Positions 1-64,000 of a stretch of DNA of 64,000 bases are shown piece by piece; position 1 is the stretch's first letter, and every line of letters begins with the position of its first letter. The translations under genes were made by a program, and so were the position numbers. The notes under the pieces were generated by a model. That model saw only the letters and a program-made list of their open reading frames with translations. It made no database searches and had not been told where the DNA came from. The DNA comes from Pacificibacter marinus (lineage in GTDB: Bacteria > Pseudomonadota > Alphaproteobacteria > Rhodobacterales > Rhodobacteraceae). The DNA lies in the NCBI RefSeq assembly GCF_900109555.1, contig NZ_FNZV01000002.1:186001-250000 (forward strand), given 5' to 3'.

Positions 1-771
1 CATGAGACCCGCTGAAAGTTCGCTTTCAACAACAAACCTTGGCAAGATCGTACACCCCATGTCGTTGCGCACGAACGCCTTGAGCGCAGAGATCGATCCT
101 GTTTCGATCACCGCCCGCAGCCTTACCCCTTGCTTGGCTTCAACTGCCGTGATCATCGCCCCAATTCCAAAGCTCTTTGGGGGCACCGCGCAGGGTATCT
201 CGGCAAGTTCATCCAATGTGAAAGGACGGCCTGAATCATATGACCCACCGCGTTTGACCAATCCTACAAGTGGTTGGGCGCAAGATGTTTGAACCCGCAC
301 GTGCGGTGTTTTCGGAACATTATAGGCTAACCCTAAATGTGTCTGCTCTGACGTGACTTGATGCAGGACATCCTCTGTAGACCCGACTGACAGAGAAAAT
401 GTGATGTCGGGGTAGGCTGATGAAAATGCAACCAAGGTGTTGTCAAACAAGTCACCAACAAATCCTTCGCCAACGGCGATTGATACATTGCCGCGCTTCA
501 TACCCGCAAGGGCGTCAAACTCAGATTGAAGAAGGTCCAATACGCTTTCTTGTTGGGAGAGAAACGCGATCAACAATTCTCCCGCCTCGGTCGCGCGAAC
601 GCCAAGTCGCCCACGTTCGACCAAGGTCGTGGCGAGAACTTTTTCGAGCGCAGAGATGTTGCGGCTGACGGTCGAAGGTTCCAAGCCCAGCTGTTCAGCG
701 GCGGCACGCACTGTTCCACACTGAACTGCGGTCAGGAAGCAGGAGGTTTGTCTTGGATCAAGGTTTTGCAT
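1..771 (-). CDS. LysR-family transcriptional regulator (3' end cut by window edge)
   Basis: An uninterrupted reverse-strand frame starts at ATG 771 (MQNLDPRQTSCFL) and runs off the left edge, giving 257 residues. The N-terminus is a classic LysR winged helix-turn-helix (residues about 15-45, with RAAAEQLGLEPSTVSRNIS). From about residue 90 it reads like the periplasmic-binding-fold effector domain (GNVSIAVGEGF, then AYNVPKTPHVRV). LysR proteins are about 300 residues, so some 40-50 C-terminal residues lie outside the window. It is on the same strand as the ynj operon but 274 bases downstream of it, so it is probably a separate transcript. Its effector and target are unknown; the divergent partner usual for LysR genes is not obvious. 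The family call is firm; the function is open. Confidence 0.88.
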   Translation of the reverse strand, partial: MQNLDPRQTSCFLTAVQCGTVRAAAEQLGLEPSTVSRNISALEKVLATTLVERGRLGVRATEAGELLIAFLSQQESVLDLLQSEFDALAGMKRGNVSIAVGEGFVGDLFDNTLVAFSSAYPDITFSLSVGSTEDVLHQVTSEQTHLGLAYNVPKTPHVRVQTSCAQPLVGLVKRGGSYDSGRPFTLDELAEIPCAVPPKSFGIGAMITAVEAKQGVRLRAVIETGSISALKAFVRNDMGCTILPRFVVESELSAGLM

Positions 772-1045
772 ACACGACGTTTACCGCAACGAATTGTGCG
801 TGATCAATGTATTTTATGCAATAAATAGGCGGTCTAAATCGCCGACAGCGGACATTGCTTATCCGTCAGCCGAACGGCATGCCTGTGACGCGCGAGTTGT
901 TTGGACAGGTTTACACAATCCGCTATCAAGACGTTGTGAGGATGGTGGCTTGAACGAACACGTGGAGCGGCTCGAAATCGCGACAGGTCCACGAGCCCAG
1001 AGTTAAAATTTTGTGCAATACAGATATGATCCCAACAGTCCCTGA
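772..1045. other. Intergenic gap, no gene recognised
   Basis: This 274-base gap lies between the start of the LysR gene and the end of ynjD. It should hold the LysR promoter on the reverse strand. I see no coding frame with a plausible ribosome-binding site and no strong hairpin. Confidence 0.5.
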
Positions 1046-1696
1046 TCAATCACTCTCAGGCTTTTTTAAAGCAATGCAACGCCCTCCAATAACATGAGCA
1101 TCTGCTTCGTCATGTGTGACCATGAGCGCAGGTATACCGCGCGCTGCAATGTGCGAAAATGTAAAATGCCGTATTTCGTCACGTAGGCTTGAATCAAGTT
1201 TGGAAAATGGCTCATCAAGCAAAACCGCTTCAGGCTCGGCCAATAAGGTGCGCATAAGTGCTGCGCGCGCCCGCTGACCACCCGAAAGCGCCGCTGAATC
1301 ATCATCGTAACGACCGGCTAGACCAGCCTGCTTTAGGGCCGCCTCAACCGTGCTGCGCCGCATTGCGCGCCCTTTGATATGTGAAGGTAATCCGAATGCG
1401 AGGTTGTCTCCGACAGAAAGGTGCGGAAACAAGTGGGCGTCTTGAAACATCAACCCGACCTGACGGGTTTCTGCCGGTATCGTGCTTATTTCCCGCCCGT
1501 TGAGTTTAATCGAACCTGAACAACAGAAACCATGTGTCAGATGACCACCAATCGCATCTAAGAGCGTTGATTTCCCGACGCCGGACGGCCCCATCACGGT
1601 CACAACATCGCCCAGCGGCACGCTTAGCGTTAGGGGCGCGAATAGCAGTTCACCGCTTGGGGTTCGCAACGTAAGGGAGGTTAGATCAAGACTCAT
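1046..1696 (-). CDS. ynjD: ABC transporter ATP-binding protein, YnjD type
   Basis: This is a 216-residue ABC ATPase. Walker A is GPSGVGKS at residues 36-43, the Q-loop is in LMFQDAHLF near residue 84, the signature LSGGQ is at 137-141, Walker B is AVLLDEPFSKLD near 157-168, and the switch histidine is in MVTHDE near 195. It would power the importer formed with the fused permease upstream. Its ATG overlaps the permease stop by four bases (ATGA), so the two are translationally coupled. Gene order ynjF-ynjB-ynjC-ynjD matches the content of the Escherichia coli ynj operon without ynjA and ynjE. The substrate of Ynj importers is not established; the family is close to thiamine and iron(III) importers, and neither is shown here. 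Confidence 0.87.
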   Translation of the reverse strand: MSLDLTSLTLRTPSGELLFAPLTLSVPLGDVVTVMGPSGVGKSTLLDAIGGHLTHGFCCSGSIKLNGREISTIPAETRQVGLMFQDAHLFPHLSVGDNLAFGLPSHIKGRAMRRSTVEAALKQAGLAGRYDDDSAALSGGQRARAALMRTLLAEPEAVLLDEPFSKLDSSLRDEIRHFTFSHIAARGIPALMVTHDEADAHVIGGRCIALKKPESD

Positions 1697-3399
1697 GTTT
1701 GTATGGTTCCGTTCAGGTCGCGGCGGTTGCGGTGTAGGAAAGCGGGTATCAGAAACGCGGCTAAATAGGCCACAAATGGTAGCATTGTTTGCAATGCGGC
1801 ATAGACCCCAGTGACGCGCCGGTCAGAGCCAGACGATAGGGTGACAGCTTCGGTTGTGAGCGTCGCGATGCGGCCAGCACCCATAAAAAGGGTTGGCAAA
1901 TATTGAGCAACGGAAACCGCTACGCCTATGGCGGTCGCGGTTAGGATTGGACGTAACAATATGGGTAATTTAATCTTCACCAACCGTTTAAACGGACCGG
2001 CACCAAGCGCGGCTGCGCTGTCCAAAGTGCGGTGGTCAAGGCCGCGCCAAGGATCTGACAATGCAATCATCACATAAGGAAAGACAAAGATTGCTTGTGC
2101 CCAAATAACGGCAGTCATATCGCCCGATATGCCAATTTTCAAAAATGCGATATTAAGTCCGTAGAGAAACCCGACCTGTGGGATCACAAGTGGAAGATAG
2201 ATCAACGCTTCTGCCCATGCCGCACGCCCCCGTCGAGCGCGGTCCTCGCCTTCGAGCCATGCAATCGCCAGAGCAACCGAAAGCACCGCTGTCGTTATCG
2301 CTAGAAAAACTGTATTGCTTAATGCGCGTTGCCATCCGCTTGAACTGTTGGTCCATGATCGCAAGGACCAACTTTCCGGCAGAAATTGCGGAAAGGGCCA
2401 GCGCCAGGCCAGAGACCAAATCAGGAGTGAGAGCATAGCCAACATTCCAATTGCCATCAGAACTACAGTTATAACGCTGGCCAAATGCAAACCCGGTTCC
2501 GTTGAAAGTCCGCGTCCGCCGCGACGTAACCACCAACGCCCAACGCGGCGCACAAGGCATTCACCTAACACAAAAACTGCGATGCCGAGTGCTATGATTA
2601 AGACTTGCAGGATTGCGCCCGCCGAGGCTGGCAAAATTTGACCCGGATCGGCGGCGTTGAACCAGCGTGTGATGGCGACAGCCAGCGTGGGTGGGTTGGA
2701 CGGGCCTAAGATCATTGCGACGTCGACGACCGAGAGCGCATAGGCAAGAACGACCCAGACGGGGAGCCGTATCATTGGCCAAACCTGCGGCATTATAATT
2801 TTAACCCAGACAACGCCGCGTCCATAGCCAAGTGCGCGTCCGGCCGACACATGTTTGGCGACAGGGATTTGGGTCAACGCCGAGAGGATGACTAGAAGCA
2901 AAAATGGTACTTCTTTGATCATCAAGCCAATTATCAGAGCCAGACCCCATGTATCGTTTACTGTCGCTAAATCAGGTGGACGATCCCACCCCACAAAGGG
3001 TGCAAGCCCTCGGGCGATCCAGCCAGACGGGGCAAGAACAAAGGCCAATCCAACGGCCAGTGCAGCATGCGGAATGGCAAGAAACGGTGTGAGCATGCGG
3101 GCTCCGGCACCCGGTGTGACCCGCGAATGAACCGCCGCGCAAAATCCGGTGGCAAGCAATAGCGAAAATACAGTGGCGCTGACACCCGTCACGAGCGTAA
3201 GTTTTAAACTGGAGCCAAACCCCGGAAGCATTACCAATTCACGCCATGGCGCAAGCGATAGCGTATCCCGCCCCAAAGCGGGAAACAGGCCAAACGCTGC
3301 GCGCCCTGTTTGCCAAAACCCAAGAAAAATCGGTAAAATTAGACTGAAACCAACAATGCTCAGGACGGTTAAGCGTAGATAACGGCCGTCATTGTTCAT
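1693..3399 (-). CDS. ynjC: ABC transporter permease, fused two-domain YnjC type
   Basis: This inner-membrane permease of 568 residues carries two tandem BPD_transp_1 halves, the layout of ThiP, FbpB and YnjC. Each half has about six hydrophobic segments and an EAA-like loop (ALGYGRGVVWVKIIMPQVW in the first, ALGAGPFKRLVKIKLPI in the second). I chose ATG 3399 (MNNDGRYLRL) because its ATG overlaps the stop of the upstream binding-protein gene as ATGA; an in-frame start at 3444 would run 15 codons into that gene. The stop overlaps the ynjD start in the same way, so binding protein, permease and ATPase form one coupled operon. The role is translocation of an unidentified solute. Confidence 0.87.
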   Translation of the reverse strand: MNNDGRYLRLTVLSIVGFSLILPIFLGFWQTGRAAFGLFPALGRDTLSLAPWRELVMLPGFGSSLKLTLVTGVSATVFSLLLATGFCAAVHSRVTPGAGARMLTPFLAIPHAALAVGLAFVLAPSGWIARGLAPFVGWDRPPDLATVNDTWGLALIIGLMIKEVPFLLLVILSALTQIPVAKHVSAGRALGYGRGVVWVKIIMPQVWPMIRLPVWVVLAYALSVVDVAMILGPSNPPTLAVAITRWFNAADPGQILPASAGAILQVLIIALGIAVFVLGECLVRRVGRWWLRRGGRGLSTEPGLHLASVITVVLMAIGMLAMLSLLIWSLAWRWPFPQFLPESWSLRSWTNSSSGWQRALSNTVFLAITTAVLSVALAIAWLEGEDRARRGRAAWAEALIYLPLVIPQVGFLYGLNIAFLKIGISGDMTAVIWAQAIFVFPYVMIALSDPWRGLDHRTLDSAAALGAGPFKRLVKIKLPILLRPILTATAIGVAVSVAQYLPTLFMGAGRIATLTTEAVTLSSGSDRRVTGVYAALQTMLPFVAYLAAFLIPAFLHRNRRDLNGTIQT

Positions 3400-4580
3400 T
3401 TCGTATAGCGCCGTGCCCAGTCTTCGGTCAGTCGAGTCATCCAACTGGCATGAGGTTCCAAAAGCGTCGGCCCCAGACTTTCGAGTGTGGGAAGCGCATC
3501 GGATGCGGGGAGTGCTGCAAATGTTGCTAGGGCAGGGGCATCAAGTTTGGACGGGTCCAGAACAGAGAACGACCCCAGTACATCAATGTTCTGCATATGC
3601 GCTTGGGTCTCAGGTGCAATGAGGAAGTTCGCAACGACTTCGGCACCTGCCGCGTGCGCCGCGTTGTAGGGGATAGCGACGAAGCTGATGTTGCCGATGC
3701 TGCCGTCTTCGGGCACGAAAACACGGGCGGTTTCTGGCAAAAGCCCTTGGGCGATCGCCGCAGCAGTTGAGGCGGGATCAAGTGACATCGAAATATCCAC
3801 CGCGCCGTCGTTCAACATCTGTTGCTGGATCGACTCGTTTTCAGGGAATGTTTTACCGTCTCGCCACATATTGGGGCGGAGTGCATCATACCATTCCCAA
3901 AGCGGTGCTGTCGTCACGCCGTACGCGGCGTCACTGACAGGCTGTTGCAACACCGAGGCATCGGGTGCCAGTTCGATCAACGCCTGTTTCAGAAAGGTAG
4001 CCCCCATAAAGTTCGATGGGGCCGGATGTGTGAAACCGCCGGGGTGATCTGCGGCCCAGCTGACAAAGTCAGCCATGGTGCGCGGCACAACAGAAACCCG
4101 GGCACTGTCATAGGTAAAGACAAACTTGGCCAATCGCCACGGGCTTTCCATACCTTCAACGGGCACGGTAAAATCGATCGACGCTGCCGAAGTCGGGCCT
4201 AGATCAAGATATTGCGCGTTTGGCAAGTCTGCCACGAAGGGGCCATGCAGCAAACCCTGTTCCTTCATCGCAAGAAAGTTCGGCCCGTTGATCCATATCA
4301 TATCGATCGAACCATCCTGATCCCGCCCTGCAGCTTTTTCAGAAATCACACGCGTTACGGCTTCGGCTGTGTTCGACAGCTTCACCTGTTCGACTTTCAC
4401 GCCATATTGCGCTTCTGTCTGTTCGCTCACCCAAGCGATAAACGCATTGGTGCGCTCGTCGCCGCCCCAAGCGTTCCAAAATACGGTCTGGCCGCGCGCT
4501 TCATCAAGCGTTTGCTGCCAATCGGCCAGTGCAGGTGTGCCAAACGAAAATGCGAGCGCGGCAATGAGAAGATGTTTCAT
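3396..4580 (-). CDS. ynjB: ABC transporter substrate-binding protein, YnjB type
   Basis: This 394-residue periplasmic binding protein has a signal peptide at residues 1-19 (MKHLLIAALAFSFGTPALA, cut before DWQQTL). The mature protein has features of the cluster D/F binding proteins (QTVFWNAWGGDERTNAF, MIWINGPNFLAMKEQGLL). Those fit the YnjB family, which is related to thiamine- and iron-binding proteins. The start overlaps the ynjF stop by four bases and the stop overlaps the ynjC start, so it is the second gene of the four-gene operon. The tyrosine ligands of iron-binding relatives cannot be assigned by eye, so the solute stays open. Confidence 0.85.
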   Translation of the reverse strand: MKHLLIAALAFSFGTPALADWQQTLDEARGQTVFWNAWGGDERTNAFIAWVSEQTEAQYGVKVEQVKLSNTAEAVTRVISEKAAGRDQDGSIDMIWINGPNFLAMKEQGLLHGPFVADLPNAQYLDLGPTSAASIDFTVPVEGMESPWRLAKFVFTYDSARVSVVPRTMADFVSWAADHPGGFTHPAPSNFMGATFLKQALIELAPDASVLQQPVSDAAYGVTTAPLWEWYDALRPNMWRDGKTFPENESIQQQMLNDGAVDISMSLDPASTAAAIAQGLLPETARVFVPEDGSIGNISFVAIPYNAAHAAGAEVVANFLIAPETQAHMQNIDVLGSFSVLDPSKLDAPALATFAALPASDALPTLESLGPTLLEPHASWMTRLTEDWARRYTK

Positions 4581-5263
4581 GAGACGTCCTGTGTTGAAGT
4601 TGATTGAGACTGTGGCCGTGCATCGTGTCTATCCTGCGGCTTATGTTCTTTCAGGTCGGTTGGTGCGAAGGCGGTCCAACCATGTGACCAGCGCAAGAGA
4701 GTGGTGACCGCACAGGCCGCCGAAAAAAGATAGGCGAGCAATGGAAACAGCGCCGGCCAAAGCACCATCAGGACAAAGAGAGCGATCGTCTCAAAGCCTT
4801 CCGTCAAGCCGCCAAGATAGTAGATGCCTTTGGTTGGAAAATCATCGGCTGTGTCGCCGCGTTTGGCCGCGATGGCGGCATATGCCAAAAACGACGACCC
4901 CGTGCCAACAAAGGCGGCAATCAAAACGGCAGCAGGCAAAGCGTTCGCAGGGTTTGCCATGGCAAATCCTAACGGGAATACGGCATAAAATACAAAGTCC
5001 AGCGCGATATCAAGGAAGGCCCCTCGATCTGTCGGGCCAGTGATCCGTGCGACTGCACCGTCAAGCCCATCCGCGAGACGGTTTATGACGAGAAAGAACA
5101 ACCCTGCCCAATAGACGCCAAAGGCAATCGCTGGCACAGCTAGAAGACCGATGGCAAATCCGGCAATTGTGATCTGATCTGCGCCTATGCCCCGCGAGAC
5201 AAGCCAAGTTGCTGGCCGGTCAAGCAAGCGTTTTTGCAGTGGCTGAATTCTTGCATCAAACAT
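4577..5263 (-). CDS. ynjF: CDP-alcohol phosphatidyltransferase family protein, YnjF type
   Basis: This integral membrane enzyme of 228 residues carries the full CDP-alcohol phosphotransferase signature DG-x2-DG-x2-AR-x8-G-x3-D-x3-D at about residues 65-89 (DGLDGAVARITG, then GAFLDIALD). The family transfers a phosphatidyl group from CDP-diacylglycerol or a similar CDP-alcohol to a small polyol in the inner membrane. About six hydrophobic segments are visible. It leads the operon with the ynjBCD importer genes, as in E. coli where ynjF is the last gene of the same set. This conserved pairing of a lipid headgroup enzyme with an importer suggests the imported molecule could be a headgroup, but that is inference. 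Confidence 0.87.
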   Translation of the reverse strand: MFDARIQPLQKRLLDRPATWLVSRGIGADQITIAGFAIGLLAVPAIAFGVYWAGLFFLVINRLADGLDGAVARITGPTDRGAFLDIALDFVFYAVFPLGFAMANPANALPAAVLIAAFVGTGSSFLAYAAIAAKRGDTADDFPTKGIYYLGGLTEGFETIALFVLMVLWPALFPLLAYLFSAACAVTTLLRWSHGWTAFAPTDLKEHKPQDRHDARPQSQSTSTQDVS

Positions 5264-5372
5264 GTTCGTTTTCCCTGATGAACGCGCGCAACATTGCCGC
5301 TGTCTCGATCAAAACTACGAACAGGATCACCGTATCCAAGCCGGTCATAAAACTGTGTTCGAGGTTTGTCAT
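5256..5372 (-). CDS. Possible 38-residue membrane miniprotein overlapping ynjF
   Basis: A reverse-strand frame opens at ATG 5372 (MTNLEHSFMTG) and ends at TGA 5256-5258, eight bases inside ynjF. It encodes one predicted membrane span (LDTVILFVVLIETAAMLRAF) followed by a charged tail. The out-of-frame overlap with the ynjF start would couple translation. The frame stays open for about 50 codons upstream but shows no other good start, and the ribosome-binding site is weak (AACGGAT). It may be a real small membrane subunit or a leader; conservation would decide. Confidence 0.4.
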   Translation of the reverse strand: MTNLEHSFMTGLDTVILFVVLIETAAMLRAFIRENEHV

Positions 5373-5891
5373 TTTATGATCCGTTTCATTGGGGCGCAGA
5401 GGCGTATAGGTTTTGGACTGTCTCGCATAAATGTGCTGTCTTGCATAAATATGGGTGTCAAAGATATCGCCGATGCAAGAGTTGACGAACTTGTCATCAT
5501 GTGTGTGCCATTTGCGCGTGGTTGTTCATAGATGGGATGCTTCACGTGTTCCAAGGCTTCCAAGGTCGTTGCTTGAACCCAAAATGTCCATCTAGATTGG
5601 GTTTCACAGTCGGGAACTATGGCGACAAGTCAAAATCGCGCGGGGTAAACCGGATATAGCGCAGACTGAAAATCCCGCACGATGCATTCTAGCATAGCAG
5701 CACAAACCGCTTTTACGCCTTTTGCCCCTGAGTGTCAGTCTAGGTAGGACTTGTGAAATGCCACATTGTTACAGTTTTTGTGAACACAGCTTCGTGAAAG
5801 CCTCAGTGCCGTTCACCTTCACGCGATGTTGCGAACAAATGTCTGGCACATCAGCGATTTGAGGTCCAATCTGATGGACAGGAGTTTTTAG
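5373..5891. other. Intergenic region upstream of ynjF, no clear gene
   Basis: About 520 bases lie between the ynj operon and the next forward gene. It should carry the divergent promoters for both. No frame with a convincing ribosome-binding site was found apart from the two small ORFs listed at its edges, and I recognised no repeat or RNA element. Confidence 0.45.
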
Positions 5892-6002
5892 ATGCAAATA
5901 CAACATCCCGCTATCTTTCTATGGTCGTTATGCTCTGTATTAGCAGCGCTGTGTGCTCATACGCCGGATCGCCGCAAAGGGGCGTCTCTTGGACAAGGTT
6001 GA
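5892..6002 (+). CDS. Possible 36-residue leader ORF
   Basis: ATG 5892 follows a strong AGGAG by about seven bases and opens a 36-codon frame (MQIQHPAIFLWSLCSVL) with a short hydrophobic stretch, ending at TGA 6000-6002. It overlaps the GTG start of the next gene in another frame. It could be a leader that delivers ribosomes to the downstream start, which itself has no obvious ribosome-binding site. Alternatively, a small frame error could make it the true N-terminus of that protein. Nothing identifies a function. Confidence 0.35.
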   Translation: MQIQHPAIFLWSLCSVLAALCAHTPDRRKGASLGQG

Positions 6003-6666
6003 CCGCGGACAGAGGCGCGATTGGTATCCAGCTTTTCGAATAGTCCTGCGTGTCACCATCTTTGTATTATTGATCTGGCTGACCCATCTCGCTGTTGGCT
6101 GGCTGATGGTAAAGATCGAAGATTTGGAAAACGCCGCCGGAGTGCGCATTGGGGTGCTCGGCGCTCTTTTGCTGGTCTATGTTTTACTGATGGCCGTTCC
6201 CTTTGTCCCAGGGGCCGAAATCGGAATTTCCCTGATGATGCTCGAGGGCGGCACGCTTGCACCGTTCGTCTACTGTGGCACGTTATTAGGTCTATCGTTG
6301 GCCTATTTTGTGGGGCGTCGGGTTGATTGCGCTGTGTTCAAGCAGATTGCGACGGATCTACGTTTGACCAGCGTGAGCGATCTCATCGATGAAATTATAC
6401 CAATGGATGGAGAACAAAGGCAGAAATTGCTGCAGGCGCGGCTGCCGAAGTGGGTTCCAACGGCGGTGATCCGGTATAAGTACATTGTCTTAGGTCTGCT
6501 TTTGAACCTTCCGGGAAATGCGATTATAGGTGGTGGAGGGGGGCTTGCTCTGATCGCCGGTTTCAGTGGGCTTTATGCGACAAGACCTACGGCGCTGACT
6601 TTGGCTATCGCGGTCGCGCCCGTTCCGGCAATGGTATATTTTCTTGATTTATACCCTTTTGGATAA
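5953..6666 (+). CDS. VTT/TVP38-like integral membrane protein
   Basis: This membrane protein of 237 residues has about five to six hydrophobic segments. The central part resembles the VTT (SNARE-associated, TVP38/DedA-like) domain: VPFVPGAEIGISLMMLEGG, then LAYFVGRRVD, and a glycine-rich NLPGNAIIGGGGG near residue 195. The family contains lipid scramblase-like and small-solute exporters, but this member's substrate is unknown. GTG 5953 is the only start compatible with the upstream in-frame stop and the full first hydrophobic segment; it lies within the small upstream ORF. It appears monocistronic, and no neighbour suggests a role. Confidence 0.65.
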   Translation: MLIRRIAAKGRLLDKVDRGQRRDWYPAFRIVLRVTIFVLLIWLTHLAVGWLMVKIEDLENAAGVRIGVLGALLLVYVLLMAVPFVPGAEIGISLMMLEGGTLAPFVYCGTLLGLSLAYFVGRRVDCAVFKQIATDLRLTSVSDLIDEIIPMDGEQRQKLLQARLPKWVPTAVIRYKYIVLGLLLNLPGNAIIGGGGGLALIAGFSGLYATRPTALTLAIAVAPVPAMVYFLDLYPFG

Positions 6667-7076
6667 GGTCATTTATTGCTCTGCCTGTGGGCCATAGCCG
6701 CGGCAGGGACAAGCCGTGCGCCACGGAAGCGCAACTCAAAGCGTGGTCTTTCGATTCCGGACAATTTTCACGGGACACGACCGAAGACAGCTATGGAAGA
6801 ATGACTGACTGCGAATGCCATGACATTTGATACAGATTGGAACGATCAAGCAGTTGCCTCAAGGCGATAAGTATCACTGGCTAAGCTTTCGATAAAATGC
6901 GCCGCCCTCCCAATGGCTTCATGGGTGATCTCTTGCGGCTCTGAGGCGTCACTTACCCGAGACCGGACAATTTACGATATATGCTTTGGTGGGCGCAAGT
7001 TAATGGGACTCTCTAAACGACAGACAATCTATCAGACGTTTCCCTATCTCGTAGAGCAAGGCATCGCCCCCCAGAT
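6667..7076. other. Degenerate intergenic region
   Basis: About 400 bases follow the VTT gene without an intact gene. A short reverse-strand open stretch near 6855-6980 reads like the tail of a degraded protein (EITHEAIGRAAHFIESLAS, ending at a stop) but has no start. I did not recognise its family. Together with the broken genes just downstream, this looks like an old recombination or insertion joint. Confidence 0.4.
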
Positions 7077-7350
7077 ATAGCAAAACACTGCGGACCGCGA
7101 CGCAATCGCGTTCTCATTTCGGTTGTTGGGGACGTGAACGCAGAGAACTTCCATCGTCTAGCAAAGAAGGCTCGAGCAAAAAAAAGGGTTCAACTTTGAC
7201 CCTAAACGCTTTTTCACTGACGATGACGAATTGCTGCACTTTGATGGGCGAACATATGTATTTTCGAACCAGGGGGGGGGAGCTAACTGGAAGCATGCCA
7301 TGGTCGAGCTGCGAGGCTTAGAGCCGAAAATAAATCACAATTTAGCCTGA
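7077..7350 (+). pseudogene. Frameshifted fragment of an unrecognised protein
   Basis: The forward strand codes for a coherent peptide in two frames. The first (RNRVLISVVGDVNAENF, then HRLAKKARAKK) is joined to the second (GFNFDPKRFFTDDDELLHFD, then GRTYVFSNQ and NWKHAMVELRGL) if one base is dropped from a run of eight A at about 7178-7185. As written, the first frame hits a stop right after the A run. The second ends at TGA 7348-7350, probably in foreign sequence, because it overlaps the broken kinase-like gene on the other strand from 7283. I do not recognise the protein family. It looks like a dead remnant cut at its 3' end. Confidence 0.5.
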
Positions 7351-7513
7351 AGGCACGCTCTGGATGCTCCTGAATTAAAGCCTTACAAAGGGAAGTCTTT
7401 CCGGCACCGGCAAAGCCACAAATACCGATTATATTGACTGCGTTGTCTCGATCAAAAAGAGCGATCCGTTCCTGAATTTTTTCAACATTCGAAAACTTGC
7501 TACAGGTGCTCAT
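7283..7513 (-). pseudogene. Truncated P-loop kinase-like protein fragment
   Basis: The reverse frame from ATG 7513 starts like a P-loop kinase of the uridine-kinase type. It has NIIGICGFAGAGKTSLCKAL with a Walker A motif at about residues 32-39, then FRLNCDLFSALSLA. After about residue 68 the sequence changes character and stops at 76 residues, whereas such kinases are about 200 or more. The 3' end overlaps the remnant on the forward strand, so a deletion junction lies near 7290-7330. The P-loop is intact but the protein lacks the rest of its fold, so it is probably non-functional. Confidence 0.55.
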
Positions 7514-7761
7514 TCAGCAGTCAGAGCATAGAAACCACTTTGTTACAATCTCATGTATCAATCGCAAAAGTATCCAACCGCCTGCTCGGATAAATCGTAT
7601 TGCCAGCCGAGTTTGATGAGAATTCGCACGCGTTTCGCTATAAACGCATCATCAATGGCGACTGAAAACCACGGTTCTGCCACAACCATGACTCGATCGT
7701 TTGCAAGGTGTCTAAAAACAGGTAGACTGGTTTGTATGTTTACGATCACGGGACACAGAGT
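7514..7761. other. Intergenic, with a coding-like reverse-strand remnant
   Basis: The reverse strand holds an open stretch ending at 7558 (MVVAEPWFSVAIDDAFIAK, then RVRILIKLGWQYDLSEQAVGY). It reads like the tail of a degraded gene upstream of the broken kinase fragment. It overlaps the promoter and start of the TetR gene, so it is unlikely to be expressed. No family was recognised. Confidence 0.35.
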
Positions 7762-8379
7762 ATGAGCGCCGAGACCATATTGCCTATTGCCGCACACACG
7801 CGACGTACGCAGGCTGAGCGATCGCAGGAAACCCGCAGCAAAGTTTGCGAAGCGACGCTTCAGGCGCTCGTTGATGTTGGCTACGCGCAGATATCAACCC
7901 CGCTTATCGCGCAAAGGGCACAAGTGTCTCGGGGCGCGCTCACCCACCAATTCCCCACGCGCAACGACATGTTGGTTGCTGCTTTTGAAAAGCTGGTCGA
8001 CGAGTGGCGAGATGGTTACCCTTTCTCACTCGATCCTGACAAAAAACAGCTCTCGGTGGATGAGTTGGTTGACGCTCTATGGAGTGCCATCTTTGCCAAC
8101 CGCCGTTACATTGCGGCGATGGAGTTGATGTTGGCTGCGCGCCAAAACAACGAGCTAGGCCATGCGCTTCGCGATATTCTCGTGACGTGGATTCGTAAAC
8201 GGGACCGGATCACTGTACGGCTGGTCGGTGGAAATATCGATGATACCGAAGCAGATTTGAAGGTGCAGTTGCACCTCTCCGTGCTCCGAGGAATCGCCAT
8301 GCATCAGAGCTTTGATTCAGACCCGCAGACGGTAAAAAAGCTGATTGAGTTGTGGAAACAGATCGCTCGAAAGGCCTGA
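7762..8379 (+). CDS. TetR-family transcriptional regulator
   Basis: This is a TetR repressor of 205 residues. The helix-turn-helix is at about residues 20-60 (QALVDVGYAQISTPLIAQRA, then VSRGALTHQFPTRNDML) and is followed by an all-helical ligand domain. I prefer ATG 7762 (MSAETILPIAAHTRRT) over an in-frame ATG ten codons upstream because the latter adds residues unlike the family. The gene points the same way as the TRAP transporter, GAF and amidohydrolase genes that begin 260 bases downstream, so it probably controls them. Its inducer would then be the transported compound or its product. The family call is firm; the target is inferred. Confidence 0.85.
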   Translation: MSAETILPIAAHTRRTQAERSQETRSKVCEATLQALVDVGYAQISTPLIAQRAQVSRGALTHQFPTRNDMLVAAFEKLVDEWRDGYPFSLDPDKKQLSVDELVDALWSAIFANRRYIAAMELMLAARQNNELGHALRDILVTWIRKRDRITVRLVGGNIDDTEADLKVQLHLSVLRGIAMHQSFDSDPQTVKKLIELWKQIARKA

Positions 8380-8639
8380 TTTGCGCTCTGATTGACGCTT
8401 TTAGCCAAAATGCTCGAAAATTAACATCTTATATAGATTAATTATTACAATGGCTTGACGCATGTTTTGGTGCTCAATGCCATTTTTTTTGTCTGCGGCA
8501 TATTTTTTCACATGTCACACCTTGATTTGCGAACAGACCTGATTGCATGATACAAACAGTGCTGCTCGCAAGGTTCCGATTGGACGCGGGTGAACTGCAA
8601 AGACTGCTCGGTCGCACGGGCCACAACAAGGAAGATCAC
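8380..8639. promoter_or_regulatory. Probable promoter region of the TRAP-amidohydrolase operon
   Basis: This 260-base AT-rich gap separates the TetR gene from the TRAP operon. Good Shine-Dalgarno sequence (AAGGAAG) lies just before the binding-protein start at 8640. A TTGACG element near 8454 could be a -35 box, but I cannot define the promoter or a TetR operator with confidence. Confidence 0.35.
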
Positions 8640-9620
8640 ATGAACATTAGCCCCCTTCTTAGCACTCTCGTAGGCCTTGGCCTTTTCGCCGCCACACCTG
8701 CGTTTGCTACCACTTGGGATCTGTCCAACGAATATCCTGCTGGTTCGCTTCAGGGACAAACCGCTGAATTTTTCGCTAAGGCAGTGGCCGAAAAGACCGA
8801 TGGTGAGATTGAAGTGACGATCCACCACGGCGCGTCGCTCGGCTACAAAAGCGTTGATCATTTCGATGCTGTCGGTGACGGCGCCCTGCAGGCAGCGTCC
8901 TCGGCCTTCGTTTTCTGGACTGGTATCGACCCCATCTTTCAGCTGTCGTCACTGCCTTTCCTCGCACCGACATCCAAGGATATTCATGACCTCTACGTGT
9001 TGGCTAAGCCAGAGTATGAAAAGGTCCTAGAAGACAACAACCAGATGCTATTGCTGACAACGCCGTGGCCGTCCTCGGGTCTTTGGGGTGACAAGCCCTT
9101 TACGTCTACCGCCGACCTAGAAGGCGTGAAGGTACGCACCTATGATGTCGCTTCCACCGAAACAATTAAAAATGCTGGCGCCTTCCCGATCCAAATTTCT
9201 TGGGCCGATGTCCCGGCGCAGCTTTCGACCAATGCGATCGACGCCGTTCTCACCTCGCCCAATGGCGGCGTGGGCGTACAGATGTGGGAACTGCAGTCGG
9301 ATTTCACCAATGTGAACTATGCCTCCTCGCTGCAAGCGATCCACCTTAACCTCGATGCTTGGGACGATCTCAGCGAAGAGACGCAGGTTGCCGTTAAGGA
9401 GGCTGCGGTTGAGGCGGAAGACTTCGGCTGGGGCTTGCTGGCTGATGCGACTGCCAAGGATTTCGACACAATGCGCGAAAACGGCATGACTGTGACTGAG
9501 GAAATCCCCGCTGACTTTGCTCGAAACCTGACCGCAGCCGCGCAACCATTCATCGACAAATGGCTCGAAGAGACTGGTGAACGCGCGCAGTCGATCATGA
9601 CAGCCTACCAAAGCCGCTAA
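8640..9620 (+). CDS. TRAP transporter substrate-binding protein, DctP family
   Basis: This periplasmic binding protein of 326 residues has a signal peptide at residues 1-22 (ending ATPAFA). The DctP-type fold shows in EYPAGSLQGQTAEFFAKAV, IEVTIHHGASLGY and the conserved helix region LEGVKVRT near residue 160, where an arginine usually binds the ligand carboxylate. ATG 8640 is chosen for its signal peptide and Shine-Dalgarno; an in-frame ATG 31 codons upstream would bury the signal. It feeds the two membrane subunits that follow directly. The amidohydrolase at the end of the operon suggests an N-acyl amino acid or peptide-like ligand, which is inference. Confidence 0.9.
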   Translation: MNISPLLSTLVGLGLFAATPAFATTWDLSNEYPAGSLQGQTAEFFAKAVAEKTDGEIEVTIHHGASLGYKSVDHFDAVGDGALQAASSAFVFWTGIDPIFQLSSLPFLAPTSKDIHDLYVLAKPEYEKVLEDNNQMLLLTTPWPSSGLWGDKPFTSTADLEGVKVRTYDVASTETIKNAGAFPIQISWADVPAQLSTNAIDAVLTSPNGGVGVQMWELQSDFTNVNYASSLQAIHLNLDAWDDLSEETQVAVKEAAVEAEDFGWGLLADATAKDFDTMRENGMTVTEEIPADFARNLTAAAQPFIDKWLEETGERAQSIMTAYQSR

Positions 9621-9687
9621 TACCTCCCCGACTGGCGTGGGCGGCCGTTGTTGCTGCCCGCGCATTTTCTCTCTTTTGGAGGTCCGC

Positions 9688-10212
9688 ATGGCCCGCTTTT
9701 ATTCCAACGTTTTCGCCTTGTCTCGACTGGCTGCCGTGATCGCCGCATGTGCGCTGGTCTATATGGTAAGCCACATCGCCTACGAGATTATTCTGCGGAG
9801 CTTCTTCGCCACCTCGACTTTCGTTCTCGACGAATTTGTCGGCTACGCGATTGGCATCTGTATCATCTGGTCGCTGGGATATGTGCTTGAACATGGAGAC
9901 CTGATCCGTGTCGGTCTCGTGCTTGATCGTCTGCCTGAACGGGCGCAGCAGTTGCTTACCGCCGTGTCGGCGCTGGTGGCCTGTGCGCTCTCTGTTGGGC
10001 TGGCTTGGATGTTCTGGATCCGCGTCGCTCGGGCATGGTCGCGGGGCACCGTTTCCTCTTCAGTTGCCGCCGTGCCGACGTGGATTCCCGAAGGGGCGAT
10101 CATGGTGGGGCTTGGGGTCTTCGCGCTGGCTGCTTTTGCGCATGGGTTGCGCCATATCACCGGCCACCCGTCACCCGCCCCGCATACGCCGCTGGCCACG
10201 CCGGTCGAATAA
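9688..10212 (+). CDS. TRAP transporter small membrane subunit, DctQ family
   Basis: This protein of 174 residues has four hydrophobic segments typical of the DctQ subunit, which pairs with DctM in the inner membrane. ATG 9688 (MARFYSNVFALSRL) follows a strong GGAGG; an upstream GTG would add 17 residues with no family likeness. It lies 67 bases after the binding-protein gene and 22 bases before the large subunit, so all three are one operon. The extended C-terminal tail (HPSPAPHTPLATPVE) is proline-rich and probably cytoplasmic. Confidence 0.88.
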   Translation: MARFYSNVFALSRLAAVIAACALVYMVSHIAYEIILRSFFATSTFVLDEFVGYAIGICIIWSLGYVLEHGDLIRVGLVLDRLPERAQQLLTAVSALVACALSVGLAWMFWIRVARAWSRGTVSSSVAAVPTWIPEGAIMVGLGVFALAAFAHGLRHITGHPSPAPHTPLATPVE

Positions 10213-10234
10213 CCCGACCCATCGGAGATATCAT

Positions 10235-11545
10235 ATGGACACGCTCTTTACTGCGGCCGCGACACTGGCCTTTCTTTTGTTCTTCCTCGGGCTTGGTGTC
10301 TGGGTCTTCATCTCGTTGGCCCTCGTGGCGACCGCCGCGCTGTTCTTCCTGCATGGTATGGACCTGTCGCGCATCGGTTCGATCGCTGCGGGCATCATTT
10401 ATCGCTATTCTACCAGTTGGGAGCTTTCAGCCATTCCAATGTTCATCTGGATGGGCGAGATCATCTTTCGTACCGACATCTCAGCGCGGCTGTTTCGCGG
10501 TTTGTCACCCTTTGTCGACTACATCCCCGGCCGCCTGTTGCACACCAACGTACTGGGGTGCACGCTTTTCGCAGCAGTTTCAGGCTCGTCCCCAGCCACC
10601 ACCGCCACCGTGGGCCGCATCACCACGCGCGAGCTTTCTGCACGTGGTTACGACGACCGCCTGTCGCTCGGCTCTCTCGCTGGCGCGGGCAGCCTCGGGC
10701 TGTTGATTCCACCATCAATCGTGATGATCGTCTACGGCATCCTTGCCGAGCAGTCGATTTCGCGCCTCTTCGCCGCTGGCGTACTGCCGGGACTGATGAT
10801 CAGCGCGCTCTATTCAGGCTATATCATGTTGCGCACGACACTGAGTCCTGCACTGGTTCCAGCAAAGCGCGAGGCACGCAATGCGCTCGATTTCCTGCGT
10901 GCGATATGGGATCTCGTGCCGCTGGCCGTTCTGATGACCATCGTCCTCGGTTCGATCTACACTGGCATTGCGACTCCTTCCGAAGCCGCCGCCGTCGGCG
11001 TCATCACTGCTATCGCCATTGCGTTGGTCACGCGTCAGCTGTCGCTGGCCTTGCTGCGGGACACGTTAATGGGGGCGCTGCGCACCTCATGTATGGTCTG
11101 CTCAATCCTGATTACTGCAGCTTTCATGTCCACCGCCATCGGTTACTTGCATATCCCTGCGGATGTGGCTGACGGTATCGCTTCGCTGCACCTGCCGCCA
11201 TGGGGGCTGCTGGTGGTGTTGTCGCTGTTCTACCTCGGCCTCGGATTCTTCCTCGATGGTACCTCAATTGTGGTCATGAGCTTGCCGATCTCACTTCCGT
11301 TGGCGCTTCAGGCGGGCTTCGATCCGATATGGTTCGGTGTCTACCTTGTGTTGATGGTTGAGATGGCACAGGTGACCCCCCCTGTGGGCTTTAACCTCTT
11401 CGTTCTTCAGGGCATCTCGGGCCGCTCTATCAGCTATGTAGCACGCGCCGCGTTGCCATTTTTCGTGCTGATGCTGCTGGGTGTCGTGCTGCTGGCTGTC
11501 TTCCCTGACATAGCCCTGTGGCTCCCAAACTTCTTATATGGATGA
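10235..11545 (+). CDS. TRAP transporter large membrane subunit, DctM family
   Basis: This permease of 436 residues has about twelve membrane spans and DctM landmarks: AVSGSSPATTATVGRI near residue 110, SLGLLIPPSIVMIVYGI near 150, and QVTPPVGFNLFVLQGI near 385. It uses a sodium gradient to import the solute delivered by the DctP protein. ATG 10235 follows GGAG and begins a hydrophobic helix; a longer in-frame extension to 9908 overlaps the DctQ gene and is rejected. Its stop overlaps the start of the GAF gene, so the operon continues. Confidence 0.9.
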   Translation: MDTLFTAAATLAFLLFFLGLGVWVFISLALVATAALFFLHGMDLSRIGSIAAGIIYRYSTSWELSAIPMFIWMGEIIFRTDISARLFRGLSPFVDYIPGRLLHTNVLGCTLFAAVSGSSPATTATVGRITTRELSARGYDDRLSLGSLAGAGSLGLLIPPSIVMIVYGILAEQSISRLFAAGVLPGLMISALYSGYIMLRTTLSPALVPAKREARNALDFLRAIWDLVPLAVLMTIVLGSIYTGIATPSEAAAVGVITAIAIALVTRQLSLALLRDTLMGALRTSCMVCSILITAAFMSTAIGYLHIPADVADGIASLHLPPWGLLVVLSLFYLGLGFFLDGTSIVVMSLPISLPLALQAGFDPIWFGVYLVLMVEMAQVTPPVGFNLFVLQGISGRSISYVARAALPFFVLMLLGVVLLAVFPDIALWLPNFLYG

Positions 11546-12023
11546 AACAATGACTACCTTAACTGTCGATCTCTCTGTGCTGATGCGCGCGCAGACCCAA
11601 CTGAATCAGCCATACTCCCTGTTTCAAACCGTACAAGACATCTGCGAAGCCCGTTTCGGCTTTCGTTTTCTGACTGTACTGAAAAACCTGCCAGGCACTG
11701 GAAACGTCATGCGCATGCACAGTTCCGAGCCCGACTACCCCACAGGAGCGCTTAAGCCCATGGGCCTAACCGAATGGGGCAAAGTGGTGCTGGATGGCGG
11801 CCAGAGCTGGCTCGGTAACTCCCGTGAGGACGTGCTCTGGGCCTTCCCCGACGCCGAGTTGATCCTCTCCAAGGGCTGCGAAGCCTGTGCTTGTGCACCC
11901 GTGGTCTGGGCGGGGCGCTGCGTAGGGGTTCTATCGCTGAACGCCGCGCGGGATAGCTACTCCTCCGAGGACATGACTGACATAAATTTAATCGCGCAGA
12001 CGCTCGCGCCAGCGCTGATCTGA
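11538..12023 (+). CDS. GAF-domain protein in the TRAP operon
   Basis: This is a cytoplasmic protein of 161 residues, or 157 if the ATG at 11550 is used. It is a single GAF-like domain with a characteristic end (VWAGRCVGVLSLNAARDSY). Just before that is a cysteine cluster (KGCEACACAP, plus another Cys in GRC), which could bind metal or respond to redox. It has no output domain. The start at 11538 overlaps the DctM stop, giving tight coupling, and the amidohydrolase follows 19 bases later. A stand-alone GAF protein here could sense or assist processing of the imported compound; no function is established. Confidence 0.7.
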   Translation: MDETMTTLTVDLSVLMRAQTQLNQPYSLFQTVQDICEARFGFRFLTVLKNLPGTGNVMRMHSSEPDYPTGALKPMGLTEWGKVVLDGGQSWLGNSREDVLWAFPDAELILSKGCEACACAPVVWAGRCVGVLSLNAARDSYSSEDMTDINLIAQTLAPALI

Positions 12024-12042
12024 CACCAAAAGGACGACAGAA

Positions 12043-13278
12043 ATGACCACTCTACTTATTAAGAACGCCCGCATCGTTGATGGTACCGCGCCGCAACCGA
12101 CCGATCCGATGCAGATCGCCATCGAAGATGGCCGCATCCGCGAGGTGGGTGCGCAAGTATCCTTTAACGCGGCAGAAGAGCTGGACCTCAACGGGCTGAC
12201 TGTCATGCCTGGCTTGATCGACTGCCACGTTCACACCATCGCCTCAAGTGCGAACCTTGGTTTGAATGCCTCACTGCCGTCTTCACTGGTGGCGGCGCGT
12301 GCCGCGACCCTAATGAAGAACATGATCATGCGCGGCTTTACCACTGTGCGTGATCTGGGCGGCGCCGACCGTGGCTTGCAGCAGGCCGTCGAAGAAGGCC
12401 ACTTCACCGCACCGCGTCTCGTGATCTGTGGGAAAGCCCTGTCCCAGACCGGCGGCCACACCGACTACCGTGGCCCCTATGACAACCGTGATGTTGGCTG
12501 GTACGCTCAGGCGCTCGGCACGCTGGGGCGGATCTGCGACGGCAAGCCCGAGCTGCTGCGTGCTGCGCGGGAAGAGCTAAAGGGCGGCGCTCAGTTCTTG
12601 AAGGTCATGGCGGATGGCGGCGTATCCTCGCCCTCGGACCCCGTCGGTTACCTTGTCTACTCGGTCGACGAGCTGAAGGCGCTGGTCGAAGTGGCTAATG
12701 GTTTTGGCACTTATGTCTCTGCGCACCTTTATGCCGATGAAGCCATCGTACGTGCGCTCGACTGCGGCATCACCTGCATCGAGCACGGCAACCTGATCGG
12801 TGACGAGACCATCAAGCGTGTAGCGCGTGAAGGGGCCATCGTGGTGCCAACGAACATCACTTACGACTTGCTGGCCCGCAAAGGCGCAGAGTTCGGTCTG
12901 CCGCCGGAATCGGTGGCAAAGGTGTCCGACGTCCGTGAGGCGGGTCTGGAGCGATTGGTGAAGCTGCACGACGCTGGTGTGACCATGGGCTACGGCTCGG
13001 ACCTGTTGGGTGGAATGCAGACCGAACAGTCGGGCGAATTCCCGCTGCGCGGCCGCTATATCCCCGCTGATGCGGTGATCCGCTCCGCCACCGTCGATGC
13101 CGCCAAGGTGCTGCGGATGGAAGGCGAAGTGGGCGTTATAGCGCCTGGTGCTTATGCCGACATCATCGCTGTCGAGGGCAACCCGCTGGAAAACCTCGAC
13201 TTGCTGACCGGACAGGGGGCCCACCTTCCACTGATCATGCAGGGCGGGCGTGCAATCAAAAAGGCGGCAAGCCTCTAA
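12043..13278 (+). CDS. Metal-dependent amidohydrolase (imidazolonepropionase-like)
   Basis: This 411-residue enzyme of the amidohydrolase superfamily has the expected metal and catalytic residues: HVHT at 62-65, a lysine in FLKVMADGG near 187 (a likely bridging carbamate), His near 228 (SAHLY), His near 248 (IEHGN) and Asp near 320 (YGSDLLGG). The overall pattern matches the Met-dependent hydrolase A group, which includes prolidase-like enzymes that cleave Xaa-amino acid or N-acyl amino acid bonds. As the last gene of the TetR-TRAP-GAF cluster it probably hydrolyses the imported compound in the cytoplasm. The exact substrate cannot be read from sequence. Confidence 0.85.
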   Translation: MTTLLIKNARIVDGTAPQPTDPMQIAIEDGRIREVGAQVSFNAAEELDLNGLTVMPGLIDCHVHTIASSANLGLNASLPSSLVAARAATLMKNMIMRGFTTVRDLGGADRGLQQAVEEGHFTAPRLVICGKALSQTGGHTDYRGPYDNRDVGWYAQALGTLGRICDGKPELLRAAREELKGGAQFLKVMADGGVSSPSDPVGYLVYSVDELKALVEVANGFGTYVSAHLYADEAIVRALDCGITCIEHGNLIGDETIKRVAREGAIVVPTNITYDLLARKGAEFGLPPESVAKVSDVREAGLERLVKLHDAGVTMGYGSDLLGGMQTEQSGEFPLRGRYIPADAVIRSATVDAAKVLRMEGEVGVIAPGAYADIIAVEGNPLENLDLLTGQGAHLPLIMQGGRAIKKAASL

Positions 13279-13302
13279 GCATTCACGAAAGCCACCATAA
13301 GC

Positions 13303-13324
13303 GCGGGCGGCGGGAGTCGCCCGC
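13303..13324 (+). terminator. Hairpin after the amidohydrolase gene
   Basis: A 7-bp perfect stem GCGGGCG/CGCCCGC with an eight-base loop begins 25 bases after the amidohydrolase stop. There is no T-tract, so it may be a pause or RNA-stability element rather than a full terminator. A second hairpin (CCTGATGT/ACATCAGG, 13352-13379) follows. Confidence 0.4.
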
Positions 13325-13474
13325 TGACCAACTCAGAGAAAAACTGAAATGCCTGATGTGACTTGCTAGAAACATCAGGTTAATGGGCCAACACGAACTC
13401 ATCGTATGAGAATCTTTGTGCGGTTTTGAGGCAACGTCAAAGTTAAGTATTTGCGCCCTCAGATGTGAGTTTTC

Positions 13475-13603
13475 TTAGAGTCGCTCTGTGCGCAACATCT
13501 GAGCTACGCCTCCATGCGCCGTCTGGCCTGCTTTATCCAGCACCGGAATATGAGGATTGATGTCGCGATCAATGAGCCATCCGAGCATTGGCCCTGATCC
13601 ATA
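13475..13603 (-). pseudogene. Transposase remnant (IS1182-like, C-terminal region)
   Basis: The reverse strand encodes YGSGPMLGWLIDRDINPHIP followed by VLDKAGQT, then diverges and stops at 13475. This resembles the conserved block of IS1182-type transposases around their GSG-MLxWL-HIPV motif. Only about 40 codons remain, with no start. It is a dead fragment of an insertion sequence in the gap between the amidohydrolase and HIT genes. Confidence 0.55.
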
Positions 13604-13669
13604 TCTGTTGACCTATCTGCTCCAAGATAACGGCCTAGCTCGTTGTAAACATTTCTTGTAGATAGACCT

Positions 13670-14077
13670 ATGGCATGCATTTTCTGTGAAATCGCTGCAG
13701 GTAAAGCACCTGCATATATTCTCTTTCAAAACGAGACTGTGCTGGTTTTCCTGTCTTTAGAGGGCCATCCTTTAGTCGTACCGCAACGCCACTTCGCTGG
13801 ATTAGATGAGCTTGACGCGCAAACGGGTGCGGCAATCATGCAAACTGCTGGAATGGTTGCAACGGCTTTGCGCGATGTAACCGATTGTGAAGGTGTAAAT
13901 TTAATTCTGTCCGATGGACAAGCTGCCGGACAAGAGGTTTTTCATCTGCACATGCACGTTAAACCTCGCTGGACGGATGATAGGGTGGTCTTAACTTGGG
14001 ATACCAGCACGACACCAGCGATCGAACGCACCGCTTTGGCACAGGCGCTGAAAACACGGCTGGCTCGATTGGTTTAG
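13670..14077 (+). CDS. HIT-family nucleotide-binding protein
   Basis: This cytoplasmic protein of 135 residues has the histidine triad FHLHMHVKPR (HLHMH at 92-96) and the N-terminal CIFCEIAAGKAP and GHPLVVPQRH motifs. HIT proteins hydrolyse or transfer nucleoside monophosphates on substrates such as Ap4A or AMP-lysine. The length and motif order fit the HinT/Fhit-like branch common in Alphaproteobacteria. It stands alone between degraded regions; flanking gaps carry insertion-sequence traces, so its present context says little about its role. Confidence 0.88.
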   Translation: MACIFCEIAAGKAPAYILFQNETVLVFLSLEGHPLVVPQRHFAGLDELDAQTGAAIMQTAGMVATALRDVTDCEGVNLILSDGQAAGQEVFHLHMHVKPRWTDDRVVLTWDTSTTPAIERTALAQALKTRLARLV

Positions 14078-14273
14078 CGTACTAAAACGGCCATTTACGG
14101 ATGAAGCCAAAACAGCAGTTCTATCCGCACAGCAGAAATCGGTGACATTTTCTGAATGCCCATCTGGATGCAGGTGCAGCAGAGGTCGACTTGGAACCCA
14201 GAGCGACCAATGCTACGGCGTGTACGACGGTCAGATTTGCGCGTGGATCGATGGTTGCTCTTCTCCGAGGTGC
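14078..14273. other. Intergenic, no gene recognised
   Basis: About 200 bases between the HIT gene and the small reverse-strand ORF. Frames are interrupted and none has a supported start. I see no clear terminator or transposase remnant here. Confidence 0.4.
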
Positions 14274-14471
14274 CTATGTTCGACCGAGTATTTTCTCAGC
14301 CGAAATAAAGACCTCTTCAAGCTCAGAGGTCAGCTTTCCAGAATTTTTTATAGCTTGCTTGTCCGCGTTTACTCCCTGAGCAAGCTCCTCAATGAGGCCT
14401 GGCTTGAGTTTTTCCAAACGGGGAAGAAGCGCTGTCAGTATATAGTTTGCCCCAGCATCGTCTTTTTTCAT
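14274..14471 (-). CDS. Small hypothetical protein (65 residues)
   Basis: ATG 14471 is preceded by an AGGGG ribosome-binding site at good spacing and opens a 65-codon frame. The product is charged and probably all-helical (MKKDDAGANYILTALLPRLE, then a Glu/Lys-rich C-terminus ending EVFISAEKILGRT). No membrane span or signal peptide is seen, and I do not recognise a family. The start context and coding-like composition support a real gene, though it lies among degraded sequence and could be a remnant. Confidence 0.45.
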   Translation of the reverse strand: MKKDDAGANYILTALLPRLEKLKPGLIEELAQGVNADKQAIKNSGKLTSELEEVFISAEKILGRT

Positions 14472-14772
14472 CGTTTTCCCCTTTTTTCAAATCCAAGTGT
14501 CCAGAGCGATAAAAGATAATACTTCATTCCCAAAAGAGCCATACGCCAAGTGCAAACAAATGGCAGCAATGCCCGCACACCCGACCTCGGACACGACTGA
14601 AATCGAGCACCCGCAGTGAATGGTGGGTCTGGTGAAGCTGCAATGTGGCGCTTGACGCCGAGATTAAGGTCCGGTTCGGGCCGCTTGCCAATGGCAAAGG
14701 ATGGTATGACACAATAGAGGGTTGTAACTGCGCCGAGTCGACGGTTTTGGCTTTTGCAAACAAATTGGAAAT
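14472..14772. other. Intergenic, weak coding traces only
   Basis: About 300 bases before the DUF1415 gene. A short forward stretch without start ends near 14803 (NGKGWYDTIEGCN), overlapping the next gene. I could not assign it to any family. It likely also holds the promoter of the DUF1415 gene. Confidence 0.35.
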
Positions 14773-15453
14773 ATGGGCAGAATATGCTTTAAGTTAGTCA
14801 AACAAGAAAGGATTTATCGTATCAATAAGTTTGACCCCAAGACGCTATCAATAGCTCATCAAGACGTGGTTAAAAGCACCCGTCGATGGCTTGATCAAAT
14901 GGTCGTCGGATTAAATCTATGCCCATTCGCCTCTAGCGTCATAGCTCGAGACCAAGTGTATTATGCCGTATGTGATACCACCACCGAGACACACCTAAAG
15001 CAGTTCTGTGTGGATGAATTACAGCGCCTGCTTGGGGCAAACGAAATTGATATTTCCACAAGTTTGCTCATGTTCACTCATGGTCTAGAAGACTTCGGTG
15101 ATTACCTCGACTTACTCGACTGGTTTCAGCATCTCTTGGAGAATGCCGAGCTGACAGAGCATGTGCAATTGGCGTCATTTCATCCTCACTATCAATTTGA
15201 CGGTGTAGCTGCAGACGATCTGAGTCACTTTACCAATCGCTCGCCCTATCCGACCATACATATTTTGCGTCAAGATCAGATGACTAAAGTTCTCGCTCAC
15301 GTTTCGGACCCCGAGAAGATTTATGTAGATAACATAAAAACATTGAATAAACTTGGTCGCCGACAGATCGAAGCACTCTGCCCTTGGGGTATCCCCCGCG
15401 CAGTCGAGCAGGACCTGTTCGAAGAACTACAGGAGACTGCACGCGATAGTTGA
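14773..15453 (+). CDS. DUF1415 family protein
   Basis: This 226-residue protein matches the DUF1415 pattern: TRRWLDQMVVGLNLCPFA at about 37-54, QLASFHPHYQFDG near 136 and TNRSPYPTIHILRQ near 155, ending with LGRRQIEALCPW. The family is widespread in Proteobacteria and has no assigned function. The first 30 residues before the conserved block are unlike typical members, so the true start could lie slightly downstream, but no better start codon is present. Codon use and AT content look somewhat different from the nearby operons and it sits alone in an insertion-prone region, so recent transfer is possible. Confidence 0.78.
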   Translation: MGRICFKLVKQERIYRINKFDPKTLSIAHQDVVKSTRRWLDQMVVGLNLCPFASSVIARDQVYYAVCDTTTETHLKQFCVDELQRLLGANEIDISTSLLMFTHGLEDFGDYLDLLDWFQHLLENAELTEHVQLASFHPHYQFDGVAADDLSHFTNRSPYPTIHILRQDQMTKVLAHVSDPEKIYVDNIKTLNKLGRRQIEALCPWGIPRAVEQDLFEELQETARDS

Positions 15454-15870
15454 GGCCACGTCAACCAGCTTTCAGAAGCGTTGCTAAGCTCGATCAACAG
15501 CGCGCTGAAGGCAAGATGCACCTGATGATTTGAAACTGGTCGCGCTTGTCTGATGCGAGGATGAGTCTTTTCCGGATCAGGCGAAGTCAGGTCAGGTCGC
15601 TTACGCGTCCGTGAATTTGGGCGCTGTCATCGCTTCCTCTCCTTCTTTCCGCCAAGAAAATAGCAGTCGAAAACTCTAACTCAAAATGGTTCAATTTACA
15701 TGGGACACCCAGCCAGGGCACCGCAGCACTGGACGCGTCATAAGCTGAGTGTGACGGAATATGCGCCGCAGCTGCTTTGAAATATAGCGACTGAGGCGCA
15801 TATTCTATGGCCTCTCAGAAAATTGTGCCGCTTCTCTTGCCTCGTGGTACAGGCGCGTTAAACCGTTTGC
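15454..15870. other. Intergenic region upstream of the xdhC-like gene
   Basis: About 415 bases without an intact gene. The only clear structure is a 10-bp perfect inverted repeat AATATGCGCC/GGCGCATATT (15758-15767 and 15795-15804) with a 27-base loop, about 65 bases upstream of the next gene. It could be a regulatory hairpin or an insertion-sequence end; I cannot tell which. Confidence 0.4.
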
Positions 15871-16839
15871 ATGATTACAATTCGCGCATTCGATTTCCCT
15901 CTTTCTCAGGCCATAGCCCACGCGCAAGATTGCATAGGTGACGGTGATGCGTCGTGTGTTTTGGCGATGATAGGCAATGTCTCTGGCCCGTCGTTTCGCC
16001 CCCTTGGGGCAAGCATGTTTATAATGCAAGATGGCACCTGCTTTGGCGGGCTGTCGTCTGGATGTATTGACGGCGATGTGGCCCAGCACGCAGCGCATGT
16101 GCTCAAGGATAAGGTCCCACGCAAGCTGCGGTATGGTCAGGGGTCACCCTTTATGGATATTCAGCTGCCTTGTGGCGGAACTCTGGATATTTTTCTCGTG
16201 CCTATTCGCGACATCGGCCAATTGCGCGCGGTATCTCAAAGCATCACCGAACGGCAAGTCGTGACGCTTTCGATCGACATGGAACTTGGCGGGGTTTCAA
16301 TCGTGCCGCATAGCGCTGATGATCAGAGTGCCCAAGATCAAAACATCCAGCTGCATATTCTACCCGACGCCCGTTTCGTTGTCTTGGGGGCAGGGGCCGA
16401 GGCCCGCGCCTTTGCAGGGATGGCGGCGTCTGCGGGGTATGACACGGCACTGCTATCGCCTGATACCGATACGCTGGCTGCGGGGCTGCGGGCCATTCCC
16501 GATTTGCGCACACGCCACATCACCCAAGCGGCCATTCCCAGTGACATTGCGATTGATGCCCATACTGCCGTGATCCTGTTTTTCCACAGCCACGATTGGG
16601 AGGCAGGCATTCTTTTGGATGTCCTCAAATCCCAAGCGTTCTATATCGGGGCACAGGGCAGTTTACGCACCGCGAATACGCGGATCGAAATACTTCGTGC
16701 CGCAGGTGTTGGTGACGCCGATCTTGCGCGCATCAAGGGGCCAATCGGTTTGATCCGCTCCACACGCGATCCCCGCACTTTGGCTGTGTCTGTCTTGGCC
16801 GAAGTCCTGTCCTTTAACGCCACACAAGGGCAGATTTGA
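15871..16839 (+). CDS. XdhC/CoxI family molybdo-enzyme maturation protein
   Basis: This 322-residue protein has the XdhC layout. An N-terminal CoxI domain contains GLSSGCIDGDVAQHAA and QLPCGGTLDIFLVP, and a C-terminal Rossmann domain contains FVVLGAGAEARAFAGMAA at about 170-187 and FYIGAQGSLRTANTR. XdhC-type proteins bind the molybdenum cofactor and insert it into xanthine dehydrogenase or CO-dehydrogenase-like enzymes after sulfuration. The next gene, a MobA-like nucleotidyltransferase, overlaps its stop (TGATG), so the two act together. No molybdo-hydroxylase structural gene is in the window, so the target enzyme is elsewhere. Confidence 0.85.
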   Translation: MITIRAFDFPLSQAIAHAQDCIGDGDASCVLAMIGNVSGPSFRPLGASMFIMQDGTCFGGLSSGCIDGDVAQHAAHVLKDKVPRKLRYGQGSPFMDIQLPCGGTLDIFLVPIRDIGQLRAVSQSITERQVVTLSIDMELGGVSIVPHSADDQSAQDQNIQLHILPDARFVVLGAGAEARAFAGMAASAGYDTALLSPDTDTLAAGLRAIPDLRTRHITQAAIPSDIAIDAHTAVILFFHSHDWEAGILLDVLKSQAFYIGAQGSLRTANTRIEILRAAGVGDADLARIKGPIGLIRSTRDPRTLAVSVLAEVLSFNATQGQI

Positions 16840-17402
16840 TGCGGGTCGGGCTTGTCCTTGCTGCGGGCCACTCACGACGCTTTGGGGTGGATGACAAATT
16901 ACTGGCCCACTTGAATGGACGCCGGCTGTGTTCTTACGCTTTTGAAACTTTAAGCACGCTTGGGTTGGACGCAAGCCTTGCTTGTGTGCAAAGCGATCAA
17001 GTGGCCGAGATCGCTAATGCGGCAGGGATAGAGGTTTTGCACGTGCCAGAGGGGGCGCAGCAAAGCGATAGTATTCGTATAGGGGTGTGCGAGGCCAAGG
17101 CACGGGGCGCAACGCAGGTGCTTATCATGCTTGCGGATATGCCCTATGTGCCCGCCGCGCATATGGCCGCCTTGTTTGAAATGGCGCATACGATGGCTGC
17201 CGCCAGCCGTTTTGGCGATCAAACTTTACCGCCAGCGGTGTTTCCCGCATCTTATTTTGTTGAGCTTATGGCGCTTAAGGGCGATCAGGGCGCTGGGCGC
17301 GTGATCAAAGCATTGCCCGAAAAACAAATATTGTCTTTGCCTGCACATGCACTTTTGGACATCGATACCCTATGTGATCTACGGCTCGCCCACCGAACCT
17401 GA
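16839..17402 (+). CDS. Molybdopterin nucleotidyltransferase-like protein (MobA/MocA type)
   Basis: This protein of 187 residues has the nucleotidyltransferase loop GLVLAAGHSRRFG followed by DKLL near residues 4-22, the VxLADMPYV metal-binding motif near 100 and TLPPAVFPASYF near 130. It is closest in outline to MocA, which adds CMP to molybdopterin for molybdo-hydroxylases. ATG 16839 overlaps the TGA of the XdhC-like gene by one base; an in-frame TTG one codon earlier is less likely. The pairing with XdhC/CoxI supports cofactor maturation for a CO-dehydrogenase or xanthine-dehydrogenase-type enzyme. Confidence 0.82.
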   Translation: MRVGLVLAAGHSRRFGVDDKLLAHLNGRRLCSYAFETLSTLGLDASLACVQSDQVAEIANAAGIEVLHVPEGAQQSDSIRIGVCEAKARGATQVLIMLADMPYVPAAHMAALFEMAHTMAAASRFGDQTLPPAVFPASYFVELMALKGDQGAGRVIKALPEKQILSLPAHALLDIDTLCDLRLAHRT

Positions 17403-17636
17403 TGGGATGTGATCGGCGTTTATCAGGCTGTGATGGTTTTTAAGAACGTTTCAACGGCGGCACTTGACCATTGTTCCGCATCGACATCCCGACACCCAGA
17501 TTATCCGACACCTGCTTGCGCGTCAGCCATTGGTCAATGCTATCAAAGGAGAGGTCTCAAACCGTGAAAGGTTCAGTTTGAGACCTTTAGAGGGAAGCTA
17601 TCGTCAACATGCGAGATGTCTGTAAACAACCGCACT
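17403..17636. other. Convergent gap with degraded coding trace
   Basis: This gap between converging genes holds a strong hairpin, listed separately. On the reverse strand there is a startless coding-like tail near 17429-17500 (RDVDAEQWSSAAVETFLKTI) that ends at a stop. It may be the end of a deleted gene. I did not recognise its family. Confidence 0.4.
17552..17586. terminator. 11-bp inverted repeat between converging genes
   Basis: The arms AGGTCTCAAAC (17552-17562) and GTTTGAGACCT (17576-17586) pair perfectly around a 13-base loop. It lies 50 bases past the end of the aconitase X gene and about 150 past the MobA-like gene. Neither side has a long T-tract, so it may be a weak bidirectional terminator or a residual element end. 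Confidence 0.45.
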
Positions 17637-19343
17637 TTACACTTTAGCTGTCAGCCAGTCCGGCAACCCCGTTGGGGCAATGCCGTTTACGGCGACATCG
17701 GCGCAGTTCTTGAGGCTGCCAAACCGCACATCGCGGCCCGTTAGACCTTTTGCATAATGAGAGTATTTGCCGGAGTTTGTCATCAACACTTTGGCGGTCG
17801 TGGAAAAGACCGGTTCAGTGATAGAGCACCAGCAAATATCAGGGTAAATATGAACGCCTGCGTCTTCTAGCTGCGCGACGAGACCTTCTTTCGTCGCCAG
17901 AGCAAGCGTGTTTCGCCCGACAGTCACAATGGTTTTTGTCCGCGGCGTACACGTGCGCCCTTTGAGCAGCTGAGCAAGTTTACGGCACTCAGTGAGTGAC
18001 GCATGAGGGCTGCCAATTGCTATCAAATCCACATGATCATCGGCAGCATTAAAGGTGCCCCAAAGGTCAGCTAAATCTGTGATCGTGATGTCGAAATATG
18101 TGCTGTCGTCGCGCAGGGGCAGGTTGCCTTCTGGGGTGTGGCCGCGCACGTGTAACATCGGGGCTGCCGAGGTCGTGCCAAAGGCCGCACAAAGAGCTTT
18201 TAGATCATCTGGAGTGGGGGCTGCATGCTCCAGTCCGGTCAGTACAGGAATGCCATTTGGAGATTTAGCGCCTGCGAGCCAACCAAGCATTGGCCAAATA
18301 GCATCATCATAATTTTCAGGCAATTCAACGTGGACTTCACAGTGTGGGTGGCGGTTTTGTGTCAGGTAAACGCCGGTATTGGGCGCGCGGCCTGTCATGG
18401 CGATGAACAGATCGAGATAGTCAGGATGCTTTTGCGTGCGCGCCCCAAGCACCGAATTTGCATAAATGACAGCGTTGGATTCAGACCAGCCAATGGCTTC
18501 TTCTTCTGCAGGGATATCTTCGAGCAAATAAGGTGCACAGGTGAACGTGGCTTGCGCCCCCATGTTGACATAAGCATCGGCCAATCGGCTGGCTTTGGAG
18601 CCAAAAATCGGCACGACGCCTTGTGTGGTCCAGTTTTCACGATCTACGGAAATTGCGTTTATGGTTGTTGGAATGACCGTTTTCGCGCCCATTTCTTGCA
18701 TTTTTTCAGCGAAATCCAAGTTGGCATCATGGGCCAAAATACATCCATCAATATGCGCACGCGAGACATCAATCAGGCTGGTTGCCCCTTGTGCAGCGGC
18801 CATCAAGCACAGAACGTCCATTGCAATTTTTTGCGCCTCTCCGCCCTCGCCTGCCTTCATGCGCTTATCGGCATCGGTTAACTGCAAAGAGTGCGCGCCG
18901 AGGGTGTGGAGTGCGATTGAGCGGTCACCAAAGAGGAGTTCTTCACCGCGCACTTGCGCTTCATCCGCCTGAGACAGGGCGTCATAGATGGGCGCGCCAA
19001 GGCGCAGAACTGCTACTGGGCGATCAAATAGAAGGCCTGCGATCAACGCGCCAAGCGTTAGGATATCTTCTTCTTCGCGAAAAACGAGAGCGGCGGGGGC
19101 CTGACCATTGCGCGCCAACTGCAACATGACACCGCTGCCACTGCACGAACCTCTGGATGTTGGCATTAAGACAATCTTGCCAGCAAGCGATGCGCCGTGA
19201 TCGGGGTGGAGCGCGTCGATAATCTGGCCTGAATCAGGGTCCACACCGCCCCAAAAACTTAGCCCTTCTTTACAGGTCAAAACTTGGCCTCTGGCGTCAC
19301 TTTTCACGAAAAGGACTGCGGTGGGTTCAATGTTGTTAATCAT
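17637..19343 (-). CDS. acnX: Aconitase X (AcnX), likely cis-3-hydroxy-L-proline dehydratase
   Basis: This 568-residue protein fuses the two AcnX parts. The N-terminal DUF126 swivel domain (residues about 1-130) has PTSRGSCSGSGVML near 50. The DUF521 catalytic domain contains TNSGKYSHYAKGLTG and ends GSLKNCADVAVNG. Single-chain bacterial AcnX enzymes have been characterised as iron-sulfur cis-3-hydroxy-L-proline dehydratases, giving pyrroline-2-carboxylate. I chose ATG 19343 (MINNIEPTAVLF) over a TTG 11 codons upstream because it has GAAAGA at proper spacing and begins the conserved fold. It diverges from an amino-acid ABC operon and shares with it a GntR-type box at 19498. The reductase for its product is encoded at 24409. 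Substrate is inferred from family and context. Confidence 0.83.
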   Translation of the reverse strand: MINNIEPTAVLFVKSDARGQVLTCKEGLSFWGGVDPDSGQIIDALHPDHGASLAGKIVLMPTSRGSCSGSGVMLQLARNGQAPAALVFREEEDILTLGALIAGLLFDRPVAVLRLGAPIYDALSQADEAQVRGEELLFGDRSIALHTLGAHSLQLTDADKRMKAGEGGEAQKIAMDVLCLMAAAQGATSLIDVSRAHIDGCILAHDANLDFAEKMQEMGAKTVIPTTINAISVDRENWTTQGVVPIFGSKASRLADAYVNMGAQATFTCAPYLLEDIPAEEEAIGWSESNAVIYANSVLGARTQKHPDYLDLFIAMTGRAPNTGVYLTQNRHPHCEVHVELPENYDDAIWPMLGWLAGAKSPNGIPVLTGLEHAAPTPDDLKALCAAFGTTSAAPMLHVRGHTPEGNLPLRDDSTYFDITITDLADLWGTFNAADDHVDLIAIGSPHASLTECRKLAQLLKGRTCTPRTKTIVTVGRNTLALATKEGLVAQLEDAGVHIYPDICWCSITEPVFSTTAKVLMTNSGKYSHYAKGLTGRDVRFGSLKNCADVAVNGIAPTGLPDWLTAKV

Positions 19344-19497
19344 CTGTGGTCTTTCAGGCTGAATGGAAGAGGTCAATAATTAGGCATTAGGGCCATTACT
19401 GCCATGTAAGCTTGCTTAGAAATGGCGACTTTATGTCGTTTAAAGAAGCGCTTTTGCATGTCGCGGGAAGTTCTGGTTGATTTTTAGGCTGTGCGTC

Positions 19498-19514
19498 ATG
19501 TATCCTGTATCCAA
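19498..19514. promoter_or_regulatory. Putative GntR operator, site A
   Basis: The 17-mer ATGTATCCTGTATCCAA lies between the divergent aconitase X and ABC binding-protein genes. Its reverse complement begins TTGGATACAG, the same ten bases found at 24274 and, on the reverse strand, at 31812-31821. It is an imperfect palindrome and fits a dimeric GntR/FCD regulator. The GntR gene of the cluster is the natural candidate. Confidence 0.6.
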
Positions 19515-19562
19515 TTAAGAAACAAAAAACAAGAAACAGAATCACCTCAACAGGGAATTGAC

Positions 19563-20375
19563 ATGAAAAAAACTATCCTTATCGCTCTTTCTGCAGCGGC
19601 CCTCTTTACCTCATCTATGGTCACGACAGCATCAGCGGATACGCTTGATGACGTGGTTGATCGCGGCGTTTTGCGCTGTGGCGTCGTTTTGGACTTTCCA
19701 CCAATCGGTTACCGCGATGCTAACAACGAACCAGCAGGCTTTGACGTAGAGTATTGCGCCGATTTGGCTGCTGCTCTTGAAGTTGAACATGAAATTTTGC
19801 CACTGACATGGTCCGAGCGTCTTCCTGTGATCGTCACTGGTCGGGCTGATGTTGTGTTCGGTGGCACCTCTGACAGCTTGGCGCGTGCGCGGACTGTTGG
19901 TTTTTCAATCCCTTACGCGATCTACTATGCGCAAGGTGTTGTTGGTGTAGACACTGGCATCGAAACATTTGAAGACATGCGCGGCAAACGCGTTGCTGCA
20001 GCTGTTGGCACTGTGCCTGAGCAAGAGTGGCTCAAGATTGCTGCTGAATGGGGCGAAGAAGACAACTACCAAGGCTACCAGTCTGAGAACGAAGTGTTCT
20101 TGGCCGTGGCGCAAGGTAAAGCTGATATCGGTATCACCACCAACACAACCGTTCTGCCAATCACGCAGCAATACGACAACATCGTCGCTGGCCCACGTAT
20201 GCCATGGACAACTGATTATACTTCTGTTGTTGGCAAACGCGAAGATGTGACATGGTTGAACTACCTCAACTTGTTTGTGACGCATCAAGTTCGCTCAGGT
20301 CGCTACCAAGAGCTTTGGGGCACATATGTTGGCGGCGACGCTCCTGAACTGCGTATTCCCGGCGTAATGTACTAA
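19563..20375 (+). CDS. Amino-acid ABC transporter substrate-binding protein (family 3)
   Basis: This periplasmic protein of 270 residues has a signal peptide at residues 1-25 (MKKTILIALSAAALFTSSMV, ending TASA). The SBP_bac_3 fold shows in LDDVVDRGVLRCGV, PAGFDVEYCADLAAAL, the TGRADVVFGGTSDSLARA strand and MRGKRVAAAVGTVPEQ. ATG 19563 is preceded by AGGGAATTGAC and starts the signal. Family 3 proteins bind polar amino acids. The genes around it (aconitase X, proline-racemase-like, pyrroline-carboxylate reductase-like) point to a hydroxyproline or proline derivative as ligand. A hairpin separates it from the permease genes, a usual device for making more binding protein than permease. Confidence 0.9.
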   Translation: MKKTILIALSAAALFTSSMVTTASADTLDDVVDRGVLRCGVVLDFPPIGYRDANNEPAGFDVEYCADLAAALEVEHEILPLTWSERLPVIVTGRADVVFGGTSDSLARARTVGFSIPYAIYYAQGVVGVDTGIETFEDMRGKRVAAAVGTVPEQEWLKIAAEWGEEDNYQGYQSENEVFLAVAQGKADIGITTNTTVLPITQQYDNIVAGPRMPWTTDYTSVVGKREDVTWLNYLNLFVTHQVRSGRYQELWGTYVGGDAPELRIPGVMY

Positions 20376-20383
20376 ATCAACCT

Positions 20384-20410
20384 CCCAGCCCACGACGAAT
20401 GTGGGCTGGG
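20384..20410 (+). terminator. Intercistronic attenuating hairpin
   Basis: A perfect 10-bp stem CCCAGCCCAC/GTGGGCTGGG with loop GACGAAT lies nine bases after the binding-protein stop and 25 before the permease start. It is followed by CGTTTT only, so it probably attenuates or protects the upstream message rather than ending transcription. Confidence 0.6.
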
Positions 20411-20434
20411 CGTTTTACCAGATGGGCTACATGT

Positions 20435-21097
20435 ATGTTCGACTACAATTTCCATTGGCGACCCGTCATGAAAAACCTGCCGGACTTACTTGAAGCCGGT
20501 TTGACAACTCTTCAGATCGCCGTGTTGTCGATGGTCATTGGGATCGTCATAGGGTTGGCATTGGCTTTGATACGCATGCACATGCGCGGCCCTGCCAAGT
20601 GGTTTGCATCAACTTGGGTCGAATTGGCCCGCAACACGCCCGCCTTGTTCCAGCTCTTTTTCTTTGGCTTTGGCTTGGGCGCAATTGGGGTGCATTTGAC
20701 CCCATATACGATCGTTCTTGCGGCCCTTAGCTTTAACTGTGCTGGGTATCTCGCTGAGAATTTTCGCGGTGGGTTTCAGGCCATACCGGATACGCAGCTT
20801 CGCGCGGCGCGGTCCTTGGGCATGACCGGGTGGCAAGCCTATTCGCGCATTATCATCCCTCAAGTGTTTCGGATCGTGTATCATCCGCTGACCAACCAAA
20901 TGGTTTGGGCTGTGTTGATGTCATCGCTTGGAATGCTGGTCGGTTTTCGTGAACTGTCTGGTGAAACACAGGCGCTTGCCAGCCGCACTTACCGCATCTT
21001 TGAATACTTCGCGGTCACCGCGGTCATTTATTATGCCATCGTAAAATTCATACTGGGGGCCTCGCGTTTGCTGGCCGCCCGTCTGTTCAAGTACTAA
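20435..21097 (+). CDS. Amino-acid ABC transporter permease 1
   Basis: This inner-membrane HisM/HisQ-type permease of 220 residues has about five spans. It has the landmarks LEAGLTTLQIAVLSMVIGIV at the N-terminus, VELARNTPALFQLFFFGFG near 65 and the EAA loop AARSLGMTGWQAYSRIIIPQ near 130, which contacts the ATPase. ATG 20435 (MFDYNFHWRP) starts the family-typical N-terminus; an upstream in-frame GTG adds only residues from the hairpin region. It forms a heterodimer with the permease encoded directly downstream. Confidence 0.9.
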   Translation: MFDYNFHWRPVMKNLPDLLEAGLTTLQIAVLSMVIGIVIGLALALIRMHMRGPAKWFASTWVELARNTPALFQLFFFGFGLGAIGVHLTPYTIVLAALSFNCAGYLAENFRGGFQAIPDTQLRAARSLGMTGWQAYSRIIIPQVFRIVYHPLTNQMVWAVLMSSLGMLVGFRELSGETQALASRTYRIFEYFAVTAVIYYAIVKFILGASRLLAARLFKY

Positions 21098-21107
21098 GGG
21101 TAGACAC

Positions 21108-21770
21108 ATGGAACCGACGATAAGTTTCTTTTCTGGCCTGCAAATCAGCGATCTTTGGTACCTGATGGAAGCAGCATGGCGCACAGTGTTGATCTCAGCT
21201 TTGTCCATTACAATTGGGACCGTACTTGGGGTCGTTTTTGGTTGGATCTTGTATGAAGGCCGTTGGGCCGCAGCGCTTACACTCGGTCCCTTGTTGGATG
21301 TGTTTCGCTCTGTTCCGCTGATCATCCAACTTGTGCTATTTTATAACTTTGCGCCGATCATCGGATTGAACCTTGATCCGTTCTTTTCGGGTGTTGTCAT
21401 CTTGGGCATTTATTGCGCGTCGCTCGTTGCGAATGTGGCCCGTGGCGGCATGGAAGCTGTGAGCCGCCCCATGCGCCGTGCCGCACGATCTTTGGGCATG
21501 AGCTATTGGCAAGACCTGCGCTATATTGTGCTGCCCATCGGGGGGCGTGCGGTTTTCCCGTCATGGGTGGGCGTGGCATTGGGTGTGATGAAAGACAGCG
21601 CTTTGGTGTCTGTCCTCGGCTACATTGAGCTTTTGAAAGCAAGTCAGATTTTGATCACACGCACACAAGAACCGTTATTGATCCTGACAATCGCTGGCGC
21701 ATTCTACTTTGCGTTATCTTATCCAATTTCGCGCTACGCCGCGAGCATCGAGAAACGGTGGACCTCATGA
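21108..21770 (+). CDS. Amino-acid ABC transporter permease 2
   Basis: This is the second HisM/HisQ-type permease, 220 residues. It has LMEAAWRTVLISALSITIGT near the N-terminus, DVFRSVPLIIQLVLFYNFAP near 65 and the EAA loop AARSLGMSYWQDLRYIVLPI near 125. It starts ten bases after permease 1 and its stop overlaps the ATPase start (ATGA), so the four transport genes are one operon. Substrate specificity lies mainly with the binding protein. Confidence 0.9.
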   Translation: MEPTISFFSGLQISDLWYLMEAAWRTVLISALSITIGTVLGVVFGWILYEGRWAAALTLGPLLDVFRSVPLIIQLVLFYNFAPIIGLNLDPFFSGVVILGIYCASLVANVARGGMEAVSRPMRRAARSLGMSYWQDLRYIVLPIGGRAVFPSWVGVALGVMKDSALVSVLGYIELLKASQILITRTQEPLLILTIAGAFYFALSYPISRYAASIEKRWTS

Positions 21771-22489
21771 TTGAAATACGCGGATTAGAGAAGTACTTTG
21801 GAACTCTGCAAGTACTTAAAGGCATCGACCTGACTGTACCAAAGGGCGAAGTATTGTCCATCATTGGAGCGTCAGGGTCTGGCAAATCCACGTTGTTGTA
21901 TTGTATCAATGCCCTTGAAGAAATTCAGGCTGGTTCGGTCAAAGTTGACGGAACAGACGTTCATGCCAAAGGCACAGACATCAACGCATTGCGGCAAAAA
22001 CTAGGGATGGTGTTTCAACAATGGAACAGCTTTCCGCATCTGACAGCGCTTGAAAACGTGGCTTTGTCCCCTAGAATTGTTAAGGGCAAAACCAAAGCTG
22101 AAGCGCGCGACATTGCGGCCAAACAGTTGGAGCATGTCGGTCTCGCAGACAAGCTGGATGTGTATCCAAGCGCACTGTCGGGTGGGCAGCAACAGCGCCT
22201 TGCCATCGCGCGCGCTTTGGCTATGGAACCTGAATATATGCTGTTTGACGAAGCCACGTCAGCGCTCGACCCTGAGCTGGTCGGTGAGGTTTTAGATACC
22301 ATGCGGCTGTTGGCAGAAGAGGGTATGACTATGATCTGCGTGACGCATGAAATGAATTTCGCGCGGGATGTGTCCGATCGGGTGGCGTTTTTCCACCAAG
22401 GTGTCATCGAAGAGATTGATAGTCCTGACAAAATTTTCGGTGCGCCGAAATCTGAGCATCTGCAAAAATTCCTGTCCAATATTAGATAA
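21767..22489 (+). CDS. Amino-acid ABC transporter ATP-binding protein
   Basis: This HisP/GlnQ-type ATPase of 240 residues has Walker A GASGSGKS near 35-42, LGMVFQQWNSFPHLTALENV around the Q-loop, signature LSGGQQQRLAIARAL near 133 and Walker B YMLFDEATSALDPELVG. The start is ATG 21767, which overlaps the TGA of permease 2; a GTG three codons upstream is a less likely alternative. It completes the importer and is followed nine bases later by the proline-racemase-like gene, placing that enzyme in the same transcript. Confidence 0.92.
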   Translation: MIEIRGLEKYFGTLQVLKGIDLTVPKGEVLSIIGASGSGKSTLLYCINALEEIQAGSVKVDGTDVHAKGTDINALRQKLGMVFQQWNSFPHLTALENVALSPRIVKGKTKAEARDIAAKQLEHVGLADKLDVYPSALSGGQQQRLAIARALAMEPEYMLFDEATSALDPELVGEVLDTMRLLAEEGMTMICVTHEMNFARDVSDRVAFFHQGVIEEIDSPDKIFGAPKSEHLQKFLSNIR

Positions 22490-22498
22490 GCCCGAGAT

Positions 22499-23530
22499 AT
22501 GCGCAGCACAAAAGTGATCCATGTGGTGTCGTGCCACGCTGAAGGCGAAGTTGGCGATGTGATTGTTGGTGGCGTCCTCCCGCCTCCAGGCGAGACCCTT
22601 TGGGATCAACGCAACTGGATTGCACAAGACGATACGCTGCGCAATTTTGTCTTGAATGAACCGCGCGGTGGCGTTTTTCGACATGTGAATCTGCTCGTGC
22701 CGCCAAAGCATCCAGATGCACAGGCTGCGTGGATTATCATGGAACCTGAAGACACGCCGCCTATGTCGGGGTCAAACTCTATTTGTGTGTCCACGGTTTT
22801 GCTCGATACGGGCATCATCCCGATGGTGGAACCCATAACAGAAATGACGCTTGAAGCTCCGGGCGGGCTTGTTCATGTGCGCGCCCATTGCGCCAATGGC
22901 AAAGCAGAACGCATCGAGGTTGAAAACCTACCTTCATTTGCGGGGCTTTTGGGCGTCCCGCTTGAGATCGAAGGTTTGGGCACAATTCTTGTGGATACGG
23001 CCTTTGGCGGTGATAGTTTTGTTGTCGTTGATCCCAGTTCTCTGGGCCTGACGCTGGACGCAGACCATGCGCAAACCCTTGCACAGCTTGGCGTTGAAAT
23101 CACCAACGCCGCGAATGAGCAATTGGTCTTTCATCACCCAACGCAACCTGACTGGCGGCATCATTCCTTTTGTCTGTTTGCGGGGGCTTTGACGCGCGAT
23201 GCGTCCGGTCTGCGGGCTCAATCGGTGGTCTCAATTCAGCCGGGCAAACTTGATCGCAGTCCAACAGGCACAGCCGTGTCAGCCCGCATGGCACTCTTGC
23301 ACGCCAAAGGTGAAATGAAGGTCGGAGATCGATTGACGGGTGTGTCGATTATCGGCTCAGAGTTTCACGGTGAAATCCTTGGGGAAACGACAGTCGGTAC
23401 AACCCCTGCCATTCGTCCGCAAATTAGTGGACGTGGCTGGGTGACAGGAACGCATCAACATATGCTCGACCCAAGCGATCCGTGGCCCGAAGGTTACCGC
23501 ATTGCAGACACTTGGCCACGTTATAAATAG
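22499..23530 (+). CDS. Proline racemase superfamily protein with Ser/Thr at the catalytic positions
   Basis: This protein of 343 residues has the proline racemase fold: [20 protein letters not shown] at the start, [20 protein letters not shown] near 159 and [18 protein letters not shown] near the end. The two catalytic positions, Cys/Cys in racemases and epimerases and Cys/Thr in trans-3-hydroxy-L-proline dehydratases, are Ser90 ([10 protein letters not shown]) and Thr256 (LDRSPTGTA). Without either thiol it is unlikely to racemise; a dehydratase or another activity on a hydroxyproline isomer is more plausible. It is cotranscribed with the ABC importer and meets the GntR gene tail to tail. 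The family is certain, the reaction is not. Confidence 0.82.
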
Positions 23531-23565
23531 GGCTTGATAGCGCGATCTTCACAGTGGGCCGCGGC

Positions 23566-24246
23566 TTATACCGTTTCATCCGCGCGTTTGGCGATCATCA
23601 ATTCCAGCAGATTGTCTTTGGTGTGTGAAATATGGCGGGTCAATAAAGCACAGGCTTCATCCGTTTTCCCCGCTCGGGCAAGCGCAAGCAATTCTCGGTG
23701 CTCTTCTCGAGCTGGATCTAGTTGCTTCATAACGCTGAGGTGCATGCGCACATACCGATCCGATTGAAGGTTAATGCGCTGTAAAACATCGTTGGTCAGC
23801 CCTCTGCCGGCAGGGGCATAGAGTGCTGCGTGATATTTGAAATTCATCGCCCCCCATTTGCTGACATCGTCTGCATCATATGAGGCTTCCATCGCTTCTA
23901 GAATTTCTTCACAACGCTCGATCTGAGCGGCTGTCATTGCATGAATGGCACGGCGGAACAGATCCACCTCAATGAGAATACGAAGATCGAAAATTTCACC
24001 GATTTCGTCCAAGGAATGCTTGGTCACCATGGCGCCCTGATTATTTGTTAACTGCACCAAGCCTTCTGCATCGAGCCGTTTCAGCGCTTCACGCACAGGC
24101 ATACGCGATACATCATACTCTTTTGCCAAAGCTTCTTGGCGGATGGTAAACCCTTCTGGCAATTCACCGTTCAAAATACGTTCCCGAATATCATTTGCGA
24201 TCACATCAGGTAGGCTCTGTCGGGTTATTGCTCGTTTGCTGGACAC
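23566..24246 (-). CDS. GntR-family regulator (FadR/FCD subfamily)
   Basis: This regulator of 226 residues has an N-terminal winged helix (LPDVIANDIRERILNGELPE, then EALAKEYDVSRMPVREALKR) and a C-terminal all-helical FCD ligand domain with the metal-binding Asp/His pattern (DLFRRAIHAMTAAQ, MNFKYHAALYAPAG). Such proteins usually repress catabolic genes and release DNA on binding a carboxylate. It diverges from the pyrroline-carboxylate reductase-like gene, and a TTGGATACAG box in the shared promoter recurs at two other promoters of the hydroxyproline region. It is therefore the likely pathway regulator. The effector might be a hydroxyproline or pyrroline-carboxylate; this is inference. Confidence 0.88.
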   Translation of the reverse strand: MSSKRAITRQSLPDVIANDIRERILNGELPEGFTIRQEALAKEYDVSRMPVREALKRLDAEGLVQLTNNQGAMVTKHSLDEIGEIFDLRILIEVDLFRRAIHAMTAAQIERCEEILEAMEASYDADDVSKWGAMNFKYHAALYAPAGRGLTNDVLQRINLQSDRYVRMHLSVMKQLDPAREEHRELLALARAGKTDEACALLTRHISHTKDNLLELMIAKRADETV

Positions 24247-24273
24247 TTTTAATTTCTCTTGTTGGTTGGTACT

Positions 24274-24290
24274 TTGGATACAGTTTATCG
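24274..24290. promoter_or_regulatory. Putative GntR operator, site B
   Basis: TTGGATACAGTTTATCG lies 28 bases upstream of the GntR start, in the divergent promoter with the reductase gene. The left half TTGGATACAG is identical to sites A and C on the appropriate strands; the right half is weaker. It would allow autoregulation and control of the reductase. Confidence 0.55.
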
Positions 24291-24408
24291 TAATATATTA
24301 TTTTTCAATAATAATTTGCTAAATTTTGAAGCTAGAAAAACCTGTACAGGCATGTAAGGCTTGCGTATTCATTATCCAAATATTTGCTGTAAGTGGAAAA
24401 GTCAAATC

Positions 24409-25425
24409 ATGAACAACACCGTCAAAATCCCTTTGAATGAAATACGTCCACTCGCGCGCGATGTGCTTGTCGGTGCCGGTTATGATGACGCCCATGCGGC
24501 CTCAATCGCTAAAATGTTGTATACATGCCAACTGGATGATTGCCAGTCGCATGGTTTGTTTCGGCTTTTTATGTGCATTCAGACAATTAAAGCGGGTAAA
24601 ATTGATGGTGCAGCTGTGCCGGACATCACGCAAGCCGGAAAAGCCATCATCAAAGCCGATGCACACGGCGGCATGTCTTTATTGGCGATGGAAGCCGCCA
24701 TTCCTCAGTTGATTGAAAAGACCCGTGAGTTTGGGATTGCTGCCATTGCGATCAATCGTTGTTTTCATTTTTCTGCTCTGTGGCCCGAGGTGGAACGCCT
24801 CTCGCAAGCGGGCTTGGCAGCGATGGCGATGGTTCCCAGCCATTCGTGGGTTGCGCCTGCTGGCGGGACACGGGGCACACTTGGCACCAATCCATTGGCT
24901 TTCAGTTGGCCGCGTAAAGACAAAACACCTTTTACTTTTGATTTTGCCACCAGCGCATTTGCACGCGGAGAAATCGAACTTTACAAACGAGCTGGCAAAC
25001 CGCTGCCAGACGGTGTGGCCGTCGATCAAGATGGCAATCCGACAAATGATCCTGATGCTGCTATGGCAGGTGCGATGTTGACTTTTGGCGGTTACAAAGG
25101 GTCCGCCTTGTCCATTATGATTGAATTGATGGCAGGGCCACTGATTGACGATATGACCAGTCTCGAAAGCATGGAGTTTGCTCAAGGGCAGGGCGGCGCG
25201 CCCTATCATGGCGAAATTATTCTCGCCTTTGATCCGGCGCAATTTTCGGGCGGGAAAGTTGCTGAAAATGACGCACGCGCCGAACGCCTGTTTGCCGACA
25301 TTATTGATCAAGGGGCGCGCTTGCCGTCACAGCGACGCTTTGCGGCACGTGCCCGCAACATTGAACGTGGGTATGTCGAAATCTCTGCTGATTTGTACGC
25401 CGATCTGCGGGCGCTATTGCCGTAA
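24409..25425 (+). CDS. Ldh2/DpkA-type reductase, likely delta1-pyrroline-2-carboxylate reductase
   Basis: This 338-residue NAD(P)H-dependent oxidoreductase belongs to the malate/L-lactate dehydrogenase-like family (LARDVLVGAGYDDAHAASIA, CQSHGLFRLFMCI, RGTLGTNPLAFSWPRKD, FGGYKGSALSIMIELMAGPL). Family members reduce cyclic imines such as pyrroline-2-carboxylate to L-proline. That is the product expected from aconitase X acting on cis-3-hydroxyproline, so this gene fits the second step of that branch. I chose ATG 24409 (MNNTVKIPLNEIRPLAR); an upstream TTG adds 16 non-conserved residues. It diverges from the GntR gene and carries site B in its promoter. A malate or lactate activity is not excluded by sequence alone. 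Confidence 0.83.
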   Translation: MNNTVKIPLNEIRPLARDVLVGAGYDDAHAASIAKMLYTCQLDDCQSHGLFRLFMCIQTIKAGKIDGAAVPDITQAGKAIIKADAHGGMSLLAMEAAIPQLIEKTREFGIAAIAINRCFHFSALWPEVERLSQAGLAAMAMVPSHSWVAPAGGTRGTLGTNPLAFSWPRKDKTPFTFDFATSAFARGEIELYKRAGKPLPDGVAVDQDGNPTNDPDAAMAGAMLTFGGYKGSALSIMIELMAGPLIDDMTSLESMEFAQGQGGAPYHGEIILAFDPAQFSGGKVAENDARAERLFADIIDQGARLPSQRRFAARARNIERGYVEISADLYADLRALLP

Positions 25426-25484
25426 TTCTACGATGTGGCCACAGACGGGACCCCAACTTAGCCCCGCCTGTGGTTTCCTATCTG

Positions 25485-26726
25485 TCAAAAACGTGTTGGC
25501 GCGTAGGGCGCGGTGGAAACAGCCGGGGTTTTACCGCAGATCAACGCAGCAACCAGCTCAGCCGTGCCAGCCGATTGGGTCAACCCTAAGTGGCCATGAC
25601 CAAAGGCGTAAATCACTTTGGATGCACGCGGCGACGCGCCAATCACGGGCAAACTATCGGGCATGGAAGGGCGGAAGCCCATCCATTGCTTGCCATCGGC
25701 GGTGTTCAGGGTGGGAAGAAATTGCGCGGCTTTTTTCAGCAAAATCTCAGCGCGTTTGAAGTTCGGTGGTAATTTTAGCCCCCCAAGTTCAACCGCGCCG
25801 CCAATACGCACCCCACCGTTGATACGCGATGCGACGAACCCATGCCCGCCAAAAGTGAGTTGAGTGCGCAGATCAAATGCGCCCGCGGGCAAGGTCGTGT
25901 TGTATCCCCGCTCGGTTTCCAGTGGGATACGATCGCCAAGTGTGCGCGCCAGATGATGCGACCATGCACCTGCCGCGACGACGACCTGAGACGCTTTTAA
26001 GGGTCCGTTTGGTGTCATCAACTCAAAACCATCACCGCTTTGCTCAAGCGCCAAAACCTCGACGCGCTCAATCTCGCCGCCTCGGGTTTTGAAAGCTTGG
26101 GCCAAATGTTCGGCCCAACTGCGTGGATCAATCGTGTTCATCCAGTCAGGAGTGAAAGCTGCGTGCGTGAAACGGGGATCAAGGCCGGGTTGAATTTCGG
26201 CAATCTCTTCTGGGCTTTTCAAGTGTTCGAATGCTATGCCAAATGCGCGCCGCACCTCCCAAGACTTAAGGCTCGCGCGGAACTCCTGTTCGCCTTCATA
26301 GAGTTGCATCTGACCATCGCGCTGCATCAATGGCTCGCCATCCACATTTTTGATCTGGCGCTCTAGCGCAGTGCTCGAAAAGCCATTGAGGGTTGACTGT
26401 GCTGCAAGTGCGGCTTGGTATCGGTCCCGCCAACTTGCGCGCCAAAAGCGTAACATCCAAGGTGCTATTTTCACCGCATAAGCTGGTGGGACTGACAGTG
26501 GGCCAAGCGGATCTAGCAACCACTTGGGCGCTTTCAGCATAATACCTGGCGTGGCCAGCGGGACAATATCGGCAAATGCAAAAGCCCCAGCGCTGCCTGC
26601 CGAAGCTTCGTTGGCAACGCCAGAACGATCAAGCACACGGACTTTAAAGCCTTGGGTCTGTAGCTCCAATGCAATGCTGATACCGACAATGCCAGCGCCA
26701 ACGATTGTGACGTGATTTTGTTCCAT
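25485..26726 (-). CDS. FAD-dependent D-amino-acid dehydrogenase-like oxidoreductase (DadA family)
   Basis: This 413-residue flavoprotein has an N-terminal FAD-binding Rossmann motif (TIVGAGIVGISIALELQTQG) and the DAO fold (VVVAAGAWSHHLARTLGD near 255, ERGYNTTLP near 285, GFRPSMPDSLPVIGASPR near 340 and YAFGHGHLGLTQSAGTAELV near the end). In trans-4-hydroxyproline catabolism a DadA-like enzyme oxidises cis-4-hydroxy-D-proline to pyrroline-4-hydroxy-2-carboxylate, which fits the 4-hydroxyproline epimerase and deaminase genes upstream. Its ATG 26726 overlaps the stop of the TRAP large-subunit gene by one base, so it is the last gene of that operon. Electron acceptor unknown; probably membrane quinone. 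Confidence 0.85.
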   Translation of the reverse strand: MEQNHVTIVGAGIVGISIALELQTQGFKVRVLDRSGVANEASAGSAGAFAFADIVPLATPGIMLKAPKWLLDPLGPLSVPPAYAVKIAPWMLRFWRASWRDRYQAALAAQSTLNGFSSTALERQIKNVDGEPLMQRDGQMQLYEGEQEFRASLKSWEVRRAFGIAFEHLKSPEEIAEIQPGLDPRFTHAAFTPDWMNTIDPRSWAEHLAQAFKTRGGEIERVEVLALEQSGDGFELMTPNGPLKASQVVVAAGAWSHHLARTLGDRIPLETERGYNTTLPAGAFDLRTQLTFGGHGFVASRINGGVRIGGAVELGGLKLPPNFKRAEILLKKAAQFLPTLNTADGKQWMGFRPSMPDSLPVIGASPRASKVIYAFGHGHLGLTQSAGTAELVAALICGKTPAVSTAPYAPTRF

Positions 26727-28036
26727 TAGAGCCCCACAAGCACGGATGGCAGCCATGTGACGACTGCAGGGAACAAAATGATCACGACAAGCACCAACAT
26801 TTGCGCTCCGACGAAAGGCAACACACCGCGGTACATTTGGCCGTAAGTCATGCTTTTGGGGGCAATAGATCGCAGATAAAAGATCGATGGGGCCATAGGC
26901 GGTGTCAAATACGAGGTTTGGATCACGACCAAAACCATCATAGCAAACCAGATGGGATCAATACCCGCGCTTTTAACAATAGGCGCAAAGATCGGGATAA
27001 AGATCAAAACAATGGACACCCAATCCAGCACAAATCCGGCAAAGAAAACCACGGTCAAGAAAAAGGCGATGATGCCGACATTGCCGTATCCTATGGTTTC
27101 CACGGTGTCGCGCACCAAATTTCCGCCGCCTGTGACAGCAAAGATGCTTGTGAACATGGTGCCGCCCGCGATGATCAGCATGATCATGGAGGTGATGCGC
27201 AATGTGACACCGAGTGAATCCATGATTAATTTTAGGTTCAATTCACGAAACATCAACGTCAGCAACACAGTGCCCGCCGCGCCAACCGCAGCAGCTTCGG
27301 TCGCTGATGCGATGCCCGCCAACAATGAGCCAAGCACCATGACGATCAACGCCAACGGGGGTAGCATGGCGGTCATCGAAATTTTGATTTTTTCAGCAAC
27401 GGGTGTCGTGCGTTCAGCCAAAGGCAAAGGCGGCGCATCGTTTGGGTGCATGATGCTGCGCACCAAAATATACCCAACAAAGAACACAACCATAAGCAAT
27501 CCGGGTAAGATGGACGCCGCAAAAAGTTGACCGGTTGAGAGCTGTGCGATCGAGGCATAGACAACAACGATGACAGAGGGCGGAATGATGGTGCCCAATG
27601 ATCCACCTGCACAAATCGTGCCGGCAATCAGATCATTTTTGTATCCAGCTTTCATCATTGGCGGAATGGCCATCATGCCAACGACGATTTCAACAGCGCC
27701 AACAACACCGGATGCAGCCGCGAAAATGGCGCACATCGCGATTGTGGACAGGGCCAAACCACCGGGCAGCCCCCCGAGCCAAAGTTGCAGGGCGTAGAAC
27801 AGACGCTTGGCGATGCCTGAGCGTTCCAGCACCGCGCCCATGAAAATGAACAGCGGGATCGCTGCGAGCACAAAGTTTGACGCGGTGCTCAGCAACGGCC
27901 CATAGAGTTGTAAGAAAATCAGATCACCGAACACTGTGTAGCCAAAGGCAATCGCAATGATCATGAGGGAAAAGGCGACAGGCACGCCAATGAAAACCAG
28001 CACGAACAAGGTCGCGAACATAAGTAGAGGAATCAT
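26726..28036 (-). CDS. TRAP transporter large membrane subunit, DctM family
   Basis: This 436-residue permease with about twelve membrane spans carries DctM landmarks (AAASGVVGAVEIVVGMMAIP, GGSLGTIIPPSVIVVVYASI, DWVSIVLIFIPIFAPIVKSA, QTSYLTPPMAPSIFYLRSI). It is the second TRAP system in the window and lies inside the hydroxyproline operon. It is therefore likely to import trans-4-hydroxy-L-proline or a related osmolyte with sodium. It sits three bases downstream of the DctQ gene and overlaps the DadA-like gene. Confidence 0.92.
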   Translation of the reverse strand: MIPLLMFATLFVLVFIGVPVAFSLMIIAIAFGYTVFGDLIFLQLYGPLLSTASNFVLAAIPLFIFMGAVLERSGIAKRLFYALQLWLGGLPGGLALSTIAMCAIFAAASGVVGAVEIVVGMMAIPPMMKAGYKNDLIAGTICAGGSLGTIIPPSVIVVVYASIAQLSTGQLFAASILPGLLMVVFFVGYILVRSIMHPNDAPPLPLAERTTPVAEKIKISMTAMLPPLALIVMVLGSLLAGIASATEAAAVGAAGTVLLTLMFRELNLKLIMDSLGVTLRITSMIMLIIAGGTMFTSIFAVTGGGNLVRDTVETIGYGNVGIIAFFLTVVFFAGFVLDWVSIVLIFIPIFAPIVKSAGIDPIWFAMMVLVVIQTSYLTPPMAPSIFYLRSIAPKSMTYGQMYRGVLPFVGAQMLVLVVIILFPAVVTWLPSVLVGL

Positions 28037-28039
28037 GGA

Positions 28040-28573
28040 CTAGGTCTCCAAATCTTGAAGTTCGGTGTTGGTTTCGCCGGGGGTTTTCGTGCCAGACAAA
28101 TAGTTGATCGCCTCAACGATGAATTGTAGGGAAAACGCGAATAGCCCGAGTGCGATGATCGAATAGAATGGCCAAACATGCGGTGCCCATGGGCTGACGC
28201 TTTCCAATTCGCCTGTCTTGAACGCTTTGAATGCTTTGTTTGCAGCCACGTTTGTAAAGGCAAAGCCGATGGGCGCCATAACGAGCAGATACACCAAGCC
28301 GTTCAGAATTTGTTGAACGCGGCGTGGAAATTTTTGCGACAAGAAATCAATGCGAACATGTGCATCTTCTTGCAAAGAATACGCAGCCCCAAGCAAGAAA
28401 ATGGACCCGTTCAACATATAAGAAATGTCAAACGCCCAAAGGGTTGGGGCCCCAAAGGCATAACGTGCCACCACTTCATATAGCATTGCCGCGATCAGGC
28501 AAAAGATGGCCAAGCGGCCGAAAAAACCCAAAATTGCTGAAAACTGTTCACAGATGTTGCGTAGGAAAATCAT
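28040..28573 (-). CDS. TRAP transporter small membrane subunit, DctQ family
   Basis: This protein of 177 residues has four hydrophobic segments and the DctQ pattern (RLAIFCLIAAMLYEVVARYA, then DISYMLNGSIFLLGAAYSL). I chose ATG 28573 (MIFLRNICEQF) because GGAGG lies at ideal spacing before it; two in-frame ATGs upstream would place this ribosome-binding site inside the coding sequence. The gene sits three bases before the large-subunit gene and 57 bases after the binding-protein gene. Confidence 0.88.
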   Translation of the reverse strand: MIFLRNICEQFSAILGFFGRLAIFCLIAAMLYEVVARYAFGAPTLWAFDISYMLNGSIFLLGAAYSLQEDAHVRIDFLSQKFPRRVQQILNGLVYLLVMAPIGFAFTNVAANKAFKAFKTGELESVSPWAPHVWPFYSIIALGLFAFSLQFIVEAINYLSGTKTPGETNTELQDLET

Positions 28574-28630
28574 TGCGGCCTCCATAAAAGATGGCCGACA
28601 CACGCGGCCGACCATCTCAGATAGTTTGAG

Positions 28631-29695
28631 TTATTCAGCGGAATCGCGAACCAGATAGCCCGAGTTTTCAGCCCAATTTGTTTGGTATGCGAGGTAGCTG
28701 TCGAGAACGCCTTGCATGCGCGCATTGCCAGCGTCAGATTGCTCTGTGGCTTTCTTTTGTGCCCAGTTGCGGCCAGCTTGGCGAATTTTTTCAGACTCTT
28801 CTGGCAGCATTGTGACCAGTTCGACTTTTGTCTTGCGGAACTCAGCCATTGCTTTCACATCAGCATCGCCAAAACGTGTGAAACCCTCATACGTTGTGAG
28901 TTTGGCTGCGGCTGTGATCAACTCTTGAAGATCTGCTGGAAGCGCATCCCACGTTTCGTTTTTGACAAACACTTCCCACAAGAATGATGGCTGATGAACG
29001 CCAGGCATAATCATATAAGGCGCCACTTCGTGGAAGCCTTCAGTGATGTTCGCACCTGGAGTGGACCACTCAATTGCATCAACACCTTTGCGTTGCAAAA
29101 GAGAGTAGATTTCAGTGCCTGGAACCACGGTTGGAACGCCACCGAATTCCTCTTGCAGAACAGCCGCAAACGCGCCGGATGTGCGGAATTTCAAGCCTTT
29201 GAGGTCTTCGACTGTTTCGATTTTAACATTCGAGTGCGCCATGATTTCTGAGGTGCCGATGCCAACAACAAGGCTGTGCAGCCCCATGTCTTCGCTGCGG
29301 AAATCTTGCAACATTTTTTCGCCGCCGCCTTCATAGATCCAGTGCAGTGTTGCTTCTGGTGACATGCCGCCGGGGAAGCTGGCGAAAATGGCGTTGGTCG
29401 CATCTTGGTTCACCAAGTACGACGGTGTGGAGTGGCCAACTTCGATCACGCCATCTTGCACGACTTCGTAGGCTTTGAACGCAGGGGCCAAAACGCCAGC
29501 GCCAAAGGACTGGATATCGACACGGCCAGCTGTGATTGAGGAGACGTTCTTAACAAACCGTTCCATGAAATTCTGGTAGATGAATGACCCTTCGCCGACA
29601 CCGGCAGTCATTTTCCAATCGACTTCAGCCGCGTGGGCTGGACTAAATGTGGTGGCTGCAAGCGCAGTTGCGGCGAGTATATTGAATATTTTCAT
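28631..29695 (-). CDS. TRAP transporter substrate-binding protein, DctP family
   Basis: This periplasmic protein of 354 residues has a signal peptide (MKIFNILAATALAATTFSPA, cleaved near AHA). The DctP fold includes TAGRVDIQSFGAGVLAPAF, MAHSNVKIETVEDLKGLKFR near 145-165 with the ligand-binding arginine, and GVDAIEWSTPGANITEGF near 205. It has the longer C-terminus common in TRAP proteins for amino acids and keto acids. ATG 29695 starts the signal; an upstream extension has none. With the two membrane subunits it likely supplies hydroxyproline to the enzymes encoded on either side. Confidence 0.9.
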   Translation of the reverse strand: MKIFNILAATALAATTFSPAHAAEVDWKMTAGVGEGSFIYQNFMERFVKNVSSITAGRVDIQSFGAGVLAPAFKAYEVVQDGVIEVGHSTPSYLVNQDATNAIFASFPGGMSPEATLHWIYEGGGEKMLQDFRSEDMGLHSLVVGIGTSEIMAHSNVKIETVEDLKGLKFRTSGAFAAVLQEEFGGVPTVVPGTEIYSLLQRKGVDAIEWSTPGANITEGFHEVAPYMIMPGVHQPSFLWEVFVKNETWDALPADLQELITAAAKLTTYEGFTRFGDADVKAMAEFRKTKVELVTMLPEESEKIRQAGRNWAQKKATEQSDAGNARMQGVLDSYLAYQTNWAENSGYLVRDSAE

Positions 29696-29761
29696 TGGGT
29701 CCTCTGGACTGTTGGGGGTGTGTGGCATGCTCTTGAGTGAACTTGCCGTTTTATGGCTCGA

Positions 29762-30718
29762 TTAAGTCGAACTCTGGTTTTTAGACGTTGCTTTGATGCC
29801 GTTTTTGAACGGATCGTTTGCATGAAACAGCAAGGTGCTTTCGGCCATGACAAAGGCCTGTCCTGTGATTTTTGGAATGACCCCGCCGTTCGGGCCCGGT
29901 TGATACGAAATTCGATAAGGGCTGCCGATCACGCTTTTCTGGACGATGTCTTGACCAGCCTCTAGCAAGCCATCAGCCGCTAGACAGGCCAATCGTGCTG
30001 AACTGGCCGTTCCGCAGGGTGATCTGTCATAGGCATCATCGGGGCACAGCACAAAGTTGCGGCTGTGAATGCCGTCTTCGGGCGATGGTTCTTGGAACAC
30101 CACATGGTCAACAGGTTGCCCCGCATCACCGCCAATGCCTTGGGCAATTGTTGCCAAGCGAATGGCAATCGCAGCATCGGTGAGCGCACGAATATTATCG
30201 ACCTCAATCGCAATCGGGCTTGGGTCAATGATGTAGAACCAGTTCCCACCGTACGCCACATCACCTGTAATCGTGCCCAGCCCGTCAACCTCGACTTGGG
30301 CAGCGCGGTGCGTGCGGCGGCTTTCGACATTTGTGATCGTCGCAGTATTCATATCGGTGAGGCAAATTTCGATAACACCAACAGGGGTTTCAATCTTGTG
30401 GGTGCCAATATCGATCCGACCAAGATGTGCCAGCGTGACAGCCAAACCAATGGTGCCATGACCGCACATTCCAAGCACGGCTTCAGAATCGAAATAGATG
30501 ACGCCTGTGACGCAGCTTGGATCAACGGGTTCGACCAAAAGCGCCCCGACCATCGCGGTTTGCCCGCGTGGTTCTAAGATAACAGAATGGTAGAACTGTT
30601 TGTGCTGCGTCGCCAAGAGTTGCGCGCGCTTGGACAGTGGTCCCGACCCTAAATCAGGACCACCGTCAAGGATCACACGGGTGGGTTCCCCGCCTGTGTG
30701 ACTGTCGATTACATGCAT
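29762..30718 (-). CDS. 4-hydroxyproline 2-epimerase (proline racemase superfamily)
   Basis: This 318-residue enzyme has both catalytic cysteines of the proline racemase family: Cys85 in LGMCGHGTIG and Cys235 in DRSPCGTASS. It has the typical start MHVIDSHTGGEPTRVIL and GDVAYGGNWFYIID near 152. Cys/Cys members next to DadA-like and DHDPS-like genes are 4-hydroxyproline epimerases. They convert trans-4-hydroxy-L-proline to cis-4-hydroxy-D-proline in the cytoplasm. The ATG lies ten bases inside the end of the deaminase gene, so translation is coupled. A plain proline racemase is the main alternative; the neighbours argue against it. Confidence 0.87.
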   Translation of the reverse strand: MHVIDSHTGGEPTRVILDGGPDLGSGPLSKRAQLLATQHKQFYHSVILEPRGQTAMVGALLVEPVDPSCVTGVIYFDSEAVLGMCGHGTIGLAVTLAHLGRIDIGTHKIETPVGVIEICLTDMNTATITNVESRRTHRAAQVEVDGLGTITGDVAYGGNWFYIIDPSPIAIEVDNIRALTDAAIAIRLATIAQGIGGDAGQPVDHVVFQEPSPEDGIHSRNFVLCPDDAYDRSPCGTASSARLACLAADGLLEAGQDIVQKSVIGSPYRISYQPGPNGGVIPKITGQAFVMAESTLLFHANDPFKNGIKATSKNQSST

Positions 30719-31665
30719 TCAGCAATGACTCCGCCAAGTTTGGACCAGTCCGCGAACCATGTGCGGAACAACGTGTATTGTTGTTCGCAATAGTTGCGCT
30801 GCGCATCAGTCAAAACATCAGTTTCATTGAAGTGCAGGCGGTATTCTTCGTCGCCGTTCAAAACAAGCAAGTGCTTGTAATAAAGAACCAAATCTGTGCC
30901 TTCATCAAAGCTGGACAGAACACCAATGGCTTCTTCCAATTCCAAAGCGCGTTTGCGGGCTTCGGCGTGACCAGTCGCTGCTTTTTGCGACAACGACGCA
31001 AGCAAGAGGGCTTCTTTTGGCAATGCAGTTCCAATACCTGTGATCGAACCTGTTGCGCCACAGTTGACGAAACCGTGGAACACTTCGGTGTCAACGCCGA
31101 CCATCAATGTGACTTGGTCGTCTTGCGATGTGATGTGTTCAGCGGCGTAGCGCAGATCGTCTTTGCCGCCAAATTCTTTGAACCCAACCAAGTTTGAATG
31201 CTCTGCACGCAGAGCAAAAAACAAATCAGCCCGTGTGGAGAACCCGTAAACTGGGCTGTTGTAAATGACTGCAGCCACATCTGGCGCTGCGTTCAAGATC
31301 GATTTGAAGTGGTTCTTTTGCGCAATAGCTGATGAACCACGGGACAAAACACGCGGGATAACCATCAAGCCTGCCGCACCAACTTTTTGTGCATGAGCCG
31401 CAAGTGCCGTCGCAGATTTCGTGTTGATCGCGCCTGTGCCAACGACAACTGGGACGCCAGCTTTTACAAGCTTTTCGACACCTTCCATGCGCTGTTCATC
31501 GGACAGCAAAGGCCAATCGCCCATTGAACCACAGTAAACAACGGCGGACATACCTGCCGCGATCATTTCTTTGCCCTTTTTGACGAGCAGGTCAAAATCT
31601 GGTGTTCGATCGTCTTTGCACGGAGTCATAAGTGCTGGCATTGTGCCTGCAAAAATATTGGACAT
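30709..31665 (-). CDS. DHDPS-family lyase, likely pyrroline-4-hydroxy-2-carboxylate deaminase
   Basis: This protein of 318 residues is a dihydrodipicolinate synthase-type TIM barrel with Schiff-base Lys163 (NLVGFKEFGG), Tyr135 and Tyr140 (AVIYNSPVYGF) and the N-terminal YCGSMGDWPLL substrate loop. In hydroxyproline catabolism such an enzyme deaminates pyrroline-4-hydroxy-2-carboxylate to 2-oxoglutarate semialdehyde. It leads the operon that continues with the 4-hydroxyproline epimerase, TRAP genes and DadA-like oxidoreductase. I chose ATG 31665 (MSNIFAGTMPALMTP) with AAGGAA upstream; a longer frame to 31821 lacks family likeness and runs into the operator. The semialdehyde dehydrogenase needed next is not in this window. 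Confidence 0.83.
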   Translation of the reverse strand: MSNIFAGTMPALMTPCKDDRTPDFDLLVKKGKEMIAAGMSAVVYCGSMGDWPLLSDEQRMEGVEKLVKAGVPVVVGTGAINTKSATALAAHAQKVGAAGLMVIPRVLSRGSSAIAQKNHFKSILNAAPDVAAVIYNSPVYGFSTRADLFFALRAEHSNLVGFKEFGGKDDLRYAAEHITSQDDQVTLMVGVDTEVFHGFVNCGATGSITGIGTALPKEALLLASLSQKAATGHAEARKRALELEEAIGVLSSFDEGTDLVLYYKHLLVLNGDEEYRLHFNETDVLTDAQRNYCEQQYTLFRTWFADWSKLGGVIAECM

Positions 31666-31804
31666 AGTCGTTTTCCTTATTTGCGAGAGGCCCAAATGGA
31701 CCTTCGGCCTATCGATGCTCGCAGTTGTTGAACCGTGGAGCTGTGTTTTGAGGGCAGTTTTCTGGTCCTTACGCGTTCCATAATACTGCTTTAATCGACG
31801 TATA

Positions 31805-31821
31805 TTGGATTCTGTATCCAA
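31805..31821. promoter_or_regulatory. Putative GntR operator, site C
   Basis: TTGGATTCTGTATCCAA is a nearly perfect 17-bp palindrome with TTGGAT/ATCCAA arms, 140 bases upstream of the first gene of the 4-hydroxyproline operon. On the reverse strand it reads TTGGATACAGAATCCAA and shares ten bases exactly with sites A and B. It is the best copy of the proposed regulon box. Confidence 0.65.
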
Positions 31822-31859
31822 AAGCTAATGGGAATCTTCATCAGAGATATTATTTTTTG

Positions 31860-32121
31860 TCATCGCATGCTGATCTGCTTAAAATTGTCACTTTTCGACG
31901 TAGCCACAGAAGCTGGACGTCTTTGAGAAGATCGACGTTCTTTTGGTTGATATCTTCGTGGGCTCCAGACATTAGGCCATCGTTTGGTGCTATTGAGTTC
32001 ACGTGTTCAGCGTCGCTAAGCCGACCCTCAAATCTGATGAAAGCTGGGGCAGTGTTAAGTCAGGGCGCAGGGCCATCCGCATCGCATCAGGCCGAAACGC
32101 GTCTGTGCATCGTTTCGCCAT
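31860..32121 (-). pseudogene. IS3-family OrfA transposase remnant
   Basis: From ATG 32121 the reverse strand reads MAKRCTDAFRPDAMRMALRP, then LTLPQLSSDLRVGLATLNT, and stops. After a frame change the next part is GLMSGAHEDINQKN, then VDLLKDVQLLW. This matches the OrfA protein of many IS3 elements, where the helix-turn-helix region is followed by a LMSGxHEDxNxEN-type coiled segment. Stops and a frameshift show it is dead, and no OrfB or clear terminal repeats were found. It marks the border between the hydroxyproline region and the TTT cluster. Confidence 0.7.
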
Positions 32122-32315
32122 TTCTTATGGTTCGTTTGAAAGTAGGGGGCGAATGGTGGTAGGGTCTATTCATTCAATTGGAAAGATCAACGAGTGCATC
32201 ATTCACAGAGACATTGGCATGTTCTTTCAGTGACCAATTTTTATAAGTTATATCAATGTTATAAACCGTTTTGAATGTGGATCGGCATTGATGTCGCAGT
32301 CTTAATCCTGCAACA

Positions 32316-33236
32316 TCAAAGGCTTGCCCGTGATCGCAAGATGTTGCAAAATTCCAAGGCGGCCTCTCCCAATGTTTCTTTTCGCCGCGTCACCAGTCCA
32401 AATCCGGTGAGCCGAATGTCTGGCTGAATGGGAAGGGTTGTGAAAAGGCCCGCTTTTATATGGGCATCGACCACGGCTTCGGGCAGCAGCGCTACGGCGT
32501 CAGAGACCTGCACAAGGTTCAAGATAAGCAAGATCGAAGAACATTCTATCGTATCTGTAAGGCGGCCCAATCCAGCTTGATCAAGAGCGGCATCAAGCAC
32601 CTGTCGTGACGGGTTTGACAGGGGTTGCAAGACCCAAGAACATTCGGTCAGGTCCGCCAATTGCATGATCCCAGCGCGGTGTAGCGGATGGCCCGCCCGC
32701 GCGACAACGACCAGCCGTTCTTCGGCGAGCAGTTCGAATGTAAACACGTGGCGATGCCGCTCTGTGCTAAAGCGTCCCACCGCAAGATCCAGCCCGCCTG
32801 CCTCAAGCTGGTCAAGAATACCATCGCTGGTTTCGCCGTGCAGAGACACCATAAGTTGCGGGCGTTTGCGTTTGATTTCGGCCACGGACCGCGCCACAAA
32901 ATCTGGGGCCGCGCCTGTGATCGCGCCCACTGAAAGAGAGCCATATCCACCCGCTCGGCGGGCTTGGAATTCATCTGAAAATCTATGCAGACGTGACAGT
33001 TGCGCCCGCACATTTGTGATAACAAATGCCCCCAGCGGTGTTGGTTCCATGCCGCGGGGTTTGCGCTCAAACAGGGCAGCCTCAAAGATGTCTTCGACAT
33101 CGCGCAACATCTTGGATGCGGTGGATTGCGTCATATTCAGCGCGTCTGCTGCACGGTGTGTGGTGCCGTGATCCGCCAAGGCCACGATCAGCGACATGTG
33201 CCGCACTTTCAGGTTGGCTGTTATATCTCGGTCCAC
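32316..33236 (-). CDS. LysR-family transcriptional regulator
   Basis: This is a full-length LysR protein of 306 residues. It has an N-terminal helix-turn-helix at about 15-60 (LADHGTTHRAADALNMTQST, then ASKMLRDVEDIF) and a substrate-binding domain from about 90 (GSLSVGAITGAAPDFVARSV). It diverges from the TctC binding-protein gene across a 270-base gap, the usual LysR layout, so it probably activates the tripartite tricarboxylate transporter in response to the transported acid. It resembles GbpR-like regulators in outline. Confidence 0.87.
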   Translation of the reverse strand: MDRDITANLKVRHMSLIVALADHGTTHRAADALNMTQSTASKMLRDVEDIFEAALFERKPRGMEPTPLGAFVITNVRAQLSRLHRFSDEFQARRAGGYGSLSVGAITGAAPDFVARSVAEIKRKRPQLMVSLHGETSDGILDQLEAGGLDLAVGRFSTERHRHVFTFELLAEERLVVVARAGHPLHRAGIMQLADLTECSWVLQPLSNPSRQVLDAALDQAGLGRLTDTIECSSILLILNLVQVSDAVALLPEAVVDAHIKAGLFTTLPIQPDIRLTGFGLVTRRKETLGEAALEFCNILRSRASL

Positions 33237-33507
33237 GTTTTATTGTTCCTTCAGAGCGATCGTCTTTCGCGATCGCAGAGCCATATTTATTCATTGGACG
33301 TTATCACGCCGCTGGATACTGTCAACGGTGAGGAGAGGGTTGGGAGACCAGTAAACACCGTCAGAACAACAGGATATAACCGTGCAATTTGCGCGCCCTG
33401 TTGGTGTGCTGTTCACCTGATTTATGCGCCTTTCAGTACAGTTTTACGGCCAGCCAGAGCCGTGGGTGTCGAAAGGATCTCTAGGTATCGCAAAGGAGGA
33501 GAATTAA
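33237..33507. promoter_or_regulatory. Divergent promoter region, LysR and TctCBA
   Basis: This 270-base gap separates the divergent LysR and TctC genes and should hold both promoters and the LysR site. A strong ribosome-binding site AAAGGAGGAG precedes TctC. The repeat GCGATCGTCTTTCGCGATCG near 33257 contains GCGATCG and CGCGATCG arms and could be an operator, but this is only a guess. Confidence 0.4.
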
Positions 33508-34479
33508 ATGCATTTCATTAAAACTATCGCAGCTGTTGGGGGCCTGATGGCCATGACTAGCGCCGCATGGGCACAAGAGTACCCTGAACGTCCCATTCAA
33601 ATGATCGTGCCTTGGGGCGCGGGCGGCGGCACAGATGCTGTGGGCCGTTTGCTGGGCGCTGAAATTCAAAAAGAGCTTGGTGTCCCGGTCAACGTGGTGA
33701 ACCGCACTGGCGGATCGGGCGTTGTGGGCCACAGTGCCATCGCCAACGCTGATCCAGATGGGTACACCATCGGGATTATGACCATCGAAATCGACATGAT
33801 GCATTGGCAGGGTTTAACAGAACTCACCTATGAAGATTTTGATGTTTTGGCCATCGTCAACTCCGATCCCGGTGGGGTCATGGTGTCTGCAGATGCTGGC
33901 TTTGACAGCGTTGAAGCGTTGTTGGAAAAAATCAAAAGCGAACCTGCTGGCACGTTCAAAGCTTCCGGCACGGGGCAGGGCGGAATTTGGCATGTTGGCC
34001 TTGCGGGCTGGTTGTTGTCGGAAGATCTGGCACCTGATCACGTGACATTCGTGCCGAGCCAAGGGGCCGCACCCGGTCTGACCGACATGGTCGCGGGCGG
34101 TGTTGATATCGTTCCATCATCGCTGGCCGAAGGTCGGTCCATGATTGATGCCAAGCGCGTTGTGGCCTTGGCGACGATGTCTGCGGATCGTCAAGATGCC
34201 TTTCCTGATGTTCCGACATTGGCTGAATCCACAGGTTCTGATTGGACTGTCGCGGTTTGGCGGTCTGTTGCCGCCCCTGCAGGGTTGCCAGAGGACGTCA
34301 AGGTCAAGCTGATGAATGCGATTGAGACTGCATATAATTCAGAGGCTTATCAGGAGTTTATGAAGGATCGCGGTTTTGGTCTGCGTTGGGCTAAAGGTGA
34401 CGATGCTGCTGCCATTGTGGCTACCGATGATGCCGCCTTTGGTGAAGTCATGACCAAAGCAGGTCTAGCCGCTCAATAA
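33508..34479 (+). CDS. tctC: Tripartite tricarboxylate transporter substrate-binding protein (TctC family)
   Basis: This periplasmic binding protein of 323 residues has a signal peptide at 1-22 (ending MTSAAWA). The Bug/TctC fold shows in YPERPIQMIVPWGAGGGTDA, GSGVVGHSAIANADPDGYTI and FVPSQGAAPGLTDMVAGGVD. TctC proteins bind citrate, other tricarboxylates, dicarboxylates or aromatic acids. ATG 33508 has an excellent Shine-Dalgarno. The membrane subunits follow in order, giving a complete TctCBA system under the divergent LysR. Confidence 0.92.
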   Translation: MHFIKTIAAVGGLMAMTSAAWAQEYPERPIQMIVPWGAGGGTDAVGRLLGAEIQKELGVPVNVVNRTGGSGVVGHSAIANADPDGYTIGIMTIEIDMMHWQGLTELTYEDFDVLAIVNSDPGGVMVSADAGFDSVEALLEKIKSEPAGTFKASGTGQGGIWHVGLAGWLLSEDLAPDHVTFVPSQGAAPGLTDMVAGGVDIVPSSLAEGRSMIDAKRVVALATMSADRQDAFPDVPTLAESTGSDWTVAVWRSVAAPAGLPEDVKVKLMNAIETAYNSEAYQEFMKDRGFGLRWAKGDDAAAIVATDDAAFGEVMTKAGLAAQ

Positions 34480-34519
34480 ATAGCAGCATTAACTGGCCAC
34501 GTGCCAAATCGTAACCTCC

Positions 34520-34545
34520 GCCGTCGCCGTAACATCGGCGACGGC
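34520..34545 (+). terminator. Intercistronic hairpin between tctC and tctB
   Basis: The arms GCCGTCGCCG and CGGCGACGGC pair perfectly (10 bp) around the loop TAACAT, 40 bases after the tctC stop. No T-tract follows. It likely keeps tctC message more abundant than the permease message, as the similar hairpin at 20384 does for the ABC operon. Confidence 0.6.
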
Positions 34546-34577
34546 ACATCATATAGCGACCAACGACAGGACACAGG

Positions 34578-35051
34578 ATGCGCGTCACCGATCTGACATT
34601 GGGTTTATTGACCCTGCTGGGAGGGATCGCGATTTATCTCTCAGCGATAAATTTTCACGCGATCCCCGGACAGGACTACGGCGCAGGCACAATGCCCCGC
34701 GCTATTGCTTTTGTGACGGGCCTTGTGGGGGTGTTCATCATCACCAAAGCCGTCATGGCGGGCGAACGTTTGCCGGGGTTGCAACTGGCAGAATGGACCC
34801 GCAGTGGTTCGGCCGTGCTGCGTATGCTCGCGGTGCTGGGGCTGATTGTGGCCTACATCGTTGTCTCGCCGGTGGTGGGATTTTTGCCCACGGCCTTTTG
34901 CGTGATGCTGGTGGCAATGCTGATCCTTGGGGTGCGCATTCCGACTGCCATCATTGTGTCTGCCGTGACGTCTGTTGCCATTCAACAGAGCTTTGGCAAG
35001 CTTTTGCTCGTCCCGCTGCCGCGCAGTGATTTCTTGAACTTCTTTTGGTGA
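34578..35051 (+). CDS. tctB: Tripartite tricarboxylate transporter small membrane subunit (TctB family)
   Basis: This protein of 157 residues has four hydrophobic segments typical of TctB (LTLGLLTLLGGIAIYLSAIN, PGQDYGAGTMPRAIAFVTGL, LGLIVAYIVVSPVVGFLPTA). It pairs with TctA in the inner membrane. It starts with ATG 34578 after an AGGACAC site and ends seven bases before tctA. Confidence 0.88.
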   Translation: MRVTDLTLGLLTLLGGIAIYLSAINFHAIPGQDYGAGTMPRAIAFVTGLVGVFIITKAVMAGERLPGLQLAEWTRSGSAVLRMLAVLGLIVAYIVVSPVVGFLPTAFCVMLVAMLILGVRIPTAIIVSAVTSVAIQQSFGKLLLVPLPRSDFLNFFW

Positions 35052-35058
35052 ATTTTTC

Positions 35059-36558
35059 ATGTCAATTGTGATCGAAGCTGCGAACCTTGTGTTCCAACCT
35101 TATGTCTTGCTCGTAATCTTTGGCGCTGCCGCCTTTGGTATGTTTGTCGGGGCCATTCCGGGTCTGACTGCAACCATGGCCACGGCACTGTTGGTGCCTG
35201 TGACCTTTTTCATGGACCCTGTGCCTGCGATTGCCACCATCGTGACAGCCACCGCTATGGCGATTTTTGCGGGCGATATTCCTGGTACTTTGCTGCGAAT
35301 GCCCGGCACGCCGGCGAGTGCTGCTTATGTGCAAGACGCTTACGCCATGACCCAACAAGGTCGCCCCGAAGCGGCCCTTGGCGCGTCATTGGTGTTTTCG
35401 TCAATCGGCGGCATCTTTGGCACGCTCGTGCTGATCACGGCCTCGCCAGTCTTGGCTGAAATCGCTTTGAAATTCTCGTCGTTTGAGTATTTCTGGCTGG
35501 TGGTTTTGGGTCTGTCCTGTGCTGTGTTCATCTCGCCGGGTTCCCCTGCGCGTGGGCTTATCGCGCTTTTCATCGGACTGTTTGCTGCCACGGTTGGGCT
35601 GGATAACCCTGCTGCTGTGCCGCGCTATACCTTTGGGTCTGTCGAGATGATGGGCGGGGTGCAGTTCATTCCCGCTATGATCGGTCTGTTCGCTGTGTCC
35701 GAAGTCATCCGTGCCTTTATCAAGCGTGCCAGTGATGTGCGCCCGCCCGCGGCCATGAGCAAAAGCATCTTTCGCCAACAGGCAACCAATCTTGTGACCT
35801 ATCCTGTGCAGGCTTTGCGTGGCAGTATTCTGGGCACCGCAATCGGTGCATTGCCCGGCGCAGGGGCTGACATCGCGGCTTGGATTTCATACGCCGTCAG
35901 CAAGAAATTTTCAAAAACACCAGAGAAATTTGGCACAGGCCATGTCGAAGGTTTGGTCGAGGCGGGGGCCTCAAACAACGGTGCCATGAGCGGTGCGTGG
36001 ATTCCGGCGCTTGTTTTTGGCATCCCCGGCGATTCCATCACTGCGATCGTGATCGGTGTGCTGTACATCAAAGGCATCAATCCGGGGCCTATGGTGTTCA
36101 TCACCCAGCCGGAAATGATCTATGCAGTGTTTATCGTGTTTTTGCTGGCCAACCTGATCATGCTGCCGCTGGGTTGGATCGCGATCAAGGGCGCGCGCCA
36201 CGTTTTGTCTATTCCGCAAAAAGTGCTGATGCCTGTGATCTTGATGTTCTGCATGGTTGGGTCTTTTGCCATCAACAATTCGGTCTTTGGGATCGGCTTG
36301 ATGTTGATCTTTGGTATCATCGGGTTCTTGATGGAAGAAAACGACATCCCCATCGCGCCTGCGATCTTGGGGTTGGTTTTGGGGCCGATGTTGGAACAGA
36401 ACTTTGTCACGTCTATGATCAAATCTGACGGCAGTTTTCTTGCCTTTTTTGAGCGTCCAATTGCGGCGGGGCTTGGTCTATTTTCCATCGCGATTTGGGC
36501 GATCCCGTTGGTTTTGTGGCTGTTGCACCGTCGCAGTGCCAGACAAAACCTGACCTGA
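35059..36558 (+). CDS. tctA: Tripartite tricarboxylate transporter large membrane subunit (TctA family)
   Basis: This permease of 499 residues has about twelve spans and the TctA signatures GAIPGLTATMATALLVPVTF near 30, IFAGDIPGTLLRMPGTPASA near 70, GALPGAGADIAAWISYAVSK near 260 and GASNNGAMSGAWIPALVFGI near 305. It catalyses proton- or sodium-coupled uptake of the TctC-bound acid. It is the last gene of tctCBA and meets the YraQ-type permease gene tail to tail over a strong bidirectional terminator. Confidence 0.92.
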   Translation: MSIVIEAANLVFQPYVLLVIFGAAAFGMFVGAIPGLTATMATALLVPVTFFMDPVPAIATIVTATAMAIFAGDIPGTLLRMPGTPASAAYVQDAYAMTQQGRPEAALGASLVFSSIGGIFGTLVLITASPVLAEIALKFSSFEYFWLVVLGLSCAVFISPGSPARGLIALFIGLFAATVGLDNPAAVPRYTFGSVEMMGGVQFIPAMIGLFAVSEVIRAFIKRASDVRPPAAMSKSIFRQQATNLVTYPVQALRGSILGTAIGALPGAGADIAAWISYAVSKKFSKTPEKFGTGHVEGLVEAGASNNGAMSGAWIPALVFGIPGDSITAIVIGVLYIKGINPGPMVFITQPEMIYAVFIVFLLANLIMLPLGWIAIKGARHVLSIPQKVLMPVILMFCMVGSFAINNSVFGIGLMLIFGIIGFLMEENDIPIAPAILGLVLGPMLEQNFVTSMIKSDGSFLAFFERPIAAGLGLFSIAIWAIPLVLWLLHRRSARQNLT

Positions 36559-36584
36559 GTACTCTAAGATACGTTGCTATTAAA

Positions 36585-36629
36585 ACGAAAGACACAGCCC
36601 GATCCATTTTTGGTGTCGGGCTGTTTCGT
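36585..36629. terminator. Bidirectional terminator between tctA and the YraQ-type permease
   Basis: Outer arms ACGAAA/TTTCGT and inner arms CAGCCCGA/TCGGGCTG form a long hairpin 26 bases past the tctA stop. The loop and flanks are T-rich on the forward strand and A-rich before the stem, which suits termination from both sides of this convergent pair. Confidence 0.7.
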
Positions 36630-36648
36630 GTTTGATATTAAACAGTTT

Positions 36649-37701
36649 TTATAGCGTGGCCCAGAGCTGAAACAGCACGCCGATGCTGAATGAACCGACC
36701 AACGCAAGGCCAAGATATAGGAAAAACACCTGTCGTTTGACCAAAGCCCAAACAGCGATGGCTGCGGGCAGTGAACTGACACCGCCAGCAATCAAAAACG
36801 CAAGACCCGCGCCGGGGGCCATGCCTTGCCCAATCAAGCCGCCAACCAGCGGCAAAGCTGCGTAGCCGTTCAGGTATGCGGGCACCCCAACCAGTGTTGC
36901 GATCCCTATAGGAATGATGCCAGTGCCGCCAAGTGAGCGGGCCACCAGATCAGCAGGCAACCAAGCCAACATAAGGCTTTCCAGAATAAAGGCGAGTGTT
37001 AGCCATTTGGCAAGAAAAAGCGCGGACTTGATGCTTTCGCGCCAGAATTTTTGCACCCGTGCCGTATCGCGCCAAAATTTCCAAACAACGGGTTGAGCTG
37101 TGCGGACCTTGGCCCCACCGCACCCGCCATTGCCGACACCCTCGCGCAAAGGATCGGACAGGCCACCCGCACGAGATAGGGCGTGGACCACAAAGCCGCC
37201 GAAAATGCCCAAGCTCAAAGCCGCGATGGTCTTGGCGATCGCAAATTCAATTCCCAACACGCCTGTGGTCAGCACGAACATCGACGGGTCCATCACTGGC
37301 GAGGCAAGCCAGAACGCCATAACGGCTGAAAGAGGCACGCCCATAGCCAAAAGAGCAGCAATCAAAGGGATGACGCCACAAGAACAGAAAGGGGAAAGCC
37401 CGCCGACCACTGCTGCAATCAAGATCATGGCCGCTGGTGATCCAGTAAACGCGCGTGCGATCAAACCATCTGCGCCGGTCGCCCCCGCAGAGGCGGCTAT
37501 CCCGACCGATAGGGCCAGAAAGGGCGCTACGTTGAGCAGATTTTGTGCTGCAAAACGGGCTGTGGTGATGCCAAATGGGGGCGCAAGGATGAACAGCACT
37601 GCAAGCAGGCCTGCCGAGAACAGCCAGACTTTTTCTTTTACCCACAAGTGTTTGAGGATGGTACTGGCCCGTGACGGAGGAACAAGAGAGAGGTCTTTCA
37701 T
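36649..37701 (-). CDS. YraQ/ArsP-like permease (DUF318)
   Basis: This 350-residue integral membrane protein has about eight to ten spans and the family motif GLSPFCSCGVIPLIAALLAM near residue 105 with its Cys-x-Cys pair. A central loop has another cysteine and glycine-rich stretch (GNGGCGGAKVR). YraQ/SO_0444/ArsP-type permeases export metalloid or organometal compounds, such as organoarsenicals. ATG 37701 follows AAGGAT. It lies 54 bases after an ArsR-family repressor gene and a half-site of that repressor's palindrome lies in between, so the pair forms a metal(loid)-inducible unit. The actual metal is not known. Confidence 0.8.
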   Translation of the reverse strand: MKDLSLVPPSRASTILKHLWVKEKVWLFSAGLLAVLFILAPPFGITTARFAAQNLLNVAPFLALSVGIAASAGATGADGLIARAFTGSPAAMILIAAVVGGLSPFCSCGVIPLIAALLAMGVPLSAVMAFWLASPVMDPSMFVLTTGVLGIEFAIAKTIAALSLGIFGGFVVHALSRAGGLSDPLREGVGNGGCGGAKVRTAQPVVWKFWRDTARVQKFWRESIKSALFLAKWLTLAFILESLMLAWLPADLVARSLGGTGIIPIGIATLVGVPAYLNGYAALPLVGGLIGQGMAPGAGLAFLIAGGVSSLPAAIAVWALVKRQVFFLYLGLALVGSFSIGVLFQLWATL

Positions 37702-37718
37702 ATCTATATCCTTAAATA

Positions 37719-37727
37719 TATAGTTTT
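37719..37727. promoter_or_regulatory. Half operator before the YraQ-type permease
   Basis: TATAGTTTT here matches one arm of the 20-bp palindrome at 38081. It lies between the arsR-like and permease genes and could give the repressor a second, weaker contact. Confidence 0.4.
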
Positions 37728-37755
37728 TTTTCGGCGAAAAAATGAACCGCAACCA

Positions 37756-38070
37756 TTACGCAGCATTTTCCTGAGTGAGTGCGACGCCTGTGCAGCATTC
37801 CGATGTCAGGAACGAGACAGTTTGATGCATAACATCGAAATCGACGCGGTTTACAATCTGGCGTCCTTGACGTTCTTGAGTGACAAGTCCGGCGTCGACC
37901 AAAGTCTTGATGTGATAGGCCAGTGTTGACGCAGCCATGCCCAGATGCGTGCCGATATCCCCAATGTTCAGGCCATCGTTTCCGGCCCGTACCAGCAATC
38001 GAAAGATTGTCAGGCGGGTGTCGTGGCCAAGGGCTGCAAGCGAAAGGGCGGCTGAGGTATGTGTCATCAT
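37756..38070 (-). CDS. ArsR-family metalloregulator
   Basis: This repressor of 104 residues has a winged helix-turn-helix (NIGDIGTHLGMAASTLAYHI, then KTLVDAGLVTQERQGRQIV). A vicinal cysteine pair sits near the C-terminus (Cys92-Cys93 in TSECCTG), a plausible arsenite or soft-metal site outside the classical alpha-3 CVC position. I chose ATG 38070 (MMTHTSAALSLAALGHDTRL), with a second ATG next to it. An upstream extension would translate through the operator. It is cotranscribed with the YraQ-type permease. Confidence 0.85.
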   Translation of the reverse strand: MMTHTSAALSLAALGHDTRLTIFRLLVRAGNDGLNIGDIGTHLGMAASTLAYHIKTLVDAGLVTQERQGRQIVNRVDFDVMHQTVSFLTSECCTGVALTQENAA

Positions 38071-38080
38071 GATGCCAATT

Positions 38081-38100
38081 AAAACTATAATTATAGTTTT
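38081..38100. promoter_or_regulatory. ArsR operator palindrome
   Basis: AAAACTATAATTATAGTTTT is a perfect 20-bp palindrome ten bases upstream of the arsR-like start codon. Position and symmetry suit a dimeric ArsR repressor that controls its own operon. One arm recurs before the permease gene. Confidence 0.75.
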
Positions 38101-38233
38101 GTCAATCGGCACATGCAATTCATCAATCTTAGTGTTCGCACAAAGCGCCAAGGCCGCTATTTCTATTAAATGGGCGGGGATGACGTGCGGCATAGACGCA
38201 AAGGGTCTTCACGGAAATATGAGGCGCAGCCAC

Positions 38234-38248
38234 TAGACGACTGGTCTA
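38234..38248. promoter_or_regulatory. NemR/AcuR-like operator upstream of the TetR gene
   Basis: TAGACGACTGGTCTA has TAGAC/GTCTA arms around a five-base centre, 20 bases upstream of the TetR start. The segment GACTGGTC recurs at 38881, before the next transcription unit. This form is what a NemR-type dimer would be expected to bind. Confidence 0.6.
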
Positions 38249-38268
38249 ATGGAGCCTATCTGAACTGC

Positions 38269-38859
38269 ATGAAGACGCAAACAAAAGATACGAAACGCCA
38301 AATTTTGGCAGTTGGTCGCAGGCTCACCGCGCAGCATGGCTATGCCCGCGTTGGCTTGAACGAATTGCTGAAAGCGGCCGATGTGCCTAAGGGATCATTC
38401 TATCACTACTTTCCCTCGAAAGAGGCCTATGGCTGCGCACTGTTGGAAGATTTTATCGCGCAGTATCGCCAAGCCCTGACAGAGACGCTCAACGACACAA
38501 CGCGTACATCTCGGGACCGATTCCTTGCTTATTTTGAGGATTGGAAACGCAAACAAACAGGAGATGATCTGCAAGATCGCTGTTTGGTTGTTAAGTTATC
38601 GGCAGAGGTTGCCGATCTTTCGCCCGACATGAGCCGCATCTTAAATCAAGGCGTCGACAGTATCATCAGCGCTCTAACGCATACCTTGCAAGAGGGCATG
38701 TCTGAGGGGTCTATCGCGGCGTTGAAAGACCCTAATAATATCGCAAAATCAATATACTATCAGTGGCTGGGGGCCACTTTGGTTTCTGGGTTGTCTTGTG
38801 ATGATACGGCATTAGATGCTGCCCTGCGGGCCACTCAAATGGCAATCCCACCCGCATAA
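38269..38859 (+). CDS. NemR-like TetR-family electrophile sensor
   Basis: This TetR protein of 196 residues closely follows E. coli NemR from memory. The DNA-binding part is GLNELLKAADVPKGSFYHYF at about 29-48. Cys105 in DRCLVVKLSAEVADLSPDM corresponds to the redox-sensing Cys106 of NemR. NemR responds to hypochlorite, quinones and methylglyoxal and derepresses detoxifying reductases. ATG 38269 (MKTQTKDTKRQIL) is chosen; the upstream frame passes through the operator. The genes downstream (alcohol dehydrogenase, enone reductase, DJ-1-like) are the enzymes expected of such a regulon. A role in aldehyde or HOCl defence is well supported but inferred. Confidence 0.85.
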   Translation: MKTQTKDTKRQILAVGRRLTAQHGYARVGLNELLKAADVPKGSFYHYFPSKEAYGCALLEDFIAQYRQALTETLNDTTRTSRDRFLAYFEDWKRKQTGDDLQDRCLVVKLSAEVADLSPDMSRILNQGVDSIISALTHTLQEGMSEGSIAALKDPNNIAKSIYYQWLGATLVSGLSCDDTALDAALRATQMAIPPA

Positions 38860-38880
38860 TATTTTGCACAACAGCGCGCC

Positions 38881-38890
38881 GACTGGTCCA
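38881..38890 (+). promoter_or_regulatory. Possible second NemR-type half-site
   Basis: GACTGGTCCA repeats eight bases of the operator at 38234 and lies 16 bases before a small ORF and 112 before the alcohol dehydrogenase gene. It suggests separate control of the enzyme genes by the same regulator. Confidence 0.4.
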
Positions 38891-38905
38891 TAAAGGGAAC
38901 GAACT

Positions 38906-38998
38906 ATGAATATTTTCTACAAAACATCAGCAACAGATTCAGGCGTCACACGCGGAAATATCGAAGTGCGCTTGCACGTCGTTACACAAGGAAACTAG
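38906..38998 (+). CDS. 30-residue ORF resembling the N-terminus of an Ohr/OsmC protein
   Basis: ATG 38906 follows AAGGGAACG and opens a 30-codon frame that ends just three bases before the alcohol dehydrogenase start. It begins MNIFYKTSATDSGVTRGN, which looks like the first residues of organic hydroperoxide resistance (Ohr) proteins, then ends after EVRLHVVTQGN. It may be a leftover of a deleted ohr gene whose start now works as a coupled leader for the next gene, or an unrelated leader peptide. Confidence 0.4.
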   Translation: MNIFYKTSATDSGVTRGNIEVRLHVVTQGN

Positions 38999-39001
38999 GC
39001 T

Positions 39002-40159
39002 ATGAACAATTTTGATTTTCACAACCCAACCCGTATTCTTTTTGGTAAAGGGCGTATTGCGGATTTGAACGCTCAGGTGCCGAACGATGCCAAAGTTTTG
39101 ATCACTTATGGCGGTGGCAGCGCTGAACGCACAGGCGTTTTGGCACAAGTGCGCAAGGCGCTTGGGGATCGAACAGTTGTTGAATTTGGCGGTATTGAAC
39201 CAAATCCACGTTTTGCGACGGCCATTAAAGCTGTTGATGTTATTGCCAAAAATGGCATCACATTTTTGCTGGCTGTTGGTGGCGGGTCTGTCATTGATGC
39301 GACCAAATTCATCGCGGCTGCAGCGAAATTTTCAGGCGACCCATGGGAAATTTTGACTTCACGCGGCTCCGTTGTGAAAGAAGCTATGCCATTTGGTACG
39401 GTTTTGACTTTGCCTGCCACAGCCTCTGAAATGAATTCCGGTTCGGTGATCACTCACGCTGAAAAAGGGGCTAAACTGCCGTTCATGAGCCCCCATTGCT
39501 ACCCTGTTTTCTCAGTGCTCGACCCTGAACTGACGTACACTTTGCCAGCACGTCAAATCGCCAATGGTGTGGCTGATGCCTTTGTTCACATCATCGAGCA
39601 ATATCTTACGTACCCTGTGGCGGCGAATGTTCAAGACGGCTTTGCGGAAACGTTGTTGCGCACCTTGGTTGATATTGGTCCGAAAGCGATTGAAGCCCCT
39701 GAAGACTATGATTTACGTGCCAATTTGATGTGGACAGCAACGCTGGCGTTGAACGGTTTGATTGGTGCTGGTGTACCACAAGATTGGGCGAGCCACATGA
39801 TTGGTCATGAAATCACCGCCTTTAACGATACAGATCACGCCCGCACGCTGGCCGTTGTTTTACCTGCATTGATGAATGATCAACGTGGTCCAAAACGTGA
39901 AAAACTGCTGCAATACGGTGCCAATGTTTGGAACATCCACGAAGGTGACGAAGACGCGCGCATTGATGCTGCGATCGACGCCACACGCGACTTTTTCCAC
40001 GCGATTGGCATTAAAACCCGCCTCAGCGATTACAATGTCGCCGCGTCAGACATCGACACCATCATCGGCGCTTTGACTGACCACGGCATGACCGCACTTG
40101 GCGAACATGGCGCTATCACGCCTGAAGTCGCACGTCGCATTCTTGAAGCCGCTGTATAG
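39002..40159 (+). CDS. Iron-containing alcohol dehydrogenase (YqhD type)
   Basis: This enzyme of 385 residues belongs to group III alcohol dehydrogenases. The nucleotide region is FLLAVGGGSVIDATKFIAAA near 90, and the metal-site region runs through NGVADAFVHIIEQYLTYPV near 195 and WASHMIGHEITAFNDTDHAR near 260-280, with His and Asp ligands. It is close in outline to YqhD, which uses NADPH to reduce toxic short aldehydes to alcohols. It follows a NemR-like regulator and precedes two other carbonyl-defence genes, which supports an aldehyde-scavenging role. Start ATG 39002 has AAGGAAAC upstream. Confidence 0.88.
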   Translation: MNNFDFHNPTRILFGKGRIADLNAQVPNDAKVLITYGGGSAERTGVLAQVRKALGDRTVVEFGGIEPNPRFATAIKAVDVIAKNGITFLLAVGGGSVIDATKFIAAAAKFSGDPWEILTSRGSVVKEAMPFGTVLTLPATASEMNSGSVITHAEKGAKLPFMSPHCYPVFSVLDPELTYTLPARQIANGVADAFVHIIEQYLTYPVAANVQDGFAETLLRTLVDIGPKAIEAPEDYDLRANLMWTATLALNGLIGAGVPQDWASHMIGHEITAFNDTDHARTLAVVLPALMNDQRGPKREKLLQYGANVWNIHEGDEDARIDAAIDATRDFFHAIGIKTRLSDYNVAASDIDTIIGALTDHGMTALGEHGAITPEVARRILEAAV

Positions 40160-40171
40160 AAAGATCTCGAC

Positions 40172-41206
40172 ATGACAGATATCAAAACATTGAACCGCCA
40201 AATTGTTCTCGCTGAACGCCCCAAAGGCGCACCAACAGCGGACACTTTGAAATTGATCGAAACCGACGTGCCAACTGCAGGTCCAAACCAAATGTTGTTG
40301 CGCACGCAATACCTATCGCTTGACCCTTATATGCGGGGTCGGATGAGCGATGCGCCATCTTACGCAGCCCCGGTTGAAATCGGTGGCGTGATGGTAGGTG
40401 GCACGGTTGCGCAGGTTGTCACATCTCATTTGGATGGGTTTGAACCGGGTGATTGGGTGCTTAGTTTTCATGGCTGGCAAGACTATGCCTTGTCTGATGG
40501 GACGGCGGTGACCAACCTTGGAAAATCGCCTGCGCACCCGTCATGGGCGCTTGGGATTATGGGGATGCCCGGATTTACCGCATGGGCTGGGCTGATCAAA
40601 ATCGGTGCACCAAAAGCAGGCGAAACCATTGTTGTGGCTGCGGCCACAGGCCCCGTTGGTGCAACTGTGGGCCAGATTGGTAAAATTCTGGGATGCCGTG
40701 TTGTTGGCGTTGCTGGGGGCGCTGAGAAATGTGCCTATGCGGTTGATGAATTGGGCTTTGACGCCTGTATCGATCACAAGGCCGATGATTTTGCCGAGCA
40801 GTTTAACAAAGCGACCCCAGATGGGATTGATGTTTACTTTGAAAATGTCGGCGGCAAGGTTTTGGATGCGGTAATTCCACAGTTGAACCCCAACGCACGG
40901 ATGCCTGTTTGTGGTCTCGTATCGCAATACAACGCGACTGAACTGCCTGCAGGGCCGGATCGGATGAACTGGTTGATGGGGCAAATTCTGCGCAAAAAGG
41001 TCAAGGTCCAAGGCTTTATCATTTTTGATGATTTCGGTCATCTCTACCCTGAGTTTGCCAAAGACATGGCGGCATGGGTTGAAGGCGGACAGGTGAAATA
41101 CCGCGAAGAAATGATCGACGGGTTGGAAAATGCGCCTGAAGCCCTAATTGGTCTGTTGAACGGCGAAAACTTTGGCAAGCGCGTGATCCGCGTTGGCTCA
41201 AATTGA
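40172..41206 (+). CDS. NADPH-dependent enone/alkenal reductase (CurA, MDR superfamily)
   Basis: This protein of 344 residues is a zinc-free medium-chain reductase. The start MTDIKTLNRQIVLAERPKGA is typical of CurA/LTB4-dehydrogenase proteins, followed by YLSLDPYMRGRMSD near 50 and the nucleotide-binding AAATGPVGATVGQIGKILG near 150. The C-terminus (IFDDFGHLYPEF) is also typical. These enzymes reduce the C=C bond of alpha,beta-unsaturated carbonyls. It starts 12 bases after the alcohol dehydrogenase gene and ends 11 bases before the DJ-1-like gene, so all three act together against reactive electrophiles. Confidence 0.88.
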   Translation: MTDIKTLNRQIVLAERPKGAPTADTLKLIETDVPTAGPNQMLLRTQYLSLDPYMRGRMSDAPSYAAPVEIGGVMVGGTVAQVVTSHLDGFEPGDWVLSFHGWQDYALSDGTAVTNLGKSPAHPSWALGIMGMPGFTAWAGLIKIGAPKAGETIVVAAATGPVGATVGQIGKILGCRVVGVAGGAEKCAYAVDELGFDACIDHKADDFAEQFNKATPDGIDVYFENVGGKVLDAVIPQLNPNARMPVCGLVSQYNATELPAGPDRMNWLMGQILRKKVKVQGFIIFDDFGHLYPEFAKDMAAWVEGGQVKYREEMIDGLENAPEALIGLLNGENFGKRVIRVGSN

Positions 41207-41217
41207 AAGGACATCGT

Positions 41218-41895
41218 ATGAAGATTTTAATGGTACTGACGTCGCACGATCAACTGGGCGACACAGGTAAAAAGACAGGGTTTTGGCTCGAAGAATTCGC
41301 AGCCCCCTATTATGTGTTCAAAGATGCAGGGGCTGAGATTACGCTGACGTCACCAAAAGGCGGCCAGCCTCCGATTGACCCCAGCAGTGATGATGAAAGC
41401 TCGCAAACCGATGACACGCGGCGCTTTAAAGCTGATGCGGACGCTCAAAAGCACCTCGCAACAACACTTAAGATCACGGATGTCGAAGCGGATGGGTTTG
41501 ACGCGATCTTTTATCCCGGTGGTCACGGCCCCCTTTGGGATCTCGCGGAAGACACCTATAGCAAGCGTTTGATCGAAGCTTTTGCTGTGACTGATCGTCC
41601 CGTTGGTGCCGTGTGCCACGCGCCTGCCGTGTTCCTTCATACCATTGGTGTGGATGGAAAACCTTTGACCTCTGGGCGTCGTGTTACCGGTTTCTCCAAC
41701 AGCGAAGAAGCCGCTGCTGGGCTCACGGATGTTGTGCCATTTTTGGTGGAAGACATGCTTAAATCCAATGGTGGACAGTACGAAAAAGGCGATGATTGGG
41801 CCAGTTTTGTGTTGCGTGATGGTAATCTTGTTACGGGCCAAAATCCGGCGTCTTCTGCCGAAGCGGCAAAGCAAATTTTGGCGCTCTTGGGTTAA
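41218..41895 (+). CDS. DJ-1/PfpI family protein (Hsp31-like, possible glyoxalase III)
   Basis: This protein of 225 residues has the class I glutamine amidotransferase-like fold. The nucleophile is Cys133 in PVGAVCHAPAVFL, acidic residues lie near 25 (GFWLEEFAAPYYVF), and FYPGGHGPLWDLAED is near 98-112. This matches Hsp31-like proteins, several of which convert methylglyoxal to lactate without glutathione or act as protein deglycases. I chose ATG 41218 after AAAGGA, since a TTG five codons earlier overlaps the previous gene. It closes the electrophile-defence operon and is followed by a strong hairpin. Confidence 0.87.
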   Translation: MKILMVLTSHDQLGDTGKKTGFWLEEFAAPYYVFKDAGAEITLTSPKGGQPPIDPSSDDESSQTDDTRRFKADADAQKHLATTLKITDVEADGFDAIFYPGGHGPLWDLAEDTYSKRLIEAFAVTDRPVGAVCHAPAVFLHTIGVDGKPLTSGRRVTGFSNSEEAAAGLTDVVPFLVEDMLKSNGGQYEKGDDWASFVLRDGNLVTGQNPASSAEAAKQILALLG

Positions 41896-41910
41896 ACACC
41901 TCTTTGAAAT

Positions 41911-41939
41911 GTGTCGTGGCGTACAACGCGCCACGACAC
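41911..41939 (+). terminator. Terminator-like hairpin after the DJ-1-like gene
   Basis: The arms GTGTCGTGGCG and CGCCACGACAC pair perfectly (11 bp) around TACAACG, 16 bases after the stop. The bases after it (TTAGACGTTTTG) are only moderately T-rich, but strength and position suit the end of the NemR-type operon. Confidence 0.65.
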
Positions 41940-42495
41940 TTAGACGTTTTGAGACCTAAAAGAGTTTGGCTTTCTGTAGGCTGGCGTGATCTTTTTACCA
42001 GCGCCAGTATAATAGCTGACATCCCCCAACCATATCCTCTTTGCGTAAATCTAAGCATCGGATTTCGCCCTGAGCACCTGCATATATTTGTGGGCGTATA
42101 ATCGTGTGTCGCCGCACGGCTGAGGCATTTGGGGCTGCCGCAAGCGGTGATACTTTTCAAAATATGCGCGACAAGAATAACTTATTTAGTGATTTTCAAG
42201 TCAGTTTGAGTTGAAAAAGAGGGAACCTGAATCCTGCTCATTCAGGTGATGTTTCCCTTAAGTCATTATATCAATACGTTTTTTATATTGTACTTTTTAT
42301 GAATGTTGGTGTCACACCCTCGCCGCAACATTGTTTCTAATGCATCGAATAAAATCAATGAAACTTGTGCGACTTAAACGAATCTTCACCCCTTCACGCC
42401 ATTTCTCTTTGCAGACGAACCACTGCGTTCGATTTTTTTGTGCATTTTTCACGGAGCCCCGTGGATCGCATTTGCCGCACGATGAGGAGAAAGTG
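41940..42495. other. Intergenic region upstream of the chemoreceptor gene
   Basis: About 550 bases without a recognised gene. A hairpin ACCTGAAT/ATTCAGGT occurs at 42225-42247, flanked by GGGAA and TTCCC. The last 200 bases are AT-rich and probably hold the chemoreceptor promoter and leader. Reverse-strand frames stay open near 41930-42130 but have no supported start or known family. Confidence 0.45.
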
Positions 42496-45400
42496 ATGAA
42501 CTTTTTTAAGAAGATTAAGTTGGCGCAAAAGCTACCAATTGTGATGATTGGTTTGACAGCACTCGCCATTTGTATTTCGGGCTATACGTCTTATCGGCAC
42601 GCGTCAAAGGCACTTTTGATCGAAGCAGAAGACTTGCTATCCACAATTGCCGAGGCACGCACCTTAGAATTCAATACGTGGCTTGAGGGCATTGATATTG
42701 ATATTCGCGGGCAGGCGGAAAGCCCAACGGTACTTTCTGCTGTGCGCGGATTGGACGTCGCTTGGAGCGCACTCCCCGGTGATCCTCAAGCCTATCTGCA
42801 AAATGCCTACATTGATGATAATCCGAACGTTGAAGGGGAAAAGCATCTTCTTGATTTTGCCGAAGATGGGTCTGCGTACAGTCAAGTCCACAAGTTGTAT
42901 CACGCGTCTTTCCGTAAACTTGTTGACGAAAAAGGGTATTATGATGTCTTCATTTTCAACACTTCAGGCGAACTTATTTACTCGGTTTTTAAAGAGCGTG
43001 ATTTTGCGACCAACTTCCTAGAGGGTCAATACAAAGAGACTGCTTTGGGTGCGATCGTGCGAGACTCGCTTCAAAGCGAAGGTCAAAAAACATTCTTCCA
43101 AGACGTTACCATATATGAACCCTCCCATAGTACTCCTGCGTCCTTCATCGGGAGCCCAATTGTGAACCGTAAAGGCGAAACAAAGGGTGTGATTGCGTTC
43201 CAAATGTCTGCAGAGCGTATTGATGCGATTATGACACGTGCCACGGGACTTGGTGAAACCGGCGATGCCTATATCATCGGCGAAGACATGTTGCTGCGCA
43301 GTGATCCTATCCACGGCCTTGGCAATCAAGTTTTGGTTGGCAGCGTTGATTTTCAATCGGCAGTAAATGCAATTGCAGGCGAAACAGGTTTGCTGCGTGA
43401 AACTGTGAACAATACTGCAGCAGGCCATGTTCATGCGCACCTTGCAGCTTACCGCCCGCTTGATTTTCATGGCGTGCGTTGGGCGCTGATTGCGGAACAA
43501 AGTATTGATGAAATTCTGTTGCCCGCCAATCAATTGCGAAATGATATGATCCGTGATGGCCTGATCATGATTTTAGTCGTCGCTGCGATTGCCTACTTCA
43601 TTTCGCGCACAATCTCAAAACCTCTGACAAATGTGGAACGCTCAATGCGTGTTGTGTCCACCGGCGATTATTCTTCGGCGGTTCCTGGAACTGGGCGAGG
43701 GGACGAAATCGGTGGGATTGCGAACGCGTTGGACGAATTTCGCAATGCACTTGGGCGTGCTGAACAAGCGACACGAGATGGCCTATTCAAAGGGTCAGCA
43801 TTTGAGGGCTCGTCTGCCGCTTTGATGATGGTCGACCAGAACTTTGATGTCACCTACATAAACGCTGCAGCGTCTAAACTTATGTCGGAACATCAAAATA
43901 CGTTTCGGTTAGCCTATTCAGAGTTTGACGCGACAAACCTTGTCGGGGCAAACATCGATACATTCCATAAATTTTCTGAAAAGGACCGCAAGGTTCTGGA
44001 AGATCCAAACGCGATGCCGTTTGCGGCGGATATTAAAGTGGGGGAGACCTACTTTTCTCTCGACATCAATTCTGTCCTTGATTTGGAAGGTAAACAAATT
44101 GGGTGTGTCTTGGAATGGAAAGATGTCACTGACATTAGAACAAGCGAAGCTGTCATAGCCGCACTCGATAGCAACCAAGCAAAGGCCGAATTCGAATTGA
44201 ACGGTAAGCTCATAGGTGCAAATGCTAATTTTGCAGGAATGACGGGAACTAAAGCTCAGGACATTCTTGGCTTTAAACATGATGAATTGTTTAACTTCGA
44301 CCCTGAGATGGCAGCTCAGAATGGTCCGGTTTGGGATCGATTACTGAGAGGTGACAGCGTGTCTGGACGTTTCAATTTGAAATCCACCGATGGTAAAATA
44401 TCAATCTTGGATGGAACATTTTCATCTGTAAAAGATGCCAGCGGTAATCCTTTTAGAGTCATTTTGCTTGGCACAGATGTAACTGAAAGCCACAATGCAC
44501 TGCAGGCTTCGAAAGCCAGTCAAGAAAAGATGAAAGCGGAACAAGATACCGTGGTCGAAGGACTGCGAGTGGCCCTGAAACGTCTTGCAAAAGGCGACCT
44601 TACCAGCCAGATCGATATCCCATTTGCTCTTGAATATGAAACGCTCCGCAATGATTTTAACTTGGCAATGACAAACCTTTTGGATGCCATGAGTAGCGTC
44701 GTCGAAAATGCTGACATGATCCGAGGTGAAGCCAGCGAAATTTCAAATGCAGCAGATGACTTGTCTCGCCGGACGGAAAAACAAGCTGCGACATTGGAAG
44801 AAACGGCGACGGCACTAGACGAACTAACATCATCGGTTAAATCTGCAGCTGAGGGGGCAAATCAGGCAAGCCAAATGGTTGCATCCGCAAAATCGAATGC
44901 TGAAGCCTCGGGTGAAGTCGTGCAAGAAGCGGTCGAAGCTATGAGTGAAATTGAAAGCTCGTCCAATCAAATTTCAAAAATTATTTCTGTCATTGACGAT
45001 ATAGCTTTCCAAACCAATCTATTGGCACTGAACGCCGGTGTTGAAGCGGCGCGCGCAGGAGAGGCCGGACGGGGTTTTGCCGTTGTTGCATCCGAGGTCC
45101 GCGCGCTTGCTCAACGATCATCAGAGGCTGCGCGTGAGATCAACAGCCTCATTTCAAAATCTGGGGCCTTGGTGAAACGAGGTGTAGGTCTTGTTGGTGA
45201 AACGGGCGATGCGCTAAAAGGTATCGTCAGCTCAGTGTCTGAAATTGCTATCAACGTTACGGAAATTGCAGATTCTTCACGAGAACAATCTAGTGGTCTC
45301 GCGGAAATCAACGCTGCCGTAAATCAGCTTGATCAAGTGACCCAGCAAAATGCTGCCATGTTTGAAGAGACTACCGCAGCAAGTCATGCCCTGACGCGAG

Positions 45401-45609
45401 AAGCCGAAAACCTAAATGTGACGACCTCACGGTTCTCGATTTCAAAGACATCTGCTCAAACCGAAACAAGTGTCGTTCAGGCCGATTTCACAACAAAAGC
45501 GCCAACAACCACGCGCGAAGAGGCTCCCGTTAAATCAGTTAAACAGGTCGCGAATGCGCCACAGCCAGTACCTCAACCCGTTTTGAGTGATGATTGGGAA
45601 GATTTCTAA
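42496..45609 (+). CDS. Methyl-accepting chemotaxis protein with two PAS-like domains and a C-terminal docking pentapeptide
   Basis: This chemoreceptor of 1037 residues has TM1 near 15-33 ([18 protein letters not shown]) and a large periplasmic sensor (about 35-350, dCache-like). TM2 lies near 356-372 ([16 protein letters not shown]), followed by HAMP ([20 protein letters not shown]), two PAS-like segments ([20 protein letters not shown] and [16 protein letters not shown]) and a second HAMP-like linker ([15 protein letters not shown]). The signalling domain has the hairpin tip [20 protein letters not shown]. The chain ends in DDWEDF, an NWETF-like pentapeptide that tethers CheB and CheR. ATG 42496 follows GAGGAG; a longer frame to 42331 is not supported. 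cheB and cheD lie immediately downstream, but cheA, cheW and cheR do not. Confidence 0.9.
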
Positions 45610-45661
45610 TTCTCGACAGAACTTCTCAATCACAGCTTGCGAATATGGACAGGAAAATTTT

Positions 45662-46696
45662 GTGAAACAATCGCGTGTACTTATCGTTGATGACTCTCCG
45701 ACAATGCGGCGGCTTATACGGTCTATTCTTGAGAAAGACCCAAGGATCACTGTCGTCGCAGAAGCAGGGACGGCACGTGAGGCAAGAGATGCTGTAAATA
45801 CGTATAAACCTGATGTGATTTCTCTTGATGTGGAAATGCCAAACATGAGTGGTTTGGAGTTTCTAGAACGGTTGATGCGACATCGTCCAATGCCTGTTGT
45901 TATGGTGAGTACATTAACCAAAAGAGGCAGTTCTATTGCCGTTGATGCTTTGGCGTTAGGGGCGATTGAATGCATAGAAAAACCGCGACTTGGGCAGCAA
46001 GAAGATTCTTTCTCAAATCTTGCGGATGCGATTGTTTTAGCGTCGCAAGCGCGTGTTGGAGGTAGGGTCGTACGTGCGGTGGCCCCAGTTTTAAATCATC
46101 CAAGGCGCTTTAAAAGGATTTGTCTGTTAGGGGGGTCGACGGGTGCCGTCGATGCTTTGGAGCAGATATTATTGAGGTTTCCTGAAAACTGCCCCCCGAC
46201 GTTGATTACTCAACATATGCCAGAACCTTTTCTAGTTAGTTTTGCAGCCAGGTTGAATCAGCTTGTGTTACCAAAAGTATCTTTGGCGCAGGAGGGGCAA
46301 ACACTTTCACCGGGACATGTTTTGATCGCCCCTGGGGGGGAGTTTCACCTGAACTTGACCTCGAACAAAGCGCTCACAGTTTCGTTATTTAAGGGCCCTC
46401 CAGTTTCTGGGCACCGTCCCTCCGTTGATTCAATGATGTTGTCTGCGACCGAATTTGCACCCAGAATTGTCGCAGGCATTTTAACTGGTATGGGGCGAGA
46501 TGGAGCCGAAGGAATGCAGAAATTACGAGAAAATGGCGCTAAAACCTTAGGCCAATCGCGTGAAACATGCGTCGTTTTTGGAATGCCTAAGGTTGCGGGA
46601 CAGTTGGGCGGGGTTGAAAAATGGGTTGATATTGCAAATTTTGGAGATGAGATGCTTGCACTTGCAGAAACCCCAGTTCGGGGAGGGGCAATATGA
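45662..46696 (+). CDS. cheB: Chemotaxis protein-glutamate methylesterase CheB
   Basis: This protein of 344 residues has an N-terminal receiver domain with acidic residues DD at 10-11 and phospho-acceptor Asp56 (VISLDVEMPNMSG). The C-terminal methylesterase domain has the catalytic Ser in LLGGSTGAVDAL, His in TLITQHMPEPF and Asp in GMGRDGAEGM. It removes methyl groups from chemoreceptors when phosphorylated. I chose GTG 45662 (MKQSRVLIVDDSPTM), which has AGGAAAA seven bases upstream. In-frame starts up to 45587 overlap the receptor gene and add non-conserved residues. The neighbouring receptor carries a CheB-docking tail. Confidence 0.9.
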   Translation: MKQSRVLIVDDSPTMRRLIRSILEKDPRITVVAEAGTAREARDAVNTYKPDVISLDVEMPNMSGLEFLERLMRHRPMPVVMVSTLTKRGSSIAVDALALGAIECIEKPRLGQQEDSFSNLADAIVLASQARVGGRVVRAVAPVLNHPRRFKRICLLGGSTGAVDALEQILLRFPENCPPTLITQHMPEPFLVSFAARLNQLVLPKVSLAQEGQTLSPGHVLIAPGGEFHLNLTSNKALTVSLFKGPPVSGHRPSVDSMMLSATEFAPRIVAGILTGMGRDGAEGMQKLRENGAKTLGQSRETCVVFGMPKVAGQLGGVEKWVDIANFGDEMLALAETPVRGGAI

Positions 46697-47229
46697 CGAA
46701 TGTTTCCAACAAAATCCTACAAGGTAAATCCGCTTATATCACTCAAGGTGAGTTCGCGGTAGATTGTTCCCCTACGGTTGTTATTTCTACAATATTGGGC
46801 TCATGCATCGCAGCTTGCATCTGGGATCCCGACGCAAATATTGGTGGAATGAACCATTTCTTGTTGCCCAACGGACCGCAGGTATTAGAAAGCGATTCCA
46901 GTTCTTTCGGGGCAAATGCGATGGAAGTTTTAATCAATACACTTATTCGCTCTGGTGCTAGAAAAAATTGTTTGCGCGCAAAAGTTTTTGGTGGAGCAGA
47001 AATGTGCCGTGGCCTCACCGATGCAGGAAGTCGTAACGGTTTGTTTGTACTTTCTTACTTAGAGCGTGAAAACATTCCATGCGTGGGACAAAGTCTTGGA
47101 GGCAATCAGGCGCGACGTCTTGAGTTTTACCCCGAAAGTGGCCGTGTTCGACAGAAACTTGTCGAAGATGCATGTGTCACGGAAGTTATTCCAGTAGTGC
47201 CTGCATCTAACGAGCTTGAATTGTTTTAA
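46693..47229 (+). CDS. cheD: Chemoreceptor glutamine deamidase CheD
   Basis: This protein of 178 residues has the CheD catalytic pair Cys38 (ISTILGSCIAACIWD) and His55 (GGMNHFLLP), plus AKVFGGAEMCRGL near 100. CheD deamidates specific receptor glutamines and, in some species, binds CheC. Its start overlaps the cheB stop (ATGA), so both adaptation enzymes are made together with the receptor. No cheC is visible. Confidence 0.92.
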   Translation: MTNVSNKILQGKSAYITQGEFAVDCSPTVVISTILGSCIAACIWDPDANIGGMNHFLLPNGPQVLESDSSSFGANAMEVLINTLIRSGARKNCLRAKVFGGAEMCRGLTDAGSRNGLFVLSYLERENIPCVGQSLGGNQARRLEFYPESGRVRQKLVEDACVTEVIPVVPASNELELF

Positions 47230-47421
47230 CCAAGAATATTGCTTAGTGGCAGGCCTTAGTTTGTACGGCAATGGTCACGATGCATCATGGGACCTATGCT
47301 GAATTTGTGCTTAGATAGGCATTTAGCTTTTGTACATGTGTCTATTCTTGTCGCGTGCCAACATGATGTCGCCAACACCTTTTGATTTTCGAGTATGGGG
47401 CAGGATGAGGTTTTGCGACAC
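47230..47421. other. Convergent gap between cheD and the hybrid kinase gene
   Basis: This 190-base gap lies between converging genes. I see no supported ORF and no strong terminator hairpin. Confidence 0.4.
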
Positions 47422-49959
47422 TTATGATAGAACTTTTGCGACGGCATCCAAAAGATCAGTGCGCTGCACGGGCTTCATCATTCGGATGTCTTCGGGTCTT
47501 AGACCATTTCCATGTACTGTCGCTTCGCTTGCATAACCAGACATAAAGATCACTGGCAGGGCTGGCCATCGTGCTCTGAGGGCTTTGGCGAGGGTCGTCC
47601 CCTGCAATTTTCCGGGCATCACGATGTCAGTGAGTAATAGGTCAAAGGTTGGATCTGCTTCGAAGGTGGCAAAGGCTGCGTCGCCAGAGGCAGTCGCCGT
47701 GACATGGTACCCAGAGTGCTCGAGCACTTTAACCAATGTTTCGCGCACCGATTTTTCGTCTTCTGCCACAAGCAACTTGTGTCCTTTATGTGCAGGGTTG
47801 TGATCCGTCATTTCAGGTGTAGTAATTTGTTCTTGTTGCATGTTGGTTGCAGGGAAATAGAGTTTAAAAGTCGTGCCTTGATCGATTTCTGTATAGACTT
47901 GGACGGTGCCGCCAGATTGACGCATGAAGCCGTCCGTCATCGATAAGCCAAGTCCAGACCCCAGACCTGGGGGTTTTGTCGTGAAAAAGGGTTCGAAAAT
48001 AGAGGCGAGGGTGTCTTGTGAAATTCCGGGTCCAGTATCGCTGACCGCCAGCATCACATACCGGCCCGGTGCAAGTTCTTCATTTCGGGCGTCGATATAG
48101 GCCTGATCAATGCGCACATTTGCGGTTTCTATCGTCAGATTTCCGTGGCCTTCCATAGCATCACGCGCATTCAATGTTAGGTTTAACAGTGCACTTTCCA
48201 GTGATGCACGGTCCGCTTTTACAGGCCACAACCCTGCCAGAAGCGATGTTTCCACGTTGACACTTTCCGGTAATGTGCGCCCGATCCAGTTCTTTGCCTC
48301 GCGCACAACGCTGTTTAGATCCAAAACGACAGGGGTCAATGGAGCCTGCCGCGCAAAAGCGAGCATGTTTTTGGTCAAATCAGCGCCACGCAACGTGGCT
48401 GTAATGGCTGTATCGATCAAATCCTGTTCGACTGGGGGCACGTCGCGATCACTTAACAGTTCTAAATTGCCCAAAATCACAGCCAGAAGATTGTTGAAAT
48501 CATGGGCCACACCGCCTGTGAGTTGGCCGATGCTTTCGTTTTTCTGAGCACGGCGGGAAATTTCACTTTCTCTTTCCATTTTCTTTTGCGCTTCGACTTC
48601 GGTTGTGGCGTCAAGAATGATGGCCTTTATCAGTGCTCTGCCTTTTTCGATATCCGTACCACCGTGGTAATCAAGCCAGCGCGTTTGCCCGTCGCGTGTG
48701 GTGATTTTATATCGATGAAAAATAGGTTCGCCTGTTTCAAAGCTTTCATACAAAACCTTAAGAAATTTTTCGATGTCGTCGGGATCATGCATTTTCATCA
48801 ATAGACTGGGGTCGGCATAGAATTCTTGGTCTGTAACCCCCCAAATTTTGTGGCATTTGGGGCTGATGTACAACAACTTGGGGCCATCGGGGCCCGTTCC
48901 ATCCACTTCCAAAGCCACGCCCGGAAGCTTTTCAATGATGTGCTCAAGGCGGTTTCGAGAATCTTGTAGCAATTTTTCAGAATCTCGAATGTCTGTTAGG
49001 TCTGCATGCATACCTATGATCCGGCTTGTTGTGCCATCTTTGGCCAAATCGGCGATCCAGCTTGCGCGAATATACCGAAGCGTTCCATCGGAGCGCTGCA
49101 CGCGAAAATTTGTTTTATTCAATGTTTGCGTGCCCTGCCACATCTGCTGTCTTTCTCGTTGCAAGCGCGGCAAATCTTCTGGGTGAATCAAGGCTTCCCA
49201 TTCAGGCATCAGGACCTGTCCAGCGGGTCTGTCCAGCCCGTAGATTGACATCAATCCTTCATCAAAAAAAGGTCCAAGGCTGTCTTTCTTTTGGTCAAAC
49301 ATTCCCATGCCTGACATTTGCATTGCCAAATCCAGCTTTTTTACAGAATCTGCGCTTTCAACGGTAACATTGGCAAAGCGAAATGCGTAATTTAGAACTT
49401 GCCATGTCACCAAAGTCGACAAAACACCGATGGATGCAAATCCGACTGCTACCTGTGCGGCGATAACATGCGCATCGGGGTCTTGATTGACACGGCTCAG
49501 ATACCAAAGCGGCACAATATGAAGCAAGGCGAGCGCCAGCATAAGGTAGGCAGCTGTTGATTTTGACGTAACAGGCCAATTTCGGGCTGGGCGCAGATAG
49601 TATACGGCAACCCCAATGGCCGGGGTCGCAAGGTTCATAAAGATACCGATGTTAACAGCGGCTCCGCCTTGCGAATATCGATAGAGTGCGCCGCAAGCCC
49701 CAGCAATCACAGCGCCAATTGGCCCACCAAGATAGCCCGCGAAAATGAGTGGCCCAGCTTTGGCGTCAAATTGGGTTGGAATGATTTTGAACGAGATTGA
49801 GTTCATACCAAGCGACATCACCATCACGCCAAAAATAATACCCAAAAGCATTTGTTGAACAGGTCGTTTGTTTCTCAACCGATCCGACGCGTAAACGACG
49901 TACACAAGGACACCTGCCAAAAGCAAAGATGTCAGATTTTGCAAAACGAATGCGAACAT
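47422..49959 (-). CDS. Hybrid sensor histidine kinase with 5TM-Lyt sensor, PAS domains and receiver
   Basis: This protein of 845 residues has an N-terminal membrane region of about six spans (residues 1-205) with a 5TMR-LYT-like pattern (LIFAGYLGGPIGAVIAGACG, ALYRYSQGGAAVNIG). Two PAS domains follow (FFDEGLMSIYGLDRP, then ALEVDGTGPDG with KLLYISPKCHKIWGV), each with a PAC-like end. The kinase core has H-box GGVAHDFNNLLAVILGNLEL, N-box LLNLTLNARDAMEG and G-boxes SDTGPGI and GLGSGLGLSM. A C-terminal receiver has the acceptor Asp in DLLLTDIVMPG. ATG 49959 (MFAFVLQNLTSLLLAG) follows GGAG. The architecture suggests it senses an envelope or small-molecule signal; its partner regulator is not adjacent. 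Being next to chemotaxis genes does not prove a shared pathway. Confidence 0.87.
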   Translation of the reverse strand: MFAFVLQNLTSLLLAGVLVYVVYASDRLRNKRPVQQMLLGIIFGVMVMSLGMNSISFKIIPTQFDAKAGPLIFAGYLGGPIGAVIAGACGALYRYSQGGAAVNIGIFMNLATPAIGVAVYYLRPARNWPVTSKSTAAYLMLALALLHIVPLWYLSRVNQDPDAHVIAAQVAVGFASIGVLSTLVTWQVLNYAFRFANVTVESADSVKKLDLAMQMSGMGMFDQKKDSLGPFFDEGLMSIYGLDRPAGQVLMPEWEALIHPEDLPRLQRERQQMWQGTQTLNKTNFRVQRSDGTLRYIRASWIADLAKDGTTSRIIGMHADLTDIRDSEKLLQDSRNRLEHIIEKLPGVALEVDGTGPDGPKLLYISPKCHKIWGVTDQEFYADPSLLMKMHDPDDIEKFLKVLYESFETGEPIFHRYKITTRDGQTRWLDYHGGTDIEKGRALIKAIILDATTEVEAQKKMERESEISRRAQKNESIGQLTGGVAHDFNNLLAVILGNLELLSDRDVPPVEQDLIDTAITATLRGADLTKNMLAFARQAPLTPVVLDLNSVVREAKNWIGRTLPESVNVETSLLAGLWPVKADRASLESALLNLTLNARDAMEGHGNLTIETANVRIDQAYIDARNEELAPGRYVMLAVSDTGPGISQDTLASIFEPFFTTKPPGLGSGLGLSMTDGFMRQSGGTVQVYTEIDQGTTFKLYFPATNMQQEQITTPEMTDHNPAHKGHKLLVAEDEKSVRETLVKVLEHSGYHVTATASGDAAFATFEADPTFDLLLTDIVMPGKLQGTTLAKALRARWPALPVIFMSGYASEATVHGNGLRPEDIRMMKPVQRTDLLDAVAKVLS

Positions 49960-50162
49960 AACAGTCTCCAAACAGTTTAGACCCGTCAATGTTGACTGAT
50001 CTGACTTTGAGCCTAACCTAGGATTGCCTTCGGGTCCAATGGCACTGTTGAAACCTAATACCAGTCAAACTTTTCAACGGGTTTGTTTTAAATTCTGTTT
50101 GCGCTTGATGGATTTAAGCGATCAGCCGACGGGCTTCCTCAACACATTTTATCTTGGTTGCT

Positions 50163-50636
50163 CTAGCGGGCAGTGAAATGTGCGCGTTTGGCTTGGGTGA
50201 TGTGTTGCAACTGGGTCGGGCTGATTGAAAAGATGTGTCGCGGCGTGCCGGCAGCGGCCCAAATCACATCAAAATCATCGAGCTTTGGATCAAAAAACAG
50301 ATGTGGGGCATTCAAATGCCCAACTGGGGACACGCCACCAATGGCAAACCCCGTTACTTTGCGGATCAGTTTTCCATCTGCGCGAGTCAAATCTTCGCCA
50401 GCGACATCAGCCGCTTTGAGTGCATCAACCATAGACCCGCCTGCGGTGATAAACAGATAGATATCACCTGAGGTTGTGCCTTGGAAAATGATGGATTTGG
50501 CGATTTGATCTAATGTGCAGCCCGCTTGATCGGCAGCTTGCGCGGCTGTGCGGGTCTCGCCGTCCATTTCTATGATTTGCACCGCGACACCTGAGGTTGC
50601 CAGTGCCGTTTCAACCCGTTTAAGACTTTTTGACAT
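50163..50636 (-). CDS. YbaK/EbsC family aminoacyl-tRNA deacylase
   Basis: This cytoplasmic protein of 157 residues has the YbaK fold. It has TRTAAQAADQAGCTLDQIAKS near 30, a catalytic lysine region SIIFQGTTSGDIYLFITAG near 50 and TGFAIGGVSPVGHL near 95, where the GxxPxGH loop is typical. Such proteins hydrolyse mischarged tRNAs, for example Cys- or Ala-tRNAPro, in trans. The length matches the family. It diverges from glnE and appears monocistronic. Confidence 0.87.
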   Translation of the reverse strand: MSKSLKRVETALATSGVAVQIIEMDGETRTAAQAADQAGCTLDQIAKSIIFQGTTSGDIYLFITAGGSMVDALKAADVAGEDLTRADGKLIRKVTGFAIGGVSPVGHLNAPHLFFDPKLDDFDVIWAAAGTPRHIFSISPTQLQHITQAKRAHFTAR

Positions 50637-50751
50637 AGACTTTCCCTAGCCTTGTGTGGATTGCTTGCACGCAAATTTGCATGCAATTGGGCCTTGCACA
50701 AGCCTTGCATGCTGGGTCTTATAACGTGCCCAATCAATCGGAGAGCAACAG

Positions 50752-53541
50752 GTGTCAGGACAATTTTCCAATCGTATTACGCGGATTCCGCGCGCCTATG
50801 AACCTGATCGCGGCGCTGATGCTTTGGCGGCAGTGCCTGATGTTACTGGGGCGCTGCGTGATGTGATTATGGGAACAGCGGGCAGCGCCCCATATTTACA
50901 CGGCCTGATTTTGCGCGAAGCAGATTGGATCACGCAAAGTTTTGATGATCCTGAGGCGGCGTTGGCGGCGGAACTGACACGCATCGACGGGCTTGGGCCG
51001 GATGTTTTGGATGACGGGTTGCGCATGGGCAAACGCCGCATCGCTTTGCTGGCGGGCTTGTGCGATTTGGCGGGCGTTTGGGCCTTGCATGAGGTCACGG
51101 GAGCTTTGTCGGATCTGGCGGATCACGCCACACACGCGGCGCTGCGTCTGCATGTCGGTCGCGAAATCACGCGAGGCAAACTGCCGGGGCAGACCCAAGA
51201 TGACATCGAAAGCTGCGGTGGTATGGTGGCTTTGGCCATGGGAAAACACGGGGCAGGCGAGTTGAATTATTCGTCTGATATTGATCTCATCTGCCTGTTT
51301 GATGAAACCCGTTTCGACCTTGATGACCGTATGGAGGCCCGTGCCGGTTTCATTCGCGCGACCCGCAAAGCGATGGCATCTTTGTCGGAACTCACGGCTG
51401 AGGGTTATGTTTTTCGCACGGATTTGCGGTTGCGCCCAGAGCCGTCTGTGACGCCTGTGTGTTTCGCTATGGATGCTGCAGAGCGCTATTATGAAAGCGT
51501 CGGGCGCACATGGGAGCGTGCCGCCTATATCAAAGCGCGGGCTGCGGCGGGCGATATCAAAGCCGGTGCTGAGTTTTTAGACACGTTGACGCCGTTTGTT
51601 TGGCGCAAGCATCTTGATTTCGTTGCGATCCAAGAGACCCATGATATGCGGCTAAAAATCCGCAAACACAAAGGGCTGGGCGGGGCGCTTAAGCTGGAAG
51701 GGCACAACATGAAATTGGGGTCTGGGGGTATTCGTGAAATCGAATTCTTTGCCCAAACCCGTCAATTGATTGCTGGCGGGCGTGACATAGAGTTGCGTCA
51801 ACGTGGGACTTGTGATGCTTTGCGCGCTTTGGCGCACAAGGGCTGGATCGAAGGTGAGACCAGAGACGTTTTGATCGCCGATTACACCGCGCACCGCGAG
51901 GTAGAACATCGCTTGCAAATGTTGCGCGATCAGCAGACTCACAGCTTGCCAAACACGCCAGAAGAATTTGATCGTTTGGCGCATCTTATGGGCACGGACA
52001 CCGCGTCGATGCGCGCCGATATTTTACAACGCTGCGCCCGTGTACATGACGTGACCGAAGGTTTTTTTGCGCCAGCAGAGATGGATGTGTCTGGTGTGGA
52101 ACAATCAGCGGAATTGCGTGCGATTACATCGCGTTGGCAAAGCTACCCTGCGCTGCGATCTGAGCGGGCTCAGGCTATTTTTGAGCGTTTGGAACGTGAG
52201 ATATTGACCCGTATCCAAGCCCAAGATCGCCCATTGGAAGTAGCCGCGCATTTGGATGGGTTCTTGCGGGGATTGCCTGCAGGAGTTCAACTTTTTGCAT
52301 TGTTTGAGGCAAATCCACAGCTGATTGATTTGATCCTTGATATCGCATCAACAGCGCCGCATTTGGCGCAATATCTGTCGCGCAATGCGGCCGTTTTGGA
52401 CGCTGTGATTGGGGGGGCGTTTTTTGCCCCTTGGCCGGGGCGTGCCGCGTTGGAATCTGAGCTGGCACACTTGTTGGCGCGTACAGATGATTACGAAAAT
52501 GCGCTGGATGCCTCGCGCCGTTGGGCCAAAGAATGGCATTTTCGCATTGGCGTGCATCAATTGCGTGGTCTGATTTCAGCGGACGAAGCCGGTCAGCAGT
52601 ATTGCGATTTGGCATCTGCGTCTATCTCGGCGCTTTACGCTGTGGTTGTCGATGCCTTTGCGCAAAAACACGGCACACCGCCGGGGCGCGGGGCCTTGGT
52701 GTTGGGCATGGGGTCCCTTGGGGCAGGGCGGCTGACGGCGGCCTCTGATCTTGATATGATCGTGATCTATGATGCGGATGGGGTTGAGTATTCCGATGGC
52801 AAACGCCCCTTGGCCGCACGAACATATTACGCGCGTTTGACCCAAGCTTTGATCACGGCTGTGACGGCTCAAACTGCCGAAGGACGCCTGTACGAGGTGG
52901 ACATGCGATTGCGCCCTTCTGGAAAATCCGGTCCTGTTGCCACATCGCTTGAAAGTTTCAAATCCTATCAAAGCAACGAGGCTTGGGTTTGGGAACATTT
53001 GGCGTTGACTCGTGCGCGCCCCGTTGTGGGCGATGCGTCTTTGGCGCAGGCCGTTGAGGCGTTTCGCATAGAGTTGCTGCAATCGCGCAAGGATGACGCG
53101 GCAATTCGCCAAGAGACAATGGAAATGCGCACGCGCTTGGCGCAGGCCAAACCTGGTTCCACGTGGGATGCTAAAAGTGGCGCGGGGCGTATGATGGATA
53201 TTGAATTGCTGGCCGAAGCCGCCGCTTTGATCACCAGTTCGCCCACACAAGATATCTATGCCCAATTGGAATGCGGGGTGCGTGCTGGGTGGATCACCCC
53301 CGATGAACACGACATATTGCGCACGACTTATCGACTGACATGGCGTTTGCAATCGGCGGCCCGTTTGTTGACGGGGGGCGTGTTAGATCCTGCGGTGATT
53401 GGCACCGATGGGCGTGATTTTTTACTGCGCTCCACCAAGGCCGAAAGCATTGATGTGCTGGCAGATCAAATCTCTGACGCTTGCGATGCCGCTGCTGACG
53501 TGTTGTCGCGGGTTTTGAACCGTTCTGTGCCGCCGCTTTGA
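50752..53541 (+). CDS. glnE: Glutamine synthetase adenylyltransferase/adenylyl-removing enzyme
   Basis: This bifunctional enzyme of 929 residues has two nucleotidyltransferase halves: GAGELNYSSDIDLICLFDE near 170 (deadenylylation) and MGSLGAGRLTAASDLDMIVI near 660 (adenylylation). Each is followed by a helical domain (LDRTLR-like region DMRLRPSGKSGPVATSLESF in the second). GlnE reversibly attaches AMP to glutamine synthetase under control of PII to match ammonia assimilation to nitrogen supply. The start is GTG 50752 with GGAGAG upstream, and no in-frame ATG lies nearby. Full length for the family. Confidence 0.92.
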   Translation: MSGQFSNRITRIPRAYEPDRGADALAAVPDVTGALRDVIMGTAGSAPYLHGLILREADWITQSFDDPEAALAAELTRIDGLGPDVLDDGLRMGKRRIALLAGLCDLAGVWALHEVTGALSDLADHATHAALRLHVGREITRGKLPGQTQDDIESCGGMVALAMGKHGAGELNYSSDIDLICLFDETRFDLDDRMEARAGFIRATRKAMASLSELTAEGYVFRTDLRLRPEPSVTPVCFAMDAAERYYESVGRTWERAAYIKARAAAGDIKAGAEFLDTLTPFVWRKHLDFVAIQETHDMRLKIRKHKGLGGALKLEGHNMKLGSGGIREIEFFAQTRQLIAGGRDIELRQRGTCDALRALAHKGWIEGETRDVLIADYTAHREVEHRLQMLRDQQTHSLPNTPEEFDRLAHLMGTDTASMRADILQRCARVHDVTEGFFAPAEMDVSGVEQSAELRAITSRWQSYPALRSERAQAIFERLEREILTRIQAQDRPLEVAAHLDGFLRGLPAGVQLFALFEANPQLIDLILDIASTAPHLAQYLSRNAAVLDAVIGGAFFAPWPGRAALESELAHLLARTDDYENALDASRRWAKEWHFRIGVHQLRGLISADEAGQQYCDLASASISALYAVVVDAFAQKHGTPPGRGALVLGMGSLGAGRLTAASDLDMIVIYDADGVEYSDGKRPLAARTYYARLTQALITAVTAQTAEGRLYEVDMRLRPSGKSGPVATSLESFKSYQSNEAWVWEHLALTRARPVVGDASLAQAVEAFRIELLQSRKDDAAIRQETMEMRTRLAQAKPGSTWDAKSGAGRMMDIELLAEAAALITSSPTQDIYAQLECGVRAGWITPDEHDILRTTYRLTWRLQSAARLLTGGVLDPAVIGTDGRDFLLRSTKAESIDVLADQISDACDAAADVLSRVLNRSVPPL

Positions 53542-53568
53542 GCCGAACGATACACTTGTTTTGGCTGC

Positions 53569-53934
53569 ATGCAGAGGTTAGCTATCACTTTGGATCACAT
53601 TCTGGCTTACACACTGGCCGACAAAGGAATTCACGCTTTGGCACCTCGCGAAACACTTGATTATGATGACGCGCTCGATCCCGGTGGATTGATCCGTGAA
53701 TCCTATCGTATTGAAAATATAACTCTGTCTGAGGCGCGGTCTATTTTCTTAGATTGGGCGATAAAACTTGGACCAGATTTGCGGCCTGATATTGCCATTC
53801 GCAGATTGCTTGGCCTGTATGAACAAGGCCCACAGGACCAGCATCCTATGACGTTGGTGTTACGCGAAGGGCTTGGCAGTTTGCTTGGGCCCAGCGGTCG
53901 GCGGGGCGGATCACGGGCGCGCCGCGGTCAATAA
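53569..53934 (+). CDS. Hypothetical protein downstream of glnE
   Basis: This is a 121-residue protein of unknown function with a hydrophilic, probably helical middle (SEARSIFLDWAIKLGPDLRP, then DIAIRRLLGLYEQ) and a basic, glycine-rich tail (SGRRGGSRARRGQ). It has no signal peptide or membrane span. It starts 28 bases after glnE on the same strand, so it may be cotranscribed with it. The length and coding composition suggest a real gene, and I believe similar proteins occur in other Rhodobacterales, but I cannot name a family. Confidence 0.65.
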   Translation: MQRLAITLDHILAYTLADKGIHALAPRETLDYDDALDPGGLIRESYRIENITLSEARSIFLDWAIKLGPDLRPDIAIRRLLGLYEQGPQDQHPMTLVLREGLGSLLGPSGRRGGSRARRGQ

Positions 53935-54230
53935 ATAGAGCGGTTTCATCGCTGATCATCGCGGTCTCTATTATTAACAATTCTATCTAAATCACGACGT
54001 GCTTTGGCACGATCAATAAGTCTTTTTTAACTGTTGTTGCGGAAAGTCATTACATTGCTGCGACTAAGAACAAGATAACTTTACGACCAATACAACGAAA
54101 GCCCATACAACAATTTAATGAATGCTTTTGAGCGTTCAAAGGGGCTTTTGCCGCGTCTTGTCAGTCTTGACTGGCTGGGCAAAATTGAATTTTGGGGCGT
54201 AGTACGCCGATTTTTAAAGGTAAGTTTACA
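53935..54230. other. Intergenic, AT-rich, no gene recognised
   Basis: About 300 AT-rich bases before the DUF442 gene. They likely contain its promoter; TAGAGC and TCTCTA arms near 53936-53970 could form a weak hairpin after the previous gene. No coding frame is supported. Confidence 0.4.
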
Positions 54231-54728
54231 ATGCAAGTCAGACGGATCAACGGGATGTTTAGTATTGCCAATCAAGTCGAGGCACAAAACATCGAAAGTT
54301 TGGTGCACGCTGGATATAAAACACTGATCTGCAACAGGCCAGATGGTGAGACCGGTGATTTTGATGCGTTTGCCAAGATTGCTGAAATGGCGAAACGCTA
54401 TGGAATTAAAGCTGTTTATCTTCCAATTGAAGCTGTCGGTGCCTCGCCCGAGGACCAAAATGCATTTGATGAGCTTATTTTAGATTGTCCCAAACCGATC
54501 GTGGCCTATTGCCGTTCTGGCACGCGGCCTGCGACGCTTTGGACAATGTTCGACGTTAAACACAATGGCAGTCACCGCAAGGGCCTTGAGCGGCGCGTTG
54601 ATGCAATGCAAAGAGGGGCATTGTCAGTCCAACACAATGCAAGCATGGCGTATGCTGCAAGTTTCAATCCACCGAAAAGCACGGCCACTCGGTATAGTTC
54701 AAATGGATTGCACCGTAAGTCTGCGTGA
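54231..54728 (+). CDS. DUF442 / TIGR01244-type phosphatase-like protein with an unusual C-terminus
   Basis: This protein of 165 residues has the first about 110 residues typical of DUF442 (TIGR01244): RRINGMFSIANQVEAQNIES, GYKTLICNRPDGETGDFDAF and a phosphatase-like loop IVAYCRSGTRPATLW with Cys and Arg. The family is often found with sulfide or persulfide metabolism genes, sometimes fused to a metallo-beta-lactamase domain. After TMFDVKHNG the tail (RVDAMQRGALSVQHNASMAY onward) looks unrelated to the family, as if a frameshift or joint had replaced the normal end. ATG 54231 is preferred; an upstream in-frame start adds 13 atypical residues. It may be partly degraded. Confidence 0.68.
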   Translation: MQVRRINGMFSIANQVEAQNIESLVHAGYKTLICNRPDGETGDFDAFAKIAEMAKRYGIKAVYLPIEAVGASPEDQNAFDELILDCPKPIVAYCRSGTRPATLWTMFDVKHNGSHRKGLERRVDAMQRGALSVQHNASMAYAASFNPPKSTATRYSSNGLHRKSA

Positions 54729-54765
54729 CCCACGGCGCGATCTTTAAGCTGGTATTGCCGCGCTT

Positions 54766-55407
54766 TTAGCGTGGCAGGGCGGCGGCTTCGCTGGCCAATT
54801 CTTCGATGGCTTTCCAGTCGCCTTTGATCACAAGATCGTTTGGCGCAACCCATGAACCACCAACACAAAGCGTGTTGGACAAAGACAGGTATTGATCCGC
54901 GTTTTTCAACGAAATACCGCCGGTTGGGCAAAACTTCATTTGTGGCAAAGGCGCACCAATAGCTTTCAACGCAGGGGCACCACCGTTGGCTTCTGCGGGG
55001 AAAAATTTGGCAACGGTGTAACCGCGTTCCAAAAGTCGCATCACATCTGAGGCTGTGGATGTCCCAGCCAAAAGCGGCATATCTAGCGCTTCACACGCGT
55101 CCAAAAGCATATCTGTTGCCCCAGGAGAGACGCCAAATTTTGCGCCCGCTGCTTTTGCGGCTTGAACATCTGCTGGGGTCAAAAGGGTGCCTGCACCAAC
55201 GGTGCCCCCCTCAACTTTGGCCATTTCAGCAATCACTTCAAGCGCGCAAGATGTGCGCAGGGTGACTTCCAATGCGGGCAGCCCACCAGCGACAAGCGCC
55301 TCGGCCAAAGGACGGGCATGGGCCACATCGTTGACAACGAGAACGGGAACGACGGGGGCAAGTGCGCAAACCTGTGCGCAGGCGATGCTGGCCTCTTGTG
55401 GTGTCAT
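54766..55407 (-). CDS. eda: 2-dehydro-3-deoxy-6-phosphogluconate aldolase (Entner-Doudoroff)
   Basis: This class I aldolase of 213 residues has VVPVLVVNDVAHARPLAEAL at the start, GGLPALEVTLRTSCALEVI near 40 with the catalytic Glu, and the Schiff-base lysine in YTVAKFFPAEANGG near 135. KFCPTGGISLKNADQYLSL follows. Eda splits KDPG into pyruvate and glyceraldehyde-3-phosphate. It lies downstream of edd on the same strand with 176 bases between them. The gap holds a terminator-like hairpin and its own LacI-type operator, so it can be transcribed separately. It may also act on 4-hydroxy-2-oxoglutarate, as KDPG aldolases often do. Confidence 0.93.
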   Translation of the reverse strand: MTPQEASIACAQVCALAPVVPVLVVNDVAHARPLAEALVAGGLPALEVTLRTSCALEVIAEMAKVEGGTVGAGTLLTPADVQAAKAAGAKFGVSPGATDMLLDACEALDMPLLAGTSTASDVMRLLERGYTVAKFFPAEANGGAPALKAIGAPLPQMKFCPTGGISLKNADQYLSLSNTLCVGGSWVAPNDLVIKGDWKAIEELASEAAALPR

Positions 55408-55439
55408 GATGGGGCTCCTTTTGCCGCAATACTTAACTA

Positions 55440-55453
55440 TGTTAGCCCTAACA
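55440..55453. promoter_or_regulatory. LacI-type operator before eda
   Basis: TGTTAGCCCTAACA is a palindrome with one central mismatch, 33 bases upstream of eda. It matches the TGTTAGCGCTAAC sites found before edd at 57462 and 57483. It probably belongs to the same LacI-family repressor, which is not encoded in this window. Confidence 0.7.
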
Positions 55454-55529
55454 AACCTATTGGAGCGCTCAGGTCAAGAGATCGACAGAGTTGCCACATA
55501 TTTACAAGGGCTGGTGAAGCTTATCTTGT

Positions 55530-55564
55530 GGAAAAGCCGCCCGAGGGATCAGAGCGGCTTTTCC
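55530..55564 (-). terminator. Hairpin after edd
   Basis: The arms GGAAAAGCCGC and GCGGCTTTTCC pair perfectly (11 bp) around a 13-base loop, 19 bases past the edd stop on the reverse strand. It would end or attenuate edd transcription before the separate eda promoter. Confidence 0.65.
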
Positions 55565-55582
55565 GTTTATATACTTGGTCAC

Positions 55583-57388
55583 TTACAAGATTGTGGCCGC
55601 GCCTTCGGTTGCGTTGCCTGCATTCTGGCGGAACACTTCGAACAATTCACGGCCCAACCCAAAGGTATTGCCGGATAGGTCAATCTCAACGGGGGCACGC
55701 GTGTCGAAATCTTTTTCCAGCACATCAAGAGTGCCGGCTTCGGCATCCACACGCACCATGTCACCATCGCGCAGCTTTGCGATCGGGCCTCCATTGGCGG
55801 CTTCGGGCGACACGTGAATACACGCCGGAACCTTGCCTGACGCACCAGACATGCGCCCATCAGTGACAAGCGCGACTTTCAGGCCGCGATCTTGCAAGAT
55901 TGATAGGGTCGGCGTGAGCGAGTGCAATTCGGGCATGCCGTTGGCGCGCGGTCCTTGGAAGCGCACAACAACAACCGTGTCTTCGGTGAATTCACCGCGA
56001 TTAAAGGCGGGCTTTACATCGCGTTGATCGTGGAAAATACGAACTTTAGCTTCGACAATGCGGCGTTCTGGGGCGACTGCAGACACTTTCATCACGCCGC
56101 GCCCAATATTGCCTTTTAGCTCTTTCAGGCCACCGGTTTTTTGGAACGCATCTGAAACAGGGCGCAGGATGCGATCATTCAAGGTATCTTTCGATCCATC
56201 CACAAACACCAGTTCGCCGTCTTTGATTTTTGGGTCTTTGGTGTACAAAGACAGGCCATCGCCCACGACGGTTTTCACGTCTTCATGCAGCAAGCCGTTT
56301 TCCAAAAGTTGACCAATCATATAGCCAAGCCCACCTGCCGCATGGAAGTGATTCACGTCAGCCAAGCCATTCGGGTACACTTTTGCCATCAACGGGACAG
56401 CTTCTGACAGGTCAGAGAAATCTTGCAAATCCAGAATGATCCCCGCAGCCCGTGCCATTGCTGGCAAGTGCAAAACAAGATTGGTTGAGCCGCCCGTGGC
56501 CATCAAGCCGACAAGGCCGTTCACAAAGGCTTTTTCATCCAAAATCTGCGATGTGGGTCTGAAATCATTGCCCAGATTGGTAATCTCAAGCGCGCGTTTG
56601 GCCGCAGCTGTGGTCAAAGCATCGCGCAGTTCGGTGCCCGGATTGACAAAAGATGCGCCTGGCATGTGGAGCCCCATGACTTCCATCAACATCTGGTTGG
56701 TGTTCGCAGTGCCGTAGAACGTACAGGTGCCTGAACCGTGGTAGGACGCCATTTCAGCCTTCATCAACTCGTCACGACCAATTTCGCCTGTGGCAAATTG
56801 TTGACGCACCTTGGCTTTTTCATCATTTGGAATGCCGGAGGTCATCGGCCCTGCAGGGACGAAAATGGATGGAATATGACCATATGTTGCGGCCGCCATC
56901 ACCAGACCCGGTACGATTTTGTCGCAAATACCAAAGAACACGGCCGCATCAAAACAGTTGTGCGACAGGCCAACACCCGCAGCCAAGGCGATTACATCAC
57001 GTGAAAACAGGGACAGTTCCATGCCCGGCTGGCCTTGGGTGACACCATCACACATGGCAGGTACGCCGCCTGCAACCTGCGCAGTTGCACCGACGGATCG
57101 GGCCGCGTCGCGAATGATATCGGGGTAGTGTTCATAGGGTTTATGTGCGGACAACATGTCATTGTAGGCCGTGATGATCCCAAGGTTGGCTGCGCGTTCA
57201 GCGACCAATGCGTCTTTGTCTGCACCCATTGCAGCATAGGCGTGGGCTTGGTTGCCACATGTCAAATGCGCGCGTACGGGACCATTTTCTGCGGCTGCAT
57301 TCATGCGCTCAAGATAAGCTTCACGTGTGGGGCGTGAGCGTTCTGTTATGCGGTCCGTGACGGCTTTGATCTGTGCGTTAAGAGACAT
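55583..57388 (-). CDS. edd: Phosphogluconate dehydratase (Entner-Doudoroff)
   Basis: This enzyme of 601 residues belongs to the IlvD/Edd family. It has the cluster-binding cysteines in [20 protein letters not shown] near 110 and [10 protein letters not shown] near 155, then [20 protein letters not shown] near 225 and [20 protein letters not shown] near 510. It dehydrates 6-phosphogluconate to KDPG, the substrate of Eda, using an iron-sulfur cluster. Full length. Two LacI-type operators 21 bases apart lie 74-107 bases upstream. No glucose-6-phosphate dehydrogenase or lactonase gene is nearby, so the first steps are encoded elsewhere. Confidence 0.94.
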
Positions 57389-57461
57389 TTGAGCGGGCCT
57401 TTGGTCAAGTGAGGGTCATGTAGATCGTGCTGTGTTTGTCTGAGATGCTGCGTATAGCAAG

Positions 57462-57474
57462 TGTTAGCGCTAAA
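57462..57474. promoter_or_regulatory. LacI-type operator upstream of edd, site 1
   Basis: TGTTAGCGCTAAA is almost identical to site 2, which starts 21 bases away, two turns of the helix. The TTAGCGCTAA core is the palindromic form typical of LacI/GalR regulators. Confidence 0.72.
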
Positions 57475-57482
57475 CCACACCT

Positions 57483-57495
57483 TGTTAGCGCTAAC
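57483..57495. promoter_or_regulatory. LacI-type operator upstream of edd, site 2
   Basis: TGTTAGCGCTAAC is the best copy of the operator, about 95 bases upstream of the edd start. Together with site 1 and the site before eda it defines a small sugar-acid regulon. Confidence 0.74.
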
Positions 57496-57791
57496 GTATG
57501 CGCGATGCGCCAAAATGTCCAGTCAAATTGAAAATGGACATAGGGAAAGAGTGTCGCAGGTATCATGTTTCTAGCACCATATATGTGACGCCGATAAATC
57601 TTGATACTTCGGATCACAGAGGGCGTTTACCTTTTATTATTCTGCAATGCAGCAGGCGCATGGCGGGGTTTCGCAAAGGGAAGTGGTTATGCCAGATCCC
57701 ATACGCTAAGTATTGATCAACAGGCGGCGGTGCTTTTGGAAAAGAGTTGCAGGTCGCCAAATACAATCGACTGACCCAAGAGGTAACTAAC

Positions 57792-57962
57792 ATGACTAAC
57801 GAAAACTTGTCCCACATCGACATCACTGCAATCGAATCTCGCGCCCGTGCTCTTCGTGCTCAAGCGACACGTGACATGGTTGCCTACATTTCTAAATCTG
57901 TACGTCGTCTGTTCACATCAAACACAACAGCCGCAAACAGCACAGCACACACAGCAGCTTAA
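57792..57962 (+). CDS. Small RSP_7527-like protein
   Basis: This basic protein of 56 residues begins MTNENLSHIDITAIESRARA and continues with an amphipathic helix (LRAQATRDMVAYISKSVRRL). This is the pattern of the short RSP_7527-type/DUF1127-like proteins common in Rhodobacterales. The C-terminal Ala/Thr-rich tail (NTTAANSTAHTAA) is probably unstructured. ATG 57792 follows AAGAGGTAAC; the upstream in-frame ATG is less likely. Related small proteins are associated with stress responses and RNA turnover, but no function is shown for this one. A good terminator follows. Confidence 0.72.
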   Translation: MTNENLSHIDITAIESRARALRAQATRDMVAYISKSVRRLFTSNTTAANSTAHTAA

Positions 57963-58029
57963 TTTGCCAGTCGCTGAGCTATGCCTTTTAGCATAGCATA
58001 AATATCGTCCGAATGTTTGGACATATAGA

Positions 58030-58060
58030 AAAGTCTCGCATTTTTTGCGGGACTTTCTTA
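58030..58060 (+). terminator. Rho-independent terminator after the small protein gene
   Basis: AAAGTCTCGCA pairs with TGCGGGACTTT (one G-T pair) around a five-T loop, followed by CTTATTTTTG. It is a clear intrinsic terminator 67 bases past the stop. Confidence 0.78.
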
Positions 58061-58177
58061 TTTTTGGGCGGCTGGGCGTGCGCGATGATGCACAAACAGG
58101 CATTCAATCACCTATAGTTCTTCTTGGGGTGTGCGATCCCTCTTTCATGGCGCGCAAAACCTAAGTAAGAGAAGTGC

Positions 58178-59383
58178 ATGACGCATCCTTCTGAAACATT
58201 GCCCACCATTCGTCTCAAACCCAAAGCCAATGCCCGCGCTATTCGCCACGGCAGCCCTTGGGTGTTTGACAATGAGCTGGTTGTCGACCGCCGCACGAAA
58301 ACCCTCACACCCGGCGCAATTGCGCGGCTTGAGGATGCGGAGCGTAACTTTCTTGCCCTTGTTGGCGTGAACCCAAACAGTCGCATTTTTGCGCGTGTGT
58401 TGGATCGCGATCCTGACATGGAGTTTGACGAGGCTTGGTTTGCCGCGCGCGTCAAGCACGCATTGCAGCATCGCGAGACGCTGTATTCCGAACCGTTTTA
58501 TCGCTTGATCCACGCCGAATCCGATGGCTTGCCTGGCGTGATCGTAGACCGTTTTGGTGATACATTGGTGATTCAACCCAACGCCGCTTGGGCCGATACT
58601 TTGATCGCGCCACTTGTTGCTGCGCTCAAATCCGTCACCGGCGCCACCACGATCGTGATGAACGGCACTGGTCGCGCGCGCGGACTGGAAGGTTTGGACG
58701 AGAAAATTGAGATTATGGAAGGCGCTGTTGACGGCGTGATTCCTGTGTCCATGAACGGGGCCACCTATATGGCGGACCTGATGGGCGGTCAAAAAACGGG
58801 CCTGTTCTTTGATCAACGCGACAACCATGCCTATGCGCAAAAACTTGTGCGCGGCAAACGCGTTTTGGATGTATTTTCGCATGTCGGCGGCTTTGGCTTG
58901 GCGGCTTTGGCTGCTGATGCGGCCTCTATCACTTGTGTTGATAGCTCTGCTGCGGCACTTGAATTGGCTGAACAGGGCGCTGCCGCTATGGGCGTCTCTG
59001 ACAAATTTACTGCGCGCAAAGGCGATGCTTTTGACACCATGGCGGCTTTGCTGGCTGAGGGCGAAAAGTTCGATGTGGTCATCTGTGATCCACCCGCTTT
59101 TGCTCCGTCAAAACCAGCACTGGAAAAAGGTCTGCGGGCGTACGAACGCATTGCCAAAATGGCCGCTGCTTTGGTGGACGATGGCGGATATTTGGGACTG
59201 TGTTCGTGTTCGCACGCTGCCGATCTGGAAAAATTCCGCAACTCTTGCAACCGTGGCATTGGCCGTGCAACCCGTTCTGCGCAGTTGATCCATACGGGCT
59301 TTGCTGGCGCGGATCATCCGCTCATGCCGCAGCTTGCGGAAAGCGGATATCTTAAAGGTCTATTCTACCGCATGATGCCGTAA
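58178..59383 (+). CDS. Class I SAM-dependent rRNA methyltransferase, RlmI type
   Basis: This protein of 401 residues has an N-terminal PUA domain (RLKPKANARAIRHGSPWVFD, then NELV and a GAIARLEDAE strand). A middle domain (YRLIHAESDGLPGVIVDRFG) follows, and a C-terminal methyltransferase domain has GKRVLDVFSHVGGFGLAALA (motif I), FDVVICDPPAFAPSK (motif IV) and LGLCSCSHAADLEKF with a Cys typical of m5C enzymes. RlmI makes m5C1962 in 23S rRNA. The family fit is strong; the exact base is assumed from E. coli. The PIN gene follows 13 bases later. Confidence 0.88.
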   Translation: MTHPSETLPTIRLKPKANARAIRHGSPWVFDNELVVDRRTKTLTPGAIARLEDAERNFLALVGVNPNSRIFARVLDRDPDMEFDEAWFAARVKHALQHRETLYSEPFYRLIHAESDGLPGVIVDRFGDTLVIQPNAAWADTLIAPLVAALKSVTGATTIVMNGTGRARGLEGLDEKIEIMEGAVDGVIPVSMNGATYMADLMGGQKTGLFFDQRDNHAYAQKLVRGKRVLDVFSHVGGFGLAALAADAASITCVDSSAAALELAEQGAAAMGVSDKFTARKGDAFDTMAALLAEGEKFDVVICDPPAFAPSKPALEKGLRAYERIAKMAAALVDDGGYLGLCSCSHAADLEKFRNSCNRGIGRATRSAQLIHTGFAGADHPLMPQLAESGYLKGLFYRMMP

Positions 59384-59396
59384 GGGTTTCAAATAT

Positions 59397-59939
59397 ATGA
59401 AAAAAGTGCTCCTTGATGCCTGCGTTCTCTACCCCACGGTTATGCGTGAGGTTCTGTTGAATGTAGCCGCCAAGGGGCTCTTTACCCCGCTATGGTCCGA
59501 ACGTATTTTAGAAGAATGGGCGCGCGCGGCGCGCAAAATCGGCCCCACGGGCGAGGCGCAAGCCCGCGCTGAAGTGGCTTTGATCAAAGCCGCATGGCCA
59601 AACGCCAGCATCAAACCCCATTCAGGATTGCAAGCGCGGCTGTATTTGCCCGATGAAAATGACATCCACGTTCTGGCCGCCGCAATTGCTGGCAATGCGG
59701 ACGAACTTGTCACCATGAATGCATCCGATTTTCCACAAAATACCCTGCGCGAAGAAGGTGTCGAGCGGCGTGACCCTGATGGATTTCTATGGGAGCTCGC
59801 TTCGCATCATCCCGATCTGGTCGGGGACGCTTGCGAACAGGTTCGCCTCACTGCCGAGCGCCTATCTGGCCAGCCGTGGGATATGCGCAAACTGATGAAA
59901 AAAGCGCGATTGCCACGGTTGGGGAAAGCGTTGAGTTGA
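59397..59939 (+). CDS. PIN-domain protein (RSP_2648-like)
   Basis: This protein of 180 residues has PIN-type acidic residues: Asp8 in KKVLLDACVLYP, Glu in RILEEWARAARK and Asp in YLPDENDIHVLAAAIAGNADE near 80-100, followed by LVTMNASDFP. PIN domains are metal-dependent ribonucleases, often toxins of toxin-antitoxin pairs. No antitoxin gene is adjacent; it lies 13 bases after an rRNA methyltransferase gene, so a role in RNA processing is also possible. The extended C-terminal helical part is longer than in VapC toxins. Confidence 0.75.
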   Translation: MKKVLLDACVLYPTVMREVLLNVAAKGLFTPLWSERILEEWARAARKIGPTGEAQARAEVALIKAAWPNASIKPHSGLQARLYLPDENDIHVLAAAIAGNADELVTMNASDFPQNTLREEGVERRDPDGFLWELASHHPDLVGDACEQVRLTAERLSGQPWDMRKLMKKARLPRLGKALS

Positions 59940-59943
59940 TCCG

Positions 59944-60165
59944 CTACACGTCTGTTCTCGTGGTTTGTCGTCGCGTCCATTCGTCTGCAACATCCCCCAG
60001 CGTTAAATCTGTCCCGTCTTTGATCCATTGCATAAAGGGCCGGTCAAATTTGAAATGTGCGCCGCATTCTTGTCGCAAAAACCGCCGCACATTTTGTGTG
60101 TTTTTATAGCTGGGCGTTATCTTGGTGTCTCGGCTAAGTGGGGCTGCATGCCAGTCTAGGTTCAT
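59944..60165 (-). CDS. DUF6434 family protein
   Basis: This 73-residue protein has the compact pattern WHAAPLSRDTKITPSYKNTQ, then NVRRFLRQECGAHFKFDRPF and TLGDVADEWTRR, which fits DUF6434. The domain is found alone or beside SAP domains and has no known function, though a nucleic-acid role is suspected. It ends four bases after the convergent PIN gene and has AAAGGAC before its ATG at 60165. Confidence 0.75.
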   Translation of the reverse strand: MNLDWHAAPLSRDTKITPSYKNTQNVRRFLRQECGAHFKFDRPFMQWIKDGTDLTLGDVADEWTRRQTTRTDV

Positions 60166-60200
60166 CTAAAGTCCTTTCGCTTTTGCTACGATAACTTAAC

Positions 60201-60884
60201 TCAAACCTGCCACTTCGCCTCATTCATCTCAATCGCTTTGATCCGCTCTTCCACTTTAGGGTGGCTCATAAACCACGCGGGGGTGGCTGCGCCGTGGGCG
60301 CCTGTCAGCTTGTTGAGCTTTAAAAACAAAGACTTCTGCGCGTGAGTGCCTATACCAGATTTGTGCAACAGGGCTGAGGCATAGGCATCCGCTTCGAATT
60401 CATCGCGGCGTGACAGGCGCGCGGCCAGCATATTGGTCAGTGCGCTGGCAATATAGACCCCGACAAAAGGGATGAACCGCGAAATCACCATTGCCAGAGC
60501 AGTGCGTAGGGCATTTTGACCGGAAAAATCAATCATCCGCCGTTGCGAATGGCCCAAGGCAACATGGCCCAGCTCGTGCGCGACGACCGATGCCATTTCT
60601 TCTGACGTGACTTCGCCAGCGCGGAATTTTTGGTAGAACCCGCGTGTGATATAGACCTTGCCGTCAGGGGCGGCCAAGCCATTTACAGGGTCGATGTCGT
60701 ATAAAAACACCTGCACACGGGGCAGGTCAAGCGCATGGGCCAGCCGCATGAACTGTTCGCGCAGGGCTGTGTCGGCAAGTTCGGCAGACTTGCGGGCCAA
60801 GTCACGAGACGAGCGCGCGGCCGATGTGCGGTACATCACATATCCGTAAATCAACGCGATAAGAATTGGGGCAAACTTTAACAT
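60201..60884 (-). CDS. M48-family metalloprotease
   Basis: This membrane-associated protease of 227 residues has one N-terminal hydrophobic span (FAPILIALIYGYVMYRTS). The zinc motif is HELGHVALGH near 112-121 and the third ligand is in RRDEFEADAYASALL near 165. M48 peptidases cleave envelope proteins on the cytoplasmic or periplasmic side. The gene follows the DedA-like gene with a six-base gap on the same strand, so both are in one operon that also includes the upstream small protein. Confidence 0.87.
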   Translation of the reverse strand: MLKFAPILIALIYGYVMYRTSAARSSRDLARKSAELADTALREQFMRLAHALDLPRVQVFLYDIDPVNGLAAPDGKVYITRGFYQKFRAGEVTSEEMASVVAHELGHVALGHSQRRMIDFSGQNALRTALAMVISRFIPFVGVYIASALTNMLAARLSRRDEFEADAYASALLHKSGIGTHAQKSLFLKLNKLTGAHGAATPAWFMSHPKVEERIKAIEMNEAKWQV

Positions 60885-60889
60885 AAGCT

Positions 60890-61573
60890 TTATATAGAGC
60901 TTTCAGAGCCTGCGACAAAGGGGGCGGGGGGTGCATTTTTCTCATCTGTTGCGGGATGTGATGCGTCAGACCTATCCGCCATACGCTGTGCGCGCAAAAC
61001 ATGGGCAATCCAAAGGGCCGCACTGGCCGCGATCACAAGCGCCGCGATCAAACCCATCACATCACCCACAAGTTCGGCCACGAGCGTCAAACTGCCTGCA
61101 AAAGCAAAGCCGAGCCAGATGTATAGATTGACCCAGATCGCTTCGCCCAAGATATCAGCCACCGTAAACCTGGCCCATTTTAGCCCTGCGGCCCCTGCCA
61201 CGACGTTGACATAGGGGCCCAGCGGGGCAACCAACCAGGTTGAGAAAAACACGCCAATGCCACCACGATCTTCGACGGTTTGTTCGGCGCGGGCGATGAC
61301 TTTGGCGCGCGCACGGTTGTACGACAATCGAGTCAATGCACGTCTGCCAAACCTGCGGCCAATAAAGTACCCTGTTTGGTCACCTAAAACCGCACCTGTG
61401 AAGGCGGCTGTGATCAAAATCGGTGCTGACAAATCGCCCGATGCGGCCAATGCACCCCCTGCCAACATCATCAAAGATGTTGGGACAGGGACCAAAAGGC
61501 AGGACAAATAGGCGCAAACAAAAACGCCGATGTATCCGTATGTGGTGATAAGCGCAAAAATCGTATCTGTCAT
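60890..61573 (-). CDS. DedA-family membrane protein
   Basis: This protein of 227 residues has about five spans and DedA features: GYIGVFVCAYLSCLLVPVPT at the start, GAVLGDQTGYFIGRRFGRRA near 60 and STWLVAPLGPYVNVVAGAAG near 115. DedA proteins move or flip lipids such as undecaprenyl phosphate or phosphatidylethanolamine. The C-terminal 30 residues are hydrophilic and alanine/proline-rich. The ATG overlaps the stop of the gene upstream by four bases, showing coupling. Confidence 0.87.
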   Translation of the reverse strand: MTDTIFALITTYGYIGVFVCAYLSCLLVPVPTSLMMLAGGALAASGDLSAPILITAAFTGAVLGDQTGYFIGRRFGRRALTRLSYNRARAKVIARAEQTVEDRGGIGVFFSTWLVAPLGPYVNVVAGAAGLKWARFTVADILGEAIWVNLYIWLGFAFAGSLTLVAELVGDVMGLIAALVIAASAALWIAHVLRAQRMADRSDASHPATDEKNAPPAPFVAGSESSI

Positions 61574-61974
61574 TTTACGCCCTGTGGTAAGCGCTTGGAG
61601 GGCTTCAGTTTTGAGGTGGCGTTTTGTCTTTCATCGGTGAAATCTTGGATCGCGTCTTGGATGGCATTCACGATGACCTGTGGGTCTACGTCTTGCGTGG
61701 CCGCGATGTGTTCAAGGCTCATGGGGCCTTTTTTGACGTGCTCAAACGGGCCCATGGCATCAATCACAATGTCTGGGGGCACACGCCAAGAATGGGAAAT
61801 ATACTTGGGCGTCATCCAAGGTTCGATGGCTTGTGCGCGGTGCGCGGGGTCATTCCAGTAGGCCCAAAAGGCGATGGATCTAGCCGCAAACACGCCAGCG
61901 ACGATCAAAGATGCGGCCAAAACCAACACGGCAAAAGGCGCGCTGGACCAAAGGCGTTTGATGAAACGTATCAC
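61570..61974 (-). CDS. Hypothetical membrane-anchored protein
   Basis: This protein of 134 residues has one N-terminal span (FAVLVLAASLIVAGVFAARS) and a soluble domain with ARSIAFWAYWNDPAHRA, MTPKYISHSWRVPPDIVIDA and LEHIAATQDVDPQVIVNAIQ. I do not recognise a named family. The stop overlaps the DedA start, and the M48 protease follows, so the three probably act together in the envelope. A partner or regulator role for one of the two is a guess. Confidence 0.7.
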   Translation of the reverse strand: MIRFIKRLWSSAPFAVLVLAASLIVAGVFAARSIAFWAYWNDPAHRAQAIEPWMTPKYISHSWRVPPDIVIDAMGPFEHVKKGPMSLEHIAATQDVDPQVIVNAIQDAIQDFTDERQNATSKLKPSKRLPQGVK

Positions 61975-62097
61975 GCGTGAGCTATCCTTTTGTGAGCTAA
62001 TCTTAAAGCCAATCTTGAAATCTAAGCCTATCGTGGGCGTTAAGTCAGTGTCATCTATTCTTATACGTGTGTGCTTTTATTTTACGTTGCTGCACGC

Positions 62098-63282
62098 CTA
62101 TTTTCCCAAAAGTTTCATGCCTTTTGTGAGGCCCTCAAGTGTCATGGGCACCATACGGTCATCGAACAGTGTGCGTATCATGGCAATGGATTGGGTGAAA
62201 CGCCAGTGTTGTTGTGGGACGGGATTGAGCCAAATGTGATCGGGCCAGTGTTGGCGTGCGCGTTGTAACCAAACTTCGCCGCTCTCAGCATTGTAATGTT
62301 CATTTGCGCCGCCCTTTATCGCTATTTCATAGGGCGACATTGATGCATCGCCGACAAAAATGACTTTGTAGTCTTTGCCATAGGTGTTGAATACGTCTTG
62401 GGTTGGCGTTTGGGCTGTCCAGCGGCGGACATTGTCGCGCCACACACCTTCGTAAAGGCAGTTGTGGAAATAGTAGTATTCAAGATGTTTGAATTCAGAG
62501 CGGGCGGCGGAAAATAGTTCTTCGACCACTTTGATGTGATCATCCATTGACCCGCCGACATCGAAAAACATCAACACTTTTACAGCATTGCGTCGCTCGG
62601 GGCGCGTTTTGACATCAAGGTAGCCGTTTTCAGCCGTGGCACGAATGGTGCCGTCTAAATCCAACTCATCATGCGCGCCATCACGGGCCCAAGACCGCAG
62701 GCGTTTCATCGCAAGTTTGATGTTGCGCGTGCCCAACTGCGCGGTGTCATCTAGATTTTTGAAATCGCGTTTATCCCAGACTTTTACTGCGCGTCTGTGG
62801 CGTGATGCATCTTGTCCGATCCGCACACCTTCGGGGTTATAACCGTAGGCGCCAAAGGGCGATGTGCCGCCGGTGCCGATCCATTTTGATCCGCCTTGGT
62901 GGCGCTCTTTTTGTTCTGCAAGTCGCTGTTTGAGTGTTTCCATCAACACATCAAAGCCACCAAGCGCTTCAATCTCGGCGCGCTCTTCGGGGCTTAGATG
63001 TTTTTCAATTTCTTTGCGCAGCCAGTCTTGCGGTAGATCAATCGCGTCTAACACTTCACTTGATGAAATGTCTTCAAGACCCTGAAAGGACTGTGAAAAG
63101 GCGATATCAAATTTGTCTAAGTTGCGTTCATCTTTGACCATGATCGCGCGGGCGAGGAAATAGAATTCCTCAATGTCATACCGCGCCAAGCCTATTGAAA
63201 TACCTTCGAGAAACGCAAGATATTCGCGCAAAGACACTGGGATGTTCTGACTGCGCAGAGTTTGGAAAAAGGGCAGAAACAT
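62098..63282 (-). CDS. VWA-domain protein, CoxE-like (COG3825 type)
   Basis: This protein of 394 residues has an N-terminal helical region (RSQNIPVSLREYLAFLEGIS), a central linker rich in charged residues (KWIGTGGTSPFGAYGYNPEG) and a C-terminal von Willebrand A-like domain. The metal site there is LMFFDVGGSMDDH near 250, read as D-x-G-x-S where most MIDAS sites are D-x-S-x-S. Later motifs are VIFVGDASMSPYEI and DHIWLNPVPQQHW. Related proteins work with MoxR-type AAA ATPases in maturing metalloenzymes, but no such ATPase is in the window. A small membrane protein gene lies just upstream on the same strand. Confidence 0.83.
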   Translation of the reverse strand: MFLPFFQTLRSQNIPVSLREYLAFLEGISIGLARYDIEEFYFLARAIMVKDERNLDKFDIAFSQSFQGLEDISSSEVLDAIDLPQDWLRKEIEKHLSPEERAEIEALGGFDVLMETLKQRLAEQKERHQGGSKWIGTGGTSPFGAYGYNPEGVRIGQDASRHRRAVKVWDKRDFKNLDDTAQLGTRNIKLAMKRLRSWARDGAHDELDLDGTIRATAENGYLDVKTRPERRNAVKVLMFFDVGGSMDDHIKVVEELFSAARSEFKHLEYYYFHNCLYEGVWRDNVRRWTAQTPTQDVFNTYGKDYKVIFVGDASMSPYEIAIKGGANEHYNAESGEVWLQRARQHWPDHIWLNPVPQQHWRFTQSIAMIRTLFDDRMVPMTLEGLTKGMKLLGK

Positions 63283-63316
63283 GGTTGGGCTCGCTGGGGC
63301 AGACTGTGCGCCGCGC

Positions 63317-63481
63317 CTAGATGAATGTGTCGATAATCAGCGTTAGAAACAAACCGATGACGCTAAACCCAAGCATTAATGCCGCAGCATATTGCAGTTT
63401 ATCAAGCCGATTTCCCTCGCGCTTTGACGCAATGCGCCAACCAAGAGCTGCGCCGATAATGGCCAAAAGAATGACGATCAT
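63317..63481 (-). CDS. Small membrane protein (54 residues)
   Basis: The reverse frame from ATG 63481 (MIVILLAIIGAALGWRIASK) to TAG 63317 encodes two membrane spans joined by a short basic loop (REGNRLDKLQYAA), with the second span LMLGFSVIGLFLTLIIDTFI. This two-helix hairpin is typical of small conserved membrane proteins in Rhodobacterales. It lies 34 bases upstream of the VWA gene and 69 bases downstream of the partial gene at the window edge, all on the same strand. Function unknown. Confidence 0.7.
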   Translation of the reverse strand: MIVILLAIIGAALGWRIASKREGNRLDKLQYAAALMLGFSVIGLFLTLIIDTFI

Positions 63482-63550
63482 ATTCTGTGTTCCTCATCTG
63501 CCAAACAGGCTGTGTACGCTGTTCGGAACGTTTTTGGGGGAACAGGGTGC

Positions 63551-64000
63551 CTAACGCCGCGCGAGATTTGCGATGTCGCGTGTCAGAGCAAGAACCTGTT
63601 CATCTGTACCAAATCCATACCGCGCCCAGCCGAGACTGTCGAGCCGAACCAGCCGCGCTTCTGAGGCGCGACCAATTGCCCTGAGGGCTTCGGCTTTGGT
63701 CAACATCAGTGATGCCAACAACGCTGCATTGCCCGCATCATAGGCGGCAGGCATGGCGGCGCTTGTCAGCTTTAAGGCCCCATCATAGTCACGTTCCAGC
63801 AATGCTATCGCCGACAATTGCAAGGCAACATGGGCGGCGTGATACGCGGTCGAGGCGCGGGCAGAGTAAATCTCATGGGCTTGTGTCAGAGCAGCATCGG
63901 CCAAATCACGATCTGCGCCCACTGACAGACGACCCAACAAAAATAACGAAAATCCTGTACGCGTGTCGTTCCAACCTTGGGCTCTGGCCGTGAGAACCGC
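63551..64000 (-). CDS. Helical-repeat-like protein (5' end cut by window edge)
   Basis: This reverse-strand frame is open to the right edge and gives 149 residues of a C-terminus. It is alanine-rich and helical, with a repeat-like feel (LTQAHEIYSARASTAYHAAH, ALLERDYDGALKLTSAAMPA, LTKAEALRAIGRASEARLVR), suggesting TPR-like pairs of helices. An internal TTG at 63940 could be read as a start, but the frame continues upstream in good coding sequence. I do not recognise a named family. Confidence 0.6.
   Translation of the reverse strand, partial: AVLTARAQGWNDTRTGFSLFLLGRLSVGADRDLADAALTQAHEIYSARASTAYHAAHVALQLSAIALLERDYDGALKLTSAAMPAAYDAGNAALLASLMLTKAEALRAIGRASEARLVRLDSLGWARYGFGTDEQVLALTRDIANLARR

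Follow-up and report, generated by a model that had tools for sequence, protein, structure and literature searches.

A predicted L-hydroxyproline gene cluster of Pacificibacter marinus with two importers and a candidate common GntR operator

The window, the whole 64 kb stretch analysed here of DNA from the probably marine alphaproteobacterium Pacificibacter marinus, carries between positions 17637 and 31821 a group of hydroxyproline catabolism genes together with importer and regulator genes. This grouping marks the 14 kb as a further example of the known L-hydroxyproline gene cluster, the kinds of gene being themselves known; what is added is the apparent wiring of the cluster and the possible roles of its two importers. 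The list of open reading frames (ORFs) and Pfam searches located every gene named in the initial annotation at the position given there, each family above its curated cut-off: AcnX and AcnX_swivel, SBP_bac_3, BPD_transp_1 (twice), ABC_tran, Pro_racemase (twice), GntR with FCD, Ldh_2, DAO, DctM, DctQ, DctP and DHDPS. Some ORF starts are probably too early, and the likelier in-frame ATGs at 31665 (deaminase), 19563 (ABC binding protein) and 24409 (Ldh2) were our choice. The genes are as follows.

17637..19343, minus strand: acnX, predicted cis-3-hydroxy-L-proline dehydratase (NCBIfam NF051439, phmmer; ORF open to 19376)
19563..20375, plus strand: ABC importer solute-binding protein (SBP_bac_3; 270 aa from the likely ATG, ORF open from 19491)
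20399..21097, plus strand: ABC permease 1 (BPD_transp_1; 53-54% identical to permeases of hydroxyproline clusters)
21108..21770, plus strand: ABC permease 2 (BPD_transp_1; 48-53% to the same)
21758..22489, plus strand: ABC ATPase (ABC_tran; 69-72% to ATPases of hydroxyproline clusters)
22499..23530, plus strand: Ser/Thr-type proline-racemase homologue (NF047722; Ser90/Asn93/Thr256)
23566..24246, minus strand: predicted GntR/FCD regulator (GntR and FCD)
24409..25425, plus strand: predicted Ldh2-type Delta1-pyrroline-2-carboxylate (Pyr2C) reductase (Ldh_2; 338 aa from the likely ATG)
25485..26756, minus strand: DadA-like FAD oxidoreductase, predicted cis-4-hydroxy-D-proline dehydrogenase (DAO)
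26726..28036, minus strand: TRAP large membrane subunit DctM (DctM; 89% to the Ruegeria pomeroyi 4-hydroxyproline operon)
28040..28615, minus strand: TRAP small membrane subunit DctQ (DctQ; 77% to R. pomeroyi)
28631..29695, minus strand: TRAP binding protein DctP (DctP; 83% to R. pomeroyi; 354 aa from the likely ATG, ORF open to 29728)
29762..30718, minus strand: predicted 4-hydroxyproline 2-epimerase, Cys/Cys type (NF052296; MCGHG, DRSPCGT)
30709..31665, minus strand: predicted DHDPS-like Pyr4H2C deaminase (DHDPS; phmmer, hydroxyproline-cluster homologues)

Both AcnX domains lie within one ORF of 579 amino acids, which scored 860 bits with NF051439 (cut-off 700) and matched 7cnp with a phmmer E of 1e-189. 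Fifteen of the 16 mapped AtAcnX residues, as the sites are given in the accessible text of PMC8184944, are identical, the exception being Ser for Thr72; since the alignment is ungapped a single offset must serve every site, and +7 was picked by fit among +6, +7 and +8 (15/16 matches at +7). AcnX should dehydrate cis-3-hydroxy-L-proline. The Ldh2 protein scored 218 bits with the delta1-piperideine-2-carboxylate reductase 1wtj and is 49-53% identical to the Ldh genes of three hydroxyproline clusters, so that the formation of proline by AcnX and a Pyr2C reductase, proposed initially, is supported by the sequence. The first proline-racemase homologue is not an ordinary Cys/Cys epimerase, its pair being Ser/Thr. 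The initial annotation, correct in calling it proline-racemase-like, can be refined here, as this type points to a dehydratase: the protein scored 627 bits with the dehydratase equivalog NF047722 (cut-off 550), and its Ser90, Asn93 and Thr256 are those of the characterised t3HypD, the site being described for the trans-3 dehydratase B9K4G4/4K7G. The Ser/Thr cluster of the superfamily is nevertheless reported to be functionally mixed (4HypE, 3HypE, t3HypD), which renders the dehydratase call uncertain; one member did 3-hydroxyproline epimerisation, and 4K8L, the nearest solved relative, is listed with 4HypE deposits. That the protein is instead a 3- or 4-hydroxyproline 2-epimerase appears improbable in view of the equivalog score, the three matching residues and the fact that the cluster already encodes a Cys/Cys epimerase as well as a probable Pyr2C reductase. 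Dehydration of trans-3-hydroxy-L-proline by the Ser/Thr protein is thus the probable third route, and the two branches originally described, both present, probably comprise three entry routes, trans-3 dehydration having been overlooked.

The second Pro_racemase protein holds the Cys/Cys pair of an epimerase and scored 568 bits with NF052296 (cut-off 450), giving three cluster enzymes with equivalog matches (AcnX, Ser/Thr protein and epimerase); it is 76% identical to its R. pomeroyi counterpart, and the DadA-like oxidase 75% identical to that of the R. pomeroyi hydroxyproline operon. The deaminase falls in the hydroxyproline-cluster subgroup of its family, with 73-88% identity to DHDPS genes of such clusters and phmmer E values of 1e-157 to 1e-162 against 2hmc, 4mpq and 5czj, the next match reaching only 5e-19, a large score gap to ordinary DHDPS. 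It has a GFKEFG motif, the lysine of which we take to be the Schiff-base lysine. The proposed sequence of epimerase, oxidase and deaminase leading to 2-oxoglutarate semialdehyde accordingly agrees with the predicted proteins. No dehydrogenase for this semialdehyde had been noticed in the window, and searches with two aldehyde dehydrogenase types of hydroxyproline clusters likewise gave no match there (E<=0.001). A search of the genome, suggested in the initial annotation as a check, found a single close homologue, 72% identical and 102 kb away.

Contig positions 319620-321122, outside the window: candidate semialdehyde dehydrogenase

This gene adjoins ORFs that we read as xylose isomerase and xylulokinase. 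Its upstream stretch held no operator of the kind described below, the best match having 5 mismatches, and its inclusion in the same regulon is unsupported. Given the missing operator and the xylose-like neighbours, this strain may lack a complete 4-hydroxyproline branch, and in relatives (R. pomeroyi L003, loci L018, L024, L030 and L032-L037, and others) the dehydrogenase gene does lie in the cluster behind an operator with at most one mismatch. We regard an incomplete branch, with the dehydrogenase lost from the cluster, as unlikely all the same, because the 65-75% identity of the remote homologue to hydroxyproline-cluster enzymes makes the same reaction likely whatever pathway drives its expression, and the other genes of the branch are open frames.

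The regulator is 84% identical to that of the R. pomeroyi 4-hydroxyproline operon. It is not HypR, having 30% identity to the GntR of the Sinorhizobium meliloti cluster, which was taken as HypR from its position. Three putative sites for the regulator were located.

19498..19514, no strand: predicted GntR operator between acnX and the ABC operon (ATGTATCCTGTATCCAA), second-best match in the window
24274..24283, minus strand: predicted operator half-site between gntR and ldh2, exact 10-mer CTGTATCCAA
31805..31821, no strand: predicted GntR operator of the 4-hydroxyproline operon (TTGGATTCTGTATCCAA, perfect), best match in 64 kb

The two best matches to the palindrome TTGGATNCNGNATCCAA in the 64 kb are thus those of the 4-hydroxyproline promoter and of the acnX/ABC promoter, the latter with 2 mismatches and an exact CTGTATCCAA core. 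At the gntR/ldh2 site only one half of the palindrome is kept, the full sequence having 5 mismatches. Position 31821, formerly given as the right edge of the cluster, marks where a predicted operator ends rather than where a gene begins, the likelier deaminase start being 31665. An equivalent site lies upstream of the R. pomeroyi operon. As the operator is common to the 4-hydroxyproline and acnX/ABC promoters and its core precedes gntR/ldh2, one GntR probably controls both branches through TTGGATNCNGNATCCAA. The exact form TGGATN5ATCCA occurs 44 times in 82 loci, 34 of them beside the start of a hydroxyproline gene, as against at most 5 for each of 29 permuted half-sites. An operator at such a start was present in 20 of the 24 loci with a GntR at least 70% identical to the reference set (L003 and L018, the sources of the references, being counted among the 24) and in only 6 of the 58 with a GntR below 50% or none seen, counts that are not independent, since related loci share ancestry. 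With one mismatch allowed, the 130 sites observed nearly equal the 126 of the best permuted control. A looser scan (TGGATNCNGNATCCA, 2 mismatches) of 25 loci that have an orthologous GntR yielded 103 matches, but the control palindromes averaged 14.9 with one of them reaching 78, and many of the matches fell in coding sequence, for example in a conserved stretch at the 3' end of the ABC ATPase gene; for these reasons the stricter counts are relied upon. General FadR-type patterns had no match in the cluster promoters.

The ABC binding protein has 42-45% identity to its counterparts in three hydroxyproline clusters (Loktanella, S. meliloti, Alloyangia) and was therefore not taken to be HypM itself; 80 closer relatives were found. 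The 80 loci selected by an ABC of the window type include 53 that are well flanked (8 kb or more on each side), and 42 of the 53 hold both 3- and 4-hydroxyproline genes, 5 with a TRAP and 37 without one, this count covering only TRAP importers of the window type. At the thresholds set, 4 of the others have 3-hydroxyproline genes only, 1 has 4-hydroxyproline genes only and 6 have neither, 5 of these 6 carrying another DHDPS homologue. An importer for each branch had been proposed, and several observations agree with the ABC importing only 3-hydroxyprolines and the TRAP only 4-hydroxyproline. The ABC stands beside 3-hydroxyproline genes in ten genomes where no 4-hydroxyproline deaminase was found at E<=1e-60 (L029, L031, L084, L088, L090, L093-L096 and L099, eight of the ten being titled MAG and L094 being an uncultured-bacterium assembly). 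Seven of 198 genomes of the family, sampled one per genus, have the ABC, all seven with the trans-3 dehydratase and only five with the deaminase; when the P. marinus genome itself is excluded, the dehydratase is found in 6/6 ABC-bearing genomes against 49/191 others, and the deaminase in 4/6 against 22/191. Of the six ABC genes found elsewhere in the family, two contain an in-frame stop. In all nine TRAP-bearing loci among the 80 the TRAP is flanked by epimerase and oxidase, and the R. pomeroyi operon has a TRAP, whereas the 29 kb examined there lacks such an ABC, AcnX and the dehydratase. In 37 of the 53 loci, however, the ABC adjoins both enzyme sets with no such TRAP, and there it must serve 4-hydroxyproline unless some other importer does, which makes an ABC reserved for 3-hydroxyproline unlikely. 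Moreover, the 4-hydroxyproline genes directly follow the ABC in L018, an order found in many of the 80 loci, and the related HypMNPQ of S. meliloti imports hydroxyproline according to the accessible part of PMC5343134. The proposal is hence supported only in part: the TRAP goes with the 4-hydroxyproline operon, but a strict division has little probability. Most likely, as judged from gene neighbourhoods, the ABC is a broad importer of 3- and 4-hydroxyproline, and the TRAP, which is met less often, is an optional cassette inserted in the 4-hydroxyproline operon that adds 4-hydroxyproline uptake.

In Loktanella and Qingshengfaniella the TRAP lies elsewhere in the cluster, and one of the four DctP-bearing family genomes (a 47% relative) is without deaminase and dehydratase at the limits set. 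The best solved relative of DctP, 5cm6 (E 2e-37), names no ligand, and those with a named one (ketoacid, lactate, sorbitol/mannitol) are all remote (E 1e-21 to 1e-28). These relatives would fit a TRAP substrate other than trans-4-hydroxy-L-proline, such as cis-4-hydroxy-D-proline, hydroxyproline betaine or a 2-oxo acid; a 57% TRAP relative of Sulfitobacter faviae has no hydroxyproline genes in the surrounding 29 kb, and in the accessible part of PMC4113996 users of hydroxyproline betaine are tied to the same 4-hydroxyproline pathway. Such a substrate is rather doubtful, however, given that the TRAP lies within the 4-hydroxyproline operon, alongside the epimerase required for trans-4-hydroxy-L-proline, and that none of the 14 cluster genes belongs to a demethylase family. 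A literature search covering few subscription papers found no paper on hydroxyproline TRAP transport in R. pomeroyi, on binding proteins for hydroxyproline uptake in Roseobacter or on a hydroxyproline epimerase of Rhodobacteraceae.

The cluster genes most likely import and break down 3- and 4-hydroxyproline, in line with the original claim of a single locus for both, and there is a high probability that they form one L-hydroxyproline catabolic regulon with three entry routes, one GntR, a broad ABC and a TRAP adding 4-hydroxyproline uptake. AcnX would dehydrate cis-3-hydroxy-L-proline and the Ser/Thr protein trans-3-hydroxy-L-proline, both to Delta1-pyrroline-2-carboxylate, which Ldh2 would reduce to L-proline for further breakdown by a PutA-sized enzyme encoded elsewhere in the genome. 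In the third route the epimerase would turn trans-4-hydroxy-L-proline into its cis-4-D form, the DadA-like enzyme would oxidise this, and the deaminase would then yield 2-oxoglutarate semialdehyde; an aldehyde dehydrogenase encoded outside the window would finish the pathway. The GntR encoded between the two halves would control all promoters through its operator, the third by the half-site alone, while the ABC would take up both kinds of hydroxyproline and the TRAP cassette would supplement uptake of the 4-isomer. This reading is based on gene content, family membership, active-site residues, the common operator sequence and neighbourhood counts, from which we infer substrates, regulation and importer specificity.

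More tentatively, the window could represent one version of a hydroxyproline cluster built from exchangeable slots, which is found in Alpha- and Gammaproteobacteria, including many marine ones, and in which single steps around one ABC are swapped for unrelated enzymes and the TRAP is a 4-hydroxyproline-specific plug-in. The cis-3 dehydratase slot is filled by AcnX in 22 of the 80 loci and by the enolase-type LhpJ in 39, never by both, and a fused iron-sulfur serine-dehydratase-like protein occurs in 6, never with either; on the slot reading it would be an unrecognised candidate cis-3 dehydratase. Its only relatives among plasmids are 31-34% identical, serine ammonia-lyases where annotated, and lend no independent support to this role. 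In the same 80 ABC-selected loci the deaminase slot is occupied by the classic enzyme in 53 and by a 26%-identical DHDPS homologue in 8, never by both; four of the eight have the serine-dehydratase-like protein and no further hydroxyproline enzyme, so that a different substrate is possible. In L115 a DHDPS homologue (49% identity) stands beside a TRAP with no hydroxyproline genes. Hydroxyproline is supplied by collagen and by plant or algal wall proteins, and the locus illustrates the possible use of three of its isomers by one bacterium. Its two binding proteins and its predicted operator lend themselves to direct testing, and among the related loci are candidates for a cis-3-hydroxyproline dehydratase not recognised so far. 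Should the ABC be broad and the TRAP 4-hydroxyproline-specific, the type of importer would let annotators infer hydroxyproline use.

The L-hydroxyproline gene cluster (Lhp genes) is described in P. aeruginosa, S. meliloti, A. tumefaciens and L. aggregata, with gene combinations that differ among species (PMC5144071). The window resembles it in grouping genes for AcnX, trans-3 dehydratase, Pyr2C reductase, epimerase, oxidase, deaminase, importer and regulator, but has two importers (ABC and TRAP), the aldehyde dehydrogenase gene outside, and an order split into a 3- and a 4-hydroxyproline half. The 4-hydroxyproline operon on the R. pomeroyi DSS-3 megaplasmid (NC_006569, L003) is co-linear with the window from deaminase through epimerase, DctP, DctQ, DctM and oxidase to GntR (75-89% identity) and shares the operator upstream of the deaminase; unlike the window, it has an aldehyde dehydrogenase gene after gntR, and the 29 kb examined contains neither AcnX nor a trans-3 dehydratase, an amino-acid ABC or Ldh2. 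The plasmid cluster of Ruegeria sp. THAF33 (L018) shares the window-type ABC (binding protein 87%), the 4-hydroxyproline genes, the Ser/Thr protein, the GntR and the operator, whereas LhpJ replaces AcnX, a TRAP of the window kind is missing and the aldehyde dehydrogenase is in the cluster. That of Loktanella salsilacus (L004) also combines ABC and TRAP with both branches, but all its genes except Ldh are on one strand, the TRAP precedes the ABC, the epimerase (33%) and GntR (29%) are of other types, and the importer genes are 45-58% identical except for the ATPase. With respect to S. meliloti, the window regulator (30%) is not an orthologue of the one heading the HypR regulon, and the ABC shares 43-44% identity with HypMNPQ in the binding protein and 71% in the ATPase. 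A P. marinus contig (L023, 10.3 kb) ends near the oxidase, so that TRAP, epimerase and deaminase are not seen on it; from acnX to the oxidase its genes have the order and orientation of those in the window, with 87-95% identity.

The 14 genes that fill positions 17637-31821 of the window, in a source genome of 3.87 Mb, were all assigned by family searches to named Pfam families above the cut-off, and are arranged as follows:

Left part, in order: acnX (-); four ABC genes (+), with the binding protein at 19563-20375; Ser/Thr proline-racemase homologue (+); gntR (-); ldh2 (+)
Right part, in transcription order, all (-): deaminase; epimerase; dctP, at 28631-29695; dctQ; dctM; oxidase

Ldh2 is located between the oxidase and GntR, and the 3-hydroxyproline half lies on the far side of GntR. 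The left flank (15871-17402) probably serves molybdenum-enzyme maturation, with an XdhC-like protein and a MobA-like nucleotidyltransferase. On the right (32316-36558) a LysR regulator diverges from a tripartite tricarboxylate importer (TctC, a TctB-sized ORF and TctA), for which no hydroxyproline link was seen.

The window AcnX is identical to AtAcnX at 15 of the 16 residues that the available text of PMC8184944 assigns to the cluster or substrate site or employs in mutant design, the exception being Thr72, replaced by Ser. The Ser/Thr proline-racemase homologue is likely, rather than proven, to be a trans-3-hydroxyproline dehydratase, because the Ser/Thr cluster of its superfamily has mixed function in the literature, as far as available. 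The closest solved structure to the Ldh2 protein is a delta1-piperideine-2-carboxylate reductase, and MLD2 members adjoining such genes reduce proline ketimine, according to the accessible part of PMC4113996. In the 4-hydroxyproline half, the epimerase has its Cys/Cys pair, and the deaminase matches three solved chains with E values near 1e-160, other DHDPS chains appearing only from 5e-19. One of the three, 5czj, we take to be S. meliloti HypD. The genome search found one proline dehydrogenase domain, outside the window, in a PutA-sized open frame of 1176 aa.

The initial annotation had given each branch its own importer. A contig scan with the window ABC binding protein confirmed 127 loci, and in the best 80 of them the neighbours were typed by best BLAST to reference proteins at fixed identity thresholds, covering window-type importers only; the ABC is present in all 80 by construction, being the query. 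Among the 53 of these 80 loci flanked by 8 kb or more on both sides, 37 contained 3- and 4-hydroxyproline genes and no window-type TRAP importer, and five contained both gene sets and the TRAP. Four had 3-hydroxyproline genes only (one, L092, with an alternative DHDPS homologue), one had 4-hydroxyproline genes only, and six had neither set, five of them carrying the alternative homologue. Epimerase and oxidase, each found once in 48 of the best 80 loci, overlapped or were at most about 120 bases apart in 32; the TRAP occupied a 2.35-3.06-kb gap between them in nine, and another aldehyde dehydrogenase a 1.24-1.45-kb gap in seven. This second type, in the slot held elsewhere by the TRAP (L056, L057, L061, L065, L080, L083, L087), was judged from translations; the only one scanned, that of L083, scored 517 bits to NF042993, the 2-oxoglutarate semialdehyde dehydrogenase model, against a cut-off of 770.

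Loktanella (L004) and Qingshengfaniella (L019) differ in having both importers with the TRAP elsewhere in the cluster. Two observations count against a strict link of the TRAP to these genes: a Sulfitobacter faviae DctP relative (57% identity) has no hydroxyproline genes in the surrounding 29 kb, and in Pseudorhodobacter turbinis about 256 kb separate DctP from where the ABC, AcnX and dehydratase match. In Ruegeria sp. TM1040 (L022 8709-11707) a TRAP importer without match to the window DctP at E<=1e-60 lies directly upstream of the 4-hydroxyproline genes, perhaps an independent recruitment.

Alternative enzymes also adjoin the ABC. A DHDPS homologue with 26% identity to the deaminase follows the window-type ABC in Kiloniella and others (8 of the best 80 of 127 loci: L054, L064, L073, L086, L089, L092, L097, L101) and never shares a locus with the deaminase in that set. 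In L089, L101 and Pannonibacter (L114) it stands beside epimerase and oxidase, in the deaminase's expected place. A fused iron-sulfur serine-dehydratase-like protein follows the ABC in six of the same 80 (L054, L064, L073, L086, L092, L101), never alongside AcnX or LhpJ, the enolase-type cis-3 dehydratase; in L101 and L092 its gene comes after the trans-3 dehydratase. The Kiloniella litopenaei copy (L054 14285-15924) is split in two overlapping ORFs, either by a frameshift or by a sequencing error.

The deaminase was searched in 18 genomes, namely 17 with neither deaminase nor epimerase at the ABC locus, plus L061 as positive control; other cut-short loci without 4-hydroxyproline genes (L023, L028, L063, L066, L069, L074, L078, L102) were left out. 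None of the 17 had a deaminase at E<=1e-60, while the control was positive; 12 of the 18 (11 of 17 without the control) had the trans-3 dehydratase or a relative at 43% identity or above. The alternative DHDPS homologue is present in six of the negatives (L054, L064, L073, L086, L092, L097), so a 4-hydroxyproline route may not be missing there. In ten more, AcnX or LhpJ adjoins the ABC, with or without the dehydratase; eight bear MAG in their titles and L094 is the assembly of an uncultured bacterium, hence the deaminase absence in them is weak evidence. In the remaining one, L091, a 67% homologue of the dehydratase lies elsewhere in the genome.

Among 198 family genomes, one per genus and including this one, the ABC binding protein (E<=1e-90) was found in 7, the deaminase (1e-110) in 27, the trans-3 dehydratase (1e-110) in 56 and DctP (1e-90) in 4. 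All seven ABC-bearing genomes have the dehydratase (Fisher p 0.0004) and five the deaminase (p 0.003; own genome excluded in both tests); two of their ABC genes show an in-frame stop. Deaminase and dehydratase are both present in three of the four DctP genomes, and neither was detected at 1e-110 in the fourth, which has a 47% relative. From the locus and genome counts, the window-type ABC most likely carries at least 3-hydroxyproline, and probably 4-hydroxyproline too in most loci.

The core CTGTATCCAA has exactly three exact copies in the window (19505, 24274 and 31812), each in a different one of the cluster's three promoter regions; the whole genome holds 10, and 6 of the reversed control. 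For the palindrome TTGGATNCNGNATCCAA, the two best matches in the window are at 31805 (0 mismatches) and 19498 (2). In 82 relatives (L003, the R. pomeroyi DSS-3 operon; L018, Ruegeria sp. THAF33; and L023-L102, including the best 80 of 127), exact TGGATN5ATCCA occurs 44 times, against at most 5 for each of 29 half-site permutations. Thirty-four of the 44 lie near a hydroxyproline gene start: 25 before the ABC, 8 before an aldehyde dehydrogenase and 1 before a deaminase. Where the GntR shares 70% identity or more with the reference set, 20 of 24 loci have such a site; where it falls below 50%, or none was seen in the available stretch, 6 of 58 do. With one mismatch allowed the contrast fades (23/24 versus 26/58 loci; best control 126 hits versus 130 observed). 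Since the loci are related by descent, the counts speak more for conservation than for independent origin, and the differing target promoters are the stronger point for the operator. The own genome holds the exact 15-mer 9 times, once in this cluster, so that alone it is not specific. We infer that GntR binds the predicted operator.

That the window contains no 2-oxoglutarate semialdehyde dehydrogenase, as initially annotated, was borne out by queries of two hydroxyproline-cluster aldehyde dehydrogenase types, which found no match inside. The genome search proposed there yielded a candidate on the same contig (C32:319620-321122), about 102 kb right of the cluster. It is the sole close homologue of the R. 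pomeroyi operon enzyme (72% identical; next best full-length genome matches, about 30%), is 65-75% identical to hydroxyproline-cluster enzymes, and could plausibly perform the semialdehyde reaction. The operator is absent in the stretch upstream, where the best match has 5 mismatches, and its membership of the regulon is not supported. Judged from translations alone, the upstream neighbours resemble xylulokinase and xylose isomerase.

The nearest named relative found, a Pacificibacter marinus contig (L023), shares 87-95% protein identity from acnX through the oxidase. The R. pomeroyi DSS-3 operon is co-linear with the window for deaminase, epimerase, DctPQM, oxidase and GntR (75-89% identity); unlike the window, it has the aldehyde dehydrogenase after GntR, and no AcnX, trans-3 dehydratase, amino-acid ABC or Ldh2 within the 29 kb shown. 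Pseudohalocynthiibacter (L024) has the window arrangement minus the TRAP, and an aldehyde dehydrogenase separates its trans-3 dehydratase from GntR. Neither importer type is new in itself, since hydroxyproline importers of both the ABC (HypMNPQ) and the TRAP (HypABC) kind were already predicted for HypR regulons in the available part of PMC5343134. AcnX occurs in 22 and LhpJ in 39 of the best 80 of 127 loci, never together (Fisher 1e-8), in agreement with the accessible text of PMC5144071, where the L-hydroxyproline cluster is described, its gene combinations vary and L. aggregata has LhpJ for LhpI. The locus is therefore a further case of that known cluster. This analysis adds the trans-3 route, missed in the initial annotation, the operator that the promoters share, the counts for the importers and a location for the dehydrogenase candidate.
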